A stretch of DNA of 64,000 bases from Ptiloglossa arizonensis (taxonomy: Eukaryota > Arthropoda > Insecta > Hymenoptera > Colletidae). Made by a program: the position numbers and the translations under genes. Location of the stretch: the NCBI RefSeq assembly GCF_051014685.1, contig NC_135050.1:2046001-2110000 (forward strand). The letters run 5' to 3'. A model generated the notes under the pieces. The model worked only from the letters and a program-made list of their open reading frames with translations. It was not told the DNA's origin and did not search any database. Below are positions 1 through 64,000 of the stretch, one piece after another (the first letter of the stretch is position 1; each line of letters starts with the position of its first letter).

Positions 1-1208
1 TCAGACCTGAACAAATTTGATTTGAAGTGAAAATAAGAAATCACTATTTGAAGTATGTAATTTATTTTAGTCTTTTATTTCCAGCAACGTTATATGAGAA
101 TAACCGAAAATCGAGTTATTTGAAATAACAATGTTATCTCTACATATTGAATAAATATTTTTTCGTCGTTTACAAATACAAAGTTAACTTTTTAACAAAA
201 CATATAAAATTTCCGTCTTATTTTTAGCCATAGAATAACTCACTTAACATATATTTCTAGCCATACTTAACAAAATTTATACAAAAATCTATTGAGCACA
301 CTACACATTTCACACACAATACATTTATGATTTCGTATGAATCGTTATCACCTCCCTATTTCAAATAACATTATTTTAAAAATTTCCGGGTCTGATCTGT
401 GTAATTATTCAATCGAATAAACATCGTGAACAAACCACAATACGGTGTTTTGATTCATCTATTATTCGAATAAAATTTCACTCATCTTTCTCATACGAGA
501 AACATTTGAAAAATTCGTGATCTCACGTACAAATAGCATTTGAATCATCGCCAATCGAACGCCATTGTAAACATTGGACAATTTCAGAAAAGTAAATTAA
601 TTTCTAAAATTCATCGCAAAGAAGGAAGCTTTCAAATGATCGAATGAAAATGCGATAGATTCACCGAAAGGCAATTTTGCAAATCTCGACGAATAAAATT
701 GAAAAAAAGTAATAACGTTTGTTGCGCTATATGAAACCGAATGCGTTGAATGATATTTAAAAAAATAATTTCTTCCTACCTATGACCACGAACTTTTCAA
801 ACACCTTTTCGAATCTCCTCAATCATCCTCAATTTAATCTCTCCTCTCCTTTGTCGTGTATCCGTAAAAAATTCTAACATCGTTAATTTTTTAAATTCCA
901 TTATCAAAAACTAATCGATGAATTCGTTTGCAACGATATCCCTTTAAAACGTATTAACAAAGTGTGCTCCTTACGATCGAAAGAAAAAAAAAACAGATTT
1001 CGATAGTCGATAAAAGTTCATGAATATTCGAAAAAATTCGAAAATTCCATGAAGCCAGTTGAAACTTGTGACCGATGCATACTTTTTTGCAAAAAAAAAA
1101 AAAAGGTCTTGTAATTACGATTTTATTTATCGAATCCAAATTAAGGCGAGCCACAACTCGATCGAAAAACGCTACGTCGAAATAACCTGATGCGGTCGTT
1201 CGAATATA
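1..1208. other. AT-rich upstream flank of the serine-rich gene
   Basis: No convincing coding segment, tRNA or transposon end is seen here. The sequence is AT-rich with an A-run near 1090-1104 on the plus strand. It should contain the promoter and 5' untranslated region of the gene that starts at 1209, but no TATA box or initiator could be assigned with confidence. An in-frame TGA at 1188-1190 closes the exon-1 frame upstream, which supports the ATG at 1209 as the start. Confidence 0.4.
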
Positions 1209-1480
1209 ATGGCATCGTCGATGTCTGGGGTGTCAAGGGGCGCGAAAAGACGAACTGTAACCGGAAGATCCGGCGTCGCGAGTGGACACGCGGTTGTTGA
1301 AAATGAAAATGGACTCGCGCCAAGTAGAAACCGTGAAGAGGGCCGTGATTCTGGACTGTCATCCGAAAGTTCAACGCCAACGACCGGCTCGCCGGTAACA
1401 AGGCAACGAAAAACTACCAGCAAATCGATTACTATCGCCAACCCTACTTCAATACCACGCGCCACCATCTACACTGGAAG
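1209..1480 (+). CDS. Exon 1 of the serine-rich coiled-coil gene
   Basis: This start exon opens with ATG GCA TCG at 1209 and encodes 90 residues plus two bases. It is more GC-rich than its surroundings and its product is dominated by Ser, Thr, Arg and Gly (for example GLSSESSTPTTGSPVTRQRK), typical of a disordered N-terminus. The donor is AG|GTAGTT, weak but in phase with the exon 2 acceptor. The same DNA read on the minus strand is also open, which is expected for a GC-rich exon and is not taken as a gene. Confidence 0.8.
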
Positions 1481-4400
1481 GTAGTTTTATACACTTGAAA
1501 CGTTAAATAAATGCGTCTACGATCGCCAACCGACATCGACGCTATTTTCTTTTCTTTTCCGTGTTCGTTAACACCTAGACAAGCGACCAGGCAAATCTCC
1601 ATTTTGCAAGAACTCACTAAACAACCAAAAGAGGAGATCTCTCTATTAGTACAAACCCGATAAATAAGAAACTAAAGATAACATTAACATTAGCTCAAAC
1701 GACCAGCAATATTGTACAGGTTTGTGCAAAAAGGCAAGGAGCTGCTTTTACAATTTCCACAGTTCTCGATACTTTTTAACGAAACTTGAAACAAATATTT
1801 ACTACAATGTTTGTTCAGAGGTTTCATATTCAGTTTTGCTTACTGTAAAGTATATAAACTAAAATTTGAACCGACGTTTAATTACGAATATTTGTATAAT
1901 CGATAACTGTAAAAATATGGAAATTCTCGTACAAAAGAAAACAAACATTATTTTGTTCTCGAAGTGTTTGTTTATTACGTCGCCCGCGAGGAAACTGAGA
2001 TAATTAAACAAATTTCGATTATCGAACGATGTAGTCATTGTATAAAAAATATGTTGGATCATCGATGGAAAGTGTTGTTCAAATATTGCCCGCTAGATAG
2101 CAAATTTACACGAAAAATGTAAAATTAAAAACATTGCGAATCCCTGTTATCGTAGGCAATCGAAATAATTGATTGATTGATAATAAAGTAAACTCGTTTG
2201 AAATTTTTCTTCAGATATTGATAGAAATTTTTCTTGATAGCAATCGAGATAAGTTTGCATTGTTCGAGTTGTATCGCCTATTTTTTAGGAATGCAACAAG
2301 CAATGATTAATATTTTCATACTCGCTCGTACAATGATATCGTTCAAAATGTAATTGTTTATGAAGTGAAACATTACAATATTTGCAAGCAAAGTGGGTAA
2401 TGATTTTTTCTTCGACACATTGTTCACTATCGTCGGGATAAAATTCAAAAAGTATCTTTTAATATCGTATCGAGTTATAAATTACAAGTTGGAAATGTGT
2501 TATCATGTATACACGTTATTTGATATTTGAAAGGTGACATTTCAGTGGCCATTTTAACATTTCAACTTTTATCTAATATCTAAACTCGTCATAAAATAAA
2601 GAACATTTTCATCGTACTACGCTTCTTTACTTGCAAAAAGGCAAAAATGCGTCGCAAAGTTGACGCGAACAAATTTCTGCTATTTATAGAGCCTATGTAG
2701 AGGGTGTAGCGTGCAGAAAATGGTTTCCTAAATTTAGAATGTGTCTACGAACATGGATAAAATCAAATCTGTGATTGATAGTGACCGCAATTCCACGACT
2801 CGTGAGATTGCTACGGAATTACAACCACTATTGGTTCACGACATTTAAATAAGCTTGAGATGGCCAGTAAGATCGATATTTAGGTATCACATCAGTTAAC
2901 TACTTCAAGGACAAATTTCTTGGTTTAAAGAAACTAAAATTCTAACTGACGTTAAATCGTAACGTTTATTAATATTGTGTTACCCTATTACATTATTAGA
3001 AAATTGGATGATCAATTAACAATTGTAGCGAGTACCTACACGTTAAAGTATTTAAAATCACTCAAGAACGAGTATCTGTGCGTTACAATATTTATATAAT
3101 TGATCAATTATAGATTGAAAAATAGTTACAATATTTAAAAAATGTTAACCGATGTTGAATCAAGACATCTGTTAAAATGGTGACAATGTTACCATATGTG
3201 ATATCCCTGGGAAATTTAATTATTAATAATATTGTTCGCATTTGTAACCAATGTCTACGTGTTACTATATTTCAAAAAATCCCAGATATAACATTCATTC
3301 GTATATATACACCGGTATCCTAAAACAGTTAAGTAAAAATAATTGAATGGACCGAATTCCTATGCACGTATGACTCGCTACTGAACTGCAATGGAAACGA
3401 GTTCTTGGCGAACGAGTCATCGCGGGCAATGAAAAGTGAATTCTATGCGACGTTAGTTGGAAAAGATCATGGTCACAGCAGACGATCGAAAAGACTGAAG
3501 TGCACGTGTTTAACATTACATAAAATAGGCTAAAGCACATCGATCGTAACAGATATTTTATTAACCCCATTTATACCAAAAGTAGAAAGTATTTTTTATA
3601 TTCTTGAAAGTTTAATGATAACATAAACCTAAACTATCTCCTCTAAAATATAAACGATATTGATTATTTTATACACAAAGACTGTCGGTATGCACAAATG
3701 TGGCACTACATTATTTTCTATAAAAACAAAATTTTCTCTCAATAGAAAGACTATTTTTCAAAGATGTAGAATGGAATGCGAAGAAGAGTTAGAATGATGG
3801 CTGAAATGTGACCTTTCAAATGACATTTAACAAATGTGTGCGGGATGTTAATAATGGATCGAAAAAGCAGATGGGATTTATGTTGTTATTAAGTCGAGAA
3901 AATAGGACGAATATATGTCACAACTCGATAGAAATTTTTAATAAATTAAACTGATTATTCCACTGAGTAAAGAAAACCTATGTCTGCGGAATTTCGCTTT
4001 GTACCTTTCGTCCTCGACAATGAAGCGAGACGAGAAAACGAGAGATATAGCGGTGGGGTAACCAGACGTTGCGGTGGGGATAGCCTCTCAGTGACCTTGA
4101 GCGGTCAATATTTTCTCTCCCCTGAGTATAGTAGATTCGATTCATTTTGAAACGAATTTACGCAATAAACCTATTTTTGAATATAAAATAACGTAAAAAT
4201 AATAATGAAAAGCATATTCAAAGACTATTCTCCTACCAAATCGAATTGATGGTTCGATTATAATTTTTCCAAGTAATGTACTCTATTATGATTGTTAATG
4301 TAATTTATTACAAAACCTTATATAAATGAATAAGAACACAAAGAATGTCAAATGTATAAAGAAACGCAAGAAGAACTTCTAAATGTAAATATTTGGTGAA

Positions 4401-7400
4401 ATAAAAAGTTCTGAGCGTTTTTCCTCTTTATTTCGACGATGAAATTAACAAAGTTAGAATTTTCGAATTCAGATCAAATATGCGCCGTTTTGTTCGATAA
4501 CTTTTGTCCAATTTGAAGGCAATTTCATAATTCCGCGATCGAACAAGTCCTCGTCCCTATTGGTAAAGAACTTGACCAGCTCATTTTCACAAGCCTCTCT
4601 TGCGGCCAGTTTTTTATCATGAAGAAAATTTTACAAATGCTTGAGAAGGGTGATAATCGCTCGGGGCTAGCTCTGAAGTTATGTCTGGGACATAACTTCC
4701 CATCCAAGCTCTCGGAGCTTCTGGCGCGTCGTTAAAGATTTGTGCGGTCTGGCGTTATCTTCATGAAACACAAAACCCTCTCTATTGGCCAATTCTGGAC
4801 AGTATAGTTAACAGTTGTTGACAGTCTAGGTCCGAATTGAGTGATTGGCTCGATGGGAGCAGCTCATAGAGGAAGATTCCCTTCCAATCCCACCAAACAT
4901 ACAGTAAAATCTTCTTGGTCGTTAATTTGGGCTTGGCGATCGTTTGGGCCGGCTCACCACGCTTGGACCACGATCTGTTTCGCCTGTTGTTCTCGTATGT
5001 GACCCATTTTTCATCCCCAGTCATCATCCGCTTCAAAAACGAATCGATTTCGTTACATTTCGGCAAAGAATCGCAGGCATCGATTCGCTCCAAAAGGTTC
5101 TTTTGCGTCGATTCGTGTGGGACCCGTACATCGAGCTTCTTCTCAAGACTAGCCTTATGCAAATGGTTCCAAACGGTTTTCTGGTTAATCTTCAGTTCCT
5201 GGTCAATGGAATAAGTGCTCGCGTGTCGGTCTGGCTCGACGATTTCCATGATTTTATCAACATTTTCGACGATTGGCCTACCAGAGCGTATCTCATCTTC
5301 GACATCCATATTACCAGAACGGAAGCGTTGGAACCACTGCTTTGCTGTTGCATTCGATACTGCATTGGGTCCATAAACAGCACAAATTTTTTTGGCCGCC
5401 TACTCCGCTTTTTCCCCTTGGTCGTAGTGGTACTGAAGAATGTATCGAATTTTCTCTTTTTTTACCTCCATTTTGGAACGCTCTAACACGCAACTGGATT
5501 CACTAAACACAAAACTGTCAGAGAACTTTTTTTAAAGCGTTGTGTCGCCTTTAAGTCGCAGTATAGAATGACAAGATGCAACGTATACATCGTGAGATGT
5601 AGCTCGCTAAAGCCATCTAACGAAAAACGCTCAAAATTTTTGATTTCGCCCATTATGAAAAGATACGATTTCAACTATTTCGCTTTATTGATAATTACTT
5701 TAAAATTATTATTTTGTAGCTTTATCTGTATATTAATACATCAATGTGTAAGCTGTGTTATCACTCATACTGCACGCCTTATCCCTGTTTAATAGCTAAA
5801 TATATATCTAAATTATAACTCATTAACAATAAAAACGTAAAATTAATGTCTTAATTATTTCCAATATTTTTAACAAATTTTTCAAATAGAAAAATAAATT
5901 TTCAATGTAGGTTTAATTTAATTTGTTAAGTAAAAATCGTTCGAACGTTGATTCGAAACACTTTGAGCTTTAAAACACGAAGAATCTTCTCAACCTTTGG
6001 AACTTTATGAACTTTGGAATTGAAACTTTCAAACATACTTGTATCTTCGATTACTTTTATATTTCACGTTTCTTTTTTAATTTATCGAATCTTAAGAGTT
6101 AAACGAACTTTATTCTCGTTAATGACAGCATCTCGAGTGTTTTTTTTTTTTTAAACATCACCAAAACATGTCCGTAAATCGTAATATACTAATCGTGAAA
6201 TGGCAATTTCCCAAAACTTTAATTGAAAAAGACCATTGATTAAACATTCCTTGTATATAACCCGAAAACAATATTCCAATCTTTTTGGTTAGAAAAATAA
6301 ATAATATTCTAATTAATTCCAAACTCGTAACGTATTATACCGAAGTTCAAATTCCCACGATGCATTGTTTGAAAAATAAAACGAATCTCTTACTTTTCTT
6401 GTTTCAGAAACGAGTGTGATAAAACAACAAAAATATGGCGAAGTAGATCTGTGACTGATTCACCACGTTCTGTAGATGGGACACGAAATCGTCAATTTTC
6501 CAGTCCTTTAAGAACATCAAGAAACGTAAGTAATTTCCAAATTTACACTGTCGTTCATACATTCATTGGAATCATTGTACGATTACTCTGTAGCTGAACC
6601 ATAAGAAGAATCGACTTGAATAAACTTTCACCATTCATTTTGATAGGGATCATTTTTCCTCCACTATGTTGGCCAATAATACTACTACAATTGATGAAAT
6701 TTCCTACAGTAGACTTTTAATAAAATTTTTCTATTACGAAAAATGACAAAAGTTCGCACGGGAATACAATGGTCGACTGAAGACGAATTTTAAACTAGAA
6801 TTAATAACGATACAGTAATTGAACAAAATACAGAGGTTTGAACGTAGACTTGAAAATGTACTTATACTCTCTGAGCCAAAGAAATGCAGCAAAATTTAAG
6901 AATTTTAGAAGTAAATGAGGTGATGATAAGATGAGGAAAGATTTAAGATAGGGTTGAAGAACCTTTTTGTATTGAAAGATCAAAATTTATCTAATTTAAT
7001 ATAATATACAACGGAATATTTTATTCTTGACGTGTTCGTCAATTTTAATTAAAGACTGTTTTTAAATGTGGAATTTAAATGAAGATACATGTAATAAACC
7101 CGAAAACAAGTTTGTGAACGAGATTCTGCAACAAGCGAATACATTCAATAGCTATAACTTTAAAGCAATGCTACATACGGATCGATGTACATATTTGTAT
7201 TATATCTTTATGAAACTGTTATCAATGAATCGTGAAGCTTTCTCAATGGAAACGACTTCAAACACGACTTTATGAAAAAGTACGTGTATATGCAGAATTC
7301 AAAATCGTTTCGATTTACGTGTAATCACAAATAATTCAAATTAAGTCATGTTCGGACTCATTTTCACCAATGAATATAATATTACGACTGCCATAACATT

Positions 7401-10400
7401 GGTAGTCGTAAAAATATAATAAACAATATAAGACATTTTATTTTCATTAACAATCAAACTTGATCGTGCAACAATTGTTGAACTATTACTTTATATATTT
7501 TCATGCATTACTTTCTAGAAGTAAGACAGAGGGGGGCATTAATTCGTGTAACTTAATAATAAACAATATAAGACATTTTATTTTCATTAACAATCAAACT
7601 TGATCGTGCAACAATTGTTGAACTATTACTTTATATATTTTCATGCATTACTTTCTAGAAGTGAGACAGAGGGGGGCATTAATTCGTGTAACTTATCCTA
7701 CCAATTAAATCGATTCTTTCGTCAGCACGACTATAAATAAAACTATTACGAGAAAACGGATCCCCCGTTGTCGAATTAATGAAATAAATAACCAAATGAT
7801 TATGCACGTATCCCACGAATGGTTAAATGTACAAAAAAAATTTATTTCACTTTTTCGATTCATTTTCGGTTGTACCATCGGTTTTGTTTCCGTTGTAACA
7901 TTTATCGGTGATATGATATCTGTATACGTTTATATAATTATATACTCGCAACGCTTATTTTCAGATCCAATCACCAAGTATCGACTCTGGAGATGAAGGA
8001 AGCCTTCGAGTCGATCGTGACACTTATCAACATATGTTTCAAGACATTGTTTCCATGAAAACAATGCTCCTGAAACTCAAACGAGTACTTCAGGAGGTAT
8101 GTACGTTAGATAAACCAACTCTGTGTTATATTAATGCTGCACCGTGTTTATAATTCTACGTTTTCTTTATTATGAAACACATTCTTCTTATTTATATTGC
8201 ACAAGTATGGTGTGCTTCTCTATTAACACGCATTTCTTTATTATTTTTCATTATTATCATCAACCATGATTTTCCCTTCAAGTCAGAAGAGAACGGTTTG
8301 ACGAGGGTACGTTGTTCTTACGTTTTTTTTTTCCTGTACACATTATGTTTGAATCCGTATACTTTTGTATTACATTTATTACTATTATTGTTGCTGTTAA
8401 TTTTATTATTATTATTGTTAGCTCATTATTATTAATGTAATTTAATTATATTATAATTGTATAAAATACTGTATAACGTGTCGCATTATGTCCACAGGCA
8501 GAAACTCTCAACCCATTCGACAATTCCATGAAGGTCAGCAGTTTATTTTTTTCTTGATCTTTAAATTTTCATTTCGTTCGAAACTGAAGAAAAGTCGAAT
8601 TACTTGCAACACGTTCAGAATTTTCATTACAGAATGAATATTAAAGTGAATTTTAAAAAGTTTGAAATATTTTTAGAATAGGATATTATTTAAAAGAAAA
8701 ATATATTCATAAACATAAATTTTGTATAAATTTCTTTCAATATTTTGATGAATAAACCGAAAAACAATATTCTAGTTTGTAATCGATAATGAAACACCTT
8801 ATAAGTTGTTATCAATTTCTTTGTAAAAAACGTATTAAAGACGCGAAAGAGCTATCTTTTACGTCACTTCGTGTTAACTTGAGCTTTCTGTAATAAATAA
8901 GAAATATTAAGAAAAGTGTTGCAAGGAATTTTATTTCAAAACAGTCGCAAAAAAATGTGTACCTTTTTATTATGGTACCTGCCTTGTCTTATATTTAAAG
9001 ACATTTTCGAATTTATATTTTATAAATTTTAGAATGGTCTCTTCTACAACCTGAACGAGGGTGGTACCGCAGATGTTAGCACATCACCTGGTAGTGGAGG
9101 TAGTAGTATCGCGGACGAATTAACTGATTTACGCAGACAAGTGGTGTTTTTGCAAGGCCAAGTAGAAGACAGAGATCGAACTATACAATTACTACAGGTA
9201 AAAAAGCCATGTTTCCCCCTGGGAGAGAAAGAATTCAGATTTATCGAATAACTGTTCCACCCATTAAATTATATACCCAGAGTCTAAATTCTCCCCTGTC
9301 AACAGATTCTTTCTCTGTAAACTTAATATACCACAGACCACAATTAAAGGATTTGGAATCTAAAGAAATGAAACAAGTATCAGATTTTAAATTCAAAATA
9401 ACCTAAAAATAAAACATAAAAATAAGTCTCTCTACTTATTATTCTTTCATTCTGAAAATTATAAAGTGAGAAGGAATCGGCCAATCGAATTATCGAATCA
9501 GAATCTATACATATCTATGCTAAAACTAATATTTTCCAAGATACAGTAAAACCTCGATGATTGCTTGAGAATCTCGTTCTTAGTATTGTGTTGACAAGTA
9601 ATAGAGTTGAGAACATCACTTTGAGGCGTCAAAGAATGGATAAAGTTTGGAAATTTTTTTTATAAACAATTATTAAATGAAAATTTTAGTCTTTTTCATA
9701 GAATAAAAATATAATTTTCCATGGTGCACGGTCCACAAGAGCTTTTCGCGTGACATGACCCGTCCAATTATTTATCGATAGAACTTCGCTAACTGTTTGA
9801 ATTTCGAAATATCTTTTTGACATAACATTTTACATACTTCAAACTTTAAGAATATAAAAAAAAAATTCGATTTTTCGACTCGTTAGGATAGTGTTCCTTT
9901 TTAACAGGTTAGATTTTTGTTAATATGAAAATTATTGATCACAAGAAAAATCATTGACATATTCCGTAATTATTCACTTTTGAAGATACGAAACAATATT
10001 TGAGAGAATAAAGTATGATAGATGACAAAATTATCGAATCGATTATACAACCAGAATTGATGGAAGATGAAGAATCAAATAATTTAGAAACTTCAAATAC
10101 AAATAGAAATGAAAAAGTAAATTGAACAAAAGGAAAGATTAAACTTGAAACTGCGATGAGATATGTTGAACAGCAAGAAAATTGATCAGCAATTGACATA
10201 TTATTTTTAAGAGAGTGGCGCGATATCGCATTAATGAATAAAACGAAATATACAAAAAAAAAAAAAAAACAGAAAAAGATCAAGGACTTTTTTGAAAAAA
10301 ATGACATTCGATAAATATTATATACATATTATGGTGTAATTATACGTATGTACTGTATATACGTACGTATATATAAATAATAAACGTTATAAATATATTT

Positions 10401-13400
10401 AATATTAATTTTTGTTGATATATATGTATGTAATATCCTATAAAACATGCTGTCAGATTGACTGATCATTCGTTTAACCAGTCAAGATCTGATCCCGCGG
10501 AGGACTGAATAATCAGAAGTCTACTGTACTTGTAAAAATATTAGGTGGACCGGAAAGTAATGTCGTTTCTGCGCATGTCACTATTTGATTGTCATTTGTC
10601 AGCTCATTGTGTACATTAAAGTCGTAGCAAAGACATTCTGAGGTTATAGTGACTTGTTTAGTTGTAAATAATTAAATTTAAAATTTTTCTTTACAATTTT
10701 GGGTGAAATGGCCAGCCAAATACCAGAAGAGGTACATATCGGGCATTGCATGCTTTTTGAGTTTCGCAAGGGTAGTAACGCAACAGTTGCTACCAAAAAC
10801 ATTTGCGATGTTTATCCAAATGCATTAGACGTTCGTAAATGCCAAAGGTGGTTTTCCAAGTTCAAATCCGGTAATTTTGATCTTTCCGACTCGTATCGAT
10901 CAGGAAGACCAACAACGTTAGACAATGACGTGTTAAGTGCGGAAGTGGAAGCAAATCCGTGTCAGACAATCGAGGAATTGTCAAACAGTCTTAACCAACC
11001 TTGATCGACCATCCAAGAACATTTGCAGCAGATTGGGAAAGTAAGCAGAGCAGGTGTTTGGGTCCCGCATAATCTGTCCGAAGAGAACAAGGCTAACCGA
11101 TCCACCACATGCAACTTATTGCTTCAACGGCACAATACAGAAGCGTTTTTTGATCGCTTGATCACCGGAGATGAAAAGTGGGTTCTTTATGATAATCCAA
11201 AACGCGAAAGGCAGTGGCTCTCTCCAAATGAATCGCCACAAAGTACTGCTAAGCCAGGTTTACACCCCAAAAAGGCCCTTTTGTGTGTTTGGTGGAGTAT
11301 TCGCGGCGTTGTTCATTTTGAAGTGCTGAAACCTGGACAGACTGTGAATGCAGACCTTTACTGTGAACAATTAGATCGTGTAAATAAATCTTTAATTGAA
11401 AAGTGGCCAGCGATTGTCAACAGAAAAGGCGTTATTCTGCAACACGATAATGCAAGACCGCACTGCGCAAGACGAACCTTGGCAAAAATTAATGAATTGG
11501 GGTGGGAGGTACTGCCTCACCCACCATACTCGCCCGATGTTGCACCATCGGATTTCCATTTATTCCGATCGCTTCAACACTTTCTAAGTGGCAAAAGATT
11601 TGCAAATTTGGATGATATTCAAAATGCCATCTCTGTATATTTTGCTCAAAAACCAATTGATTTTTATCGATCCGGCATTGAAAATTTGCACACTAGATGG
11701 CAAAAGGTTGTTGATAATGAGGGTGATTATATCATTGATTAAAAATAAAAACTCGTTAAAAATTTATGTGTTTGAATTTAATGTAAGGAAACGACATTAC
11801 TTTCCGGTCCCCCTAATATTTCTATCCCATTTTCTTGAAACTATAAAACATCTACTGTATTTATCCTCTAAACCAACGTTAAAGCACTATTTATTTACCG
11901 TCAAGATATAAAAATTAAGAGATTACAATTTTCATACAACAGTAACAGTATGTATCTTAATACTTTTATCCTGAATTTGGCGATAAAAACTAGACAATCT
12001 ATTTAAAAAAAAACGGAATCATGTTATATTCCCCTCGAGGCCATATTTGAGATTAAAGACACTTTGTCTCCATAACTCTGTTGCATCACTTCTCATATAT
12101 GATATATTTTCACCAAATGATTATAAAGAAAATTAATGAATGTGAATTGTTATGTACACTATGGACCAAAATTTATAATAAAAATGAAATTGAGAAGATT
12201 CTATGGTTCAAAATAAGACAAAAATATAAAATAACAAAATTGCATTAGACATTTCATGTTTGAGAAAAATGCACTTAAAAATCTATCTACTGTACATACA
12301 CCCAACTGATAATTGGCATTATGGATTTCAATGTCAGGCACTATTTACTATCAATGCCTTCTTAAGGTTTGTGGAAAACACTTTAAACATCTGTAATGGA
12401 ATCTACAGATAGATGCACGCGTATTAGATTGATTTTCAAATACATTTTTCTTAAAAAAGAAGCTTGTGATGCAATTTTGTTATTGACGCTAACAATAACA
12501 TTCAGAATATAGTGTATAATGAAAATTTCAGTATTTTTAATTCAATGTAATTCCAATATTCCTGTATACATATAGAAGTTATAGTATTATTATCACAAGC
12601 AAACATTTTATGCATTGCAATTTAATAACTTGATCCGACAGTTTTTCAGACCCGATTTGAATCAGTTTTTATATTTTCCAGTTCCAAATGTCCAAGCTTC
12701 AAGGACCTAATGGGGTCGACGGCCAAACTTGTGCTTTAATCAATAATCATAATACTATTCCATCCGCGAATATGTGCAACGCTGCTACACAAACAGAGAA
12801 GGTACGTTTATCATTTACAATTCGCAACACCATAAAAATTTAACAAATAGAAGTTATTGTTTACCTTATTGCATCTCACAAATGATTAGTTTTTTTCTAG
12901 AAATGTTTCGAATACTAATCACATAACGATTACTAGTTTCTGCTTTGTGCCAAAATCACACGTAGCAACATTACAGGGATTTAATATGTATATAAAATTC
13001 TTCAGAGCAATATTATTAGGCGCTTCAGCTCAATACTTCATAGTGATACCAATTTTCACAATTTTATTCGTAGAATGCATTTAGTTACACGTTCCTTTTT
13101 AATATCAGATCTTGCACTTTCGTTCTTGAGTTGCACACATTCCATACATCCTACTTGAAAGAATTTGTTATTATCACGATTTTATTGGGAATCATGTTTA
13201 CCAACATCTGAAATTTAACTTTATACGTACTGATACAATTTTGTTATCACTATCGATGTCGTTGATCAACTGCGCATTAAATATTGTACAATCTAACTGT
13301 ACACAAATTAATCAACTGTAATCAGGTTGCATATATCTTGTATAGTGTTTACCGTTCTTAAGATTTTAAGGTAATAACCCAAATAATAATGTATAGAATA

Positions 13401-16400
13401 TCTCACATAATGTTTTATAAACCACTTTTTCTAAAACGATTTGAGATATCAACCTGCACTGCTTTTTACACTTTATGGTTTGATGGTACCCCATTCACAT
13501 AATACAATTGATGTAACGTTCAGTTTATTAATTACATCTATACATACATTTAATGAACACCTATTTAAGTATAAGTATCCAGTTTCGTTTATATGTACCT
13601 ATTTGTGTACTGCACTGTTTTTCGATCCTTATAAAATGTCTAATTAAATGTTTTTAAATATATTTAATTTCTTGTTTATATTATCTGTTTTTTATTGTTA
13701 TTTTAACAATGTATTCCATTTGTACTTGTTACAAATATTATTAACATTACAAATACTACATTATTGCAATTTGTATAATTAAAGTCCTTATAATTATTAT
13801 GGGTATTATTTTTCTTCAATAACAACATTGTCGTATAATTTATTTTTTTATTGTTTATTTATTACTGTTTAATTATGGGTACAGACACGTCCAGTGTCAG
13901 CAGGACCTTCACTCTTACAAACACTCCCACAGGATGGTGTTATGGGGCCTCTAGTTAGGTGAGCTCTTTTTACCTGATCTTACTTGTAGCGCCATTCAAA
14001 TATACTTTTATCTCTAAGAGTGTAAAAGCTGAGAGACTAAGTTTCCAGAAAAATCTTAGGAGATGCTGTTGGTGGAGAAACAAGAAAATAACAGTATTTT
14101 AAAAATCCATAATTATTCTATTAACTTATTACTCTATTAACCAAATAAATATTACAAACCTAAAATCCTAAGATTTTTCTTTAAAAGATCTCTTTTTTGG
14201 TTATTTAAATAATAACTAATCTGAGTAATATTAATGAGACCCTTAAAATTAAAAGAATAATTCTTTCCATAGACAAATCTGTGAAATGCAGAATAAAACA
14301 CTGACCTCAATTTATACAAAAATATTTGTATAAAAATTATTAATAACATTTATTAATAACATTTATTAATCATTTCAAAATACTAAGTACAGTACTCCCT
14401 CGCTAACTGATTGCAAATTGATCTGCTCTTGTTCAGTTATAGGGGAAGGTAACGGTTTTGTTCTAGGAATCGACCTTGTTTCATTTTGTTTGAAACCGTG
14501 CTTCACATATGGTTATATATACACTGACTTCAAAAAGAATTTGTCCATATTGCCACAAAAGTGCAGGTGCGCTACAATTTCCGATTGGTAGAATGTGGTT
14601 TGATGGGCAAGCTGATTGACAAGGACTTCGCGTATTTGCGATAATATCAGGAGCGGAGCTTATTCCCGATAGTGATCCACCAACGAAAATTTAAATATAT
14701 TTTTTTTATACCTTCATGAGAGTTTTACCATTGAATTAACGAGATTTTCCTAGCGAAAATGAGTTCGAACACTCATTCAGGCTACTGTTAGTAGATACAT
14801 TTATGGTTCAGTTACTAAAGGGAAAATTCAGTTACTTAACGAGGGAATACTGTAAATCGTAAATGATCAACCCTGTTAATAATATCTTTTCAAAATGATT
14901 AATTTCGAATATAAATATTTAAAAAGATTTTAATTTTGACTGATTCTCTATAATTATATCAATATTAAATTTTATACAATAAAGGTTTAAAAATGTGAAA
15001 ATATGAAGTGTACAGGAACATCTGTATTTATATAATATATAAGAAACATATAAATATATTACAGTAAATATACAGCACATAGTAATTGTAACTAAAATTT
15101 GGTAATTCATTTGAAAGGAAAAGAATATTCAGTCAATAATATACATTCTATTTTCTTTCTTTAAAATACAATAAAAAGAACAGTGATCAATGATCGCATA
15201 GATAATCCTTTGATGAAATATTTGCATCTTTAAATTACATAGTTACTGCAAAAAATTAGTTTTAAATGTATTTGCAGCAGTTGTAAACATCACAAATAAT
15301 ATTCTCATGTTTCATCATGAAATTTGTTATAAATAACCTGTTGTTCTTGCTGCTCTGGTCATTTATCTTTCTCCGGTGATTCCATGCGAAACAGCTTCAG
15401 GATCGGGAAGGTAGAGTCCGTCAGTTTGTGTGACTTGATATTGGGATATTTACTCCTTTCTGCATTAAACGCCTTTATATTCATGCATCTTTTTTATATC
15501 AAAATCACTTCTTTAATCATTCAATACTAATTATTATTTTTATTCTTTTTGCATGCAAAAATAGTATACTCCTTTGCTTCTAGTTTTCTTTTGTGCTGAT
15601 TCCTTAAATCATTTCAACAGCTTACAAATGTATATAAATATCAATATTTGTTGTAGTAAGTTCAGTGATATATCATTTAGCATTGTATTCAGGGTTTGTG
15701 ACCGAATCTTGTAGTATGAATTTACAAATTTAAATATTAATATGTTTTTAATTACTATTCGTATATTTCTATTTACACAATTATAAAATTTTATTTTAAG
15801 TATATAGTAACACAGTTATAAATATTTTACTTTTACATCTATTTTATATATAGTGTTTAACCATTAATAATTTAGCAATTATTGCAACGAATTAGAAAAG
15901 AAAGAAAAGTTATTATTGACGACAATATTCAAATAAAATTTCTTATTTATTTTAAATAAATGTAACATACATAATTTACAAATCCTTATAAATGAATAGT
16001 AATTAAAATTAAAATTAAAATTAAAATAGTTAAAAATTAAAAATGTGTATATTTATGATATTAAAAAATTATGGTGCATATATTCATTAATGTTTAATAA
16101 CAAACATAATATATTAATAGAACACATTTTTTTATCATACTGTACAAATAAAAATAAATGTATAACTTTATGCAATTGTTTAAAAAGAAAAGAATATATT
16201 TTCAATTACCATATATATATATCATAAAAACAAAGTTGTATACTTCCAAAATATTTTTAGAATACTAATTTACAAACTTATCAAAAAGCAAAAAGCAATA
16301 CCTAGAAGCAAATATGTTTCATTTTTCCAATGTGAAATTTCTTTCGATAATAGTCTAGATTCGATTACAAGCCCTAGCAAAAGTACATTAACTAACAAAG

Positions 16401-17803
16401 TTTAATATTTCAACAGTTCAACATACAACTGTAATAGTTCTAACAATATACTGTATAAGATGCGGATTTTGCTTTAAGAGTGTCTTTGTGAAATTCTAAC
16501 TTTCTTAGCATACTAATACTCCTAGCATGTAGTACATATAGATAAATGTATAATCAGTTAAAAAATACAAATTAAATATTTTTTTCCTGAAATATTGTTT
16601 TGAGATTATAATGGATTTACAATTGACAATGTTTCATGCTGCACTTGATAGCCATGTGCGGTAAGTTTACTACTCTATTATCTTATTTTAAGCGTTTATT
16701 CATTTTTACACACTTTTCATTCCTATTTATTCACAATTCATCAGAGATACCTACATTACACATTTTACATTACATAGCTATAGTTAAAAAATTAATATAA
16801 TGAAAATTTGTACAAATATACTATACTACATAATACATAAATATGCTTATAAAGACATTTTATTTTAAAAATATGTACTTCAGAAAAATCTCAAAGTATT
16901 GATTGCTACAGAGATTCTTGTGGATTTCTTATTGTAAAATTAAAAATTTGTAATTAGTCATAGTACTGTGTATTAGTTTCTGTATATATTTCTACCATGA
17001 ATAATACAATTTTTAAATCAATGCAGTCTTTGAATATAGTTTTTACTCCTTAGTGAATCAGTCATTTTTATTCTGAAAAGTTCACCAAAAATGAATGAAT
17101 ATGAATCTTTTAATGTAATTGTTAAAAAGCGTTTTAAGAATCAGTTTATGATTCACACAAATCAATCACTTTAGACGTAGTTTTTGATGAACAGTATCAG
17201 GTTTATTATACTTTGATACTTCCTTTTTTAGACTACCACACAGTGATTATTCAAATCATAAGACAGATAAAATTCTGTGAGGAACTTGAATGTGTTTCAG
17301 AATATTCACTGGAGATAAACTTCATATGTATTGTGAGTTTCTTCTATAGAATATAATTAATATTGAAGCTTTCAATACTTGGGTAATGTAAATACATGCA
17401 CGTAAAAATTCAAAATATTAATAAAACTTTCTATACAGTAATCTGCAAGAATCTCTCAAATTCCAATAAATTAAATAAATTAAGAATTGCAATTAATACA
17501 AAATTTTGACATTTTATTTACAGTTGGAGTGACTCCTGGGATCGACACCGCCCTACATTGCTCACAGAGCTTAATAGTAACAGAAACCCTCGTAAAGTGA
17601 CCGATCGTATACCGCGTACAATAAAATCTCGTCTATCGAAGGACCCAAAATCCACTGAATCGAACGATATAGAACGCGAGATAAAGACAGAAGGGAGTCC
17701 CACAAAGTCATGTATCCCAACAGCTAGGAAACTTACAACATCGACTCTCACACCACGATCAGCGAGGGCCGTGACCTCAACAGGCCGATCGCACAACTCG
17801 TAA
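1209..17803 (+). CDS. Nine-exon gene for a serine-rich coiled-coil protein, possibly CCSER/FAM190-like
   Basis: Nine exons were assembled by eye: 1209-1480, 6408-6525, 7965-8096, 8283-8306, 8498-8533, 9033-9197, 12682-12801, 13885-13958 and 17524-17803. All junctions are GT-AG and all phases agree: exon 1 ends with two bases of a codon completed by exon 2, exon 8 by exon 9, and the rest are phase 0. The product is about 406 residues. The N-terminus is rich in Ser, Arg and Thr. The middle holds MFQDIVSMKTMLLKLKRVLQ and a leucine-heptad stretch starting ADELTDLRRQVVFLQ, which suggests a coiled coil. The C-terminus is basic and Ser/Thr-rich. There is no signal peptide or membrane segment. The likeness to coiled-coil serine-rich (CCSER/FAM190) proteins is from memory and uncertain; the gene structure itself is well supported. 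Confidence 0.8.
2620..3520 (+). pseudogene. Broken mariner transposase fossil, split in two
   Basis: The first half (about 2620-2905) reads, with frameshifts, as the mariner N-terminal DNA-binding region: RKWFPKFR near 2710-2735, then DKIKSVIDSDRNSTTREIAT near 2755-2815, then SRHLNKLEMASKID. The second half (about 3350-3520) reads AGNEK-stop-ILCDVSWKRSWSQ, matching the mariner TGDEKW...YDN...KRSWS block around the first catalytic Asp, here changed to Asn. About 440 bp of AT-rich sequence separates the halves. It is long dead. Confidence 0.55.
4394..5652 (-). mobile_element. Decayed mariner element (minus strand)
   Basis: This element of about 1.26 kb is bounded by imperfect inverted repeats of about 31 bp. 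The left end at 4394 starts TGGTGAAAT and the right end, read from 5652, starts TGGGCGAAAT; both continue to a shared GAGCGTTTTTC. The length and the transposase inside fit the mariner family. It lies in intron 1, antisense to the host gene. Confidence 0.8.
4440..5471 (-). pseudogene. Mariner transposase pseudogene
   Basis: The frame starts with ATG at 5471-5469 (MEVKKEKIRYILQYHYDQGE) and is soon cut by an in-frame TAG at 5400-5402. The N-terminal HTH region (AVSNATAKQWFQRFRSGNMD), the GRP linker, TGDEKWV with the first catalytic Asp, YVWWDWKG and the second catalytic region HEDNARPH are recognisable. Further stops and frameshifts destroy the part between about 4800 and 4500, and the third Asp is not found in a clean context. 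VWWDWKG recalls mellifera-type mariners (family knowledge, not searched). Non-functional. Confidence 0.8.
6408..6525 (+). CDS. Exon 2 of the serine-rich coiled-coil gene
   Basis: The acceptor is a pyrimidine tract ending TTGTTTCAG and the donor is AAC|GTAAGT. The first base completes an Arg codon left by exon 1, then 39 codons follow, including RSRSVTDSPRSVDGTRNRQF. The composition is Ser/Arg-rich like exon 1. The exon contains no stop only in the frame predicted by exon 1, which supports the join. Confidence 0.8.
6526..7964 (+). other. Intron 2, with a recent tandem duplication
   Basis: This AT-rich intron runs from GTAAGT to TTTTCAG. Other than the 140-bp duplication at 7416-7695 no structure is seen. 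Confidence 0.55.
7416..7695. repeat. 140-bp direct tandem duplication, two copies
   Basis: Copy 1 (7416-7555) and copy 2 (7556-7695) are identical by eye except for one A/G difference (GTAAGACAG against GTGAGACAG). The near identity means a recent duplication. It contains a run of six G in GAGGGGGGC, unusual in this AT-rich intron. No gene or terminal repeats are seen inside. Confidence 0.9.
7965..8096 (+). CDS. Exon 3 of the serine-rich coiled-coil gene
   Basis: This is a 44-codon, phase 0-0 exon between TTTTCAG and GAG|GTATGT. It encodes SPSIDSGDEGSLRVDRDTYQ followed by a helical stretch MFQDIVSMKTMLLKLKRVLQ. The regular Leu/Met spacing suggests the start of a coiled coil. It is one of the segments that recalls the conserved C-terminal half of CCSER proteins (from memory, not checked). 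Confidence 0.85.
8283..8306 (+). CDS. Possible 24-base microexon 4
   Basis: Between a pyrimidine-rich acceptor ending TTCAAG and a strong donor AGG|GTACGT lie eight codons (SEENGLTR) with both ends in phase 0. Skipping it leaves the frame intact, so it may be an alternative microexon. Support is only the two splice-site-like flanks and the conserved phase. Confidence 0.5.
8370..8433. repeat. TTA-rich simple repeat
   Basis: This is an imperfect run of TTA/TTG triplets in intron 4, upstream of exon 5. It explains the short leucine-rich open frame there, which is not a gene. Confidence 0.7.
8498..8533 (+). CDS. Exon 5 of the serine-rich coiled-coil gene
   Basis: This is a 36-base, phase 0-0 exon between TCCACAG and AAG|GTCAGC encoding AETLNPFDNSMK. 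It follows directly on the helix of exon 3 (or the microexon) and precedes exon 6. Confidence 0.75.
9033..9197 (+). CDS. Exon 6 of the serine-rich coiled-coil gene, coiled-coil segment
   Basis: This is a 55-codon, phase 0-0 exon between AAATTTTAG and CAG|GTAAAA. It begins NGLFYNLNEGG, passes through a Gly/Ser linker, and ends in a clear amphipathic heptad pattern (TDLRRQVVFLQGQVEDRDRT), the best coiled-coil candidate in the protein. Confidence 0.85.
9544..10526 (+). mobile_element. Pogo/Tigger-like transposon remnant
   Basis: The left end is TA|CAGTAAAACCTCGATGATTG and the right end, read in reverse, is TA|CAGTAGACTTCTGATTATTC. The two ends share CAGTA and most following positions, with TA dinucleotides outside, as for the Tc1/mariner-pogo superfamily. 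At about 983 bp it is shorter than a full element, so it is internally deleted, and it carries only the C-terminal end of a transposase. Confidence 0.6.
10011..10313 (+). pseudogene. C-terminal remnant of a pogo/Tigger transposase
   Basis: Read on the plus strand, with two in-frame stops, this gives an acidic stretch (IIQPELMEDEESNN), then RYVEQQEN, LFLREWRDIA and a Lys-rich end KQKKIKDFFEK. The series RYVEQQ ... LREWRD ... KQKKITDFF is what I recall from the tail of Tigger/jerky transposases; this is recognition from memory. The DDE core is absent. Confidence 0.5.
10541..11816 (+). mobile_element. Near-complete mariner element
   Basis: This 1276-bp element has near-perfect inverted ends of about 29 bp: left TTAGGTGGACCGGAAAGTAA and right (reversed) TTAGGGGGACCGGAAAGTAA, both continuing to GTCGTTTC. 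TA dinucleotides at 10539-10540 and 11817-11818 form the target-site duplication. The size is that of a full mariner. Confidence 0.93.
10708..11742 (+). pseudogene. Mariner DD34D transposase with one nonsense codon
   Basis: The frame from ATG at 10708 to TAA at 11740-11742 is 345 codons, the usual mariner length, broken once by TGA at 11002-11004 where CGA (Arg) would fit. The N-terminal HTH region shows VRKCQRWFSKFKSGNFDLSD and GRP. The catalytic motifs are intact: TGDEKW, HDNARPH and YSPDVAPSD, with exactly 34 residues between the second and third Asp. WVPHNLSEENK is also present. The single stop could be one CpG transition. Unless the stop is read through or spliced out, the enzyme is not made whole. 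Confidence 0.9.
12682..12801 (+). CDS. Exon 7 of the serine-rich coiled-coil gene
   Basis: This is a 40-codon, phase 0-0 exon between TTTTCCAG and AAG|GTACGT. It encodes FQMSKLQGPNGVDGQTCALI and ends with NAATQTEK. The Thr-Gln-Thr-Glu type ending is common after coiled coils in cytoskeletal proteins, but no function is inferred from it. Confidence 0.8.
12802..13884 (+). other. Intron 7
   Basis: AT-rich intron from GTACGT to GGTACAG. No transposon ends or coding segments are seen. Confidence 0.5.
13885..13958 (+). CDS. Exon 8 of the serine-rich coiled-coil gene
   Basis: This exon of 24 codons plus two bases lies between GGTACAG and TTAG|GTGAGC. It encodes TRPVSAGPSLLQTLPQDGVM and ends with GPLV plus AG. 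The last two bases form a Ser codon with the first base of exon 9. Confidence 0.8.
13959..17523 (+). other. Intron 8, with a MITE
   Basis: This 3.6-kb AT-rich intron contains the MITE at 14390-14852 and a short ATTAAA-type simple repeat at about 16001-16027. A conserved-looking segment near 15390-15430 was examined as an exon and not accepted. Confidence 0.5.
14390..14852. mobile_element. 463-bp MITE with TA target duplication
   Basis: The left end is TA|CAGTACTCCCTCGCTAACTG and the right end reversed is TA|CAGTATTCCCTCGTTAAGTA, an imperfect inverted repeat of about 20 bp. TA flanks both ends. No coding capacity is seen. The CAGT start and TA duplication place it with non-autonomous Tc1/mariner/pogo-type elements. 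Confidence 0.7.
17524..17803 (+). CDS. Exon 9, terminal exon of the serine-rich coiled-coil gene
   Basis: The acceptor is TTTATTTACAG. The exon starts with one base completing Ser, then WSDSWDRHRPTLLTELNSNR and a basic, Ser/Thr-rich tail ending GRSHNS and TAA at 17801-17803. In-frame length after the first base is 92 codons. It stands out from the AT-rich surroundings by its balanced base composition. Confidence 0.85.
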
Positions 17804-20800
17804 TTATTTATGTAGGTGCGAAGTTAAGTTGAACTTCAGTTTATTTTTGTACTATTTTACGCGGGAATTCTGCACAGATAGCTTAACAAACTCGAATTGT
17901 TGCCTTTGATTCGTAGAACGTAACTCGGTATGATCCGTTAACGTAATTTTCTAAATATTACAATAACTGAACTAAAATGAGTGTAAAATTTCTCTTGCAG
18001 TCATTCAGTAAGTAACAAAAGAAACACAATGTTCTTAACGTTTGGTACATACAAATAACAAATAATGTACAAATATATATGAAGAGTTAAGAACAATTCA
18101 TAAGTTCCTATCTTTTGAAGTTCATATCTCATTTGATTCTTACATTTTACACATTGAAGAAAACTAAATCATTTAAACATTCAAACAGGATTGCTGAATT
18201 CGTTTGTGTAATAGACTGGAAAAGTTGTATAAATTAATTTGTAATTGTAAATTATTCATCGAGTTCTAGCAGACCCTGTTTAAAGATGTACATTTATTAC
18301 AAATGCACAGTTTTCATTTTTATTTGGAAGATATTTTAGATAGTGTTTGTGATACTATGAAGAATCTCCAATTATCTTTTTTTATACCGGATTCATTTTT
18401 CTTCATATATGATACCTTATAAACCAGTCCTGCACTAATATGGGATTTAGATTGTCAACAAAACCTTTGTAACTAGAATGTGATCATATCAGTCTATTTA
18501 TCAATATATACTGATGCATTTTATCATATTCTGTAAGTTACAAAGGTTTTGGAAAGCATCTACTCATGTACTTCAATCCTACATTAGTTGGGACCAGATT
18601 TTCATGTGTATGTCAATCCTGTAATAATGTAGGGCCTCTCTGTAAGGTGTTAATATAATTTAGCATTATTTCATACAAAGTTTTCACAAAAATTACAATA
18701 TGTACTTAATTGCATTCCTTTAAATTAATAGTGGTTGCTTTATAAAAGTTTCTTTCAGTTTAACGAAGCATATTGAAATTTGAAAAAACTAAATTTTTGT
18801 ATTCATATCTTACATTTGGCATTTAAAGTACAATTAAATGTAATACTACATTAGTGATACATTATGTACAGTGTACAAGATGTAAAAAATGCAGTAGAGT
18901 CTTGATGAATGCAACTTTAATGATTGCATGAAAATCTTGTTTATTGAATTTTGGTGATAAGTGAAAGGAATCACTTAGAAAACAAATTCTGCAACTGGAC
19001 TTAACATTTTTTATATAGTGTAATACTAATATAATACACTATATATAACATTTTTAAGCTGTGCATTGTATTATTTTGCAACTATTGTACTTAATGTAGT
19101 GAATACAAACTGAACTATGTTTATTATTTCTCTTTTGGTTAAACATCACATTTGCAATCACCATAAAAAAGCTTGTATTATTCGTGTAAATGAACATTTA
19201 TCTCGAAAATATTACCATTTATTTGTACATGTGTTATTAAATATCACAAACATTAATCTTTGTTAAACAATTGTAAACAATTAAACTTAATTTCATTGTA
19301 TTATTTTTTATTTAATGTACAAATTTCAGATAATAAGTAATTGTTTTAATTGATCCTGATTTCAACAGTAAAGTATAGTTGTTAAAATCAGGGTGTTTTT
19401 GTAAATTTCTTTATAATTTATTCCATCGTTGATTTGTAAGATTATATTTGGTGCTATTCAATTTCTTCAGTTTGCAATATTTAGATTCTCCTGAATTATC
19501 GAATATAAAAATATCGCGACTGTAATACCCATTGGTTGTTTTTAAAGGAAAATTCATGAAATTATAATGTAGTTATGTACATATCTTAAAGACGAGACAA
19601 TAAGTACTGCTATAAACGATCGGTATAACAAAAGAATAGACAAAATACTTTCTAATTTTTTCAAAACAAATCGATATCAGGGGATACTAAATATCTCATA
19701 TATTGTATATTCTTTTATTCGTATTTTAATTTGTACAATGGTATAATAATAAAGAGAAGCATAATTAAGAGAACAAAACAATTTTTTATATGGAAAAATA
19801 TAATAATGATATTGAATTTAGTGGGTCTCACCTTCGTAATGTAATACAGGCTGATATGTATGTATGTATGTATGTACAAGAGTGTACTACAGTAGGACAG
19901 AACCTCTTTAGGATAACAGACTGAACTATCAAGTAACAGTGCTACTTTGGAAAAATTGGAAGGATATTTAATGATTCTAAATATTAATATTTCTGTTATA
20001 ACAATTTAAGGCAGTGTTGTCGCAAATTTTTTTGATCAAGTATACTTATATGCCTTAATAATAAAAGCAATTTCATTTAAAGTTTATATAAAATACTTTT
20101 AATTACTTCGATTGTTGCTATGAAATATGAAAGTCAGGAATTTTGAAGCAATGGAAAAATGAAAAAATGATCTAACCTTATAAATATTATTCATTTTCTT
20201 CCTTGTCTTTTATCTTCAAATTCAAATGTTACCTAGTATTTCTAAATTGATTACACATTTAAAGAATGAGGTATTTCTATGGTAAATTGATATTCTTTTA
20301 TATTATATTTTAATTTCAGTAAAAGTCGTTTTTATTTATCATCACATTTATGAAATTTTCATTACACTATTTTTCTTGATTATTACTATGTGCAGTTTCC
20401 TGCTGAAGAAGTATAAACTTTGTAAACTTATTTGTACTCAAATGTTCCAACTGACTTTTGCTAATAAATAGTTGAAGTCCATGTTGGAATTTCATGTAAA
20501 CACTGAAAAAAATATTTTTGTTTATTTAATTTTGTTTTTTCAAAGTAGGTATACTTGAACAAATTAATTCATCTTTTGTTTGGTAACATTTGTAGAATAT
20601 TTTATAAAATGCAATACATTTGAAAAGTAAACAAGTTATTAATCACTGAAATTATTGACAACTATGTAACAAACATACAAATATTATTTTTCAAATACAT
20701 TGTATTATTTTTATCACAATTGAGAAAATATTTTTACCTATATTTAGCTGTTATTGAAAAGCTAACAGCAAATTTTCAGCAGGATGCTCTTTCATATCTT

Positions 20801-21858
20801 TGTCATGACACAAGTTTAATAATAACTTTCAATTCTTTAAAACTATTATAATGCTTATGAAATTAGTTGAGTAATGAATTACTAACAGATTGTAAATCAA
20901 ACACAAAAGTATTTGTTATGGCTAGCTTTTTTGATTGAGCCAATCTTGATTTCCTTAATATTTTCAATATTATACAATTGTAATCCTTTAGAACATACAA
21001 TAACTGTACTTCCATTATTCTAAAAAATGTCAATAACTTTAGAATTGACAAAAAAGTTTTACTAAGTACATGAAATGTTTTTTATGTTCAATGAACATAA
21101 TTAGGTTTCAACAAAGTAGCAAGTATTAATACATATGACTTGAGCAGTGAATGAATTATAACGTATCAAGTATCGTTATAAATGCTGCTGTTCCTTGAAC
21201 GTGGTAGTACTGCATTTATAAAGTGTAAAATCTTCTAGTAATAAGCACTTCTAAATGTTTAATATTAAAAACATGGCAACCACAAGTCAACCTTGTAAAA
21301 TCTTAATAAAATACAACTGAAATATCAGTCTCATTTAACATTTACAAAATAACAAATATAAATAAAAGCTTTCACTTGTAATTAAATAGAAACACGGATA
21401 ATTTATATCCTGTAATAGATAAACCTTATTTTAATTTGTACATTATATGTATAAATATGTTACCTCTGTGGTCCTAAATGCGATAGAATAATAAATGAAG
21501 TTATGTTTGACGGGATTGTTATTATTGTCACCTGGCTTTTGACATCCCAATGATATTCAATATTATGTAGCACATAAATTCAACATTCATTACTCATTTA
21601 TATATTAATTATTAAATGTAATAGAAAATCTTTTAAAACTTAAAGAAAGTATTTAATTGTGATACAATCTTCACAAAATTCAAGAAAAGCGAGGTTTCAA
21701 AATTATAATACTTTAAAAGAAATATTTTTGTACGAATGTTTATTGAAAGTATTATCATTACATATAATATGGTAATTATATACATTAGGGACGTCTTCGC
21801 CTATTTTTATGACCTTGAAATATGTATCAGGGTCAACTTAGCAACTTTTCCCTATATA
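17804..21858. other. 3' flank of the gene: presumed 3' UTR and AT-rich intergenic DNA
   Basis: No further coding segments are seen. Several AATAAA-like hexamers occur (for example near 19746), but none can be chosen as the polyadenylation site. A GTAT/TATG simple repeat lies at about 19855-19876 and an imperfect inverted repeat at 18424-18600. Confidence 0.45.
18424..18600. repeat. Imperfect inverted repeat with a perfect 15-bp core
   Basis: AAAACCTTTGTAACT at 18460-18474 is exactly reversed as AGTTACAAAGGTTTT at 18536-18550. Outside the core the arms still match imperfectly (ACTAATATGGGATTTA against the reverse of TCAATCCTACATTAGT). It could be a small hairpin element or a foldable 3' UTR segment. 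Confidence 0.6.
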
Positions 21859-22079
21859 CAGTGCTGGACGAAAGTATTGGCACAGCATCATTGTTCTGAT
21901 ACAAGTGCTTATAACTATGAAACAAATTGATAAAAAGGAGAAATTTTTTAATACATTTATTTATTTATTATTCTAGATTATTATTTAACAGAAACAGTAA
22001 TATAAATAAAGTGATATGCGAAATAATAACAAAAACATATTTATTGAGCGTTTTAAGCGTGGACAAAAGTATTGGCACA
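21859..22079 (+). repeat. Left 221-bp inverted terminal repeat of the Tc1 element
   Basis: Starts CAGTGCTGGACGAAAGTATT. Direct repeats at both its ends are likely transposase binding sites by analogy with IR/DR elements. Confidence 0.92.
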
Positions 22080-22228
22080 TTATACAAAATTTAGTGTAGT
22101 TGTATCTCTCGGAAAAAAATCCGATTGTTACTTGATGGTATAGGTAGGGGATTCCCTGATAGTCATTTTTTCTAACAGTCATCCTTAAGTTCAGTCGATT
22201 AGCAACATAGGAAATATAACAAGCAACA

Positions 22229-23257
22229 ATGTCAAGAAGAGGGAAAGAAACTACAAGTGAAGAGAGAAAAATAATATTAAATTTGCACAAAATGCGAAAA
22301 TCTTATAGTGAAATAGCAAAAAGTGTTAATAGAAGTCGATTCACTATTAGAAGTGTCGTAAAACGATTTGAGAATCAATCAGATTTCAAAAGTAGGAATC
22401 GAAGTGGACGTCCCTCAAAGTTAACAGTTAGAGAAAAACGGAAAATTGTAAAGGAAGTGAAAATAAATTGTAAATTAAACTCATCGCAACTTAGAGCAAA
22501 GTTAAATGAAGAAAATCAAAAAGAAGTAAGTTCGAAAACTATACTGAGAGTGTTAAAAGATGCGGGATATTCTGCGTGTGTCGCAAGAAGGAAACCATAC
22601 ATATCCAAGAAGAATCGGAAGATGAGAAAAGAATTTGCAAAAGAATTTATAAAAAAGGATCCCACATTCTGGAATAACGTATTATTTTCAGATGAAAGTA
22701 AATTTAATATATTTAAATCAGATGGCAGAGTATTAGTTTGGAGAAAGCCAAATACGGAAATGGATCCACAACATTTACAAGCCACTGTGAAACATGGAGG
22801 AGGTGGAGTCATGGTATGGGGTTCCATTGCAGCGTCTGGGGTTGGCGAATTAGTATTCATAGATGAGATTATGGACAAATATGTATATTTAAATATATTA
22901 AAGGAAAACTTATTTAAAAGTGCTAATAAATTAAATCTCCCGCGTGATTTTTATTTTCAACAAGACCATGATCCAAAACATACTGCCTATATTGTACGAC
23001 AATGGATCGTTTACAATACCGCACACACGTTAAATACCCCACCCCAGAGTCCAGACATGAATCCCATCGAACATGTTTGGAATGAATTAGAAAAAAGAAT
23101 TAGAAAATATAATATAACAAACAAAAACCAATTAAAAGCTATTATTTTACAAGAATGGAACAATATAGAGCCGGATTTTACAAAAAAATTGGTAACTTCA
23201 ATGCCAAAACGATTGAAGGAAGTTATCATGAGGAATGGAGGGCCAACCAAATATTAA
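22229..23257 (+). CDS. Tc1-family DD34E transposase, intact
   Basis: This uninterrupted 342-residue frame begins with ATG at 22229. Residues 1-60 form a helix-turn-helix (SEERKIILNLHKMRKSYSEI) followed by the GRPS linker and a second HTH up to about residue 120. The catalytic triad is FSDESKF (first Asp), FQQDHDPKHTA (second Asp) and SPDMNPIEHVW (Glu), with exactly 34 residues between the second Asp and the Glu. The glycine-rich box KHGGGGVMVWG is present. The length is that of Tc1 transposases. It should cut and paste the surrounding element at TA sites. No defect is visible, so it may be active. Confidence 0.95.
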   Translation: MSRRGKETTSEERKIILNLHKMRKSYSEIAKSVNRSRFTIRSVVKRFENQSDFKSRNRSGRPSKLTVREKRKIVKEVKINCKLNSSQLRAKLNEENQKEVSSKTILRVLKDAGYSACVARRKPYISKKNRKMRKEFAKEFIKKDPTFWNNVLFSDESKFNIFKSDGRVLVWRKPNTEMDPQHLQATVKHGGGGVMVWGSIAASGVGELVFIDEIMDKYVYLNILKENLFKSANKLNLPRDFYFQQDHDPKHTAYIVRQWIVYNTAHTLNTPPQSPDMNPIEHVWNELEKRIRKYNITNKNQLKAIILQEWNNIEPDFTKKLVTSMPKRLKEVIMRNGGPTKY

Positions 23258-23286
23258 TTTTTAATTTCTAAGTACTTTCAATCATT

Positions 23287-23507
23287 TGTGCCAATACTTT
23301 TGTCCACGCTTAAAACGCTCAATAAATATGTTTTTGTTATTATTTCGCATATCACTTTATTTATATTACTGTTTCTGTTAAATAATAATCTAGAATAATA
23401 AATAAATAAATGTATTAAAAAATTTCTCCTTTTTATCAATTTGTTTCATAGTTATAAGCACTTGTATCAGAACAATGATGCTGTGCCAATACTTTCGTCC
23501 AGCACTG
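23287..23507 (-). repeat. Right 221-bp inverted terminal repeat of the Tc1 element
   Basis: Reverse complement of the left repeat without visible differences, starting only 30 bases after the transposase stop codon and ending GCACTG next to TA. Confidence 0.92.
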
Positions 23508-23633
23508 TATATATATATGGTATAATAAAATATAATTAATTTCCAATTAATAGCTTAATAGCTTGATTTAATAAATATATATATATATATATTCTATACA
23601 CCAATTTAGAGAGATATTTATTAATATATATAG
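23508..23633. other. Short AT-rich stretch between the Tc1 and LTR-like elements
   Basis: It contains an AT dinucleotide run (about 23574-23590). Whether it belongs to the nuclear flank or to more of the NUMT cannot be told. Confidence 0.4.
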
Positions 23634-24282
23634 TGTAGTATCGGATTTTCGGCGTCCGCTTAGGCCTGCTTCGAGCGTAGGCCTAAACAAGATAACGTGC
23701 GCGGTTGGACTCGAGTTGAAGCAAACATTTAGCGCCGATCGGCCCGCTAGTTTTCCTGGAAGGCACGAGTATCCTTTACAGGGGGTCTTGTGCGACGACC
23801 GAGCGTGAGAATGCATGGGGATGAAAGGAAATACATGTGGTTCGGAGAAAGTGAAGAGTGTTTAGAAAAGACGGGTGATTGGGATGGCCGAGCGTCGCCG
23901 AATGTCTGAAGTGAGAGAGACTGAGGATTGGAATGAAAGAGAATGAATGGGAATGACTATATAGAGCGCGAGAAGAACGTAGGAACATAGTATGACAGAG
24001 TATGACAAAGTATGTATGCCGACGAGAGTATGTCCGAACAGTGTGTCGCGGACGGTATGACTAAAAAGACGATAAGACGAGACAACTAAAAGACGTATCC
24101 AGCGAAACTAACCACTGACACTACATCTAACACTACCATCATTGTAATATATAATATTATTAAATATACTTTAATATACCACATCAGAGCAATAGTTATT
24201 TGGGGGCTCGTACGGGGATAAATCATTCAAAAGGATCTCTCCTCCAGAGATCCAAGTGATAGGAGGAGAGAACGGAACAACA
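23634..24282 (+). mobile_element. LTR-like element, copy 1 (649 bp)
   Basis: It starts TGTAGTATCGG and ends GGAACAACA, so it has TG...CA ends, and is flanked by the 4-bp direct repeat ATAG (23630-23633 and 24283-24286). It is clearly more GC-rich than its neighbours. Near the 3' end, 24201-24219 reads TGGGGGCTCGTACGGGGAT, close to the tRNA-Pro primer-binding site of retroelements, followed by a hairpin (GGATCTCT, loop CCTCC, AGAGATCC) and a purine tract AGGAGGAGAG. A TATA-like CTATATAGAG lies near 23960. No protein is coded. It may be a solo LTR or a miniature LTR element. Confidence 0.65.
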
Positions 24283-24284
24283 AT

Positions 24285-24352
24285 AGTATAATAAAATCAT
24301 TGATTTATCTTTATACTGAAAATATAATATTTTTATAAACCATATAAACTTC
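24285..24352 (-). tRNA. trnE: tRNA-Glu-like mitochondrial gene in NUMT (anticodon TTC)
   Basis: On the minus strand an acceptor arm GTTTATA, TG, a short D arm and a perfect anticodon stem TTATA / TATAA around the loop TTTTCAG give anticodon TTC. A T arm AAATC...GATTT follows. The 3' acceptor strand is imperfect and abuts the LTR-like insertion. The plus strand would read GAA (Phe), but the arms fit less well. In the ancestral insect order tRNA-Glu lies on the other strand. Confidence 0.4.
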
Positions 24353-24361
24353 GGTATTAGT

Positions 24362-24427
24362 TAAATTATAAAACTTAATTTGCTATTAAAAATCAATAAT
24401 AAAATTATACCTATATTTTCATAATTT
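24362..24427 (-). tRNA. Unidentified mitochondrial tRNA-like fold in NUMT
   Basis: A perfect 7-bp acceptor (AAATTAT / ATAATTT) encloses about 65 bases, with a possible anticodon stem TATTA / TAATA around an 8-base loop TTGATTTT. The loop is one base too long, so the identity (Ile if GAT) cannot be given. It sits between tRNA-Ser and tRNA-Glu candidates. Confidence 0.3.
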
Positions 24428-24486
24428 AGAAATAAAATGATTTTAATCATTTTAAAAGAATTAGAAATTCTTTTTATTTTATTTCT
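24427..24486 (-). tRNA. trnS1: tRNA-Ser(AGN)-like mitochondrial gene in NUMT (anticodon TCT)
   Basis: The acceptor AGAAATA / TATTTCT, the lack of a D arm, the long anticodon stem AAAGAA...TTCTTT around TTTCTAA (anticodon TCT) and a T arm AATGATT...AATCATT match the peculiar shape of insect mitochondrial tRNA-Ser(AGN). It follows ND5 on the same strand, unlike the ancestral arrangement. Confidence 0.5.
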
Positions 24487-24493
24487 GTCTAAA

Positions 24494-25796
24494 AATACAA
24501 AATATGCATTATCCTAATATTTTCAATATTATACTGTTTAAGCTATTTAAACAATACAAATTTAATAAAAACATCCCTATCAAAAATAAAATATACCACT
24601 CTATTATATTAATAATATTAAATTTTACCCCTTCAATTAATTTTCTTAATCTTATTAATCAATAAATATTTAAACCATAAATTATTAAAAATTCCTCTTA
24701 ATAAATAACCAACTAGATATAATTTTAACACTATATACTTATCAATCCCCCCCACAGGAGTAACATACATTCACATAAATATATTTATAAATATTCATCC
24801 ATAAAAAAATATAAATAGTAATATTATAACTATAGACCTTACCATATAACTATTTTTCCCCAAATTTACTAAAGGTCTAAAATTTAATTATTTATTAAAT
24901 AAAACCCAACTAATCAAACGAATTGTATAAGAAATAGTCAAAAAGGTAGAGATATATTTAAATTAAATAGAGATTATAATTAAATTATATTTTTCCATAC
25001 AAAAATATTCTAAAAATATATCTTTAGAATAAAATCCAGACGAAAAAGGAAACCCTACCAAATTCAATAAACACAAAATCATAATTATCCTCTTTATAGG
25101 AAAAATTTTAACTAAACCGCCATATTTCCGGATATCTTGATTTCCTATTATTCTATGGATAAAATCCCCTGCACATATAAATATATTAGATTTAAATAAA
25201 GCATGCACAATTAAATGAAAAAAAGCCAAATCTCGGTACCCTAATCTCAACATTATTAGAATAAACCCTAATTGACTCAAAGTAGAAAAAGCAATAATTT
25301 TTTTTAAATCATACTCAAAATTTGCTATTAAACCCGCCATTAATATGGTTAAACTAGAAATTAATGTTAATAAGAAATTTATATTATACATTATAATTAT
25401 ATTTCTATATCGAATTAATAAATAAACTCCTGCAGTAACTAAAGTTGAAGAATGTACTAAAGAAGAAACAGGGGTAGGAGCAGTTATCGCAGCAGGTAAT
25501 CAAGAAGAAAACGGTATTTGAGCTCTTTAGTTATTCCACAAATTAATAATATCAAAATCATACAGCCTCCTATTCTATCAATCAATATATATCCCCAAGA
25601 ACCCCTAACTGAAGCCAAAACAATTAAAATTAATAAACAAACAACACCTACTCGATTACATAAAACCAATAAGTTACCAAACAAAATGAAATTAATCCTA
25701 AACCATCCCATCCAACTAAAATACTTAAAATTCTAGGCCTTATAATTATAATACATATAGATATAATAAATAATAATAACATATATTTATACCGAT

Positions 25797-25851
<55 letters not shown>

Positions 25852-26094
25852 CCTCTATATATCCAACCGTACAAACTACAATCATCGATGAAATTAATAA
25901 AACTACTCTTAAATATTATATATTAAACTCATAAAATCTAACTAAATTAAAAAATTTAACATTATCCTATTTAAATTTATTAAAATCACTCCATAATGAA
26001 ATCAATTTTTGGCAAATAAAAATATAAACTTAGAAATATAAAACTCACCCTATTAATAAATATTAAAATAAGACTATATAAAAAGAAATTCATA
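24494..26094 (-). pseudogene. ND5: Mitochondrial ND5 pseudogene (NUMT)
   Basis: It begins MNFFLYSLI at 26094, directly after tRNA-His. Conserved ND5 blocks are recognisable in mitochondrial code: SILVGWDGLGLISFCLVTYW near 25660-25730, LICGITK near 25515-25550, then FSTLSQLGFIL near 25270-25310, HALFKSNIFICAGDFIHR near 25150-25205 and GFPFSSGFYSKDI near 25020-25060. These blocks lie in different frames, and stops occur between them, so the copy is dead. A run of about 25 AT dinucleotides (25799-25848) has expanded inside it. In life the gene codes a proton-pumping subunit of complex I. Confidence 0.9.
25799..25848. repeat. AT dinucleotide microsatellite inside ND5
   Basis: About 25 uninterrupted AT units lie between the recognisable ND5 segments MEGDMY and LLFI. 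This is a nuclear-type expansion within a mitochondrial gene copy. Confidence 0.9.
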
Positions 26095-26157
26095 ATTTAA
26101 AATAAAATTTATACCTTTGATTCCAGAAATCAATAATTTTAATAAACTATTTAAACT
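26093..26157 (-). tRNA. trnH: tRNA-His-like mitochondrial gene in NUMT, altered anticodon
   Basis: It lies between ND4 and ND5 on their strand, where insects have tRNA-His. The acceptor AGTTTAA / TTAAATT and anticodon stem TTGAT / ATCAA are clear. The loop is TTCTGGA, giving CTG, where TTGTGGA (GTG, His) would be expected. The change fits decay of a NUMT. Confidence 0.6.
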
Positions 26158-26430
26158 TAATTATAAAAGAATACTATATTTAAAAATATAAAATTTAAAG
26201 CGATTCAATGTATTAAAACTATTATATAATTAAATACTGAATAGTTATTTATATACTTGTAAAAATAATTACCTTTCCCATGAAAAATATAAATAAACAT
26301 ATATATATTGAATATAAAAAATTTAAAAAACATAAAAAAAAATAAAATTACTAACATTTTCAACCAAATAATTAAATTAATTAATAAAAATACTTCCCCA
26401 ATTAAATTTAAAGAAATAGGAACTGATCCA
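26157..26430 (-). pseudogene. ND4: 3' end of mitochondrial ND4 (NUMT), cut by array A
   Basis: On the minus strand the sequence reads GSVPISLNLIGEVFLLINLI, a conserved ND4 C-terminal block, then a hydrophobic tail with FHGKGN and LIHWIALNFMFLN (TGA read as Trp), and ends FFYN with TAA at 26159-26157. The upstream coding part is missing: at 26430/26431 the sequence changes abruptly to array A. A longer open frame runs through the junction but is a chance fusion. Confidence 0.85.
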
Positions 26431-27058
26431 TTTCTCCGTTTCTTTCTTCGTTTCTCCGTTTCTTCGTTTCTCCGTTTCTTCGTTTCTCCGTTTCTCCGTT
26501 TCTCCGTTTCTTCGTTTCTCCGTTTACCGTTTCTCCGTTTCTCCGTTTCTCGGTTTCTCGGTTTCTCGGTTTCTCCGTTTCTCCGTTTCTCGGTCTCTCC
26601 GTTTCTCCGTTTCTCCGTTTCTCGGTCTGTCCATTTCTCCGTTTCTCCGTTTCCCCGTTTCCCCGTTTCTCCGTTTCTCCGTTTCTCCGTTTCTCCGTTT
26701 CTCCGTTTCTCCGTTTCTCCGTTTCTCCGTTTCTCCGATTCCCCGTTTCTTTCTTCGTTTCTCCGTTTCTTTCTTCGTTTCTCCGTTTCTTTCTTCGTTT
26801 CTCCGTTTATTTCTTCGTTTCTCCATTTATTTCTTCGTTTCTCCGTTTCTTTCTTCGTTTCTCCGTTTCTTCCTTCGTTTCTTCGTTTCTCCGTTTCTTT
26901 CTTCGTTTCTCCGTTTCTTTCTTCGTTTCTCCGTTTATTTCTTCGTTTCTCCATTTATTTCTTCGTTTCTCCGTTTCTTTCCTCGTTTCTCCGTTTCTTC
27001 CTTCGTTTCTTCGTTTCTCCGTTTCTCAGTTTCTCCGTTTCTCCGTTTCTCCGTTTCG
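26431..27058. repeat. Array A: short tandem repeat, pyrimidine-rich plus strand
   Basis: This is 628 bp of CTCCGTTT 8-mers mixed with TTTCTTTCTTCG 12-mers, GAAACGGA-type repeat on the minus strand. Only the pyrimidine orientation is present; the purine half seen in other arrays is missing, replaced by the ND4 fragment. All three forward frames are nearly stop-free because the unit lacks stop codons. Confidence 0.95.
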
Positions 27059-27274
27059 AATAAATGATTATAATAGTTATAGTTTCTATTATAAATCATT
27101 TGTGCTGTAGTTAAATTATACACTAATAGTCTAAATACATATTTAATATATTTTTTAATCTCTTTAGCCTCCAGAAGAATTTTATTTATACTATTTACTG
27201 TATATAATAATTTACACAGAATCGGATTAAAATCTAATTATTTATATATAATCATTATTTTTTATTCACTTATT
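27059..27274 (+). pseudogene. ND2: ND2(+) fragment after array A
   Basis: This fragment of about 215 bp is homologous to the part of ND2 just right of array E (56793 onward), including the segment coding NTYLMYFLIPLASSSILF there. It starts at the array edge and ends at TTCACTTAT, where the spacer satellite takes over. The same two edges recur after arrays B, C and D. Confidence 0.8.
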
Positions 27275-28571
27275 TTACCAAAAATTTCGATTCTTCATGT
27301 ATTAATCAAATGTTAAATTGATATATCTCATACACAATTATTACTTTCCACGTTTTAAAACTTTAAGAAACATCTCGTTACTTTGAAGTTCGATCAAAAT
27401 CAATTGCTAGGGGCGAATCAATCATTTTTAATGCATAAATAAGATGCACATTGTTCGATAAATATAGGGAACATGCGTAAATGTTAATAACAATCGCTGA
27501 AATGAACAAACATTCACCGAAACCATTCGCCCTCGAAGATTTCGCAAAATCTTGACGTTTATTTATCATAATTATTAACAGTTGCGTAGTACCATAGTTT
27601 AAATAACTATTAACAATGCCCTAGTATAAATAAAGGCTTAAAATATCATTTCATCGAAATATTCATTGCTCACGATGGAATTTTTCGTTGAGATCAAACT
27701 GACATTCTCAAGGCTACACGTATCGATGATCGATTCACAAGCGTTCATCGCTATGATTGTTGTATCTAGAAAAGCGATTAATTGAATTTCAGCGCTTTTA
27801 AATAAAAAATGCAACTACTACGCGTATTGTGTAAATTATAAGAATTAAGCAAATGTTAAATTAAAGTATTTAATAAACAATTGTTACTTTCCCTGCTATA
27901 AAACTTTACGAAACACGTTTTACTTTGAATCACGATCCAAATTAATTTCTATGAGGTACTTAATCATTTTCAATGCATAAATAGGATGCACATTGTTCTA
28001 TTAATATTGGGAACATACATAAATGTTAGTAACAATGGCGGAAATGAACAAACATTCACCAAAACCGTTCGCCTTCGCAGATTGCGCAATATCTTGACGT
28101 TTATTTATCATGATTATTAACAACCGTCGTTGGACCGTAGATTAAACATTTTTTCACAATGTTCCGGTATAAATAATGGCTATAAAGCCATCAATTTCTT
28201 GAAGTATTTGGTTAGATCGAACAAATACAATCGAAGAAACCGAATTATAGTTTGTATGTATGCAAATATATTCTGAACCCGCAATTACAAATCCCTGTAA
28301 CGTGGTAATTACATGGGTTGCCATCTATTGGAGAAAGGGTGAAAGTACACTTAAGGGGTGAAAACACCTGGCGGAGAAACGCTCAAGTTTGTTGAGGAAT
28401 TGTTCTAATTTCCACAAATAGATGGCGCGGCAAGTACAATTTACCGACATTAGAGATAAGTATTTCCATTTGTATGATATTCCCTACCGTGCGATAAAAT
28501 AAATAAATACTTTTGTACAAACTTTTGTATGTTTCATCTTTCGAATAAATGTAAAATTAAACCTTCCACGG
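27275..28571. repeat. Spacer satellite between arrays A and B
   Basis: This nuclear spacer contains two diverged copies of a unit of about 540 bp (for example CAATTATTACTTTCC near 27335 and CAATTGTTACTTTCC near 27875, both followed by GGGAACAT...ATGTTA and AACAAACATTCACC). A tail of about 400 bp follows, with inverted GCCATCTATT (28320) and AATAGATGGC (28417) and the decamer CGGAGAAACG at 28372. No coding capacity is believed. Confidence 0.85.
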
Positions 28572-29299
28572 TAAATTTTATTCTTGAATTTATTAATGTT
28601 TCTAGGACGATTTGTTTCAGTATAAAGAGTGCTATAGGTGGGAAATTTGTGTACATAATAATTATTGAGTACAAAATAATTTTTCCTTTATTAGAGGTTA
28701 ATATATTAAATAAGGAAGAAGAGTTAATCTTTATTATTTTAAATATAAAAATTAAAATTAAAAAAATTATTGAATATAAAATGAAATATGTTAAAAATGT
28801 ATTTTTGTTCATTATTAATAAAGTAACTACAATAGATGTTTGTATAACAGATGATTATCCTATAATTATTATGATTGATTTTTTTGTTTAAGCAAATGAT
28901 AGGGGCAATAATTACATTAGTTAGGCAAGTAAAATAAATTCCATTATTAAATTTTAATATGAGTTCTATAATAATTATAGGGATTAATTTTATTAAAGTT
29001 ATTATAAAGAATAGATTAATTCAATTTAATGAATAAATTAAAGAAATGAATCCAACATTTAAAGAGTACATCCCAATTTTTAAGATAAGTGAAAAAAAAA
29101 TAATTATTATAAATAAATAATTAGATTTATTTCCCATTCTGTGTAAATTATTATATATAGTAAATAGTATAAATAAAATTCTTCTGGAGGCTAAAGAGAT
29201 TAAAAAATATATTAAATATGTATTTAGAGTATTGGTGTCTAATTTAACTATAGATCAAATGATTTATAATAGAAATTATAAATATTATAATCATTTAAT
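28572..29299 (-). pseudogene. ND2: ND2(-) fragment before array B
   Basis: This is 728 bp of ND2 in reverse orientation, matching about 56793-57520. In mitochondrial code it includes KIGM, IGYSSV-like and YTNFPPIALFILK-like segments. Its outer edge (CGG|TAAATTTT) and its inner edge at the array (TTTAATCG) are the same as in the four other ND2(-) fragments. Confidence 0.85.
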
Positions 29300-32200
29300 C
29301 GAAACGGAGAAACGGAGAAACGGAGAAACGATGAAACGAAGGAAGAAACGGAGAAACGAAGAATGAAACGGAGAAATGAAGAAAGAAACGAAGAAACGAA
29401 GAAAGAAACGGAGAAACGAAGAAAGAAACGGAGAAACGAACAAAGAAACGGAGAAACGAAGAAAGAAACGGAGAAACGGAGTAATAAATGGAGAAACGAA
29501 GAAATAAACGAAAAAACGAAGAAAGAAACGGAGAAACGAACAAAGAAACGGAGAAAGAAACGGAGAATCGGAGAAATAAATGGAGAAACGAAGAAATAAA
29601 CCGAGAAACGGAGAAAGGAACAAAGAAACCGAGAAACGGAGAAAGAAACGGAGAAATGAAGAAAGAAACGGAGAAACGAAGAAATAAACCGAGAAACGGA
29701 GAAAGAAACGGAGAAACGAACAAAGAAACGGAGAAACGAACAAAGAAACGGAGAAACGAACAAAGAAACGGAGAAACGAAGAAAGAAACGGAGAAATGGA
29801 GAAATAAATGGAGAAACGAAGAAATAAACGGAGAAACGAAGAAATAAACGGAGAAACGGAGAAACGAACAACGAAACGTAGAAACGAAGAAAGAGACGGA
29901 GAAGCGGAGAAATAAATGGAGAAGCGAAGAAATAAACGGAGAAACGAAGAAATAAACGGAGAAACGAAGAAAGAAACGGAGAAACGAAGAAAGAAACGGA
30001 GATACGAAGAAAGAAACGGAGAATCGGAGAAAGAAACGGAGAAACGAACAAAGAAACGGAGAAACGAAGAAAGAAACGGAGAAACGGAGAAATAAATGGA
30101 GAAACGAAGAAATAAACGGAGTAACGAAGAAAGAAACGGAGAAACGAAGAAAGAAACGGAGAAACGAAGAAAGAAACGGAGAAACGAAGAAAGAAACGGA
30201 GAAACGAAGAAAGAAACGGAGAAACGAAGAAAGAAACGGAGAAACGAACAAAGAAACGGAGAAACGAAGACAGAAACGGAGAAACGAACAAAGAAACGGA
30301 GAAACGAACAAAGAAACGGAGAAACGAACAAAGAAACGGAGAAACGAACAAAGAAACGGAGAAACGAACAAAGAAACGGAGAAACGAAGACAGAAACGGA
30401 GAAACGAACAAAGAAACGGAGAAACGAACAAAGAAACGGAGAAACGAACAAAGAAATGGAGAAACGAACAACGAAACGTAGAAACGAAGAAAGAAACGGA
30501 GAAACGAAGATATAAACGGAGAAACGAAGAAAGAAACCGAGAAACGAACAAAGAAACGGAGAAACGAACAAAGAAACGGAGAAACGAACAAAGAAACGGA
30601 GAAACGAACAAAGAAACGGAGAAACGAAGACAGAAACGGAGAAACGAACAAAGAAACGGAGAAACGAACAAAGAAACGGAGAAACGAACAACGAAACGGA
30701 GAAACGAACAAAGAAACGGAGAAACGAACAAAGAAACGGAGAAACGAACAAAGAAACGGAGAAACGAAGAAGGAAACGAAGAGACGGAGAAATAAATGGA
30801 GAAACGTAGAAAGAAACGGAGAAACGAAGAAAGAAACGGAGAAACGAAGAAAGAAACGGAGAAACGAAGAAAGGAACTGAGAAACGAAGAAAGAAACGGA
30901 GAAACGAACAAAGAAACGGAGAAACGAAGAAAGAAACGGAGAAACGAACAAAGAAACGGAGAAACGAACAAAGAAACGGAGAAACGAACAAAGAAACGGA
31001 GAAACGAACAACGAAACGTAGAAACGAAGAAAGAAACGGAGAAACGAAGAAAGAAACGGAGAAACGAAGAAAGAAACGGAGAAACGAAGAAAGAAACGGA
31101 GAAACGAAGAAAGAAACGGAGAAACGAACAAAGAAACGGAGAAACGAAGAATGAAACGCAGAGACGGAGAAATAAATGGAGAAACGAAGAAATAAACGGA
31201 GAAACGAACAAAGAAACGGAGAAACGAAGAAAGAAACGGAGAAACGAAGAAAGAAACGGAGAAACGAAGAAAGAAACGGAGAAACGAACAAAGAAACGGA
31301 GAAACGAACAAAGAAACGGAGAAACGAACAAAGAAACGGAGAAACGAACAAAGAAACGGAGAAACGAACAAAGAAACGGAGAAACGAACAAAGAAACGGA
31401 GAAACGAACAAAGAAACGGAGAAACGAACAATGAAACGGAGATACGAAGAAGGAAACGAAGAGACGGAGAAATAAATGGAGAAACGAAGAAAGAAACGGA
31501 GAAACGAAGAAAGAAACGGAGAAACGAACAAAGAAACGGAGAATCGGAGAAATAAATGGTGAAACGAAGAAATAAACCGAGAAACGGAGAAAGAAACGGA
31601 GAAACGAACAAAGAAACGGAGAAACGAAGAAAGAAACGGAGAAACGAGGAAAGAAACGGAGAAACGAACAAAGAAACGGAGAAACGGAGAAATAAATGAA
31701 GAAACGAAGAAATAAACGGAGAAACGAAGAAAGAAACGGAGAAACGAAGATAGAAACGGAGAAACGAGGAGAGAAACGGAGAAACGAAGAAAGAAACGGA
31801 GAAACGAAGAAAGAAACGGAGAAACGAAGAAAGAAACGGAGAAACGAAGAAAGAAACTTAGAAACGAAGAAAGAATCGGAGAAACGAGGAAAGAAACGGA
31901 GAAACGAACAAAGAAACGGAGAAACGGAGAAATAAATGAAGAAACGAAGAAATAAACGGAGAAACGAAGAAAGAAACGGAGAAACGAAGATAGAAACGGA
32001 GAAACGAGGAGAGAAACGGAGAAACGAAGAAAGAAACGGAGAAACGAAGAAAGAAACGGAGAAACGAAGAAAGAAACGGAGAAACGAAGAAAGAAACTTA
32101 GAAACGAAGAAAGAATCGGAGAAACGAAGAAAGAAACGGAGAAACGAAGAAAGAAACTGAGAAACGAAGAAAGAAACGGAGTAACGAGGAAAGAAACTGA

Positions 32201-34657
32201 GAAACGAAGAAAGAAACGGAGAATCGGAGAAATAAATGGAGAAACGAAGAAATAAACCGAGAAACGGCGAAAGAAACGGAGAAACGAACAAAGAAACGGA
32301 GAAACGAACAAAGAAACGGAGAAACGAACAAAGAAACGGAGAAACGAACAAAGAAACGGAGAAACGAACAAAGAAACGGAGAAACGAAGAAATAAACGGA
32401 GAAACGAAGAAAGAAACGAAGAAAGAAACGGAAAAACGAAGAAAGAAACGGAGAAACGAAGAAAGAAACGGAGAAACGAAGAAAGAAACGGACAATCGGA
32501 GAAATAAATGGAGAAACGAAGAAATAAACCGAGAAACGGAGAAAAGAACAAAAAAACGGGGAAACGAAGAAAGAAACGGAGAAACGAACAAAGAAACGGA
32601 GAAACGAACAAAGAAACGGAGAAACGAACAAAGAAACGGAGAAACGAGGAAGGAAACGGAGAAACGGAGAAATAAATGGAGAAACGAAGAACTAAACGGA
32701 GAAACGAACAAAGAAATGGAGAAACGAAGAAAGAAATGGAGAAATAAATGGAGAAACGAAGAAATAAACGGAGAAACGAACAAAGAAACGGAGAAACGAA
32801 GAAAGAAACGGAGAAACGAAGAAATAATCCGAGAAACGGAGAAAGAAACGGAGAAACGAAGAAAGAAACGGAGAAACGAAGATAGAAACGGTGAAACGAA
32901 CAAAGAAACGGAGAAAAGAGCAAAGAAACGGAGAAACGAACAAAGAAACGGAGAAACGAACAAAGAAACGTTTCTCCGTTTCTCCGTTTCTCGGTTTCCC
33001 CGTTTCTCCGTTTCTCGGTTTCTCCGTTTCTCGGTTTCTCCGTTTCTCTGTTTCTCGGTTTCTCCGATTCTCGGTTTCTCCGTTTCTCCGTTTCTCGGTT
33101 TCTCCGTTTCTCCGTTTCACGGTTTCTCCGTTTCTCCGTTTCTCGGTTTCTCCGTTTCTCTGTTTCTCCGTTTCTCCGTTTCTCGGTTTCTCCGATTCTC
33201 GGTTTCTCCGTTTCTCCGTTTCTCGGTTTCTCCGTTTCTCCGTTTCTCGGTTTCTCCGTTTCTCCGTTTCTCGGTTTTTCCGTTTTTCCGTTTCTCGGTT
33301 TTTCCGTTTCTCCGTCTCTCGGTTTCTCCGTTTCTCGGTTTCTCCGTTTCTCCGTTTCTTGGTTTTTCCGTTTCTCCGTTTCTCCGTTTCACCGTTTTTT
33401 GTTCGTTTCTCCATTTATTTCTCCGATTCTCCGTTTCTTTCTTCGTTTCTCCGTTTCTTTCTTCGTTTCTTCGTTTCTTTCTTTGTTTCTCCGTTTCTTT
33501 CATCGTTTCTCCGTTTCTTTCTTCGTTCCTCCGTTTCTTTCTTCGATTTTCCGTTTATTTCTTCGTTTCTCCATTTATTTCTCCGTTTCTCCGTTTCTTT
33601 GTTCGTTTCTCCGTTTCTTTGTTCCTTTCTCCGTTTCTTTGGACGTTTCTCCGTTTCTTTGGACGTTTCTCCGTTTCTTCGTTTCTTTGTTCGTTTCTCC
33701 GTTTCTTCCGTCGTTTCTCCATTTCTTTCTTCGTTTCTCCGTTTCTTTGTTCGTTTCTCCGTTTCTTTCCTCGTTTCTCCGCTTCTTCCTTCGTTTCTTC
33801 GTTTCTTTCTTCGTTTCTCCGTTTCTTTCTTCGTTTCTCCGTTTGTTTCATCGTTTCTCCATTTATTTCTCCGTTTCTCCGTTTCTTTCTTCGTTTCTCC
33901 GTTTCTTTCTTCGTTTCTCCGTTTCTCCATTTATTTCTTCGTTTTTCCATTTATTTCTCCGTTTCTCCGTTTCTTCCATCGTTTCTCCGTTGCTTTGTTC
34001 GTTTCTCCATTTCTTTGTTCGTTTCCCCATTTATTTCTCCGTTTCGCCGTTTCTTTCTTCGTTTCTCCGTTTCTTTGTTCGTTTCTCCGTTTCTTTGTTC
34101 GTTTCTCCGTTTCTTTGTTCGTTTCTTCGATTCTTTGTTCGTTTCTCCGTTTCTTTCGTCGTTTCTCCATGTCTTTCTTCGTTTCTCCGTTTCTTTGTTC
34201 GTTTCTCCGTTTGTTTCCTCGTTTCTCCGTTTCTTTCTTCGTTTCTTCGTTTCTTTCTTCGTTTCTCCGTTTCTTTCTTCGTTTCTCCGTTTGTTTCATC
34301 GTTTCTCCATTTATTTCTCCGTTTCTCCGTTTCTTTCCTCGTTTCTCCGTTTCTTTCTTCGTCGTCTGTTTATTTCTTCGTTTCTCCATTTATTTCTTCG
34401 TTTCTCCATTTATTTCTCCGTTTCTCCGTTTCTTTCTTCGTTTCTACGTTTCTTTCTTCGATTCTCCGTTTATTTCTTCGTTTCTCCATTTATTTCTTCG
34501 TTTCTCTGTTTCTTTCTTCGTTTCTCCGTTTCTTTCTTCGTTTCTCCGTTTCTTTCTTCGTTTCTCCGTTTCTTCCTTCGTTCCTTCGTTTCTCCGATTC
34601 TCCGTTTCTCCGTTTCTCCGTTTCTTCCTTTCTCCGTTTCTCCGTTTCTCCGTTTCG
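29300..34657. repeat. Array B: 5.4-kb short tandem repeat with strand switch
   Basis: The purine-rich plus strand (GAAACGGA with GAAACGAAGAAA or GAAACGAACAAA, 20-bp period) fills 29300-32970. At 32970/32971, in GAAACGTTTC, the array flips and the pyrimidine strand continues to 34657. Recurrent GAAATAAATGGAGAAACGAA blocks punctuate it. A 240-bp higher-order duplication lies at 31681-32139. Confidence 0.95.
31681..32139. repeat. 240-bp higher-order tandem duplication in array B
   Basis: 31681-31920 and 31921-32139 are the same by eye through rare variants such as AACTTA, AATCGG and GAGGAGAGAAACGG, and differ first near 32128. Shared rare variants mean a recent unequal exchange. Confidence 0.85.
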
Positions 34658-34872
34658 ATTAAATGATTATAATAGTTATAATTTGTATTATAAATCATTT
34701 GAGCTATAGTTAAATTATACACTAATACTCTAAATACATATTTAATATATTTTTTAATCTCTTTAGCCTCCAGAGGAATTTTACTTATACTATTTACTGT
34801 ATATAATAATTTACACGGAATCGGAAATAAATCTAATTATTTATTTATAATAATTATTTTTTATTCACTTAT
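34658..34872 (+). pseudogene. ND2: ND2(+) fragment after array B
   Basis: A 215-bp copy with the same start (array edge, CGATTAAATGATTATAATAG) and same end (TTCACTTAT) as the fragment after array A. Confidence 0.8.
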
Positions 34873-35653
34873 TTTACCAAAAATTTCGATTCTTCATGTA
34901 TTAATCAAATGTTAAATTGATATATCTCATAGACAATTATTACTTTCCGTGTCTTAAAACTTTAAGCAACATCTCTTTACCTTGAAGTTCGATCAAAATC
35001 AATTGCTAGAGGCGAATCGATCATGTTTAATGCATAAATAAGATGCACATTGTTCGATCAATATAGGGAACATGCGTAAATGTTAATAACAATCGCTGAA
35101 ATGAACAAACATTCACTGAAACCGTTCGCCTTCGCAGACTTCGCAATATCTTGACATTTATTTATCATAATTATTAACAACCGTCGTTGGACCGTAGATT
35201 AAACAATTTTTGACAATGTTTCGGTATAAAAAGCCATCAGTTTCTTGAAATATTTGGTTAGATCGAACAAATACGATCGAAGAAGCCGTGGGATAAAATA
35301 AATGAATATTTCTCTACATATCGGAATTATAGTTTCTATGTATGCAAATATATTCTGTACCCGCAATTACAAATCCCTGTACCGTGGTAATTACATGGGT
35401 TTCCATCTATTGGAGAAAGGGTTAAACTACACTTAAGGGGTGAAAACACCTGGCGGAGAAACGCTCAAGTTTGTCGAGGAATTGTTCTAATTTCCACAAA
35501 TAGATGGCGCGACAAGTTCAATTTACCGACATTAGAGATAAGTATTTCCATTTGTATGATATTCCCCACCGTGCGATAAAATAAATAAATACTTTTGTAC
35601 AAACTTTTGAATGTTTCATCTTTCGAATAAATATAAAATTAAACCTTCCACGG
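34873..35653. repeat. Spacer satellite between arrays B and C
   Basis: 781 bp holding one copy of the spacer unit and its tail, including CGGAGAAACG near 35454 and the inverted CCATCTATT / AATAGATGG pair. Nothing coding is seen. Confidence 0.85.
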
Positions 35654-36381
35654 TAAATTTTATTCTTGAATTTATTAATGTTTCTGGGACGATTTATTTT
35701 CGTATAAAGAGTGCTATAGGTGGGAAATTTGTGTACATAATAATTATTGAGTAAAAAATAATTTTTCTTTTATTAGAGGTTCATGTATTAAATAAGGAAG
35801 AAGAGTTAATCTTTATTATTTTAAATATAAAAATTAAAATTAAAGAAATTATTGAATATAAAATGAAGTATGTAAAAAATGTATTTTTGTTAATTATTAA
35901 TAAAATAACTATAATAGATGTTTGTATAACAGATGAATATCCTATAATTATTATGATTGATTTTTTTGTATAAGCAAATGATAGGGGCAATAATTACATT
36001 AATTAGGCAAATAAAATAATTTTCATTATTAAATTTTAATATGAGTTCTATAATAATTATGGGGATTAATTTTATTAACGTTATTATGCAGAATAGATTA
36101 ATTCAATTTCATGAATAAATTAAAGAAATGAATCGAACATTTAAAGAGTACATCCCAATTTTTAAGATAAGTGAAAAAAAAGTAATTATTATAAATAAAT
36201 AATTAGATTTATTTCCGATTCTGTGTAAATTATTATATATAGTAAATAGTATAAATAAAATTCTTCTGGAGGCTAAAGAGATTAAAAAATATATTAAATA
36301 TGTATTTAGAGTATTAGTGTCTAATTTAACTATAGATCAAATGATTTATAATAGAAATTATAAATATTATAATCATTTAAT
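35654..36381 (-). pseudogene. ND2: ND2(-) fragment before array C
   Basis: 728 bp, with the same two edges as the copy before array B and only scattered base differences. The frame is broken in both standard and mitochondrial code. Confidence 0.85.
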
Positions 36382-39300
36382 CGAAACGGAGAAACGGAGA
36401 AACGGAGAAACGATGAAACGAAGGAAGACACGGAGAAACGAAGAAAGAAACGGAGAAATAAAGAAAGAAACGAAGAAACGAAGGAAGAAACGGAGAAACG
36501 AAGAAATAAACCGAGAAACGGAGAAAGAAACGGAGAAGCGAAGAAAGAAACAGAGAAACGAACAAAGAAACGCACAAACGAAGAATGAAACGGAGAAAGG
36601 AAGAAATAAACGGAGAAACGAAGAAAGAAACGGAGAAACGTTTCTCCGTTTCTCCGTTTCTCGGTTTCTCCGTTTCTCGGTTTCTCCGTTTCTCGGTTTC
36701 TCCGTTTCTCCGTTTCTCCGTTTCTCCGTTTCTCCGTTTCTCGGTTTCTCCGATTCTCGCTCTCTCCGTTTCTCCGTTTCTCGGTTTCTCGGTTTCTCCG
36801 TTTCTCGGTTTCTCCGATTCTCCGTTTCTCGGTTTATCCGTTTCTCCGTTTCTCCGTTTCTCCGTTTCTCCGTTTCTCCGTTTTTTGTTCGTTTCTCCAT
36901 TTATTTCTCCGATTCTCCGTTTCTTTCTTCGTTTATCCGTTTCTTTCTTCGTTTCTACGTTTCTTTCTTTGCTTCTCCGTTTCTTTCATCGTTTCTCCGT
37001 TTCTTTCTTCGTTTCTCTGTTTCTTTCTTCGTTTCTCCGTTTATTTCTTCGTTTCTCCATTTATTTCTTCGTTTTTCCATTTATTTCTCCGTTTCTCCGT
37101 TTCTTTCTTCGTTTCTCTGTTTCTTTGTTCGTTTCTCCATTTCTTTGTTCGTTTCCCCATTTATTTCCCCGTTTCGCCGTTTCTTTCTTCGTTTCTCCGT
37201 TTCTTTGTTCCTTTCTCCGTTTCTTTGTTCGCTTCTCCGTTTCTTTGTTCGTTTCTTCGTTTCTTTGTTCGTTTCTCCGTTTCTTTCGTCGTTTCTCCAT
37301 TTCTTTCTTCGTTTCTCCGTTTCTTTGTTCATTTCTCCGTTTCTTCCCTCGTTTCTCCGTTTCTTTCTTCGTTTCTTCGTTTCTTTCTTCGTTTCTCCGT
37401 TTCTTTCTTCGTTTCTCCGTTTGTTTCATCGTTTCTCCATTTATTTCTCCGTTTCTCCGTTTCTTTCTTCGTTTCTCCGTTGCTTTCTTCGTTTCTCCGT
37501 TTATTTCTTCGTTTCTCCATTTATTTCATCGTTTCTCTGTTTCTTTCTTCGTTTCTCCGTTTCTTTCTCCGTTTCTCCGTTTCTATCTTCGTATCTCCGT
37601 TTCTTCCTTCGTTTCTTCGTTTCTCCGTTTCTCCGTTTCTCCGTTTCTCCGTTTCTCCGTTTCTCCGTTTCCCGGTTTCTCTGTTTCTCCGATTCTCCGT
37701 TTCTCCGTTTCTCGTTTTCTCCATTTCTCCTTTTCTCCGGTTCTCCGTTTCTCGGTGTCTCCGTTTCTCCGTTTCTCGGTTTCTCGGTTTCTCGGTTTCT
37801 CCGTTTCTCGGTTTCTCGGTTTCTCCGTTTCTCCGTTTCTCCGTTTCTCCGTTTCTCCGTTTCTCCGTTTCTCCGCTTGTCGGTTTCCCCGTTTCTCCCT
37901 TTCTCGGTTTCTCCGTTTCTCGGTTTCTCCGTTTCTCGGTTTCTCCGTTTCTCCGATTCTCGGTTTCTCCGTTTCTCCGTTTCCCGGTTTCTCTGTTTCT
38001 CCATTTCTCCGTTCCTCGTTTTCTCCATTTCTCCTTTTCTCCGTTTCTCCGTTTCTCGGTGTCTCCGTCTCTCCGTTTCTCGGTTTCTCGGTTTCTCCGT
38101 TTCTCCGTTTCTCCGTTTCTCGGTTTCCCCGTTTCTCCGTTTCTCGGTTTCTCCGATTCTCCGTTTCTCCGTTTCTTGGATTCTCCGTTTCTCCGTTTCT
38201 TTCTTCGTTTCTCCATTTCTTTGTTCGTTTCCCCATTTACTTCTCCGTTTCGCCGTTTCTTTCTTCGTTTCTCCGTTTCTTTGTTCGTTTCTCCGTTTCT
38301 TTGTTCGTTTCTTCGTTTCTTTGTTCGTTTCTCCGTTTCTTTTGTCGTTTCTCCATTTCTTTCTTCGTTTCTCCGTTTCATTCTTCGTTTCTCCGTTTCT
38401 TTCTTCGTTTCTCCGTTTATTTCTTCGTTTCTCCATTTATTTCTTCGTTTTTCCATTTATTTCTCCGTTTCTCCGTTTCTTTCTTCGTTTCTCCGTTTCT
38501 TTGTTCGTTTCTCCATTTCTTTGTTCGTTTCCCCATTTATTTCTCCGTTTCGCTGTTTCTTTCTTCGTTTCTCCGTTTCTTTGTTCCTTTCTCCGTTTCT
38601 TTGTTCGTTTCTCCGTTTCTTTGTTCGTTTCTTCGTTTCTTTGTTCGTTTCTCCGTTTCTTTCGTCGTTTCTCCATTTCTTTCTTCGTTTCCACATTTAT
38701 TTCTCCGTTTCGCCGTTTCTTTCTTCGTTTCTCCGTTTCTTTGTTCCTTCCTCCGTTTCTTTGTTCGTTTCTCCGTTTCTTTGTTCGTTTCTTCGTTTCT
38801 TTGTTCGTTTCTCCGTTTCTTTCGTCGTTTCTCCATTTCTTTCTTCGTTTCTCCGTTTCTTTGTTCATTTCTCCGTTTCTTCCCTCGTTTCTCCGTTTCT
38901 TTCTTCGTTTCTCCGTTTCTTTCTTCGTTTCTCCGTTTCTTTCTTCGTTTCTCCGTTTGTTTCAACGTTTCTCCATTTATTTCTCCGTTTCTCCGTTTCT
39001 TTCTTCGTTTCTCCGTTTCTTTGTTCGTTTCTCCGTTTCTTTCTTCGTTCCTCCGTTTCTTACTTCGATTCTCCGTTTATTTCTTCGTTTCTCCATTTAT
39101 TTCTCCGTTTCTCCGTTTCTTTGTTCGTTTCTCCGTTTCTTTGTTCATTTCTCCGTTTCTTTCTTCGTTTCTCCGTTTCTTTCTTCGTTTCTCCATTTCT
39201 TTCTTCGTTTCTCCGTTTCATTCTTCGTTTCTCCATTTATTTCTCCGCTGCTCCGTTTCTTTGTTCGTTTCTCCGTTTCTTCGTTCGTTTCTCCATTTAT

Positions 39301-40200
39301 TTCTCCGTGTCTTCGTTTCTTTGTTCGTTTCTCCGTTTCTTCGTTCGTTTCTCCGTTTCTTTCTTCGTTTCTTCATTTCTTTCTTCGTTTCTCCGTTTCT
39401 TTCTTCGTTTCTCCGATTGTTTCATCGTTTCTCCATTTATTTCTCCGTTTCTCCGTTTCTTTCTTCGTTTCTCCGTTTCTTTCTTCGTTTCTCCGTTTAT
39501 TTCTTCGTTTCTCCATTTATTTCTTCGTTTTTCCATTTATTTCTCCGTTTCTCCGTTTCTTTCTTCGTTTCTCCGTTTCTTTGTTCGTTTCTCCATTTTT
39601 TTGTTCGTTTCCACATTTATTTCTCCGTTTCGCCGTTTCTTTCTTCGTTTCTCCATTTCTTTGTTCCTTTCTCCGTTTCTTTGTTCGTTTCTTCGTTGCT
39701 TTGTTCGTTTCTCTGTTTCTTTCGTCGTTTCTCCATTTGTTTCTTCGTTTCTCCGTTTCTTTGTTCGTTTCTCCGTTTCTTTGTTCGTTTCTTCGTTTCT
39801 TTGTTCGTTTCTCCGTTTCTTTCGTCGTTTCTCCATTTCTTTGTTCGTTTCTCCGTTTCTTTGTTCGTTTCTCCGTTTCTATCCTCGTTTCTCCTTTTCT
39901 TTCTTCGTTTCTTCGTTTCTTTCTTCGTTTCTCCGTTTCTTTCTTCGTTTCTCCGTTTCTTGCATCGTTTCTCCATTTATTTCTCCGTTTCTCCGTCTCT
40001 TTCTTCGTTTCTCCGTTTCTTTCTTCGTTTCTCCGTTTCTGTCTTCGTTTCTCCTTTTCTTCCTTCGTTTCTTCGTTTCTCCGATTCTCCGTTTCTCCGT
40101 TTCTCCGATTCTCCGTTTCTCCGTTTCTCCGTTTCTCCGTTTCTCCGTTTCTCCGTTTCTCCGTTTCTCCGTTTCTCCGTTTCTCCGTTTCTCCGTTTCG
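36382..40200. repeat. Array C: 3.8-kb short tandem repeat with strand switch
   Basis: The purine half is short (36382-36640). The flip at 36640/36641 is again GAAACGTTTC, and pyrimidine sequence continues to 40200. Near 37610-38200 it contains 8-mer-rich stretches with rare variants (CTCGTTTTCTCCATTTCTCC, CTCGGTGTCTCCG) that recur in array D. Confidence 0.95.
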
Positions 40201-40415
40201 ATTAAGTGATTATAATAGATATAATTTCTATTATAAATCATTTGAGCTACAGTTAAATTATACACTAATACTCTAAATACATATTTAATATATTTTTTAC
40301 TCTCTTTAGCCTCCAGAAGAATTTTGTTTATACTATTTACTGTATATAATAATTTACACAGAATCGGAAATAAATCTAATTATTTATTTCTAATAATTAT
40401 TTTTTATTCACTTAT
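40201..40415 (+). pseudogene. ND2: ND2(+) fragment after array C
   Basis: 215 bp, with the same edges as the fragments after arrays A, B and D. Confidence 0.8.
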
Positions 40416-41195
40416 TTTACCAAAAATTTCGATTCTTTATGTATTAATCAAATGTTAAATTGATGTATCTCGTAGACAATTATTACTTTCCATGTTTTAA
40501 AACTTTAAGAAACATCTCTTTACTTTGAACTTCGATCAAAATCAATTGCTAGAGGCGAATCAATCATTTTTAATGCATAGATAAGATGCACATTGTTCGA
40601 TCAATGCAGGGAACATGCGTAAATGTTGATAGCAATCGCTGAAATGAACAAATATTCACCGAAACCATTCGCCCTCGAAGATTTCGCAATATCTTGACAT
40701 TTATTTATCATAATTATTAACAACCGTCGTTGGACCGTAGATTAAACAATTTTTGACAATGTTTCGGTATAAAATGCCATCAATTTCTTGAAATATTTGG
40801 TTAGATCGAACAAATACGATCGAAGAAGCCGTGGGATAATATAAATGGATATATCTCTACATATCGGAATTATAGTTTGTATGTATGCAAATACATTCTG
40901 AACCCGCAATTACAAATCCCTGTAACGTGGTAATTACATGGGTTGCCATCTATTGGAGAAAGGGTTAAACTACACTTAAGGGGTGAAAACACCTGGCGGA
41001 GAAACGCTCAAGTTTGCCGAGGAATTGTTCTAATTTCCACAAATAGATGGCGCGACAAGTACAATTTACCGACATTAGAGATAGTATTTCCATTTGTATG
41101 ATATTCCCTACCGTGCGATGAAATAAATAAATACTTTTGTACAAACTTTTGTATGTTTCATCTTTCGAATAAATGTTGAATTAAACCTTCCACGG
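40416..41195. repeat. Spacer satellite between arrays C and D
   Basis: 780 bp, one copy of the spacer unit with its tail; nearly the same length as the B-C spacer. CGGAGAAACG is at about 40996. Confidence 0.85.
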
Positions 41196-42566
41196 TAAAT
41201 TTTATTCTTGAATTTATTAATGTTTCTAGGACGATTTATTCCAGTATAAAGAGTGCTATAGGTGGGAAATTTGTGTACATAATAATTACTGAGTATAAAA
41301 TAATTTTTATTTTATTAGTGGTTAATATATTAAATAAGGAAGAAGAGTTAATCTTTATTATTTTAAATATAAAAATTAAAATTAAAGAAATTATTGAATA
41401 TAAAATGAAATATGTTAAAAATGTATTTTTGTTAATTATTAATAAAATAACATGAACAGAATGAATATCCTGTAATTATTATGATTGACTTTTTTGTTTA
41501 AGCAAATGATAGGGACAATAATTACATTAATTAGGCAAATAAAATAAATTTCATTATTAAATTTTAATATGAGTTCTATAATAATTATAGGGATTAATTT
41601 TATTAAAGTTATTATAAAGAATGGATTAATTCAATTTAATGAATAAATTAAAGAAATGAATCGAACATTCAAAGAGTACATCCCAATTTTTAAGATACGT
41701 GGAAAAAATTATTATTATAAATAAATTATTAGATTTATTTCCGATTCTGTGTCAATTATTATATATAGTAAATAGAATAAATAAAATTCTTCTGGAGGCT
41801 AAAGAGATTAAAAAATATATTAAATATGTATTTAGAGTATTAGTGTCTAATTTAACTATAGATCAAATGATTTATAATAGTGTAGTGTCGGATTTTCGGC
41901 GTCCGCTTAGGCTTGCTTCGAGCGTAGGCCTAAACAAGATAACGTGCGCGTATGGACTCGAGTTGAAGTAAACATTTAGCGCCGATCGGCTCGCTAGCTT
42001 TCCTGGAAGGCACGAGTATCCTTTACAAAGGGTCTTGTGCGACGACCGAGCGTGAGAATGCATGGGGATGAAAGGAAATACATGTGGTTCGGAGAAAGTG
42101 AAGAGTGTTTAGAAAAGACGGGTGATTGGGATGGCCGAGCGTGGCCGAATGTCTGAAGTGAGAGAGACTGAGGATTGGAATGAAAGAGAATGAATGGGAA
42201 TGACTATATAGAGCGCGAGAAGAACGTAGGAACACAGTATGATACAGTATGACAGAGTATGACAAAGTATGACGACGAGAGTATGTCCGAAGAGTGTGTC
42301 GCGGACGATATGACTAAAAAGACGATAAGACGAGACAACTAAAAGACGTATCCAGCGAAACTAACCACTGACACTACATCTAACACTACCATCATTGTAA
42401 TATATAATATTATTAAATATACTTTAATATACCACATCAGAGCAATAGTTATTTGGGGGCTCGTACGGGGATAAATCATTCAAAAGGATCTCTCCTCCAG
42501 AGATCCAAGTGATAAGAGGAGAGAACGAAACAACAATAGAAATTATAAATATTACAATCATTTAAT
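41196..42566 (-). pseudogene. ND2: ND2(-) fragment before array D, split by an LTR-like insertion
   Basis: The same ND2 segment as in the other spacers. It lacks 16 bp near 41449-41460 compared with its sisters and is interrupted at 41881-42535 by the LTR-like element. Removing the insertion and one ATAG copy restores the usual sequence. Confidence 0.85.
41881..42535 (+). mobile_element. LTR-like element, copy 2 (655 bp)
   Basis: The same element as at 23634, TG...CA ends, in the same orientation, flanked by ATAG (41877-41880 and 42536-42539). The empty-site sequence is known from four sister ND2 fragments, so both ends and the 4-bp target duplication are certain. The primer-binding-site-like TGGGGGCTCGTACGGGGAT and the hairpin plus purine tract are conserved. 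Confidence 0.8.
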
Positions 42567-45500
42567 CGAATCGGAGAGACGGAGAAACGGAGAAACGATG
42601 AAACGAAGGAAGAAACGGAGAAACGAAGAAAGAAACGGAGAAACGAAGAAAGAAACGGAGAAACGAAGAAAGAAACGGAGAAACGAAGAAAGAAACTGAG
42701 AAACGAAGAAAGAAACGGAGAATCGGAGAAATAAATGGAGAAACGAAGAAATAAACCGCGAAACGGAGAAAGAAACGGAGAAACGAAGAAATAAACGGTG
42801 AAATGGAGAAAGAAACGGAAAAACAAAGAAAGAAACGGCGAAACGAACAAAGAAACGGAAAAACGAAGAAAGAAACGGAGAAACGAAGAATGAAACGGAA
42901 AAACGAAGAAAGAAACGGAGAAACGAAGAAAGAAACGGAGAATCGGAGAAATAAATGGAGAAACGAAGAAAGAAACGGAGAAACGAAGAAAGAAACTGAG
43001 AAACGAAGAAAGAAACGGAGAATCGGAGAAATAAATGGAGAAACGAAGAAATAAACCGCGAAACGGAGAAAGAAACGGAGAAACGAAGAAATAAACGGTG
43101 AAATGGAGAAAGAAACGGAGAAACAAAGAAAGAAACGGCGAAACGAACAAAGAAACGGAGAAACGAAGAAAGAAACGGAGAAACGAAGAATGAAACGGAG
43201 AAACGAAGAAAGAAACGGAGAAATAAATGGAGAAACGAAGATATAAACGGAGAAAGGAAGAAAGAAACGGAGAAGCGAAGAAACGATGAAAGAAACGGAG
43301 AAACGAAGAAAGAAACGGAAAAACGAAGAAAGAAACGGAGAAACGAAGAAAGAAAAGGAAGAAACGAAGAAAGAAACGGAGAATCGGAGAAATAAGTGGA
43401 GAAACGAAGAAAGAAACTGAGTAACGAAGAAAGAAACGTAGAAACGAAGAAAGAAACGGAGAATCGGAGAAAAAATGGAGAAACGAAGAAATAAACCGAG
43501 AAACGGAGATATAAACGGAGAAACGAACAAAGAAACGGAGAAACGAAGAAAGAAACGGAGAAACGAACATAGAAACGGAGAAACGAACAAAGAACCGGAG
43601 AAACGAACAAAGAAACCGAGAAACGGAGAAATAAATGGAGGAACGAAGAAATAAACGGAGAAACGAAGAAAGAAACGGAGAAACGAAGAAAGAAACGGAG
43701 AAACGAAGAAAAAAAGGAGTAATGAAGAAAGAAACGAAGAAACGGAGAAACGAACAAAGAAACGGAGAAACTACGAAAGAAACGGAGAAACGATGAAAGA
43801 AACGGAGAAACGAAGAAAGAAACGGAGAAACGAAGAAAGAAACGGAGTAATGAAGAAAGAAACGAAGAAACGAAGAAAGAAACGGAGAAACGAAGAAAGA
43901 AACGGACAAACGAACAAAGAAACGGAGAAACGAAGTAAGAAACGGAGAAACGGAGAAAGAAACGGAGAAACGGAGAAATAAATGGAGAAACGAAGAAATA
44001 AACGGAGAAACGAAGAAAGAAACGGAGAAACGAAGAAAGAAACGGAGAAACGAAGAAAGAAACGGAGAAACGAACAAAGAAACGGAGAAACGAACAAAGA
44101 ATCGGAGAAACGTTTCTCCGTTTCTCCGTTTCTCCGTTTCTCCGTTTCTCCGTTTCTCCGTTTCTCCGTTTCTCCGTTTCTCGGTTTCTCCGATTCTCGC
44201 TTTCACCGTTTCTCCGTTTCTCGGTTTCTTTCCTCGTTTCTCCGTTTCTTTCTTCGTTTCTCCGTTTCTTTCCTCGTTTCTCCGTTTCTTTCTTCGTTTC
44301 TTCGTTTCTTTCTTCGTTTCTCCGTTTCTTTCTTCGTTTCTCCGTTTGTTTCATCGTTTCCCCATTTATTTCTCCGTTTCTCCGTTTCTTTCATCGTTTC
44401 TCCGTTTCTTTCTTCGTTTCTCCGTTTCTTTGTTCGTTTCTCCATTTCTTTGTTCGTTTCCCCATTTATTTCTCCGTTTCGCCGTTTCTTTGATCGTTTC
44501 CCCATTTATTTCTCCGTTTCGCCGTTTCTTTCTTCGTTTCTCCGTTTCTTTGTTCCTTTCTCCGTTTCATTGTTCGTTTCTCCGTTTCTTTCCTCGTTTC
44601 TCCGTTTCTTTCTTCGTTTCTCCGTTTCTTTCTCCGTTTCTCCGTTTCTATCTTCGTATCTCCGTTTCTTCCTTCGTTTCTTCGTTTCTCCGTTTCTCCG
44701 TTTCTCCGTTTCTCCGTTCCTCGTTTTCTCCATTTCTCCGTTTCTCCGTTCCTCGTTTTCTCCATTTCTCCTTTTCTCCGTTTCTCCGTTTCTCGGTGTC
44801 TCCGTTTCTCCGTTTCTCGGTTTCTCGGTTTCTCCGTTTCTCCGTTTCTCCGTTTCTCCGTTTCTCCGCTTCTCGGATTCCCCGTTTCTCCCTTTCTCGG
44901 TTTCTCCGTTTCTCGGTTTCTCCGTTTCTCCGTTTCTCGGTTCCTCCGATTTTCGGTTTCTCCGTTTCTCCGTTGCTCGGTTTCTCCGTTTCTCCGTTTC
45001 ACGGTTTCTCCGTTTCTCCGTTTCTCGGTTTCTCCGTTTCTCCGTTTTGCCGTTTCCCGGTTTCTCTGTTTCTTCGTTTCTCCGTTTCTCGGTTTCTCCG
45101 TTTCTCCGTTTCTCGGTTCCTCCGATTTTCGGTTTCTCCGTTTCTCCGTTGCTCGGTTTCTCCGTTTCTCCGTTTCACGGTTTCTCCGTTTCTCCGTTTC
45201 TCGGTTTCTCCGTTTCTCCGTTTTGCCGTTTCCCGGTTTCTCTGTTTCTCCGTTTCTCCGTTTCTCGGTTTCTCCATTTCTCCGTTTCTCCGTTTCTCCG
45301 TTTCTCCGATTCTCGGTTTCTCCGTTTCTCGGTTTCTCCGGTTCTCCGTTTCACGGTTTCTCCGTTTCTCCGTTTCTCGGTTTCTCCGTTTCTCCGTTTC
45401 TCCGTTTCTCCATTTCTCCGTTTCTCCGTTTCTACGTTTCTCCGTTTCCCGGTTTCTCTGCTTCTCCGTTTCTCCGTTCCTCGTTTTCTCCATTTCTCCT

Positions 45501-47539
45501 TTTCTCCGTTTCTCCGTTTCTCGGTGTCTCCGTTTCTCTGTTTCTCGGTTTCTCGGTTTCTCCGTTTCTCCGTTTCTCCGTTTCTCGGTTTCCCCGTTTC
45601 TCGGTTTCTCCGATTCTCAGTTTCTCCGTTTCTCCGATTCTCCGTTTCTCCGTTTCTCCGTTTCTCCGTTTCTCCGTTTCTCCGTTTCTCCGTTTCTCGG
45701 TTTCTGTGTTTCTCCGTTTCTCCGTTTCTAGGTTTCTCCGTTTCTCCGTTTCTCCGTTTCTCCGTTTCTCCGATTCTCCGTTTCTCCGTTTCTCCGTTTC
45801 TCCGTTTCTCTGTTTCTCCGTATCTCCGTTTCTCCGTTTCTTGGATTCTCCGTTTCTCCGTCTCTCGGTTTCTCCGTTTCTCGGTTTCTCCGTTTCTCCG
45901 TTTGTCGGTTTTTCCGTTTCTCCGTTTCTCAGTTTCACCGTTTTTTGTTCGTTTCTCCATTTATTTCTCCGTTTCTCCGTTTCGTTGTTCGTTGTTCGTT
46001 TCTCCGCTCCTTTCTTCGTTTCTCCGTTTATTTCTTCGTTTTTCCATTTATTTCTCCGTTTCTCCGTTTCTTTCTTCGTTTCTCCGTTTCTTTCTTCGTT
46101 TCTCCATTTCTTTGTTCGTTTCCCCATTTACTTCTCCGTTTCGCCGTTTCTTTCTTCGTTTCTCCGTTTCTTTGTTCGTTTCTCCGTTTCTTTGTTCGTT
46201 TCTCCGTTTCTTTCGTCGTTTCTCCATTTCTTTCTTCGTTTCTCCGTTTGTTTGTTCGTTTCTCCGTTTCTTTCTTCGTTCCTCCGTCTCTTACTTCGAT
46301 TCTCCGTTTATTTCTTCGTTTCTCCATTTATTTCTCCGTTTCTCCGTTTCTTTGTTCGTTTCTCCGTTTCTTTGTTCGTTTCTCCATTTCTTTCTTCGTT
46401 TCTCCGTTTCTTTCTTCGTTTCTCCATTTCTTTCTTCGTTTCTCCGTTTCATTCTTCGTTTCTGCATTTATTTCTCCGCTGCTCCGTTTCTTTGTTCGTT
46501 TCTCCGTTTCTTCGTTCGTTTCTCCATTTATTTCTCCGTGTCTTCGTTTCTTTGTTCGTTTCTCCGTTTCTTCGTTCGTTTCTCCGTTTCTTTCTTCGTT
46601 TCTTCATTTCTTTGTTCGTTTCTCCGTTTCTTTGTTCGTTTCTCCATTTCTTTCTTCGTTTCTCCGTTTCTTTCTTCGTTTCTCCATTTCTTTCTTCGTT
46701 TCTCCGTTTCATTCTTCGTTTCTCCATTTATTTCTTCTTTTTTCCATTTATTTCTCCGTTTCTCTGTTTCTTTCTTCGTTTCTCCGTTTCATTGTTCGTT
46801 TCTCCATTTTTTTGTTCGTTTCCACATTTATTTCTCCGTTTCGCCGTTTCTTTCTTCGTTTCTCCGTTTCTTTGTTCCTTTCTCCGTTTCTTTGTTCGTT
46901 TCTTCGTTGCTTTGTTCGTTTCTCTGTTTCTTTCTTCGTTTCTCCGTTTCATTCTTCGTTTCTGCATTTATTTCTCCGCTGCTCCGTTTCTTTGTTCGTT
47001 TCTCCGTTTCTTCGTTCGTTTCTCCATTTATTTCTCCGTGTCTTCGTTTCTTTGTTCGTTTCTCCGTTTCTTTGTTCGTTTCTTCGTTTCTTTGTTCGTT
47101 TCTCCGTTTCTTTCGTCGTTTCTCCATTTCTTTGTTGGTTTCTCCGTTTCTTTGTTCGTTTCTCCGTTTCTATCCTCGTTTCTCCTTTTCTTTCTTCGTT
47201 TCTTCGTTTCTTTCTTCGTTTCTCCGTTTCTTTCTTCGTTTCTCCGTTTCTTTCATCGTTTCTCCATTTATTTCTCCGTTTCTCCGTTTCTTTCTTCGTT
47301 TCTCCGTTTCTTTCTTCGTTTCTCCGTTTCTTTCATCGTTTCTCCATTTATTTCTCCGTTTCTCCGTTTCTTTCTTCGTTTCTCCGTTTCTTTCTTCGTT
47401 TCTCCGTTTCTGTCTTCGTTTCTCCTTTTCTTCCTTCGTTTCTTCGTTTCTCCGATTCTCCGTTTCTCCGTTTCTCCGATTCTCCGTTTCTCCGTTTCTC
47501 CGTTTCTCCGTTTCTCCGTTTCTCCGTTTCTCCGTTCCG
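42567..47539. repeat. Array D: 5.0-kb short tandem repeat with strand switch
   Basis: Purine strand 42567-44112, flip in GAAACGTTTC at 44112/44113, pyrimidine strand to 47539. A 300-bp period duplication (about 42695-42860 against 42995-43160) shares rare variants such as AACCGCGAAACGG and GGTGAAATGG. The 8-mer-rich zone 44690-45940 resembles that of array C. Confidence 0.95.
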
Positions 47540-47754
47540 ATTAAATGATTATAATAGATATAATTTCTATTATAAATCATTTGAGCTATAGTTAAATTAT
47601 ACACTAATACTCTAAATACATATTTAATATATTTTTTAATCTCTTTAGCCTCCAGAAGAATTTTATTTATACTATTTATGGTATATAATAACTTACACAG
47701 AATCGGAAATAAATCTAATTATTAATTTTTATTAATTATTTTTTATTCACTTAT
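47540..47754 (+). pseudogene. ND2: ND2(+) fragment after array D
   Basis: 215 bp with the usual start and end points. Confidence 0.8.
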
Positions 47755-48250
47755 TTTACCAAAAATTTCGAGTCTTCATGTATTAATCAAATGTTAAATT
47801 GATGTATCTCGTAGACAATTATTACTTTCCATGTTTTAAAACTTTAAGAAACACCTCTTTATTTTGAAGTTCGATCAAAATCAATTGCTAGAGGCGTATC
47901 AATCATTTTTAATGCATAGATAAGATGCACATTGTTCGATCAATACAGGGAACATGCGTAAATGTTAATAGCAATCGCTGAAATGAACAAACATTCACCG
48001 AAACCATTCGCCCTCGAAGATTTCGCAATATCTTGATGTTTGTTTATCATAATTATTAACAACCGTCGTAGGATCATACATTAGACAATTATTAAAAATG
48101 TCCTAGTATAAATAATGGCTTAAAATATCATTTCGTTGAAATATTCCTTGTTCGCGAAGGAATTTTTCCTTGAGATCCAACTGACATTCTCAAGGCTACA
48201 CGTATCGATTATCGATTCACAAGTATTTATCGCGGTGATTTTTCTATCTA
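47755..48250. repeat. Spacer satellite between arrays D and E, left part
   Basis: One spacer unit, broken at 48250 by LTR-like copy 3. Compared with the related stretch near 62010-62120, about 110 bp of spacer is missing at the insertion. Confidence 0.8.
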
Positions 48251-48789
48251 TTTAGCGCCGATCGGCCCGCTAGTTTTCCTGGAAGGCACGAGTATCCTTT
48301 ACAGGGGGTCTTGTGCGACGACCGAGCGTGAGAATGCATGGGGATGAAAGGAAATACATGTGGTTCGGAGAAAGTGAAGAGTGTTTAGAAAAGACGGGTG
48401 ATTGGGATGGCCGAGCGTGGCCGAATGTCTGAAGTGAGAGAGACTGAGGATTGGAATGAAAGAGAATGAATGGGAATGACTATATAGAGCGCGAAAAGAA
48501 CGTAGGAACATAGTATGACAAAGTATGACGACGAGAGTATGTCCGAAGAGTGTGTCGCGGACGGTATGACTAAAAAGACGATAAGACGAGACAACTAAAA
48601 GACGTATCCAGCCAAACTAACCACTGACACTACATCTAACACCATCATCATTGTAAAATATAATATTATTAAATATACTTTAATATACCACATCAGAGCA
48701 ATAGTTATTTGGGGGCTCGTACGGGGATAAATCATTCAAAGACCCCTTCTCCAGAGATCCAAGTGATAGGAGGAGAGAAAAGAACAACA
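48251..48789 (+). mobile_element. LTR-like element, copy 3 (5' truncated, 539 bp)
   Basis: Matches copies 1 and 2 from TTTAGCGCCGATCGG onward and has the full 3' end AACAACA, but its first 90 or so bases are gone and no target duplication is seen. The 5' loss coincides with loss of flanking spacer, so one deletion probably removed both. Confidence 0.8.
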
Positions 48790-49506
48790 ATTGTTACTTT
48801 CCGTGCTTTAAAACTTTACGAAACACGTTTTAACGTGTAGTCTCGATCAAAATCAATTTCGATAAGTTTCTTAATTAATTGCAATACATAAATAAGATGC
48901 ACATTGTTCGATCAATATAGGGAACATGCGTAAATGTTAATAACAATCGCTGAAATGAACAAACATTCACTGAAACCGTTCGCCTTCGCAGACTTCGCAA
49001 TATCTTGACATTTATTTATCATAATTATTAACAACCGTCGTTGGACCGTAGATTAAACAATTTTTGACAATGTTTCGGTATAAAAAGCCATCAATTTCTT
49101 GAAATATTTGGTTAGATCGAACAAATACGATCGAAGAAGCCGTGGGATAGAATAAATGAATATATCTCTACATATCGGAATTATAGTTTGTATGTATGCA
49201 AATACATTCTGAACCCACAATTACAAATCCCTGTAACGTGGTAATTACATGGGTTGCCATCTATTGGAGAAAGGGTTAAACTACACTTAAGGGGTGAAAA
49301 CACCTGGCGGAGAAACGCTCAAGTTTGTCGAGGAATGGTTCTAATTTCCACAAATAGATGGCGCGACAAGTACAATTTACCGACATTAGAGATAAGTATT
49401 TCCATTTGTATGATATTTCCTACCGTGCGATAAAATAAATAAATCCTTTTGTACAAACTTTTGAATGCTTCATCTTTCGAATAGACATAAAATTAAACCT
49501 TCTCGG
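48790..49506. repeat. Spacer satellite between arrays D and E, right part
   Basis: A spacer unit and tail as in the other spacers, with CGGAGAAACG near 49310. Confidence 0.85.
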
Positions 49507-50233
49507 TAAATTTTATTCTTGAATTTATTAATGTTTCTAGGACGATTTATTTTCGTATAAAGAGTGCTATAGGAGGGAAATTTGTGTACATAATAATTAT
49601 TGAGTAAAAAATAATTTTTCTTTTATTAGAGGTTCATGTATTAAATAAGGAAGAGGAGTTAATCTTTATTATTTTAAATATAAAAATTAAAATTAAAGAA
49701 ATTATTGAATATAAAATGAAGTATGTAAAAAATGTATTTTTGTTAATTAGTAATAAAATAACTATAATAGATGTTTATATAACAGATGAATATCCTATAA
49801 TTATTATGATTGATTTTTTTGTTAAGCAAATGATAGGGGCAATAATTACATTAATTAGGCAAATAAAATAAATTTCATTATTAAATTTTATTATGCGTTC
49901 TATAATAATTATAGGGATTAATTTTATTAAAGTTATTATAAAGAATAGATTTATTCAATTTAATGAATAAATTAAAGAAATGAATCGAACATTTAAAGAG
50001 TACATCCCAATTTATAAGATAAGTGAAATAAAAAAAATTATTATAAATAAATAATTAGATTTATTTCCGATACTGTGTAAATTATTATATATAGTAAATA
50101 GTGTAAATAAAATTCTTCTGGAGGCTAAAGAGATTAAAAAATATATTAAATATGTATTTAGAGTACTAGTGTCTAATTTAACTATAGATCAAATAATTCA
50201 TAATAGAAATTAGAAATATTATAAACATTTAAT
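49507..50233 (-). pseudogene. ND2: ND2(-) fragment before array E
   Basis: 727 bp with the same edges as its sisters. It lacks one base next to the A/T run near 49815 that shifts the frame in other copies. Confidence 0.85.
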
Positions 50234-53200
50234 CGAAACGGAGAAACGGAGAAACGGAGAAACGATGAAACGAAGGAAGAAACGGAGAAACGAAGAAAGA
50301 GACGGAGAAATGATGAAAGAAACGAAGAAACGAAGAAAGAAACGGAGAAACGAAGAAATAAACCGAGAAACGGAGAGAGAAACGGAGAAATGAAGAAAGA
50401 AACATAGAAGCGAACAAAGAAACGCAGAAACGAAGAAAGAAACGGAGAAACGAAGAATGAAACGGAGAAACGAAGAAAGAAACGGAGAAACGAAGAAAGA
50501 AACGGAAAAACGAAGAAAGAAACGGAGAAACGGAGAAAGAAACGGAGTAACGAAGATAGAAACGAAGAAAGAGACGGAGAATCGGAGAAAGAAACGGAGA
50601 AACGAAGAAACGATGAAAGAAACGGAGAAACGAAGAAAGAAACAGAGAAACGAAGAGAGAAGCGGAGAAACGAAGAAAGAAACTGAGAAACGAAGAAAGA
50701 AACGGAGAATCGGAGAAACAAATGGAGAAACGAAGAAATAAACGGGCAACGAAGAAAGAAACGGTGAAACGAAGCAAGAAACGGTGAAACGAAGAAAGAA
50801 ACGGAGTAACGATGAAAGAAACGAAGCAACGAAGAAAGAAACGGAGAATCGGAGAAATAAATGGAGAAAGGAAGAAATAAACCGAGAAACGGAGAAAGAA
50901 ACGGAGAAAGAAACGGAGAAAGAAACGGAGAAAGAAACGGAGAAACGAACAAAGAAACGGAGAAACGAACAAAGAAACGGAGAAACGAAGAAAGAAACGG
51001 AGAAACGAAGAAAGAAACGGAGAAACGGAGAAATAAATGGAGAAACGAAGAAATAAACCGAGAAACGGAGAAAGAAACGGAGAAACGAACAAAGAAACGG
51101 AGAAACGAACAAAGAAACGGAGAAACGAACAAAGAAACGGAGAAACGGAGAAATAAATGGAGAGACGAAGAAATAAACGGAGAAACGAAGAAAGAAACGG
51201 AGAAACGAAGAAAGAAAGGGGGAAACGAAGAAAGAAACGGAGAAACGAAGAAAGAAACGGAGGAACGAAGAAAGAAACGAAGAAACGAAGAAAGAAACGG
51301 AGAAACGAACAAAGAAACCGACAAGCGAACAAAGAAACGGAGAAGCGAAGAAAGAAACGGAGACACGAACAAAGAAACGGAGAAACGAACAAAGAAACGG
51401 AGAAACGAAGAAAGAAACGGAGAAACGGAGAAATAAATGGAGAAACGAAGAAATAAACCGAGGAACGGAGAAAGAAACGGAGAAACGAACAAAGAAACGG
51501 AGAAACGAACAAAGAAACGGAGAAACGAACAAAGAAACGGAGAAACGAACAAAGAAACGGAGAAACGAACAAAGAAACGGAGAAACGAACAAAGAAACGG
51601 AGAAACGAACAAAGAAACGGAGAAACGAACAAAGAAACGGAGAAACGAACAAAGAAACGGAGAAACGAACAAAGAAACGGAGGAACGAAGAAAGAAACCG
51701 ACAAGCGAACAAAGAAACGGAGAAGCGAAGAAAGAAACGGAGACACGAACAAAGAAACGGAGAAACGAACAAAGAAACGGAGAAACGAACAAAGAAACGG
51801 AGAAACGAACAAAGAAACGGAGAAACGAACAAAGAAACGGAGAAACGAAGAAAGAAACTGAGAAACGAAGAAAGAAACGGAGGAACGAAGAAAGAAACGA
51901 AGAAACGAAGAAAGAAACGGAGAAACGAACAAAGAAACCGACAAGCGAACAAAGAAACGGAGAAGCGAAGAAAGAAACGGAGACACGAACAAAGAAACGG
52001 AGAAACGAACAAAGAAACGGAGAAACGAAGAAAGAAACGGAGAAACGGAGAAATAAATGGAGAAACGAAGAAATAAACCGAGAAACGGAGAAAGAAACGG
52101 AGAAACGAACAAAGAAACGGAGAAACGAACAAAGAAACGGAGAAACGAACAAAGAAACGGAGAAACGAACAAAGAAACGGAGAAACGAACAAAGAAACGG
52201 AGAAACGAACAAAGAAACGGAGAAACGAACAAAGAAACGGAGAAACGAACAAAGAAACGGAGAAACGAACAAAGAAACGGAGAAGCGAAGAAAGAAACGG
52301 AGAATCGGAGAAAAAAATGCAGAAACGAAGAAATAAACCGAGAAACGGAGAAAGAAACGAAGAAAGAAACGGTGAAACGAAGAAAGAAACAGAGAAACGA
52401 AGAGAGAAACGGAGAAACGAAGAAAGAAACTGAGAAACGAAGAAAGAAACGGAGAATCGGAGAAATAAATGGAGAAACGAAGAAATAAACGGGAAACGAA
52501 GAAAGAAACGGAGTAACGAAGAAAGAAACGAAGCAACGAAGAAAGAAACGGAGAATCGGAGAAAAAAATGGAGAAACGAAGAAATAAACCGAGAAACGGA
52601 GAAAGAAACGGAGAAAGAAACGGAGAAAGAAACGGGGAAACGAACAAAGAAACGGAGAAACGAACAAAGAAACGGAGAAACGAAGAAAGAAATGGAGAAA
52701 CGAACAAAGAAACGGAGAAACGAAGAAAGAAACGGAGAAACGGAGAAATAAATGGAGAAACGAAGAAATAAACCGAGAAACGGAGAAAGAAACGGAGAAA
52801 CGAACAAAGAAACGGAGAAACGAACAAAGAAACGGAGAAACCAACAAAGAAACGGAGAAACGAACAAAGAAACGGAGAAACGAACTAAGAAACGGAGAAA
52901 CGAACAAAGAAACGGAGAAACGGAGAAATAAATGGGAAACGAAGAAATAAACGGAGAAACGAAGAAAGAAACGGAGAAACGAAGAAAGAGACGGGGAAAC
53001 GAAGAAAGAATCGGAGAAACGAAGAAAGAAACGGAGGAACGAAGAAAGAAGCGAAGAAAGAAACGGAGAAACGAACAAAGAAACGGACAAACGAACAAAG
53101 AAACGGAGAAACGAAGAAAGAAACGGAGAAACGAAGAAAGAAACGGAGAAACGGAGAAAGAAACGGAGAAACGAACAAAGAAACGGAGAAACGGAGAAAT

Positions 53201-54606
53201 AAATGGAGAAACGAAGAAATAAACGGAGAAACGAAGAAAGAAACGGAGAAACGAAGAAAGAAACAGAGAAACGAAGAGAGAAACGGAGAAACGAAGAAAG
53301 AAACTGAGAAACGAAGAAAGAAACGGAGAATCGGAGAAATAAATGGAGAAACGAAGAAATAAACGGGAAGCGGAGAAAGAAACGGAGAAACGAAGAAAGA
53401 AACGGAGAAACGAAGAAAGAAACGGAGTAACGAAGAAAGAAACGAAGAAACGAAGAAAGAGACGGAGAATCGGAGAAAGAAACGGAGAAACGAAGGAACG
53501 ATGAAAGAAACGGAGAAACGGAGAAATAAATGGAGAAACGAAGAAATAAACCGAGAAACGGAGAAACGGAGAAACCGAGAAACGGAGAAACCGAGAAACG
53601 GAGAAACGGAGAAACCGAGAAACGGAGAAACGGAGAAACCGAGAAACGGAAAAACGGAAAAACAGAGAAACCGAGAAACGGAGAAACTGAGAAACTGAGA
53701 AACAGAGAAACCGAGAAACGAAGAAAGAAACGGAGAAACGAAGAATGAAACGGAGAAACGAAGAAAGAAACGGAGAAACGGAGAAATAAATGGAGAAACG
53801 AAGAAATAAACCGAGAAACGGAGAAAGAAACGGAGAAACGAACAAAGAAACGGAGAAACGAACAAAGAAACGGAGAAACGAAGAAAGAAACGGAGAAACG
53901 GAGAAATAAATGGAGAAACGAAGAAATAAACCGAGAAACGGAGAAAGAAACGGAGAAACGAACAAAGAAACGGAGAAACGAACAAAGAAACGGAGAAACG
54001 AACAAAGAAACGGAGAAACGAACAAAGAAACGGAGAAACGAACAAAGAAACGGAGAAACGAACAAAGAAACGGAGAAACGAACAAAAAAACGGAGAAACG
54101 AACAAAGAAACGGAGAAACGAACAAAGAAACGGAGGAACGAAGAAAGAAACGGTGAAACGAAGAAAGAAACAGAGAAACGAAGAGAGAAACGGAGAAACG
54201 AAGAAAGAAACGGAGTAACGAAGAAAGAAACGAAGCAACGAAGAAAGAAACGGAGAATCGGAGAAAAAAATGGAGAAACGAAGAAATAAACCGAGAAACG
54301 GAGAAAGAAACGGGGAAACGAACAAAGAAACGGAGAAACGAACAAAGAAACGGAGAAACGAACAAAGAAACGGAGAAACGAAGAAAGAAATGGAGAAACG
54401 AACAAAGAACCGGAGAAACGAAGAAAGAAACGGAGAAACGAAGAAAGAAACCGACAAGCGAACAAAGAAACTGAGAAACGAAGAAAGAAACGGAGAATCG
54501 GAGAAATAAATGGAGAAACGAAGAAATAAACGGAGAAACGAAGAAACGGAGAAACGAAGGAAGAAACGGAGAAACGAAGAAAGAAACGGAGAAACGAAGA
54601 AATAGA

Positions 54607-54934
54607 CGGAGAAACGGAGAAACGGAGAAACGGAGAAACGGAGAAACGGAGAAACGGAGAAACGGAGAAACGGAGAAACGGAGAAACGGAGAAACGGAGA
54701 AACGGAGAAACGGAGAAACGGAGAAACGGAGAAACGGAGAAACGGAGAAACGGAGAAACGGAGAAACGGAGAAACGGAGAAACGGAGAAACGGAGAAACG
54801 GAGAAACGGAGAAACGGAGAAACGGAGAAACGGAGAAACGGAGAAACGGAGAAACGGAGAAACGGAGAAACGGAGAAACGGAGAAACGGAGAAACGGAGA
54901 AACGGAGAAACGGAGAAACGGAGAAACGGAGAAA
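54607..54934. repeat. Perfect 8-mer tract, purine strand (about 41 units)
   Basis: Uninterrupted GAAACGGA repeats with no substitution seen over 328 bp, 42 bp from the strand switch. Confidence 0.93.
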
Positions 54935-55355
54935 CCGAGAAACGGAGAAACCGTGAAACGGAGAAACCGAGAAACGTTTCTCCGTTTCTTTGTTCGTTTC
55001 TCCGTTTCTTTGTTCGTTTCTGCGTTTCTTTCTTTGTTTCTCCGTTTCATTCTTCGTTTCTCCGTTTATTTCTTCGTTTCTCCATTTATTTCGCCGTTTC
55101 TCCGTTTCTTTGTTCGTTTCTCCGCTTCTTTCTTCGTTTCTCCGTTTCTTTCTTCGTTTCTCCGTTTCTTTCTCCGTTTCTCGGTTTATTTCTTCGTTTC
55201 TGCATTTATTTCTCCGCTTCTCCGTTTCTTTCTTTGTTTCTCCGTTTCTTTGTTCGTTTCTCCGTTTCTTTGTTCGTTTCTCCGTTTCTTTCTTCGTTTC
55301 TCCGTTTCTTTCTTCGTTTCTCCGTTTCTTTCTTCGTTTCTCCGTTTCTTTGTTC

Positions 55356-55957
55356 GTTTCTCCGTTTCTCCGTTTCTCCGTTTCTCCGTTTCTCCGTTTC
55401 TCCGTTTCTCCGTTTCTCCGTTTCTCCGTTTCTCCGTTTCTCCGTTTCTCCGTTTCTCCGTTTCTCCGTTTCTCCGTTTCTCCGTTTCTCCGTTTCTCCG
55501 TTTCTCCGTTTCTCCGTTTCTCCGTTTCTCCGTTTCTCCGTTTCTCCGTTTCTCCGTTTCTCCGTTTCTCCGTTTCTCCGTTTCTCCGTTTCTCCGTTTC
55601 TCCGTTTCTCCGTTTCTCCGTTTCTCCGTTTCTCCGTTTCTCCGTTTCTCCGTTTCTCCGTTTCTCCGTTTCTCCGTTTCTCCGTTTCTCCGTTTCTCCG
55701 TTTCTCCGTTTCTCCGTTTCTCCGTTTCTCCGTTTCTCCGTTTCTCCGTTTCTCCGTTTCTCCGTTTCTCCGTTTCTCCGTTTCTCCGTTTCTCCGTTTC
55801 TCCGTTTCTCCGTTTCTCCGTTTCTCCGTTTCTCCGTTTCTCCGTTTCTCCGTTTCTCCGTTTCTCCGTTTCTCCGTTTCTCCGTTTCTCCGTTTCTCCG
55901 TTTCTCCGTTTCTCCGTTTCTCCGTTTCTCCGTTTCTCCGTTTCTCCGTTTCTCCGT
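55356..55957. repeat. Perfect 8-mer tract, pyrimidine strand (about 75 units)
   Basis: Uninterrupted TCCGTTTC repeats over about 600 bp. Read in any frame it gives the 8-residue repeat FLRFSVSP. The perfection suggests very recent expansion. Confidence 0.93.
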
Positions 55958-56792
55958 CTCTCGGTTTCTGTGATTCTCGGTTTCTCCATTTCTCCGTTTC
56001 TCAGTTTCTCCGGTTCTCCGTTTCTCCGTTTCTCCGTTTCACCGTTTTTTGTTCGTTCCTCCGTTCCTTTCTTCGTTTCTTCGTTTCTTCGTTTCTTTCT
56101 TCGTTTTTCCGTTTCTTTCTTCGTTCCTCCGTTTCTTTCTTCGATTCTCCGTTTATTTCTTCGTTTCTCCATTTATTTCTCCGTGTCTTCGTTTCTTTGT
56201 TCGTTTCTCCGTTTCTTTCTTCGTTTCTTCGTTTCTTTCTTCGTTTCTCCGTTTCTTTCACCGTTACTCCGTTTCTTTGATCGTTTCTCCGTTTCTTTGT
56301 TCGTTTCTCCGTTTCTTTGTTCGTTTCTCCATTTATTTCACCGTGTCTTCGTTTCTTTGTTCGTTTCTCCGTTTCTTTGTTCGTTTCTCCGTTTCTTTGT
56401 TCGTTTCTTCGTTTCTTTGTTCGTTTCTCCGTTTCTTTCATCGTTTCTCCGTTTCTTTGTTCGTTTCTCCGTTTCTTTCTTCGTTTCTTCGTTTCTTTCT
56501 TTGTTTCTCCGTTTCTTTCATCGTTTCTCCGTTTCTTTGTTCGTTTCTCCGTTCCTTTCATCGTTGCTCCGTTTATTTCTTCGTTTTTCCATTTATTTCT
56601 CCGTTTCTCCGTTTCAATCTTCGTTTCTCCGTTTCTTTGCTCGTTTCTCCGTTTCTTTCTCCGTTTCTCGATTTATTTCTTCGTTTCTCCATTTATTTCT
56701 CCGATTCTCCGTTTCTTTCTTCGTTTCTTCGTTTCTATGTTCGTTTCTCCGTTTCTTTCATCGTTTCATCGTTTCTCCGTTTCTCCGTTTCG

Positions 56793-57714
56793 ATTAAACG
56801 ATTATAATATTTATAATTTCTATTATAAATCGTTTGATCTATAATTAAATTAGACACTAATACTCTAAATACATATTTAATATATTTTTTAATCCCTTTA
56901 GCCTCCAGAAGAATTTTATTTATACTATTTACTATATATAATAATATACACCGAATCGGAAATAAATCTAATTATTTATTTATAGTAATTATTTTTTTTT
57001 CACTTATCTTAAAAATTGGGATGTACTCTTTAAATGTTCGGTTCATTTCTTTAATTTATTCATTAAATTGAATTAATCTATTCTTTATAATAACTTTAAT
57101 AAAATTAATCCCTATAATTATTATAGAACTCATATTAAAATTTAATAATGAAATTTATTTTATTTGCCTAATTAATGTAATTATTGCCCCTATCATTTGC
57201 TTAAACAAAAAAATCAATCATAATAATTATAGGATATTCATCTGTCATACAAACATCTATTATAGTTATTTTATTAATAATTAACAAAAATACATTTTTA
57301 ACATATTTCATTTTATATTCAATAATTTCTTTAATTTTAATTTCTATATTTAAAATAATAAAGGTTAACTCTTCTTCCTTATTTAATATATTAACCTCTA
57401 ATAAAAGAAAAATTATTTTATACTCAATAATTATTATGTACACAAATTTCCCACCTATAGCACTCTTTATACTGAAATAAATCGTTCTAGAAACATTAAT
57501 AAATTCAAGAATAAAATTTATACTTTTAATAATTGTATATCGTTTTATAAGATTAATTACATCATGAAAGTATTTAAATATATCCTTCTTATATTTTTTC
57601 CCTTCAATTAAATAAAAAATATATAACAAAATTAACCTTAATTTTCTAAACTATTATCTATTTATAATTTTTTTAATAGTTATATTTATATTTATAATAT
57701 ACTGATTGTACTAA
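56793..57714 (+). pseudogene. ND2: Mitochondrial ND2 pseudogene, 5' truncated by array E
   Basis: In mitochondrial code it reads NTYLMYFLIPLASSSILF, then KIGMYSLNVRFISLIYSLNW (the ND2 K-x-G-x-x-P/S-x-H block in altered form), then MGYSSVMQTSI and YTNFPPIALFILK, and ends at TAA 57712-57714. The start of the gene is missing. A seven-A run at 57208-57214 shifts the frame, and an in-frame TAA at 57613-57615 stops it. In life it is a complex I subunit. It joins COX1 after only 19 bases, without the tRNA cluster usual between these genes. Confidence 0.9.
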
Positions 57715-57733
57715 TTTTTAACATAATTAATAT

Positions 57734-59258
<1,525 letters not shown>

Positions 59259-59263
<5 letters not shown>

Positions 59264-59323
59264 TATGGCAGATTAGTGCATGAATGTAAGATTCATTTAT
59301 AAAATTTAATATTTTTATTAAAA
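59259..59323 (+). tRNA. trnL2: tRNA-Leu(UUR) mitochondrial gene in NUMT
   Basis: CTTAATA-TG-GCAG... with anticodon stem ATGAA / TTCAT around TGTAAGA (anticodon TAA) and 3' acceptor TATTAAA. It sits between COX1 and COX2, the ancestral insect position, and overlaps the COX1 stop codon by five bases. Confidence 0.85.
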
Positions 59324-60007
59324 ATGTCCCATTGAAAAATAATTAATTTCCAAGACCCCAATTCGCCATATGCCGATAATTTAAATCTTTTTCACAACTT
59401 CACAATAATTATAATAATTATAACCTCTTCATTAACTCTAATAATTATATTAGATATTTTTACTAATAAATTTATCAATCGATTTTTACTTAAGAATCAT
59501 CATATTGAAATTGTATGAACTTTACTCCCAATAATAATTTTAGGAGTAATTGCACTTCCTTCTTTAAAAACCCTATATTTTATTGATGAACTATGAATAC
59601 CCGTATACTTAACAATCAAATCAATTGGGCACCAATGATATTGATCCTATGAATACCCAGAATTTAATAATTTAAATTTTGACTCCTATATAGATAAAGA
59701 TTTAAATAATATTTACATTTTTCGTCTCCTAGACGTAGATAATCGAATAATTATTCCATCTAATACACTAATTCGAATATTAACAACATCAAACGACGTA
59801 ATTCACTCTTGAACTGTTCCGTCTTTAGGCTTAAAAATAGACTCAGTACCAGGGCGAATTAACCAAATAAATTTAATTACTAATCGACCTGGAGTATTTT
59901 TCGGACAATGTTCTGAAATCTGCGGAGCTAAACACAGATTTATGCCAATTGTATTGGACAGAACTAATTATTCAAACTTAATTAATTGAATTAACAACCA
60001 AAATTAA
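59324..60007 (+). pseudogene. COX2: Mitochondrial COX2 copy (NUMT), open reading frame intact
   Basis: In code 5 the frame is open for 227 residues, a normal COX2 length, from MSHWKMINFQDPNSPYADNL to TAA at 60005-60007. Two N-terminal membrane helices, [23 protein letters not shown] and the CuA loop [16 protein letters not shown] are present. The Lys at codon 203 replaces an Asn that is almost always found in GANHSFMP. In the standard nuclear code it is broken by many TGA codons, so it cannot be expressed from the nucleus. Listed as a pseudogene because of its nuclear setting. Confidence 0.88.
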
Positions 60008-60044
60008 ATTTTAACCTACTCATATAATATTTAATTAAATCAAA

Positions 60045-60098
60045 TCATTAGATGTCTGACAAAAGAATTGATGTTTTAAATCAAATTATAGTAATAAG
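60045..60098 (+). tRNA. trnK: tRNA-Lys mitochondrial gene, 3' truncated (anticodon TTT)
   Basis: CATTAGA-TG-TCTGAC... with stem TTGAT / ATCAA around GTTTTAA (anticodon TTT). The position after COX2 is ancestral for insects. The 3' acceptor strand is missing: near 60098 the sequence passes into the spacer satellite. This marks the right edge of the NUMT. Confidence 0.7.
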
Positions 60099-62845
60099 TT
60101 ACTTCACTTTTTATTTTAAAACTTTAAGAATCACCTCTTTACTTCGAAGCTCGATCAAAATTAATTTCTATAAGTTCTTAATCATTTGTAATGCATCAAT
60201 AAGATGAACATTGTTCGATTAATATTGGGAACATGCATGAATGTTAGTAAAACTCGCGGAAATGAATAAACATTCACCGAAACTATTCGCCTTCGCAGAT
60301 TTTGCAATATCTTGAAGTTTATTTATCATAATTATTAACAATTGTCGTAGTACCATAGTTTAAATAATTATTAACAATGCCCTAGTATAAATAAAGGCTT
60401 AAAATATCATTTCATCGAAATATTCATTGCTCGCGATGGAATTTTTCGTTGAGATCAAACTGACATTCTCAAGGCTACACGTATCGATGATCGATTCACA
60501 AGCGTTCATCGCTATGATTGTTGTGTCTAGAAAAGCGATTAATTGAATTTCAGCGCTTTTAAATAAAAAATGCAACTACTACGCGTATTGTGTAAATTAT
60601 AAGAATTAAGCAAATGTTAAATTAATGTATTTAATAAACAATTGTTACTTTCCCTGCTATAAAACTTTACGAAACACGTTTTACTTTGAATCTCGATCCA
60701 AATTAATTTCTATGAGGTACTTAATCATTTTCAATGTATAAATAGGATGCACATTGTTCGATTAATATTGGGAACATATATAAATGTTAGTAACAATGGC
60801 GGAAATGAACAAACATTCACCGAAACCTTTCGCCTTCGCAGATTTCGCAATATCATGACGTTTATTTATCATAATTATTAACAACCGTCGTTGGACCGTA
60901 GATTAAACAATTTTTCAGAATGTTCCGGTATAAATAATGGCTATAAAGCCATCAATTTCTTGAAGTATTTGGTTAGATCGAACAAATACAATCGAAGAAA
61001 CCGTGCGATAAAATAAATGAATATTTCTCTACATATCGGAATTATAGTTTGTATGTATGCAAATATATTCTGACCCCGCAATTCCAAATCCCTGTAACGT
61101 GGTAATTACATGGGTTCCCATCTATTGGAGAAAGTGTTAAACTACACTTAAGGGGTGAAAACACCTGGCGGAGAAACGCTCAAGTTTGTCGAGGAATTGT
61201 TCTAATTTCCACAAATAGATGGCGCGACAAGTACAATTTACCGACATTAGAGATAAGTATTTCCATTTGTATGATATTCCCTACCGTGCGATAAAATAAA
61301 TAAATACTTTTGTACAAACTTTTGTATGTTTCATCTTTCGAATAAATGTAAAATTAAACCTTCCACGGTATATTCTAGCCTTCCTTTATACATTTAAAAA
61401 TCGTTAATACCTCGAAATCAAGGCTTCACGCATCGATTATCAACTCACAAGTGTTTATAACGACGATTTTCTATATAGAAAAGCGATTAATCGAATTTCA
61501 GCACTTTTGAGAATAAAATATAACTTCTACGCGTACTGTGTAAAGTATGAAAATTAAATAAATGTTAAATTATTGGACTAATGCACAATTATTACTTTTC
61601 ATGCTTTTAAACTTTACTAAACAAGTTTTTACATTGAATCTCGATCAAAATCAATTTCTATAAGTATAATTATTTATAATGCATAAATAAGATACACATT
61701 GTTCGATTAATATTGAGAACATGCATAAATGTTAGTAACAATCGCTGAAATGAACAAACATTCACCGAAACCATTCGCCCTCGAAGATTTCGCAATATCT
61801 TGATGTTTGTTTATCATAATTATTAACAACCGTCGTAGGATCATACATTAGACAATTATTAACAATGTCCTGGTATAAATAATGCCTTAAAATATCATTT
61901 CGTTGAAATATTCCTTGTTCGCGAAGGAATTTTTCCTTGAGATCCAACTGATATTCTCAAGGCTACACGTATCGATTATCGATTCACAAGTATATATCGC
62001 GGTGATTTTTCTATCTAAAAAAGCGATTAATTGAATTTTGGCACTTTTGTGTAAAAAATACCAATTCTACGCGTATTGTGTAAATTATAAGAATTAAACA
62101 AATGTTAAATTAATGTATCTAATGAACAATTGTTACTTTCCGTGCTTTAAAACTTTACGACACACGTTTTAACGTGGAGTCTCGATCAAAATCAATTTCG
62201 ATAAGCTTCTTAATTAATTGCAATAAGTAAATAAGATACACATTGTTCGAGCAATATAGGGAACATGCGTAAATGTTAATAACAATCGCTGAAATGAACA
62301 AACATTCACTGAAACCGTTCGCCTTCGCAGACTTCGCAATATCTTGACATTTATTTATCATAATTATTAACAACCGTCGTTGGACCGCAGATTAAACAAT
62401 TTTTGACAATGTTTCGGTATAAAAAGCCATCAATTTCTTGAAACATTTGGTTAGATCGAACAAATACGATCGAAGAAGCCGTGGGATAAAATAAATGAAT
62501 ATTTCTCTACATATCGGAATTATAGTTTGTATGTATGCAAATATATACTGACACGCAATTCCAAATCCCTGAAACGTGGTACTTACATGGGTTGCCATCT
62601 ATTGGAGAAAGGGTTAAATTACACTTAAGTGGTGAAAACACCTGGCGGAGAAACGCTCAAGTTTGTCGAGGAATTGTTCTAATTTCCACAAATAGATGGC
62701 GCGACAAGTACAATTTACCGACATTAGAGATAAGTATTTCCATTTGTATGATATTCCCTACCGTGCGATAAAATAAATAAATACTTTTGTACAAACTTTT
62801 GTATGTTTCATCTTTCGAATAAATGTTGATTTAAACCTTCCCCGG
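60099..62845. repeat. Spacer satellite between COX2 NUMT and array F
   Basis: Tandem copies of the unit of about 540 bp start near 60105, 60640, 61583 and 62127, and two copies carry the tail of about 400 bp (61080-61370 and 62560-62840) with CGGAGAAACG and the inverted CCATCTATT / AATAGATGG pair. This is the longest run of the spacer satellite in the window and shows it is a tandem family of its own. Short open frames in it are not believed. Confidence 0.85.
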
Positions 62846-63571
62846 TAAATTTTATTCTTGAATTTATTAATGTTTCAAGGACGATTTATTTCAGTATAAA
62901 GAGTGCAATAGGTGGGAAATTTGTGTACATAATAATTACTGAGTATAAAATAATTTTTCTTTTATTAGAGGTTTATATATTAAATAAGGAAGAAGAGTTA
63001 ATCTTTATTATTTTAAATACAAAAATTAAAATTAAAGAAATTATTGAATATAAAATGAAATATGTTAAAAATCTATTTTTGTTAATTATTACTAAAGTAA
63101 CTATAATAGATGTTTGTATAACAGATGAATATCCTATAATTATTGTGATTGATTTTTTTGTATAAGCAAATGATAGGGGCAATAATTACATTAATTAGGC
63201 AAATAAAATAAATTTCATTATTAAATTTTAATATGAGTTCTATAATAATTATAGGGATTAATTTGATTAAAGTTATTATAAAGAATAGATTAATTCAATT
63301 TAATGAGTAAATTAAAGAAATGAATCGAACATTTAAAGAGTACATCACAATTCTTAAGATAAGTGAAAAAAAAAAAAATTATAAATAAATAATTAGATTT
63401 ATTTCCGATCCTGTGTAAATTATTATATATAGTAAATAGTATAAATAAAATTCTTCTGGAGGCTAAAGAGATTAAAAAATATATTAAATATGTATTTAGA
63501 GTATTAGTGTCTAATTTAAGTATAGATCAAATAATTTATAATAGAAATTATAAATATTATAATCATTTAAT
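62846..63571 (-). pseudogene. ND2: ND2(-) fragment before array F
   Basis: 726 bp with the same inner and outer edges as the four other ND2(-) fragments. Confidence 0.85.
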
Positions 63572-64000
63572 CGAAACGGAGAAACGGAGAAACGGAGAAA
63601 CGATGAAACGAAGGAAGAAACGGAGAAACGAAGAAAGAAACGGAGAAACGAAGAAATAAACCGAGAAACGGAGAAAGAAACGGAGAAACGAAGAAACGAT
63701 GAAAGAAACGGAGAAACGAAGAAAGAAACGGACATACGAAGAAAGAAACAGAGAAACGAACAAAGAAACGGAGGAATGAAGAAAGAAACGGAGAAACGAA
63801 GAAAGAAACGGAGAAACGAAGAAAGAAACGAAGATACGAAGAAAGAAACGGAGAATCGAAGAAAGAAACGGAGAAACGAAGAAAGAAACGGAGAAACGAA
63901 GAAAGAAACGGAGAAACGAAGAAAGAAACGGAGTAATGAAGAAAGAAACGGAGAAACGTTTCGCCGTTTCTCGGTTTCTCCGTTTCTCCGTTTCTCTGTT
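63572..64000. repeat. Array F: short tandem repeat with strand switch, cut by window end
   Basis: Purine strand 63572-63958, then the flip GAAACGTTTC at 63958/63959 and pyrimidine strand to the end of the window. The array continues beyond the window. Confidence 0.93.

Follow-up and report, generated by a model that had tools for sequence, protein, structure and literature searches.

The window (the whole 64,000-nucleotide stretch of bee DNA that was analysed) holds a series of lopsided inverted units in which ND2 in minus orientation, a purine array, a pyrimidine array and ND2 in plus orientation follow one another, with satellite DNA between the units. Our preferred reading, which we hold at a probability of roughly 70%, is that a NUMT was fused to a simple repeat, that an inverted duplication took place in the repeat, and that the product was placed in a satellite and amplified in tandem, the whole being a non-coding composite nuclear satellite.

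Layout of the units and their strand switches

Coordinates are collected in Table 1. ND2 was found in minus orientation on the left and in plus orientation on the right of arrays B, C, D and E (4/4), each of these arrays changes strand once, and F displays its left arm and its switch before the window ends, all as the preliminary description had stated. The tandem recurrence of the units with a nuclear satellite spacer between them, also claimed there, was borne out by self-comparison and by recurring joints: spacer and arms return head-to-tail in five intervals, as in a composite satellite or higher-order repeat. Inverted ND2 matches of 200-729 bp at 88.6-96.4% identity, far above chance, were obtained in a masked self-comparison. 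All five switches read AAACGTTT and fall within about 38 kb. Two opposite sub-arrays, the mark of a macro-dyad, are present in B, C, D, E and F, and A has no switch. The flanks of the switch differ in E, where the 8-mer block lies directly to its left, against the right in B-D. The reversed words GTTTC, TTTCT and CCGTT, searched for on the purine strand, were absent inside the 10 halves tested (F's 44-bp pyrimidine stub left out).

Table 1. Features of the window, with the strand on which each reads.
Feature	Position	Strand	Remarks
NUMT of ND5 and ND4 end	24500..26438, left limit approximate	-	both genes minus; cut off at array A
Array A	26431..27057	-	pyrimidine strand only, without switch or left ND2 arm
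ND2 right arm of A	27058..27286	+	R type; self-comparison, arm tree
Satellite spacer A-B	27287..28571	+	about 543-bp phase
ND2 left arm, unit B	28572..29300	-	729 bp; 96.4% to 57520-56792, inverted
Array B, purine half	29301..32970	+	
Strand switch, unit B	32966..32973		AAACGTTT
Array B, pyrimidine half	32969..34656	-	
ND2 right arm, unit B	34657..34885	+	R type
Satellite spacer B-C	34886..35653	+	
ND2 left arm, unit C	35654..36382	-	729 bp
Array C	36383..40199		purine 36383-36640, pyrimidine 36639-40199; switch AAACGTTT at 36636
ND2 right arm, unit C	40200..40428	+	R type
Satellite spacer C-D	40429..41195	+	
ND2 left arm, unit D	41196..42567	-	split by a solo LTR; 713 bp not counting it
Solo LTR-like insert in D's left arm	41881..42535	+	TG...CA; ATAG on both sides
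Array D	42568..47538		purine 42568-44112, pyrimidine 44111-47538; switch AAACGTTT at 44108
ND2 right arm, unit D	47539..47767	+	R type
Satellite spacer D-E	47768..49506	+	cut-down LTR at about 48250-48785
ND2 left arm, unit E	49507..50234	-	728 bp
Array E	50235..56791		purine 50235-54976, pyrimidine 54975-56791; switch AAACGTTT at 54972
Right arm, unit E	56792..60090, right limit approximate	+	ND2, then COX1, then COX2
Satellite spacer E-F	60094..62845	+	includes the insertion site in uninterrupted form (about 61369-61552)
ND2 left arm, unit F	62846..63572	-	727 bp
Array F	63573..64000		cut by window end; switch AAACGTTT at 63954

The palindromes are far from symmetrical. Their ND2 arms measure about 729 bp on the left versus 229 bp on the right, and their purine and pyrimidine halves 3.67 and 1.69 kb in B, 0.26 and 3.56 kb in C, 1.55 and 3.43 kb in D, and 4.74 and 1.82 kb in E, that is, up to a 14 fold difference within a unit. 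The account of each unit as an inverted repeat holds for the order of its four parts, but has to be corrected for the strong asymmetry of both halves and arm lengths. Selection for large dyad symmetry in a pericentromeric structure, as proposed for Tribolium, would fit the satellite surroundings, the single central switch of each array and its constant sequence, and the layout is similar to that of the Tribolium madens arrays in the accessible part of their description (PMC13081366). Nevertheless, the symmetry was not preserved, as the unequal halves and the divergence of the arms indicate, and self-comparison of the window, which together with TRF covered positions 12001-21999, revealed no unit or spacer copy left of 21.8 kb. 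We consider such selection very unlikely to explain the units.

Long low-complexity arrays are prone to fold-back chimeras and collapsed repeats, and the inversions could have been created during library preparation or assembly, by fold-back reads or wrong joins; the perfect 8-mer runs of array E (320 and 592 bp) could likewise be mis-sized. A fold-back read, however, yields near-identical arms, whereas those of a unit differ here by 6-9%. Because the ND2 arms of a unit are unequal in length and 91-94% identical, they are not read-level fold-back artefacts. Moreover, the same two joints return in units that are otherwise different, and the solo LTR marks D only. Nor was the inversion seen only at contig joins, as the window contains no N and the same switch occurs five times. 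An artefact of this kind appears highly improbable.

Mitochondrial arms and simple-repeat arrays

ND2 was named from the plus-strand frame of E's right arm, which leads into COX1 and COX2. Along this arm, ND2 has frame breaks, COX1 has one internal stop (58736-58738) and COX2 is open (59324-60007). When the ND2 read-through was used as query, the sole protein match was an insect ND2 (28% identity, E value 4.5e-9, 1032 candidates). Among the best 120 of 7999 candidates, the nearest COX1 was that of Colletes gigas, with 83% identity over 99% of the 335-residue query, and the next matches were from Hylaeus (81%) and Andrena (79-80%), which makes a colletid-like bee the probable host. Pfam profiles matched COX1, COX2 and ND5, the ND5 stretch at 24966-25526 scoring against PF00361 with an E value of 2.4e-48 (table 5 translation); the ND4-like end, at 26160-26438, was identified by eye and gave no Pfam match. 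As expected of NUMTs, the COX1, COX2 and ND5 frames are located beside satellite, transposons and LTR-like copies, and decay is visible in the COX1 stop, in the ND2 frame breaks and in the truncation of ND2 by array and satellite. At array A, which is a one-sided copy, ND5/ND4 DNA stands on the left, where the other units have an ND2 arm. Apart from this array abutting other mitochondrial DNA, the unit copies of the window share the same satellite context.

The arrays are made of an 8-bp word, GAAACGGA, and of 12-bp words, GAAACGAAGAAA and GAAACGAACAAA, which together give a 20-bp period (TRF). The mitochondrial control region was rejected as their source: the mitochondrial DNA bordering the array comes from two unrelated positions (ND4 and ND2), and array-only kilobases have about 38-48% G+C versus 20-31% for mitochondrial ones. 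Coding arrays were rejected as well, their long ORFs being found on both strands and in several frames, as in stop-poor repeats, and so was a telomere, as no run of three TTAGG is present in the window. No RNA gene was detected in the window at Rfam gathering scores or by ARAGORN (bacterial code). Exact matches to the array words numbered 0 in viral_contigs and genome_contigs (viral and prokaryote contigs), as did those to a spacer word in viral_contigs, these being sets that may omit the source genome.

The joint between ND2 and array, TTTAATCGAAACGG, was recovered in both orientations. The left edges of B, C, E and F and the right edges of B and E carry it without any change; at C's right one ND2 base is changed, and on both sides of D and in A one base is changed. 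In nine of the ten halves, of both orientations, AACGAAGGAAGAA is located 34-130 bp from the ND2 edge (it is missing from E's right half), and five of the ten have one further, deeper copy. Since AACGAAGGAAGAA sits near the ND2 edge in halves of both orientations, the left and right array edges most likely descend from one ND2/array joint. Within the tested halves, CGATGAAACGA was restricted to the left edges, all five of them, and to the right edge of E.

Exact 40-mers common to two halves, counted on the purine strand, were most abundant between same-side halves of different units: 1005 for the C and D pyrimidine halves, 302 for B and C pyrimidine, 270 for B and E purine. Partners of one unit shared 135 (B), 2 (C), 77 (D) and 128 (E), and every one of the eight halves in B-E had more 40-mers in common with some same-side half of another unit than with its own partner. 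Some cross-side pairs also exceeded the within-unit counts, namely E purine with C pyrimidine (243), D pyrimidine (206) and B pyrimidine (200). These counts are uncorrected for length, and we use them as supporting evidence only.

Descent of the arms and their joints with the satellite

All ten arms of the window were compared, with E's right arm shortened to 226 bp and the LTR removed from D's left arm. Identity between the two arms of a unit was 93.8% in B, 93.4% in C, 90.6% in D and 92.3% in E, left arms were 92.7-98.7% identical among themselves (10 pairs), and right arms A-D 92.6-95.6% (6 pairs). E's right arm was closer to the left arms (92.3-96.5% identity) than to right arms A-D (88.9-92.0%). 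When the long arms were compared, identity was 94.1-96.6% among left arms and 95.1-96.4% between these and E's right arm. The arm tree separated the right arms of A, B, C and D from the five left arms and E's right arm, with support of 100/99 on 229 columns and 97/98 on the first 185 (the last 44, which hold the joint, left out), the bootstrap of both short-arm runs being unsettled; with the long left arms, support for the same split was 98/98.

Pairing the two arms of a unit was rejected for B, C and D (AU p = 0.0004, 5e-7 and 0.0002), and not for E (p = 0.06). On the shorter alignment, the p values were 0.004, 0.001, 0.0009 and 0.14, respectively. Six of the 185 columns are informative, four of which support the split by side and two the grouping of same-side neighbours (C-D right, E-F left), none of them uniting a unit's own arms. 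Likewise, in none of the four units do the two arms have a base in common that is absent from all other arms. From the split and the absence of such bases we conclude that the right arms of A-D were copied after the inversion, already inverted units being multiplied head-to-tail, and that no conversion takes place between the arms of a unit, although few columns carry the signal for either statement. In palindromes on Y chromosomes the two arms are kept alike by conversion. Here, the arms are related by descent but not kept alike, and the term giant palindrome, used in the preliminary description, has to be qualified, as in B, C and D a unit's own two arms are not closest relatives, and E is built differently.

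At the left, ND2 meets the satellite (phase about 543 bp) at one place in all five left arms; the satellite side is CCACGG in three units (B, C, D) and differs from it by base changes in E and F. The four right arms A-D all have the same right joint, at which about 20-22 bp of no assigned origin lie between ND2 and satellite. Compared to the uninterrupted copy in spacer E-F, about 180 bp of satellite are missing at the insert. That copy is the only one seen to run through the left joint without a break. In the self-comparison, ordinary satellite at 27708, 60469 and 61957 also contains most of the missing segment (from 61418 on). No target-site duplication was found at the palindrome joints, and the two joints differ. 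Over their last 690 bp the five spacers are 91.4-95.4% identical (ten pairs), the closest pairs being both neighbours (BC-CD, 95.1%; DE-EF, 95.4%), and over their first 330 bp four spacers, EF left out, are 90.6-93.9% identical. The solo LTR that splits D's left arm is absent from the other four left arms. Copies similar to it lie at 23634-24282 and about 48250-48785.

A mobile element of the foldback type, with long inverted ends made of short tandem repeats, might have picked up ND2. Its inverted halves of short tandem repeats would look similar, and one such element seeded a satellite, according to the portion of the report at hand (PMC4079207). Instead of a target-site duplication, however, about 180 bp of the target are missing; the two ORFs with Pfam transposase matches (22229-23257 and 11023-11742, among the ORFs scanned) lie outside the units; and the two halves touch, whereas a middle domain separates the ends of the element Tetris in that same portion (PMC4079207). 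Such an origin is hardly credible.

Unit E departs from the others. Its right arm, which keeps the longest mitochondrial piece of the window, matches the left arms over their full length before continuing through ND2-COX1-COX2 to about 60090, and E has a left-type array edge on both sides. At the fixed differences within the 185 columns, this right arm has the left-arm state in 4 of 4 cases. It returns to the satellite at a different point, some tens of bp further along, and right arms A-D are therefore not simple deletions of it. A tree in which all right arms form one clade did not differ in likelihood (difference 0.00, p = 0.44; no discrimination), so that E's right arm may simply retain older states. 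E may be the parent arrangement preserved, a separate fold-back, or the product of a later exchange.

CG makes up 2088 of the 2813 self-complementary dinucleotides in 21,722 array bases, and is so common that the shared AAACGTTT switch is weak evidence for one origin. As an alternative, the array could be a standing source of inversions, several units having been inverted separately at CG. The location of the switch at this dominant dinucleotide would agree with this, and so would E, whose two sides, in contrast to those of B-D, are both left-type in states and edge. A 201-nt strand across the switch of C folds at -58 kcal/mol, far better than shuffles (-33.5, sd 3.1; z -7.9), as expected of any such junction. 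On the other hand, the left and right satellite joints common to B, C and D, and the fixed differences of right arms A-D compared to the other arms, are both more simply explained by one ancestor, and we regard repeated independent fold-backs as rather unlikely.

A possible route to the units, and known systems

The preferred reading, a single inversion followed by tandem amplification, may be set out in four steps. First, a NUMT of ND2-COX1-COX2 would have been fused, at a point close to the start of ND2, with a purine-rich repeat of GAAACGGA and GAAACGAAGAAA. Second, a break within the repeat, or a fork stalled there, would have folded back and been copied, giving ND2(-), purine, pyrimidine and ND2(+). 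This step is suggested because the array edges are shared; the switch sits at CG, which is more frequent in the repeat than any other self-complementary dinucleotide, and the lack of a visible spacer there is presumably explained by any fold-back loop being itself array. Third, the mirror block, with its left arm of about 729 bp and its right arm of 229 bp, would have replaced about 180 bp of satellite. Its joints are observed, and the missing target-site duplication and the about 20 bp of no assigned origin at the right joint are as expected of end joining. The order of these three steps is the one that we infer. Fourth, the inverted block and its spacer were probably multiplied head-to-tail; the arm tree, the joints common to the units and the spacers all speak for this step, and spacer identities point to unequal exchange as the probable means. 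Afterwards, the arrays would have lengthened and shortened separately in each half.

A different role for the repeat is conceivable, if doubtful: the purine array could be self-inverting, single-stranded ends of (GAAACGGA)n folding at CG and priming the copying of the flank, so that whatever DNA adjoins the array, here a NUMT, would become palindrome arms. If true, this would be a route by which macro-dyad satellites arise and renew, and E would be a second, separate event. As far as can be judged from its sequence, the palindromic satellite would work, if at all, as passive repeat DNA able to form hairpins.

Each ingredient of the units is known separately, and their combination makes an unusual non-coding repeat. 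The claim that no satellite of this kind had been described may hold for the combination, but not for its parts, as the available portions of the literature report macro-dyad satellites (PMC13081366), a NUMT repeated in tandem (PMC4138527) and a foldback element from which a satellite arose (PMC4079207). Judged by title and start of abstract, no NUMT-armed inverted satellite was found among the matches listed, in a search whose coverage left most subscription journals outside. The COX1-COX2 NUMT, with a single stop, lies inside the repeat, and such copies matter for barcoding. In the accessible part of a study on a colletid bee, NUMTs were weighed against heteroplasmy, which was favoured (PMC9387454).

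In the cat, the Lopez-Numt macrosatellite is likewise mitochondrial DNA multiplied in tandem in the nucleus. It consists of 38-76 copies of a 7.8 kb NUMT and, unlike the bee units, has no inversion or simple-repeat core described in the part of the source available (PMC4138527). Foldback elements such as Tetris of Drosophila virilis have long inverted halves with internal tandem repeats and can seed a satellite, but the available text gives Tetris target-site duplications of 8-10 bp and a middle domain, neither of which was seen in the bee units, whose ends are ND2 (PMC4079207). Human fold-back inverted duplications show 2-8 bp of inverted microhomology at 13 joints, and one contains a 70-bp mitochondrial insert. 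There, the inverted copy starts at this short inverted microhomology, yet those are large patient rearrangements with a unique spacer and, in the accessible portion, are not amplified as a satellite (PMC3907307). Units with inverted repeats are also cited for a Tribolium brevicornis satellite (inverted segments of about 470 bp) and for the 385-bp satellite of Trichogramma brassicae (80-bp inverted repeats); these are far smaller, and no NUMT or microsatellite core is mentioned in the available part of the citing paper (PMC13081366).

The closest likeness in layout is to the TmSat1/TmSat2 macro-dyad arrays of Tribolium madens, which span several kb, reverse in mid-array, consist mostly of two sub-arrays and have conserved inversion sites (PMC13081366, accessible part). 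They derive from a progenitor of about 110 bp, are built of 704-bp monomers and reach multi-megabase size, whereas the bee has a repeat of 8-12 bp and five switches in about 38 kb; mitochondrial arms are found in the bee units, and none is described for the Tribolium arrays in that part of the source (PMC13081366). A role in (peri)centromeric chromatin has been proposed there for long inverted satellite arrays (PMC13081366). The bee units bear on how such arrays begin: unique ND2 DNA on both sides of a low-complexity array provides markers for the order of events, namely inversion, then tandem copying, with no conversion between arms.

Transposable elements

The Tc1/mariner-type transposon lying left of the arrays looks recent, because its inverted ends (227 bp each) are 100% identical to each other in self-comparison and its transposase frame of 342 residues, which carries the Pfam domains HTH_Tnp_Tc3_2 and DDE_3, is open. 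All three LTR-like copies lack an internal part. ATAG flanks the first two on both sides, and the third has lost its 5′ end, along with about 110 bp of the nuclear spacer satellite.

Features located in the window
Feature	Positions	Evidence
Tc1/mariner-type transposon	21853-23513	inverted ends, transposase frame
LTR-like sequence, three copies	23634-24282, 41881-42535, 48250-48785	self-comparison
Mariner-like stretch	10550-11820	Pfam Transposase_1 match inside
Mariner-like stretch	4440-5650	named by eye only
NUMT COX1 + COX2	57731-60007	reading frames, Pfam

Left part of the window

Copies of a 140-bp tandem duplication (7416-7695) are 99% identical. Exon-like stretches were picked out by eye at 6420-9200; one piece, of 55 residues (9033-9197), had no Pfam match.

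Array E and the mitochondrial copy

Perfect (GAAACGGA)n runs reach 320 and 592 bp in the short-repeat array E (50235-56791), and at most 88 bp in the other array halves. Either recent expansion or assembly simplification may have produced the two long runs. The nuclear copy of mitochondrial COX1 and COX2 contains one internal stop in COX1 and none in COX2, and could mislead barcoding.
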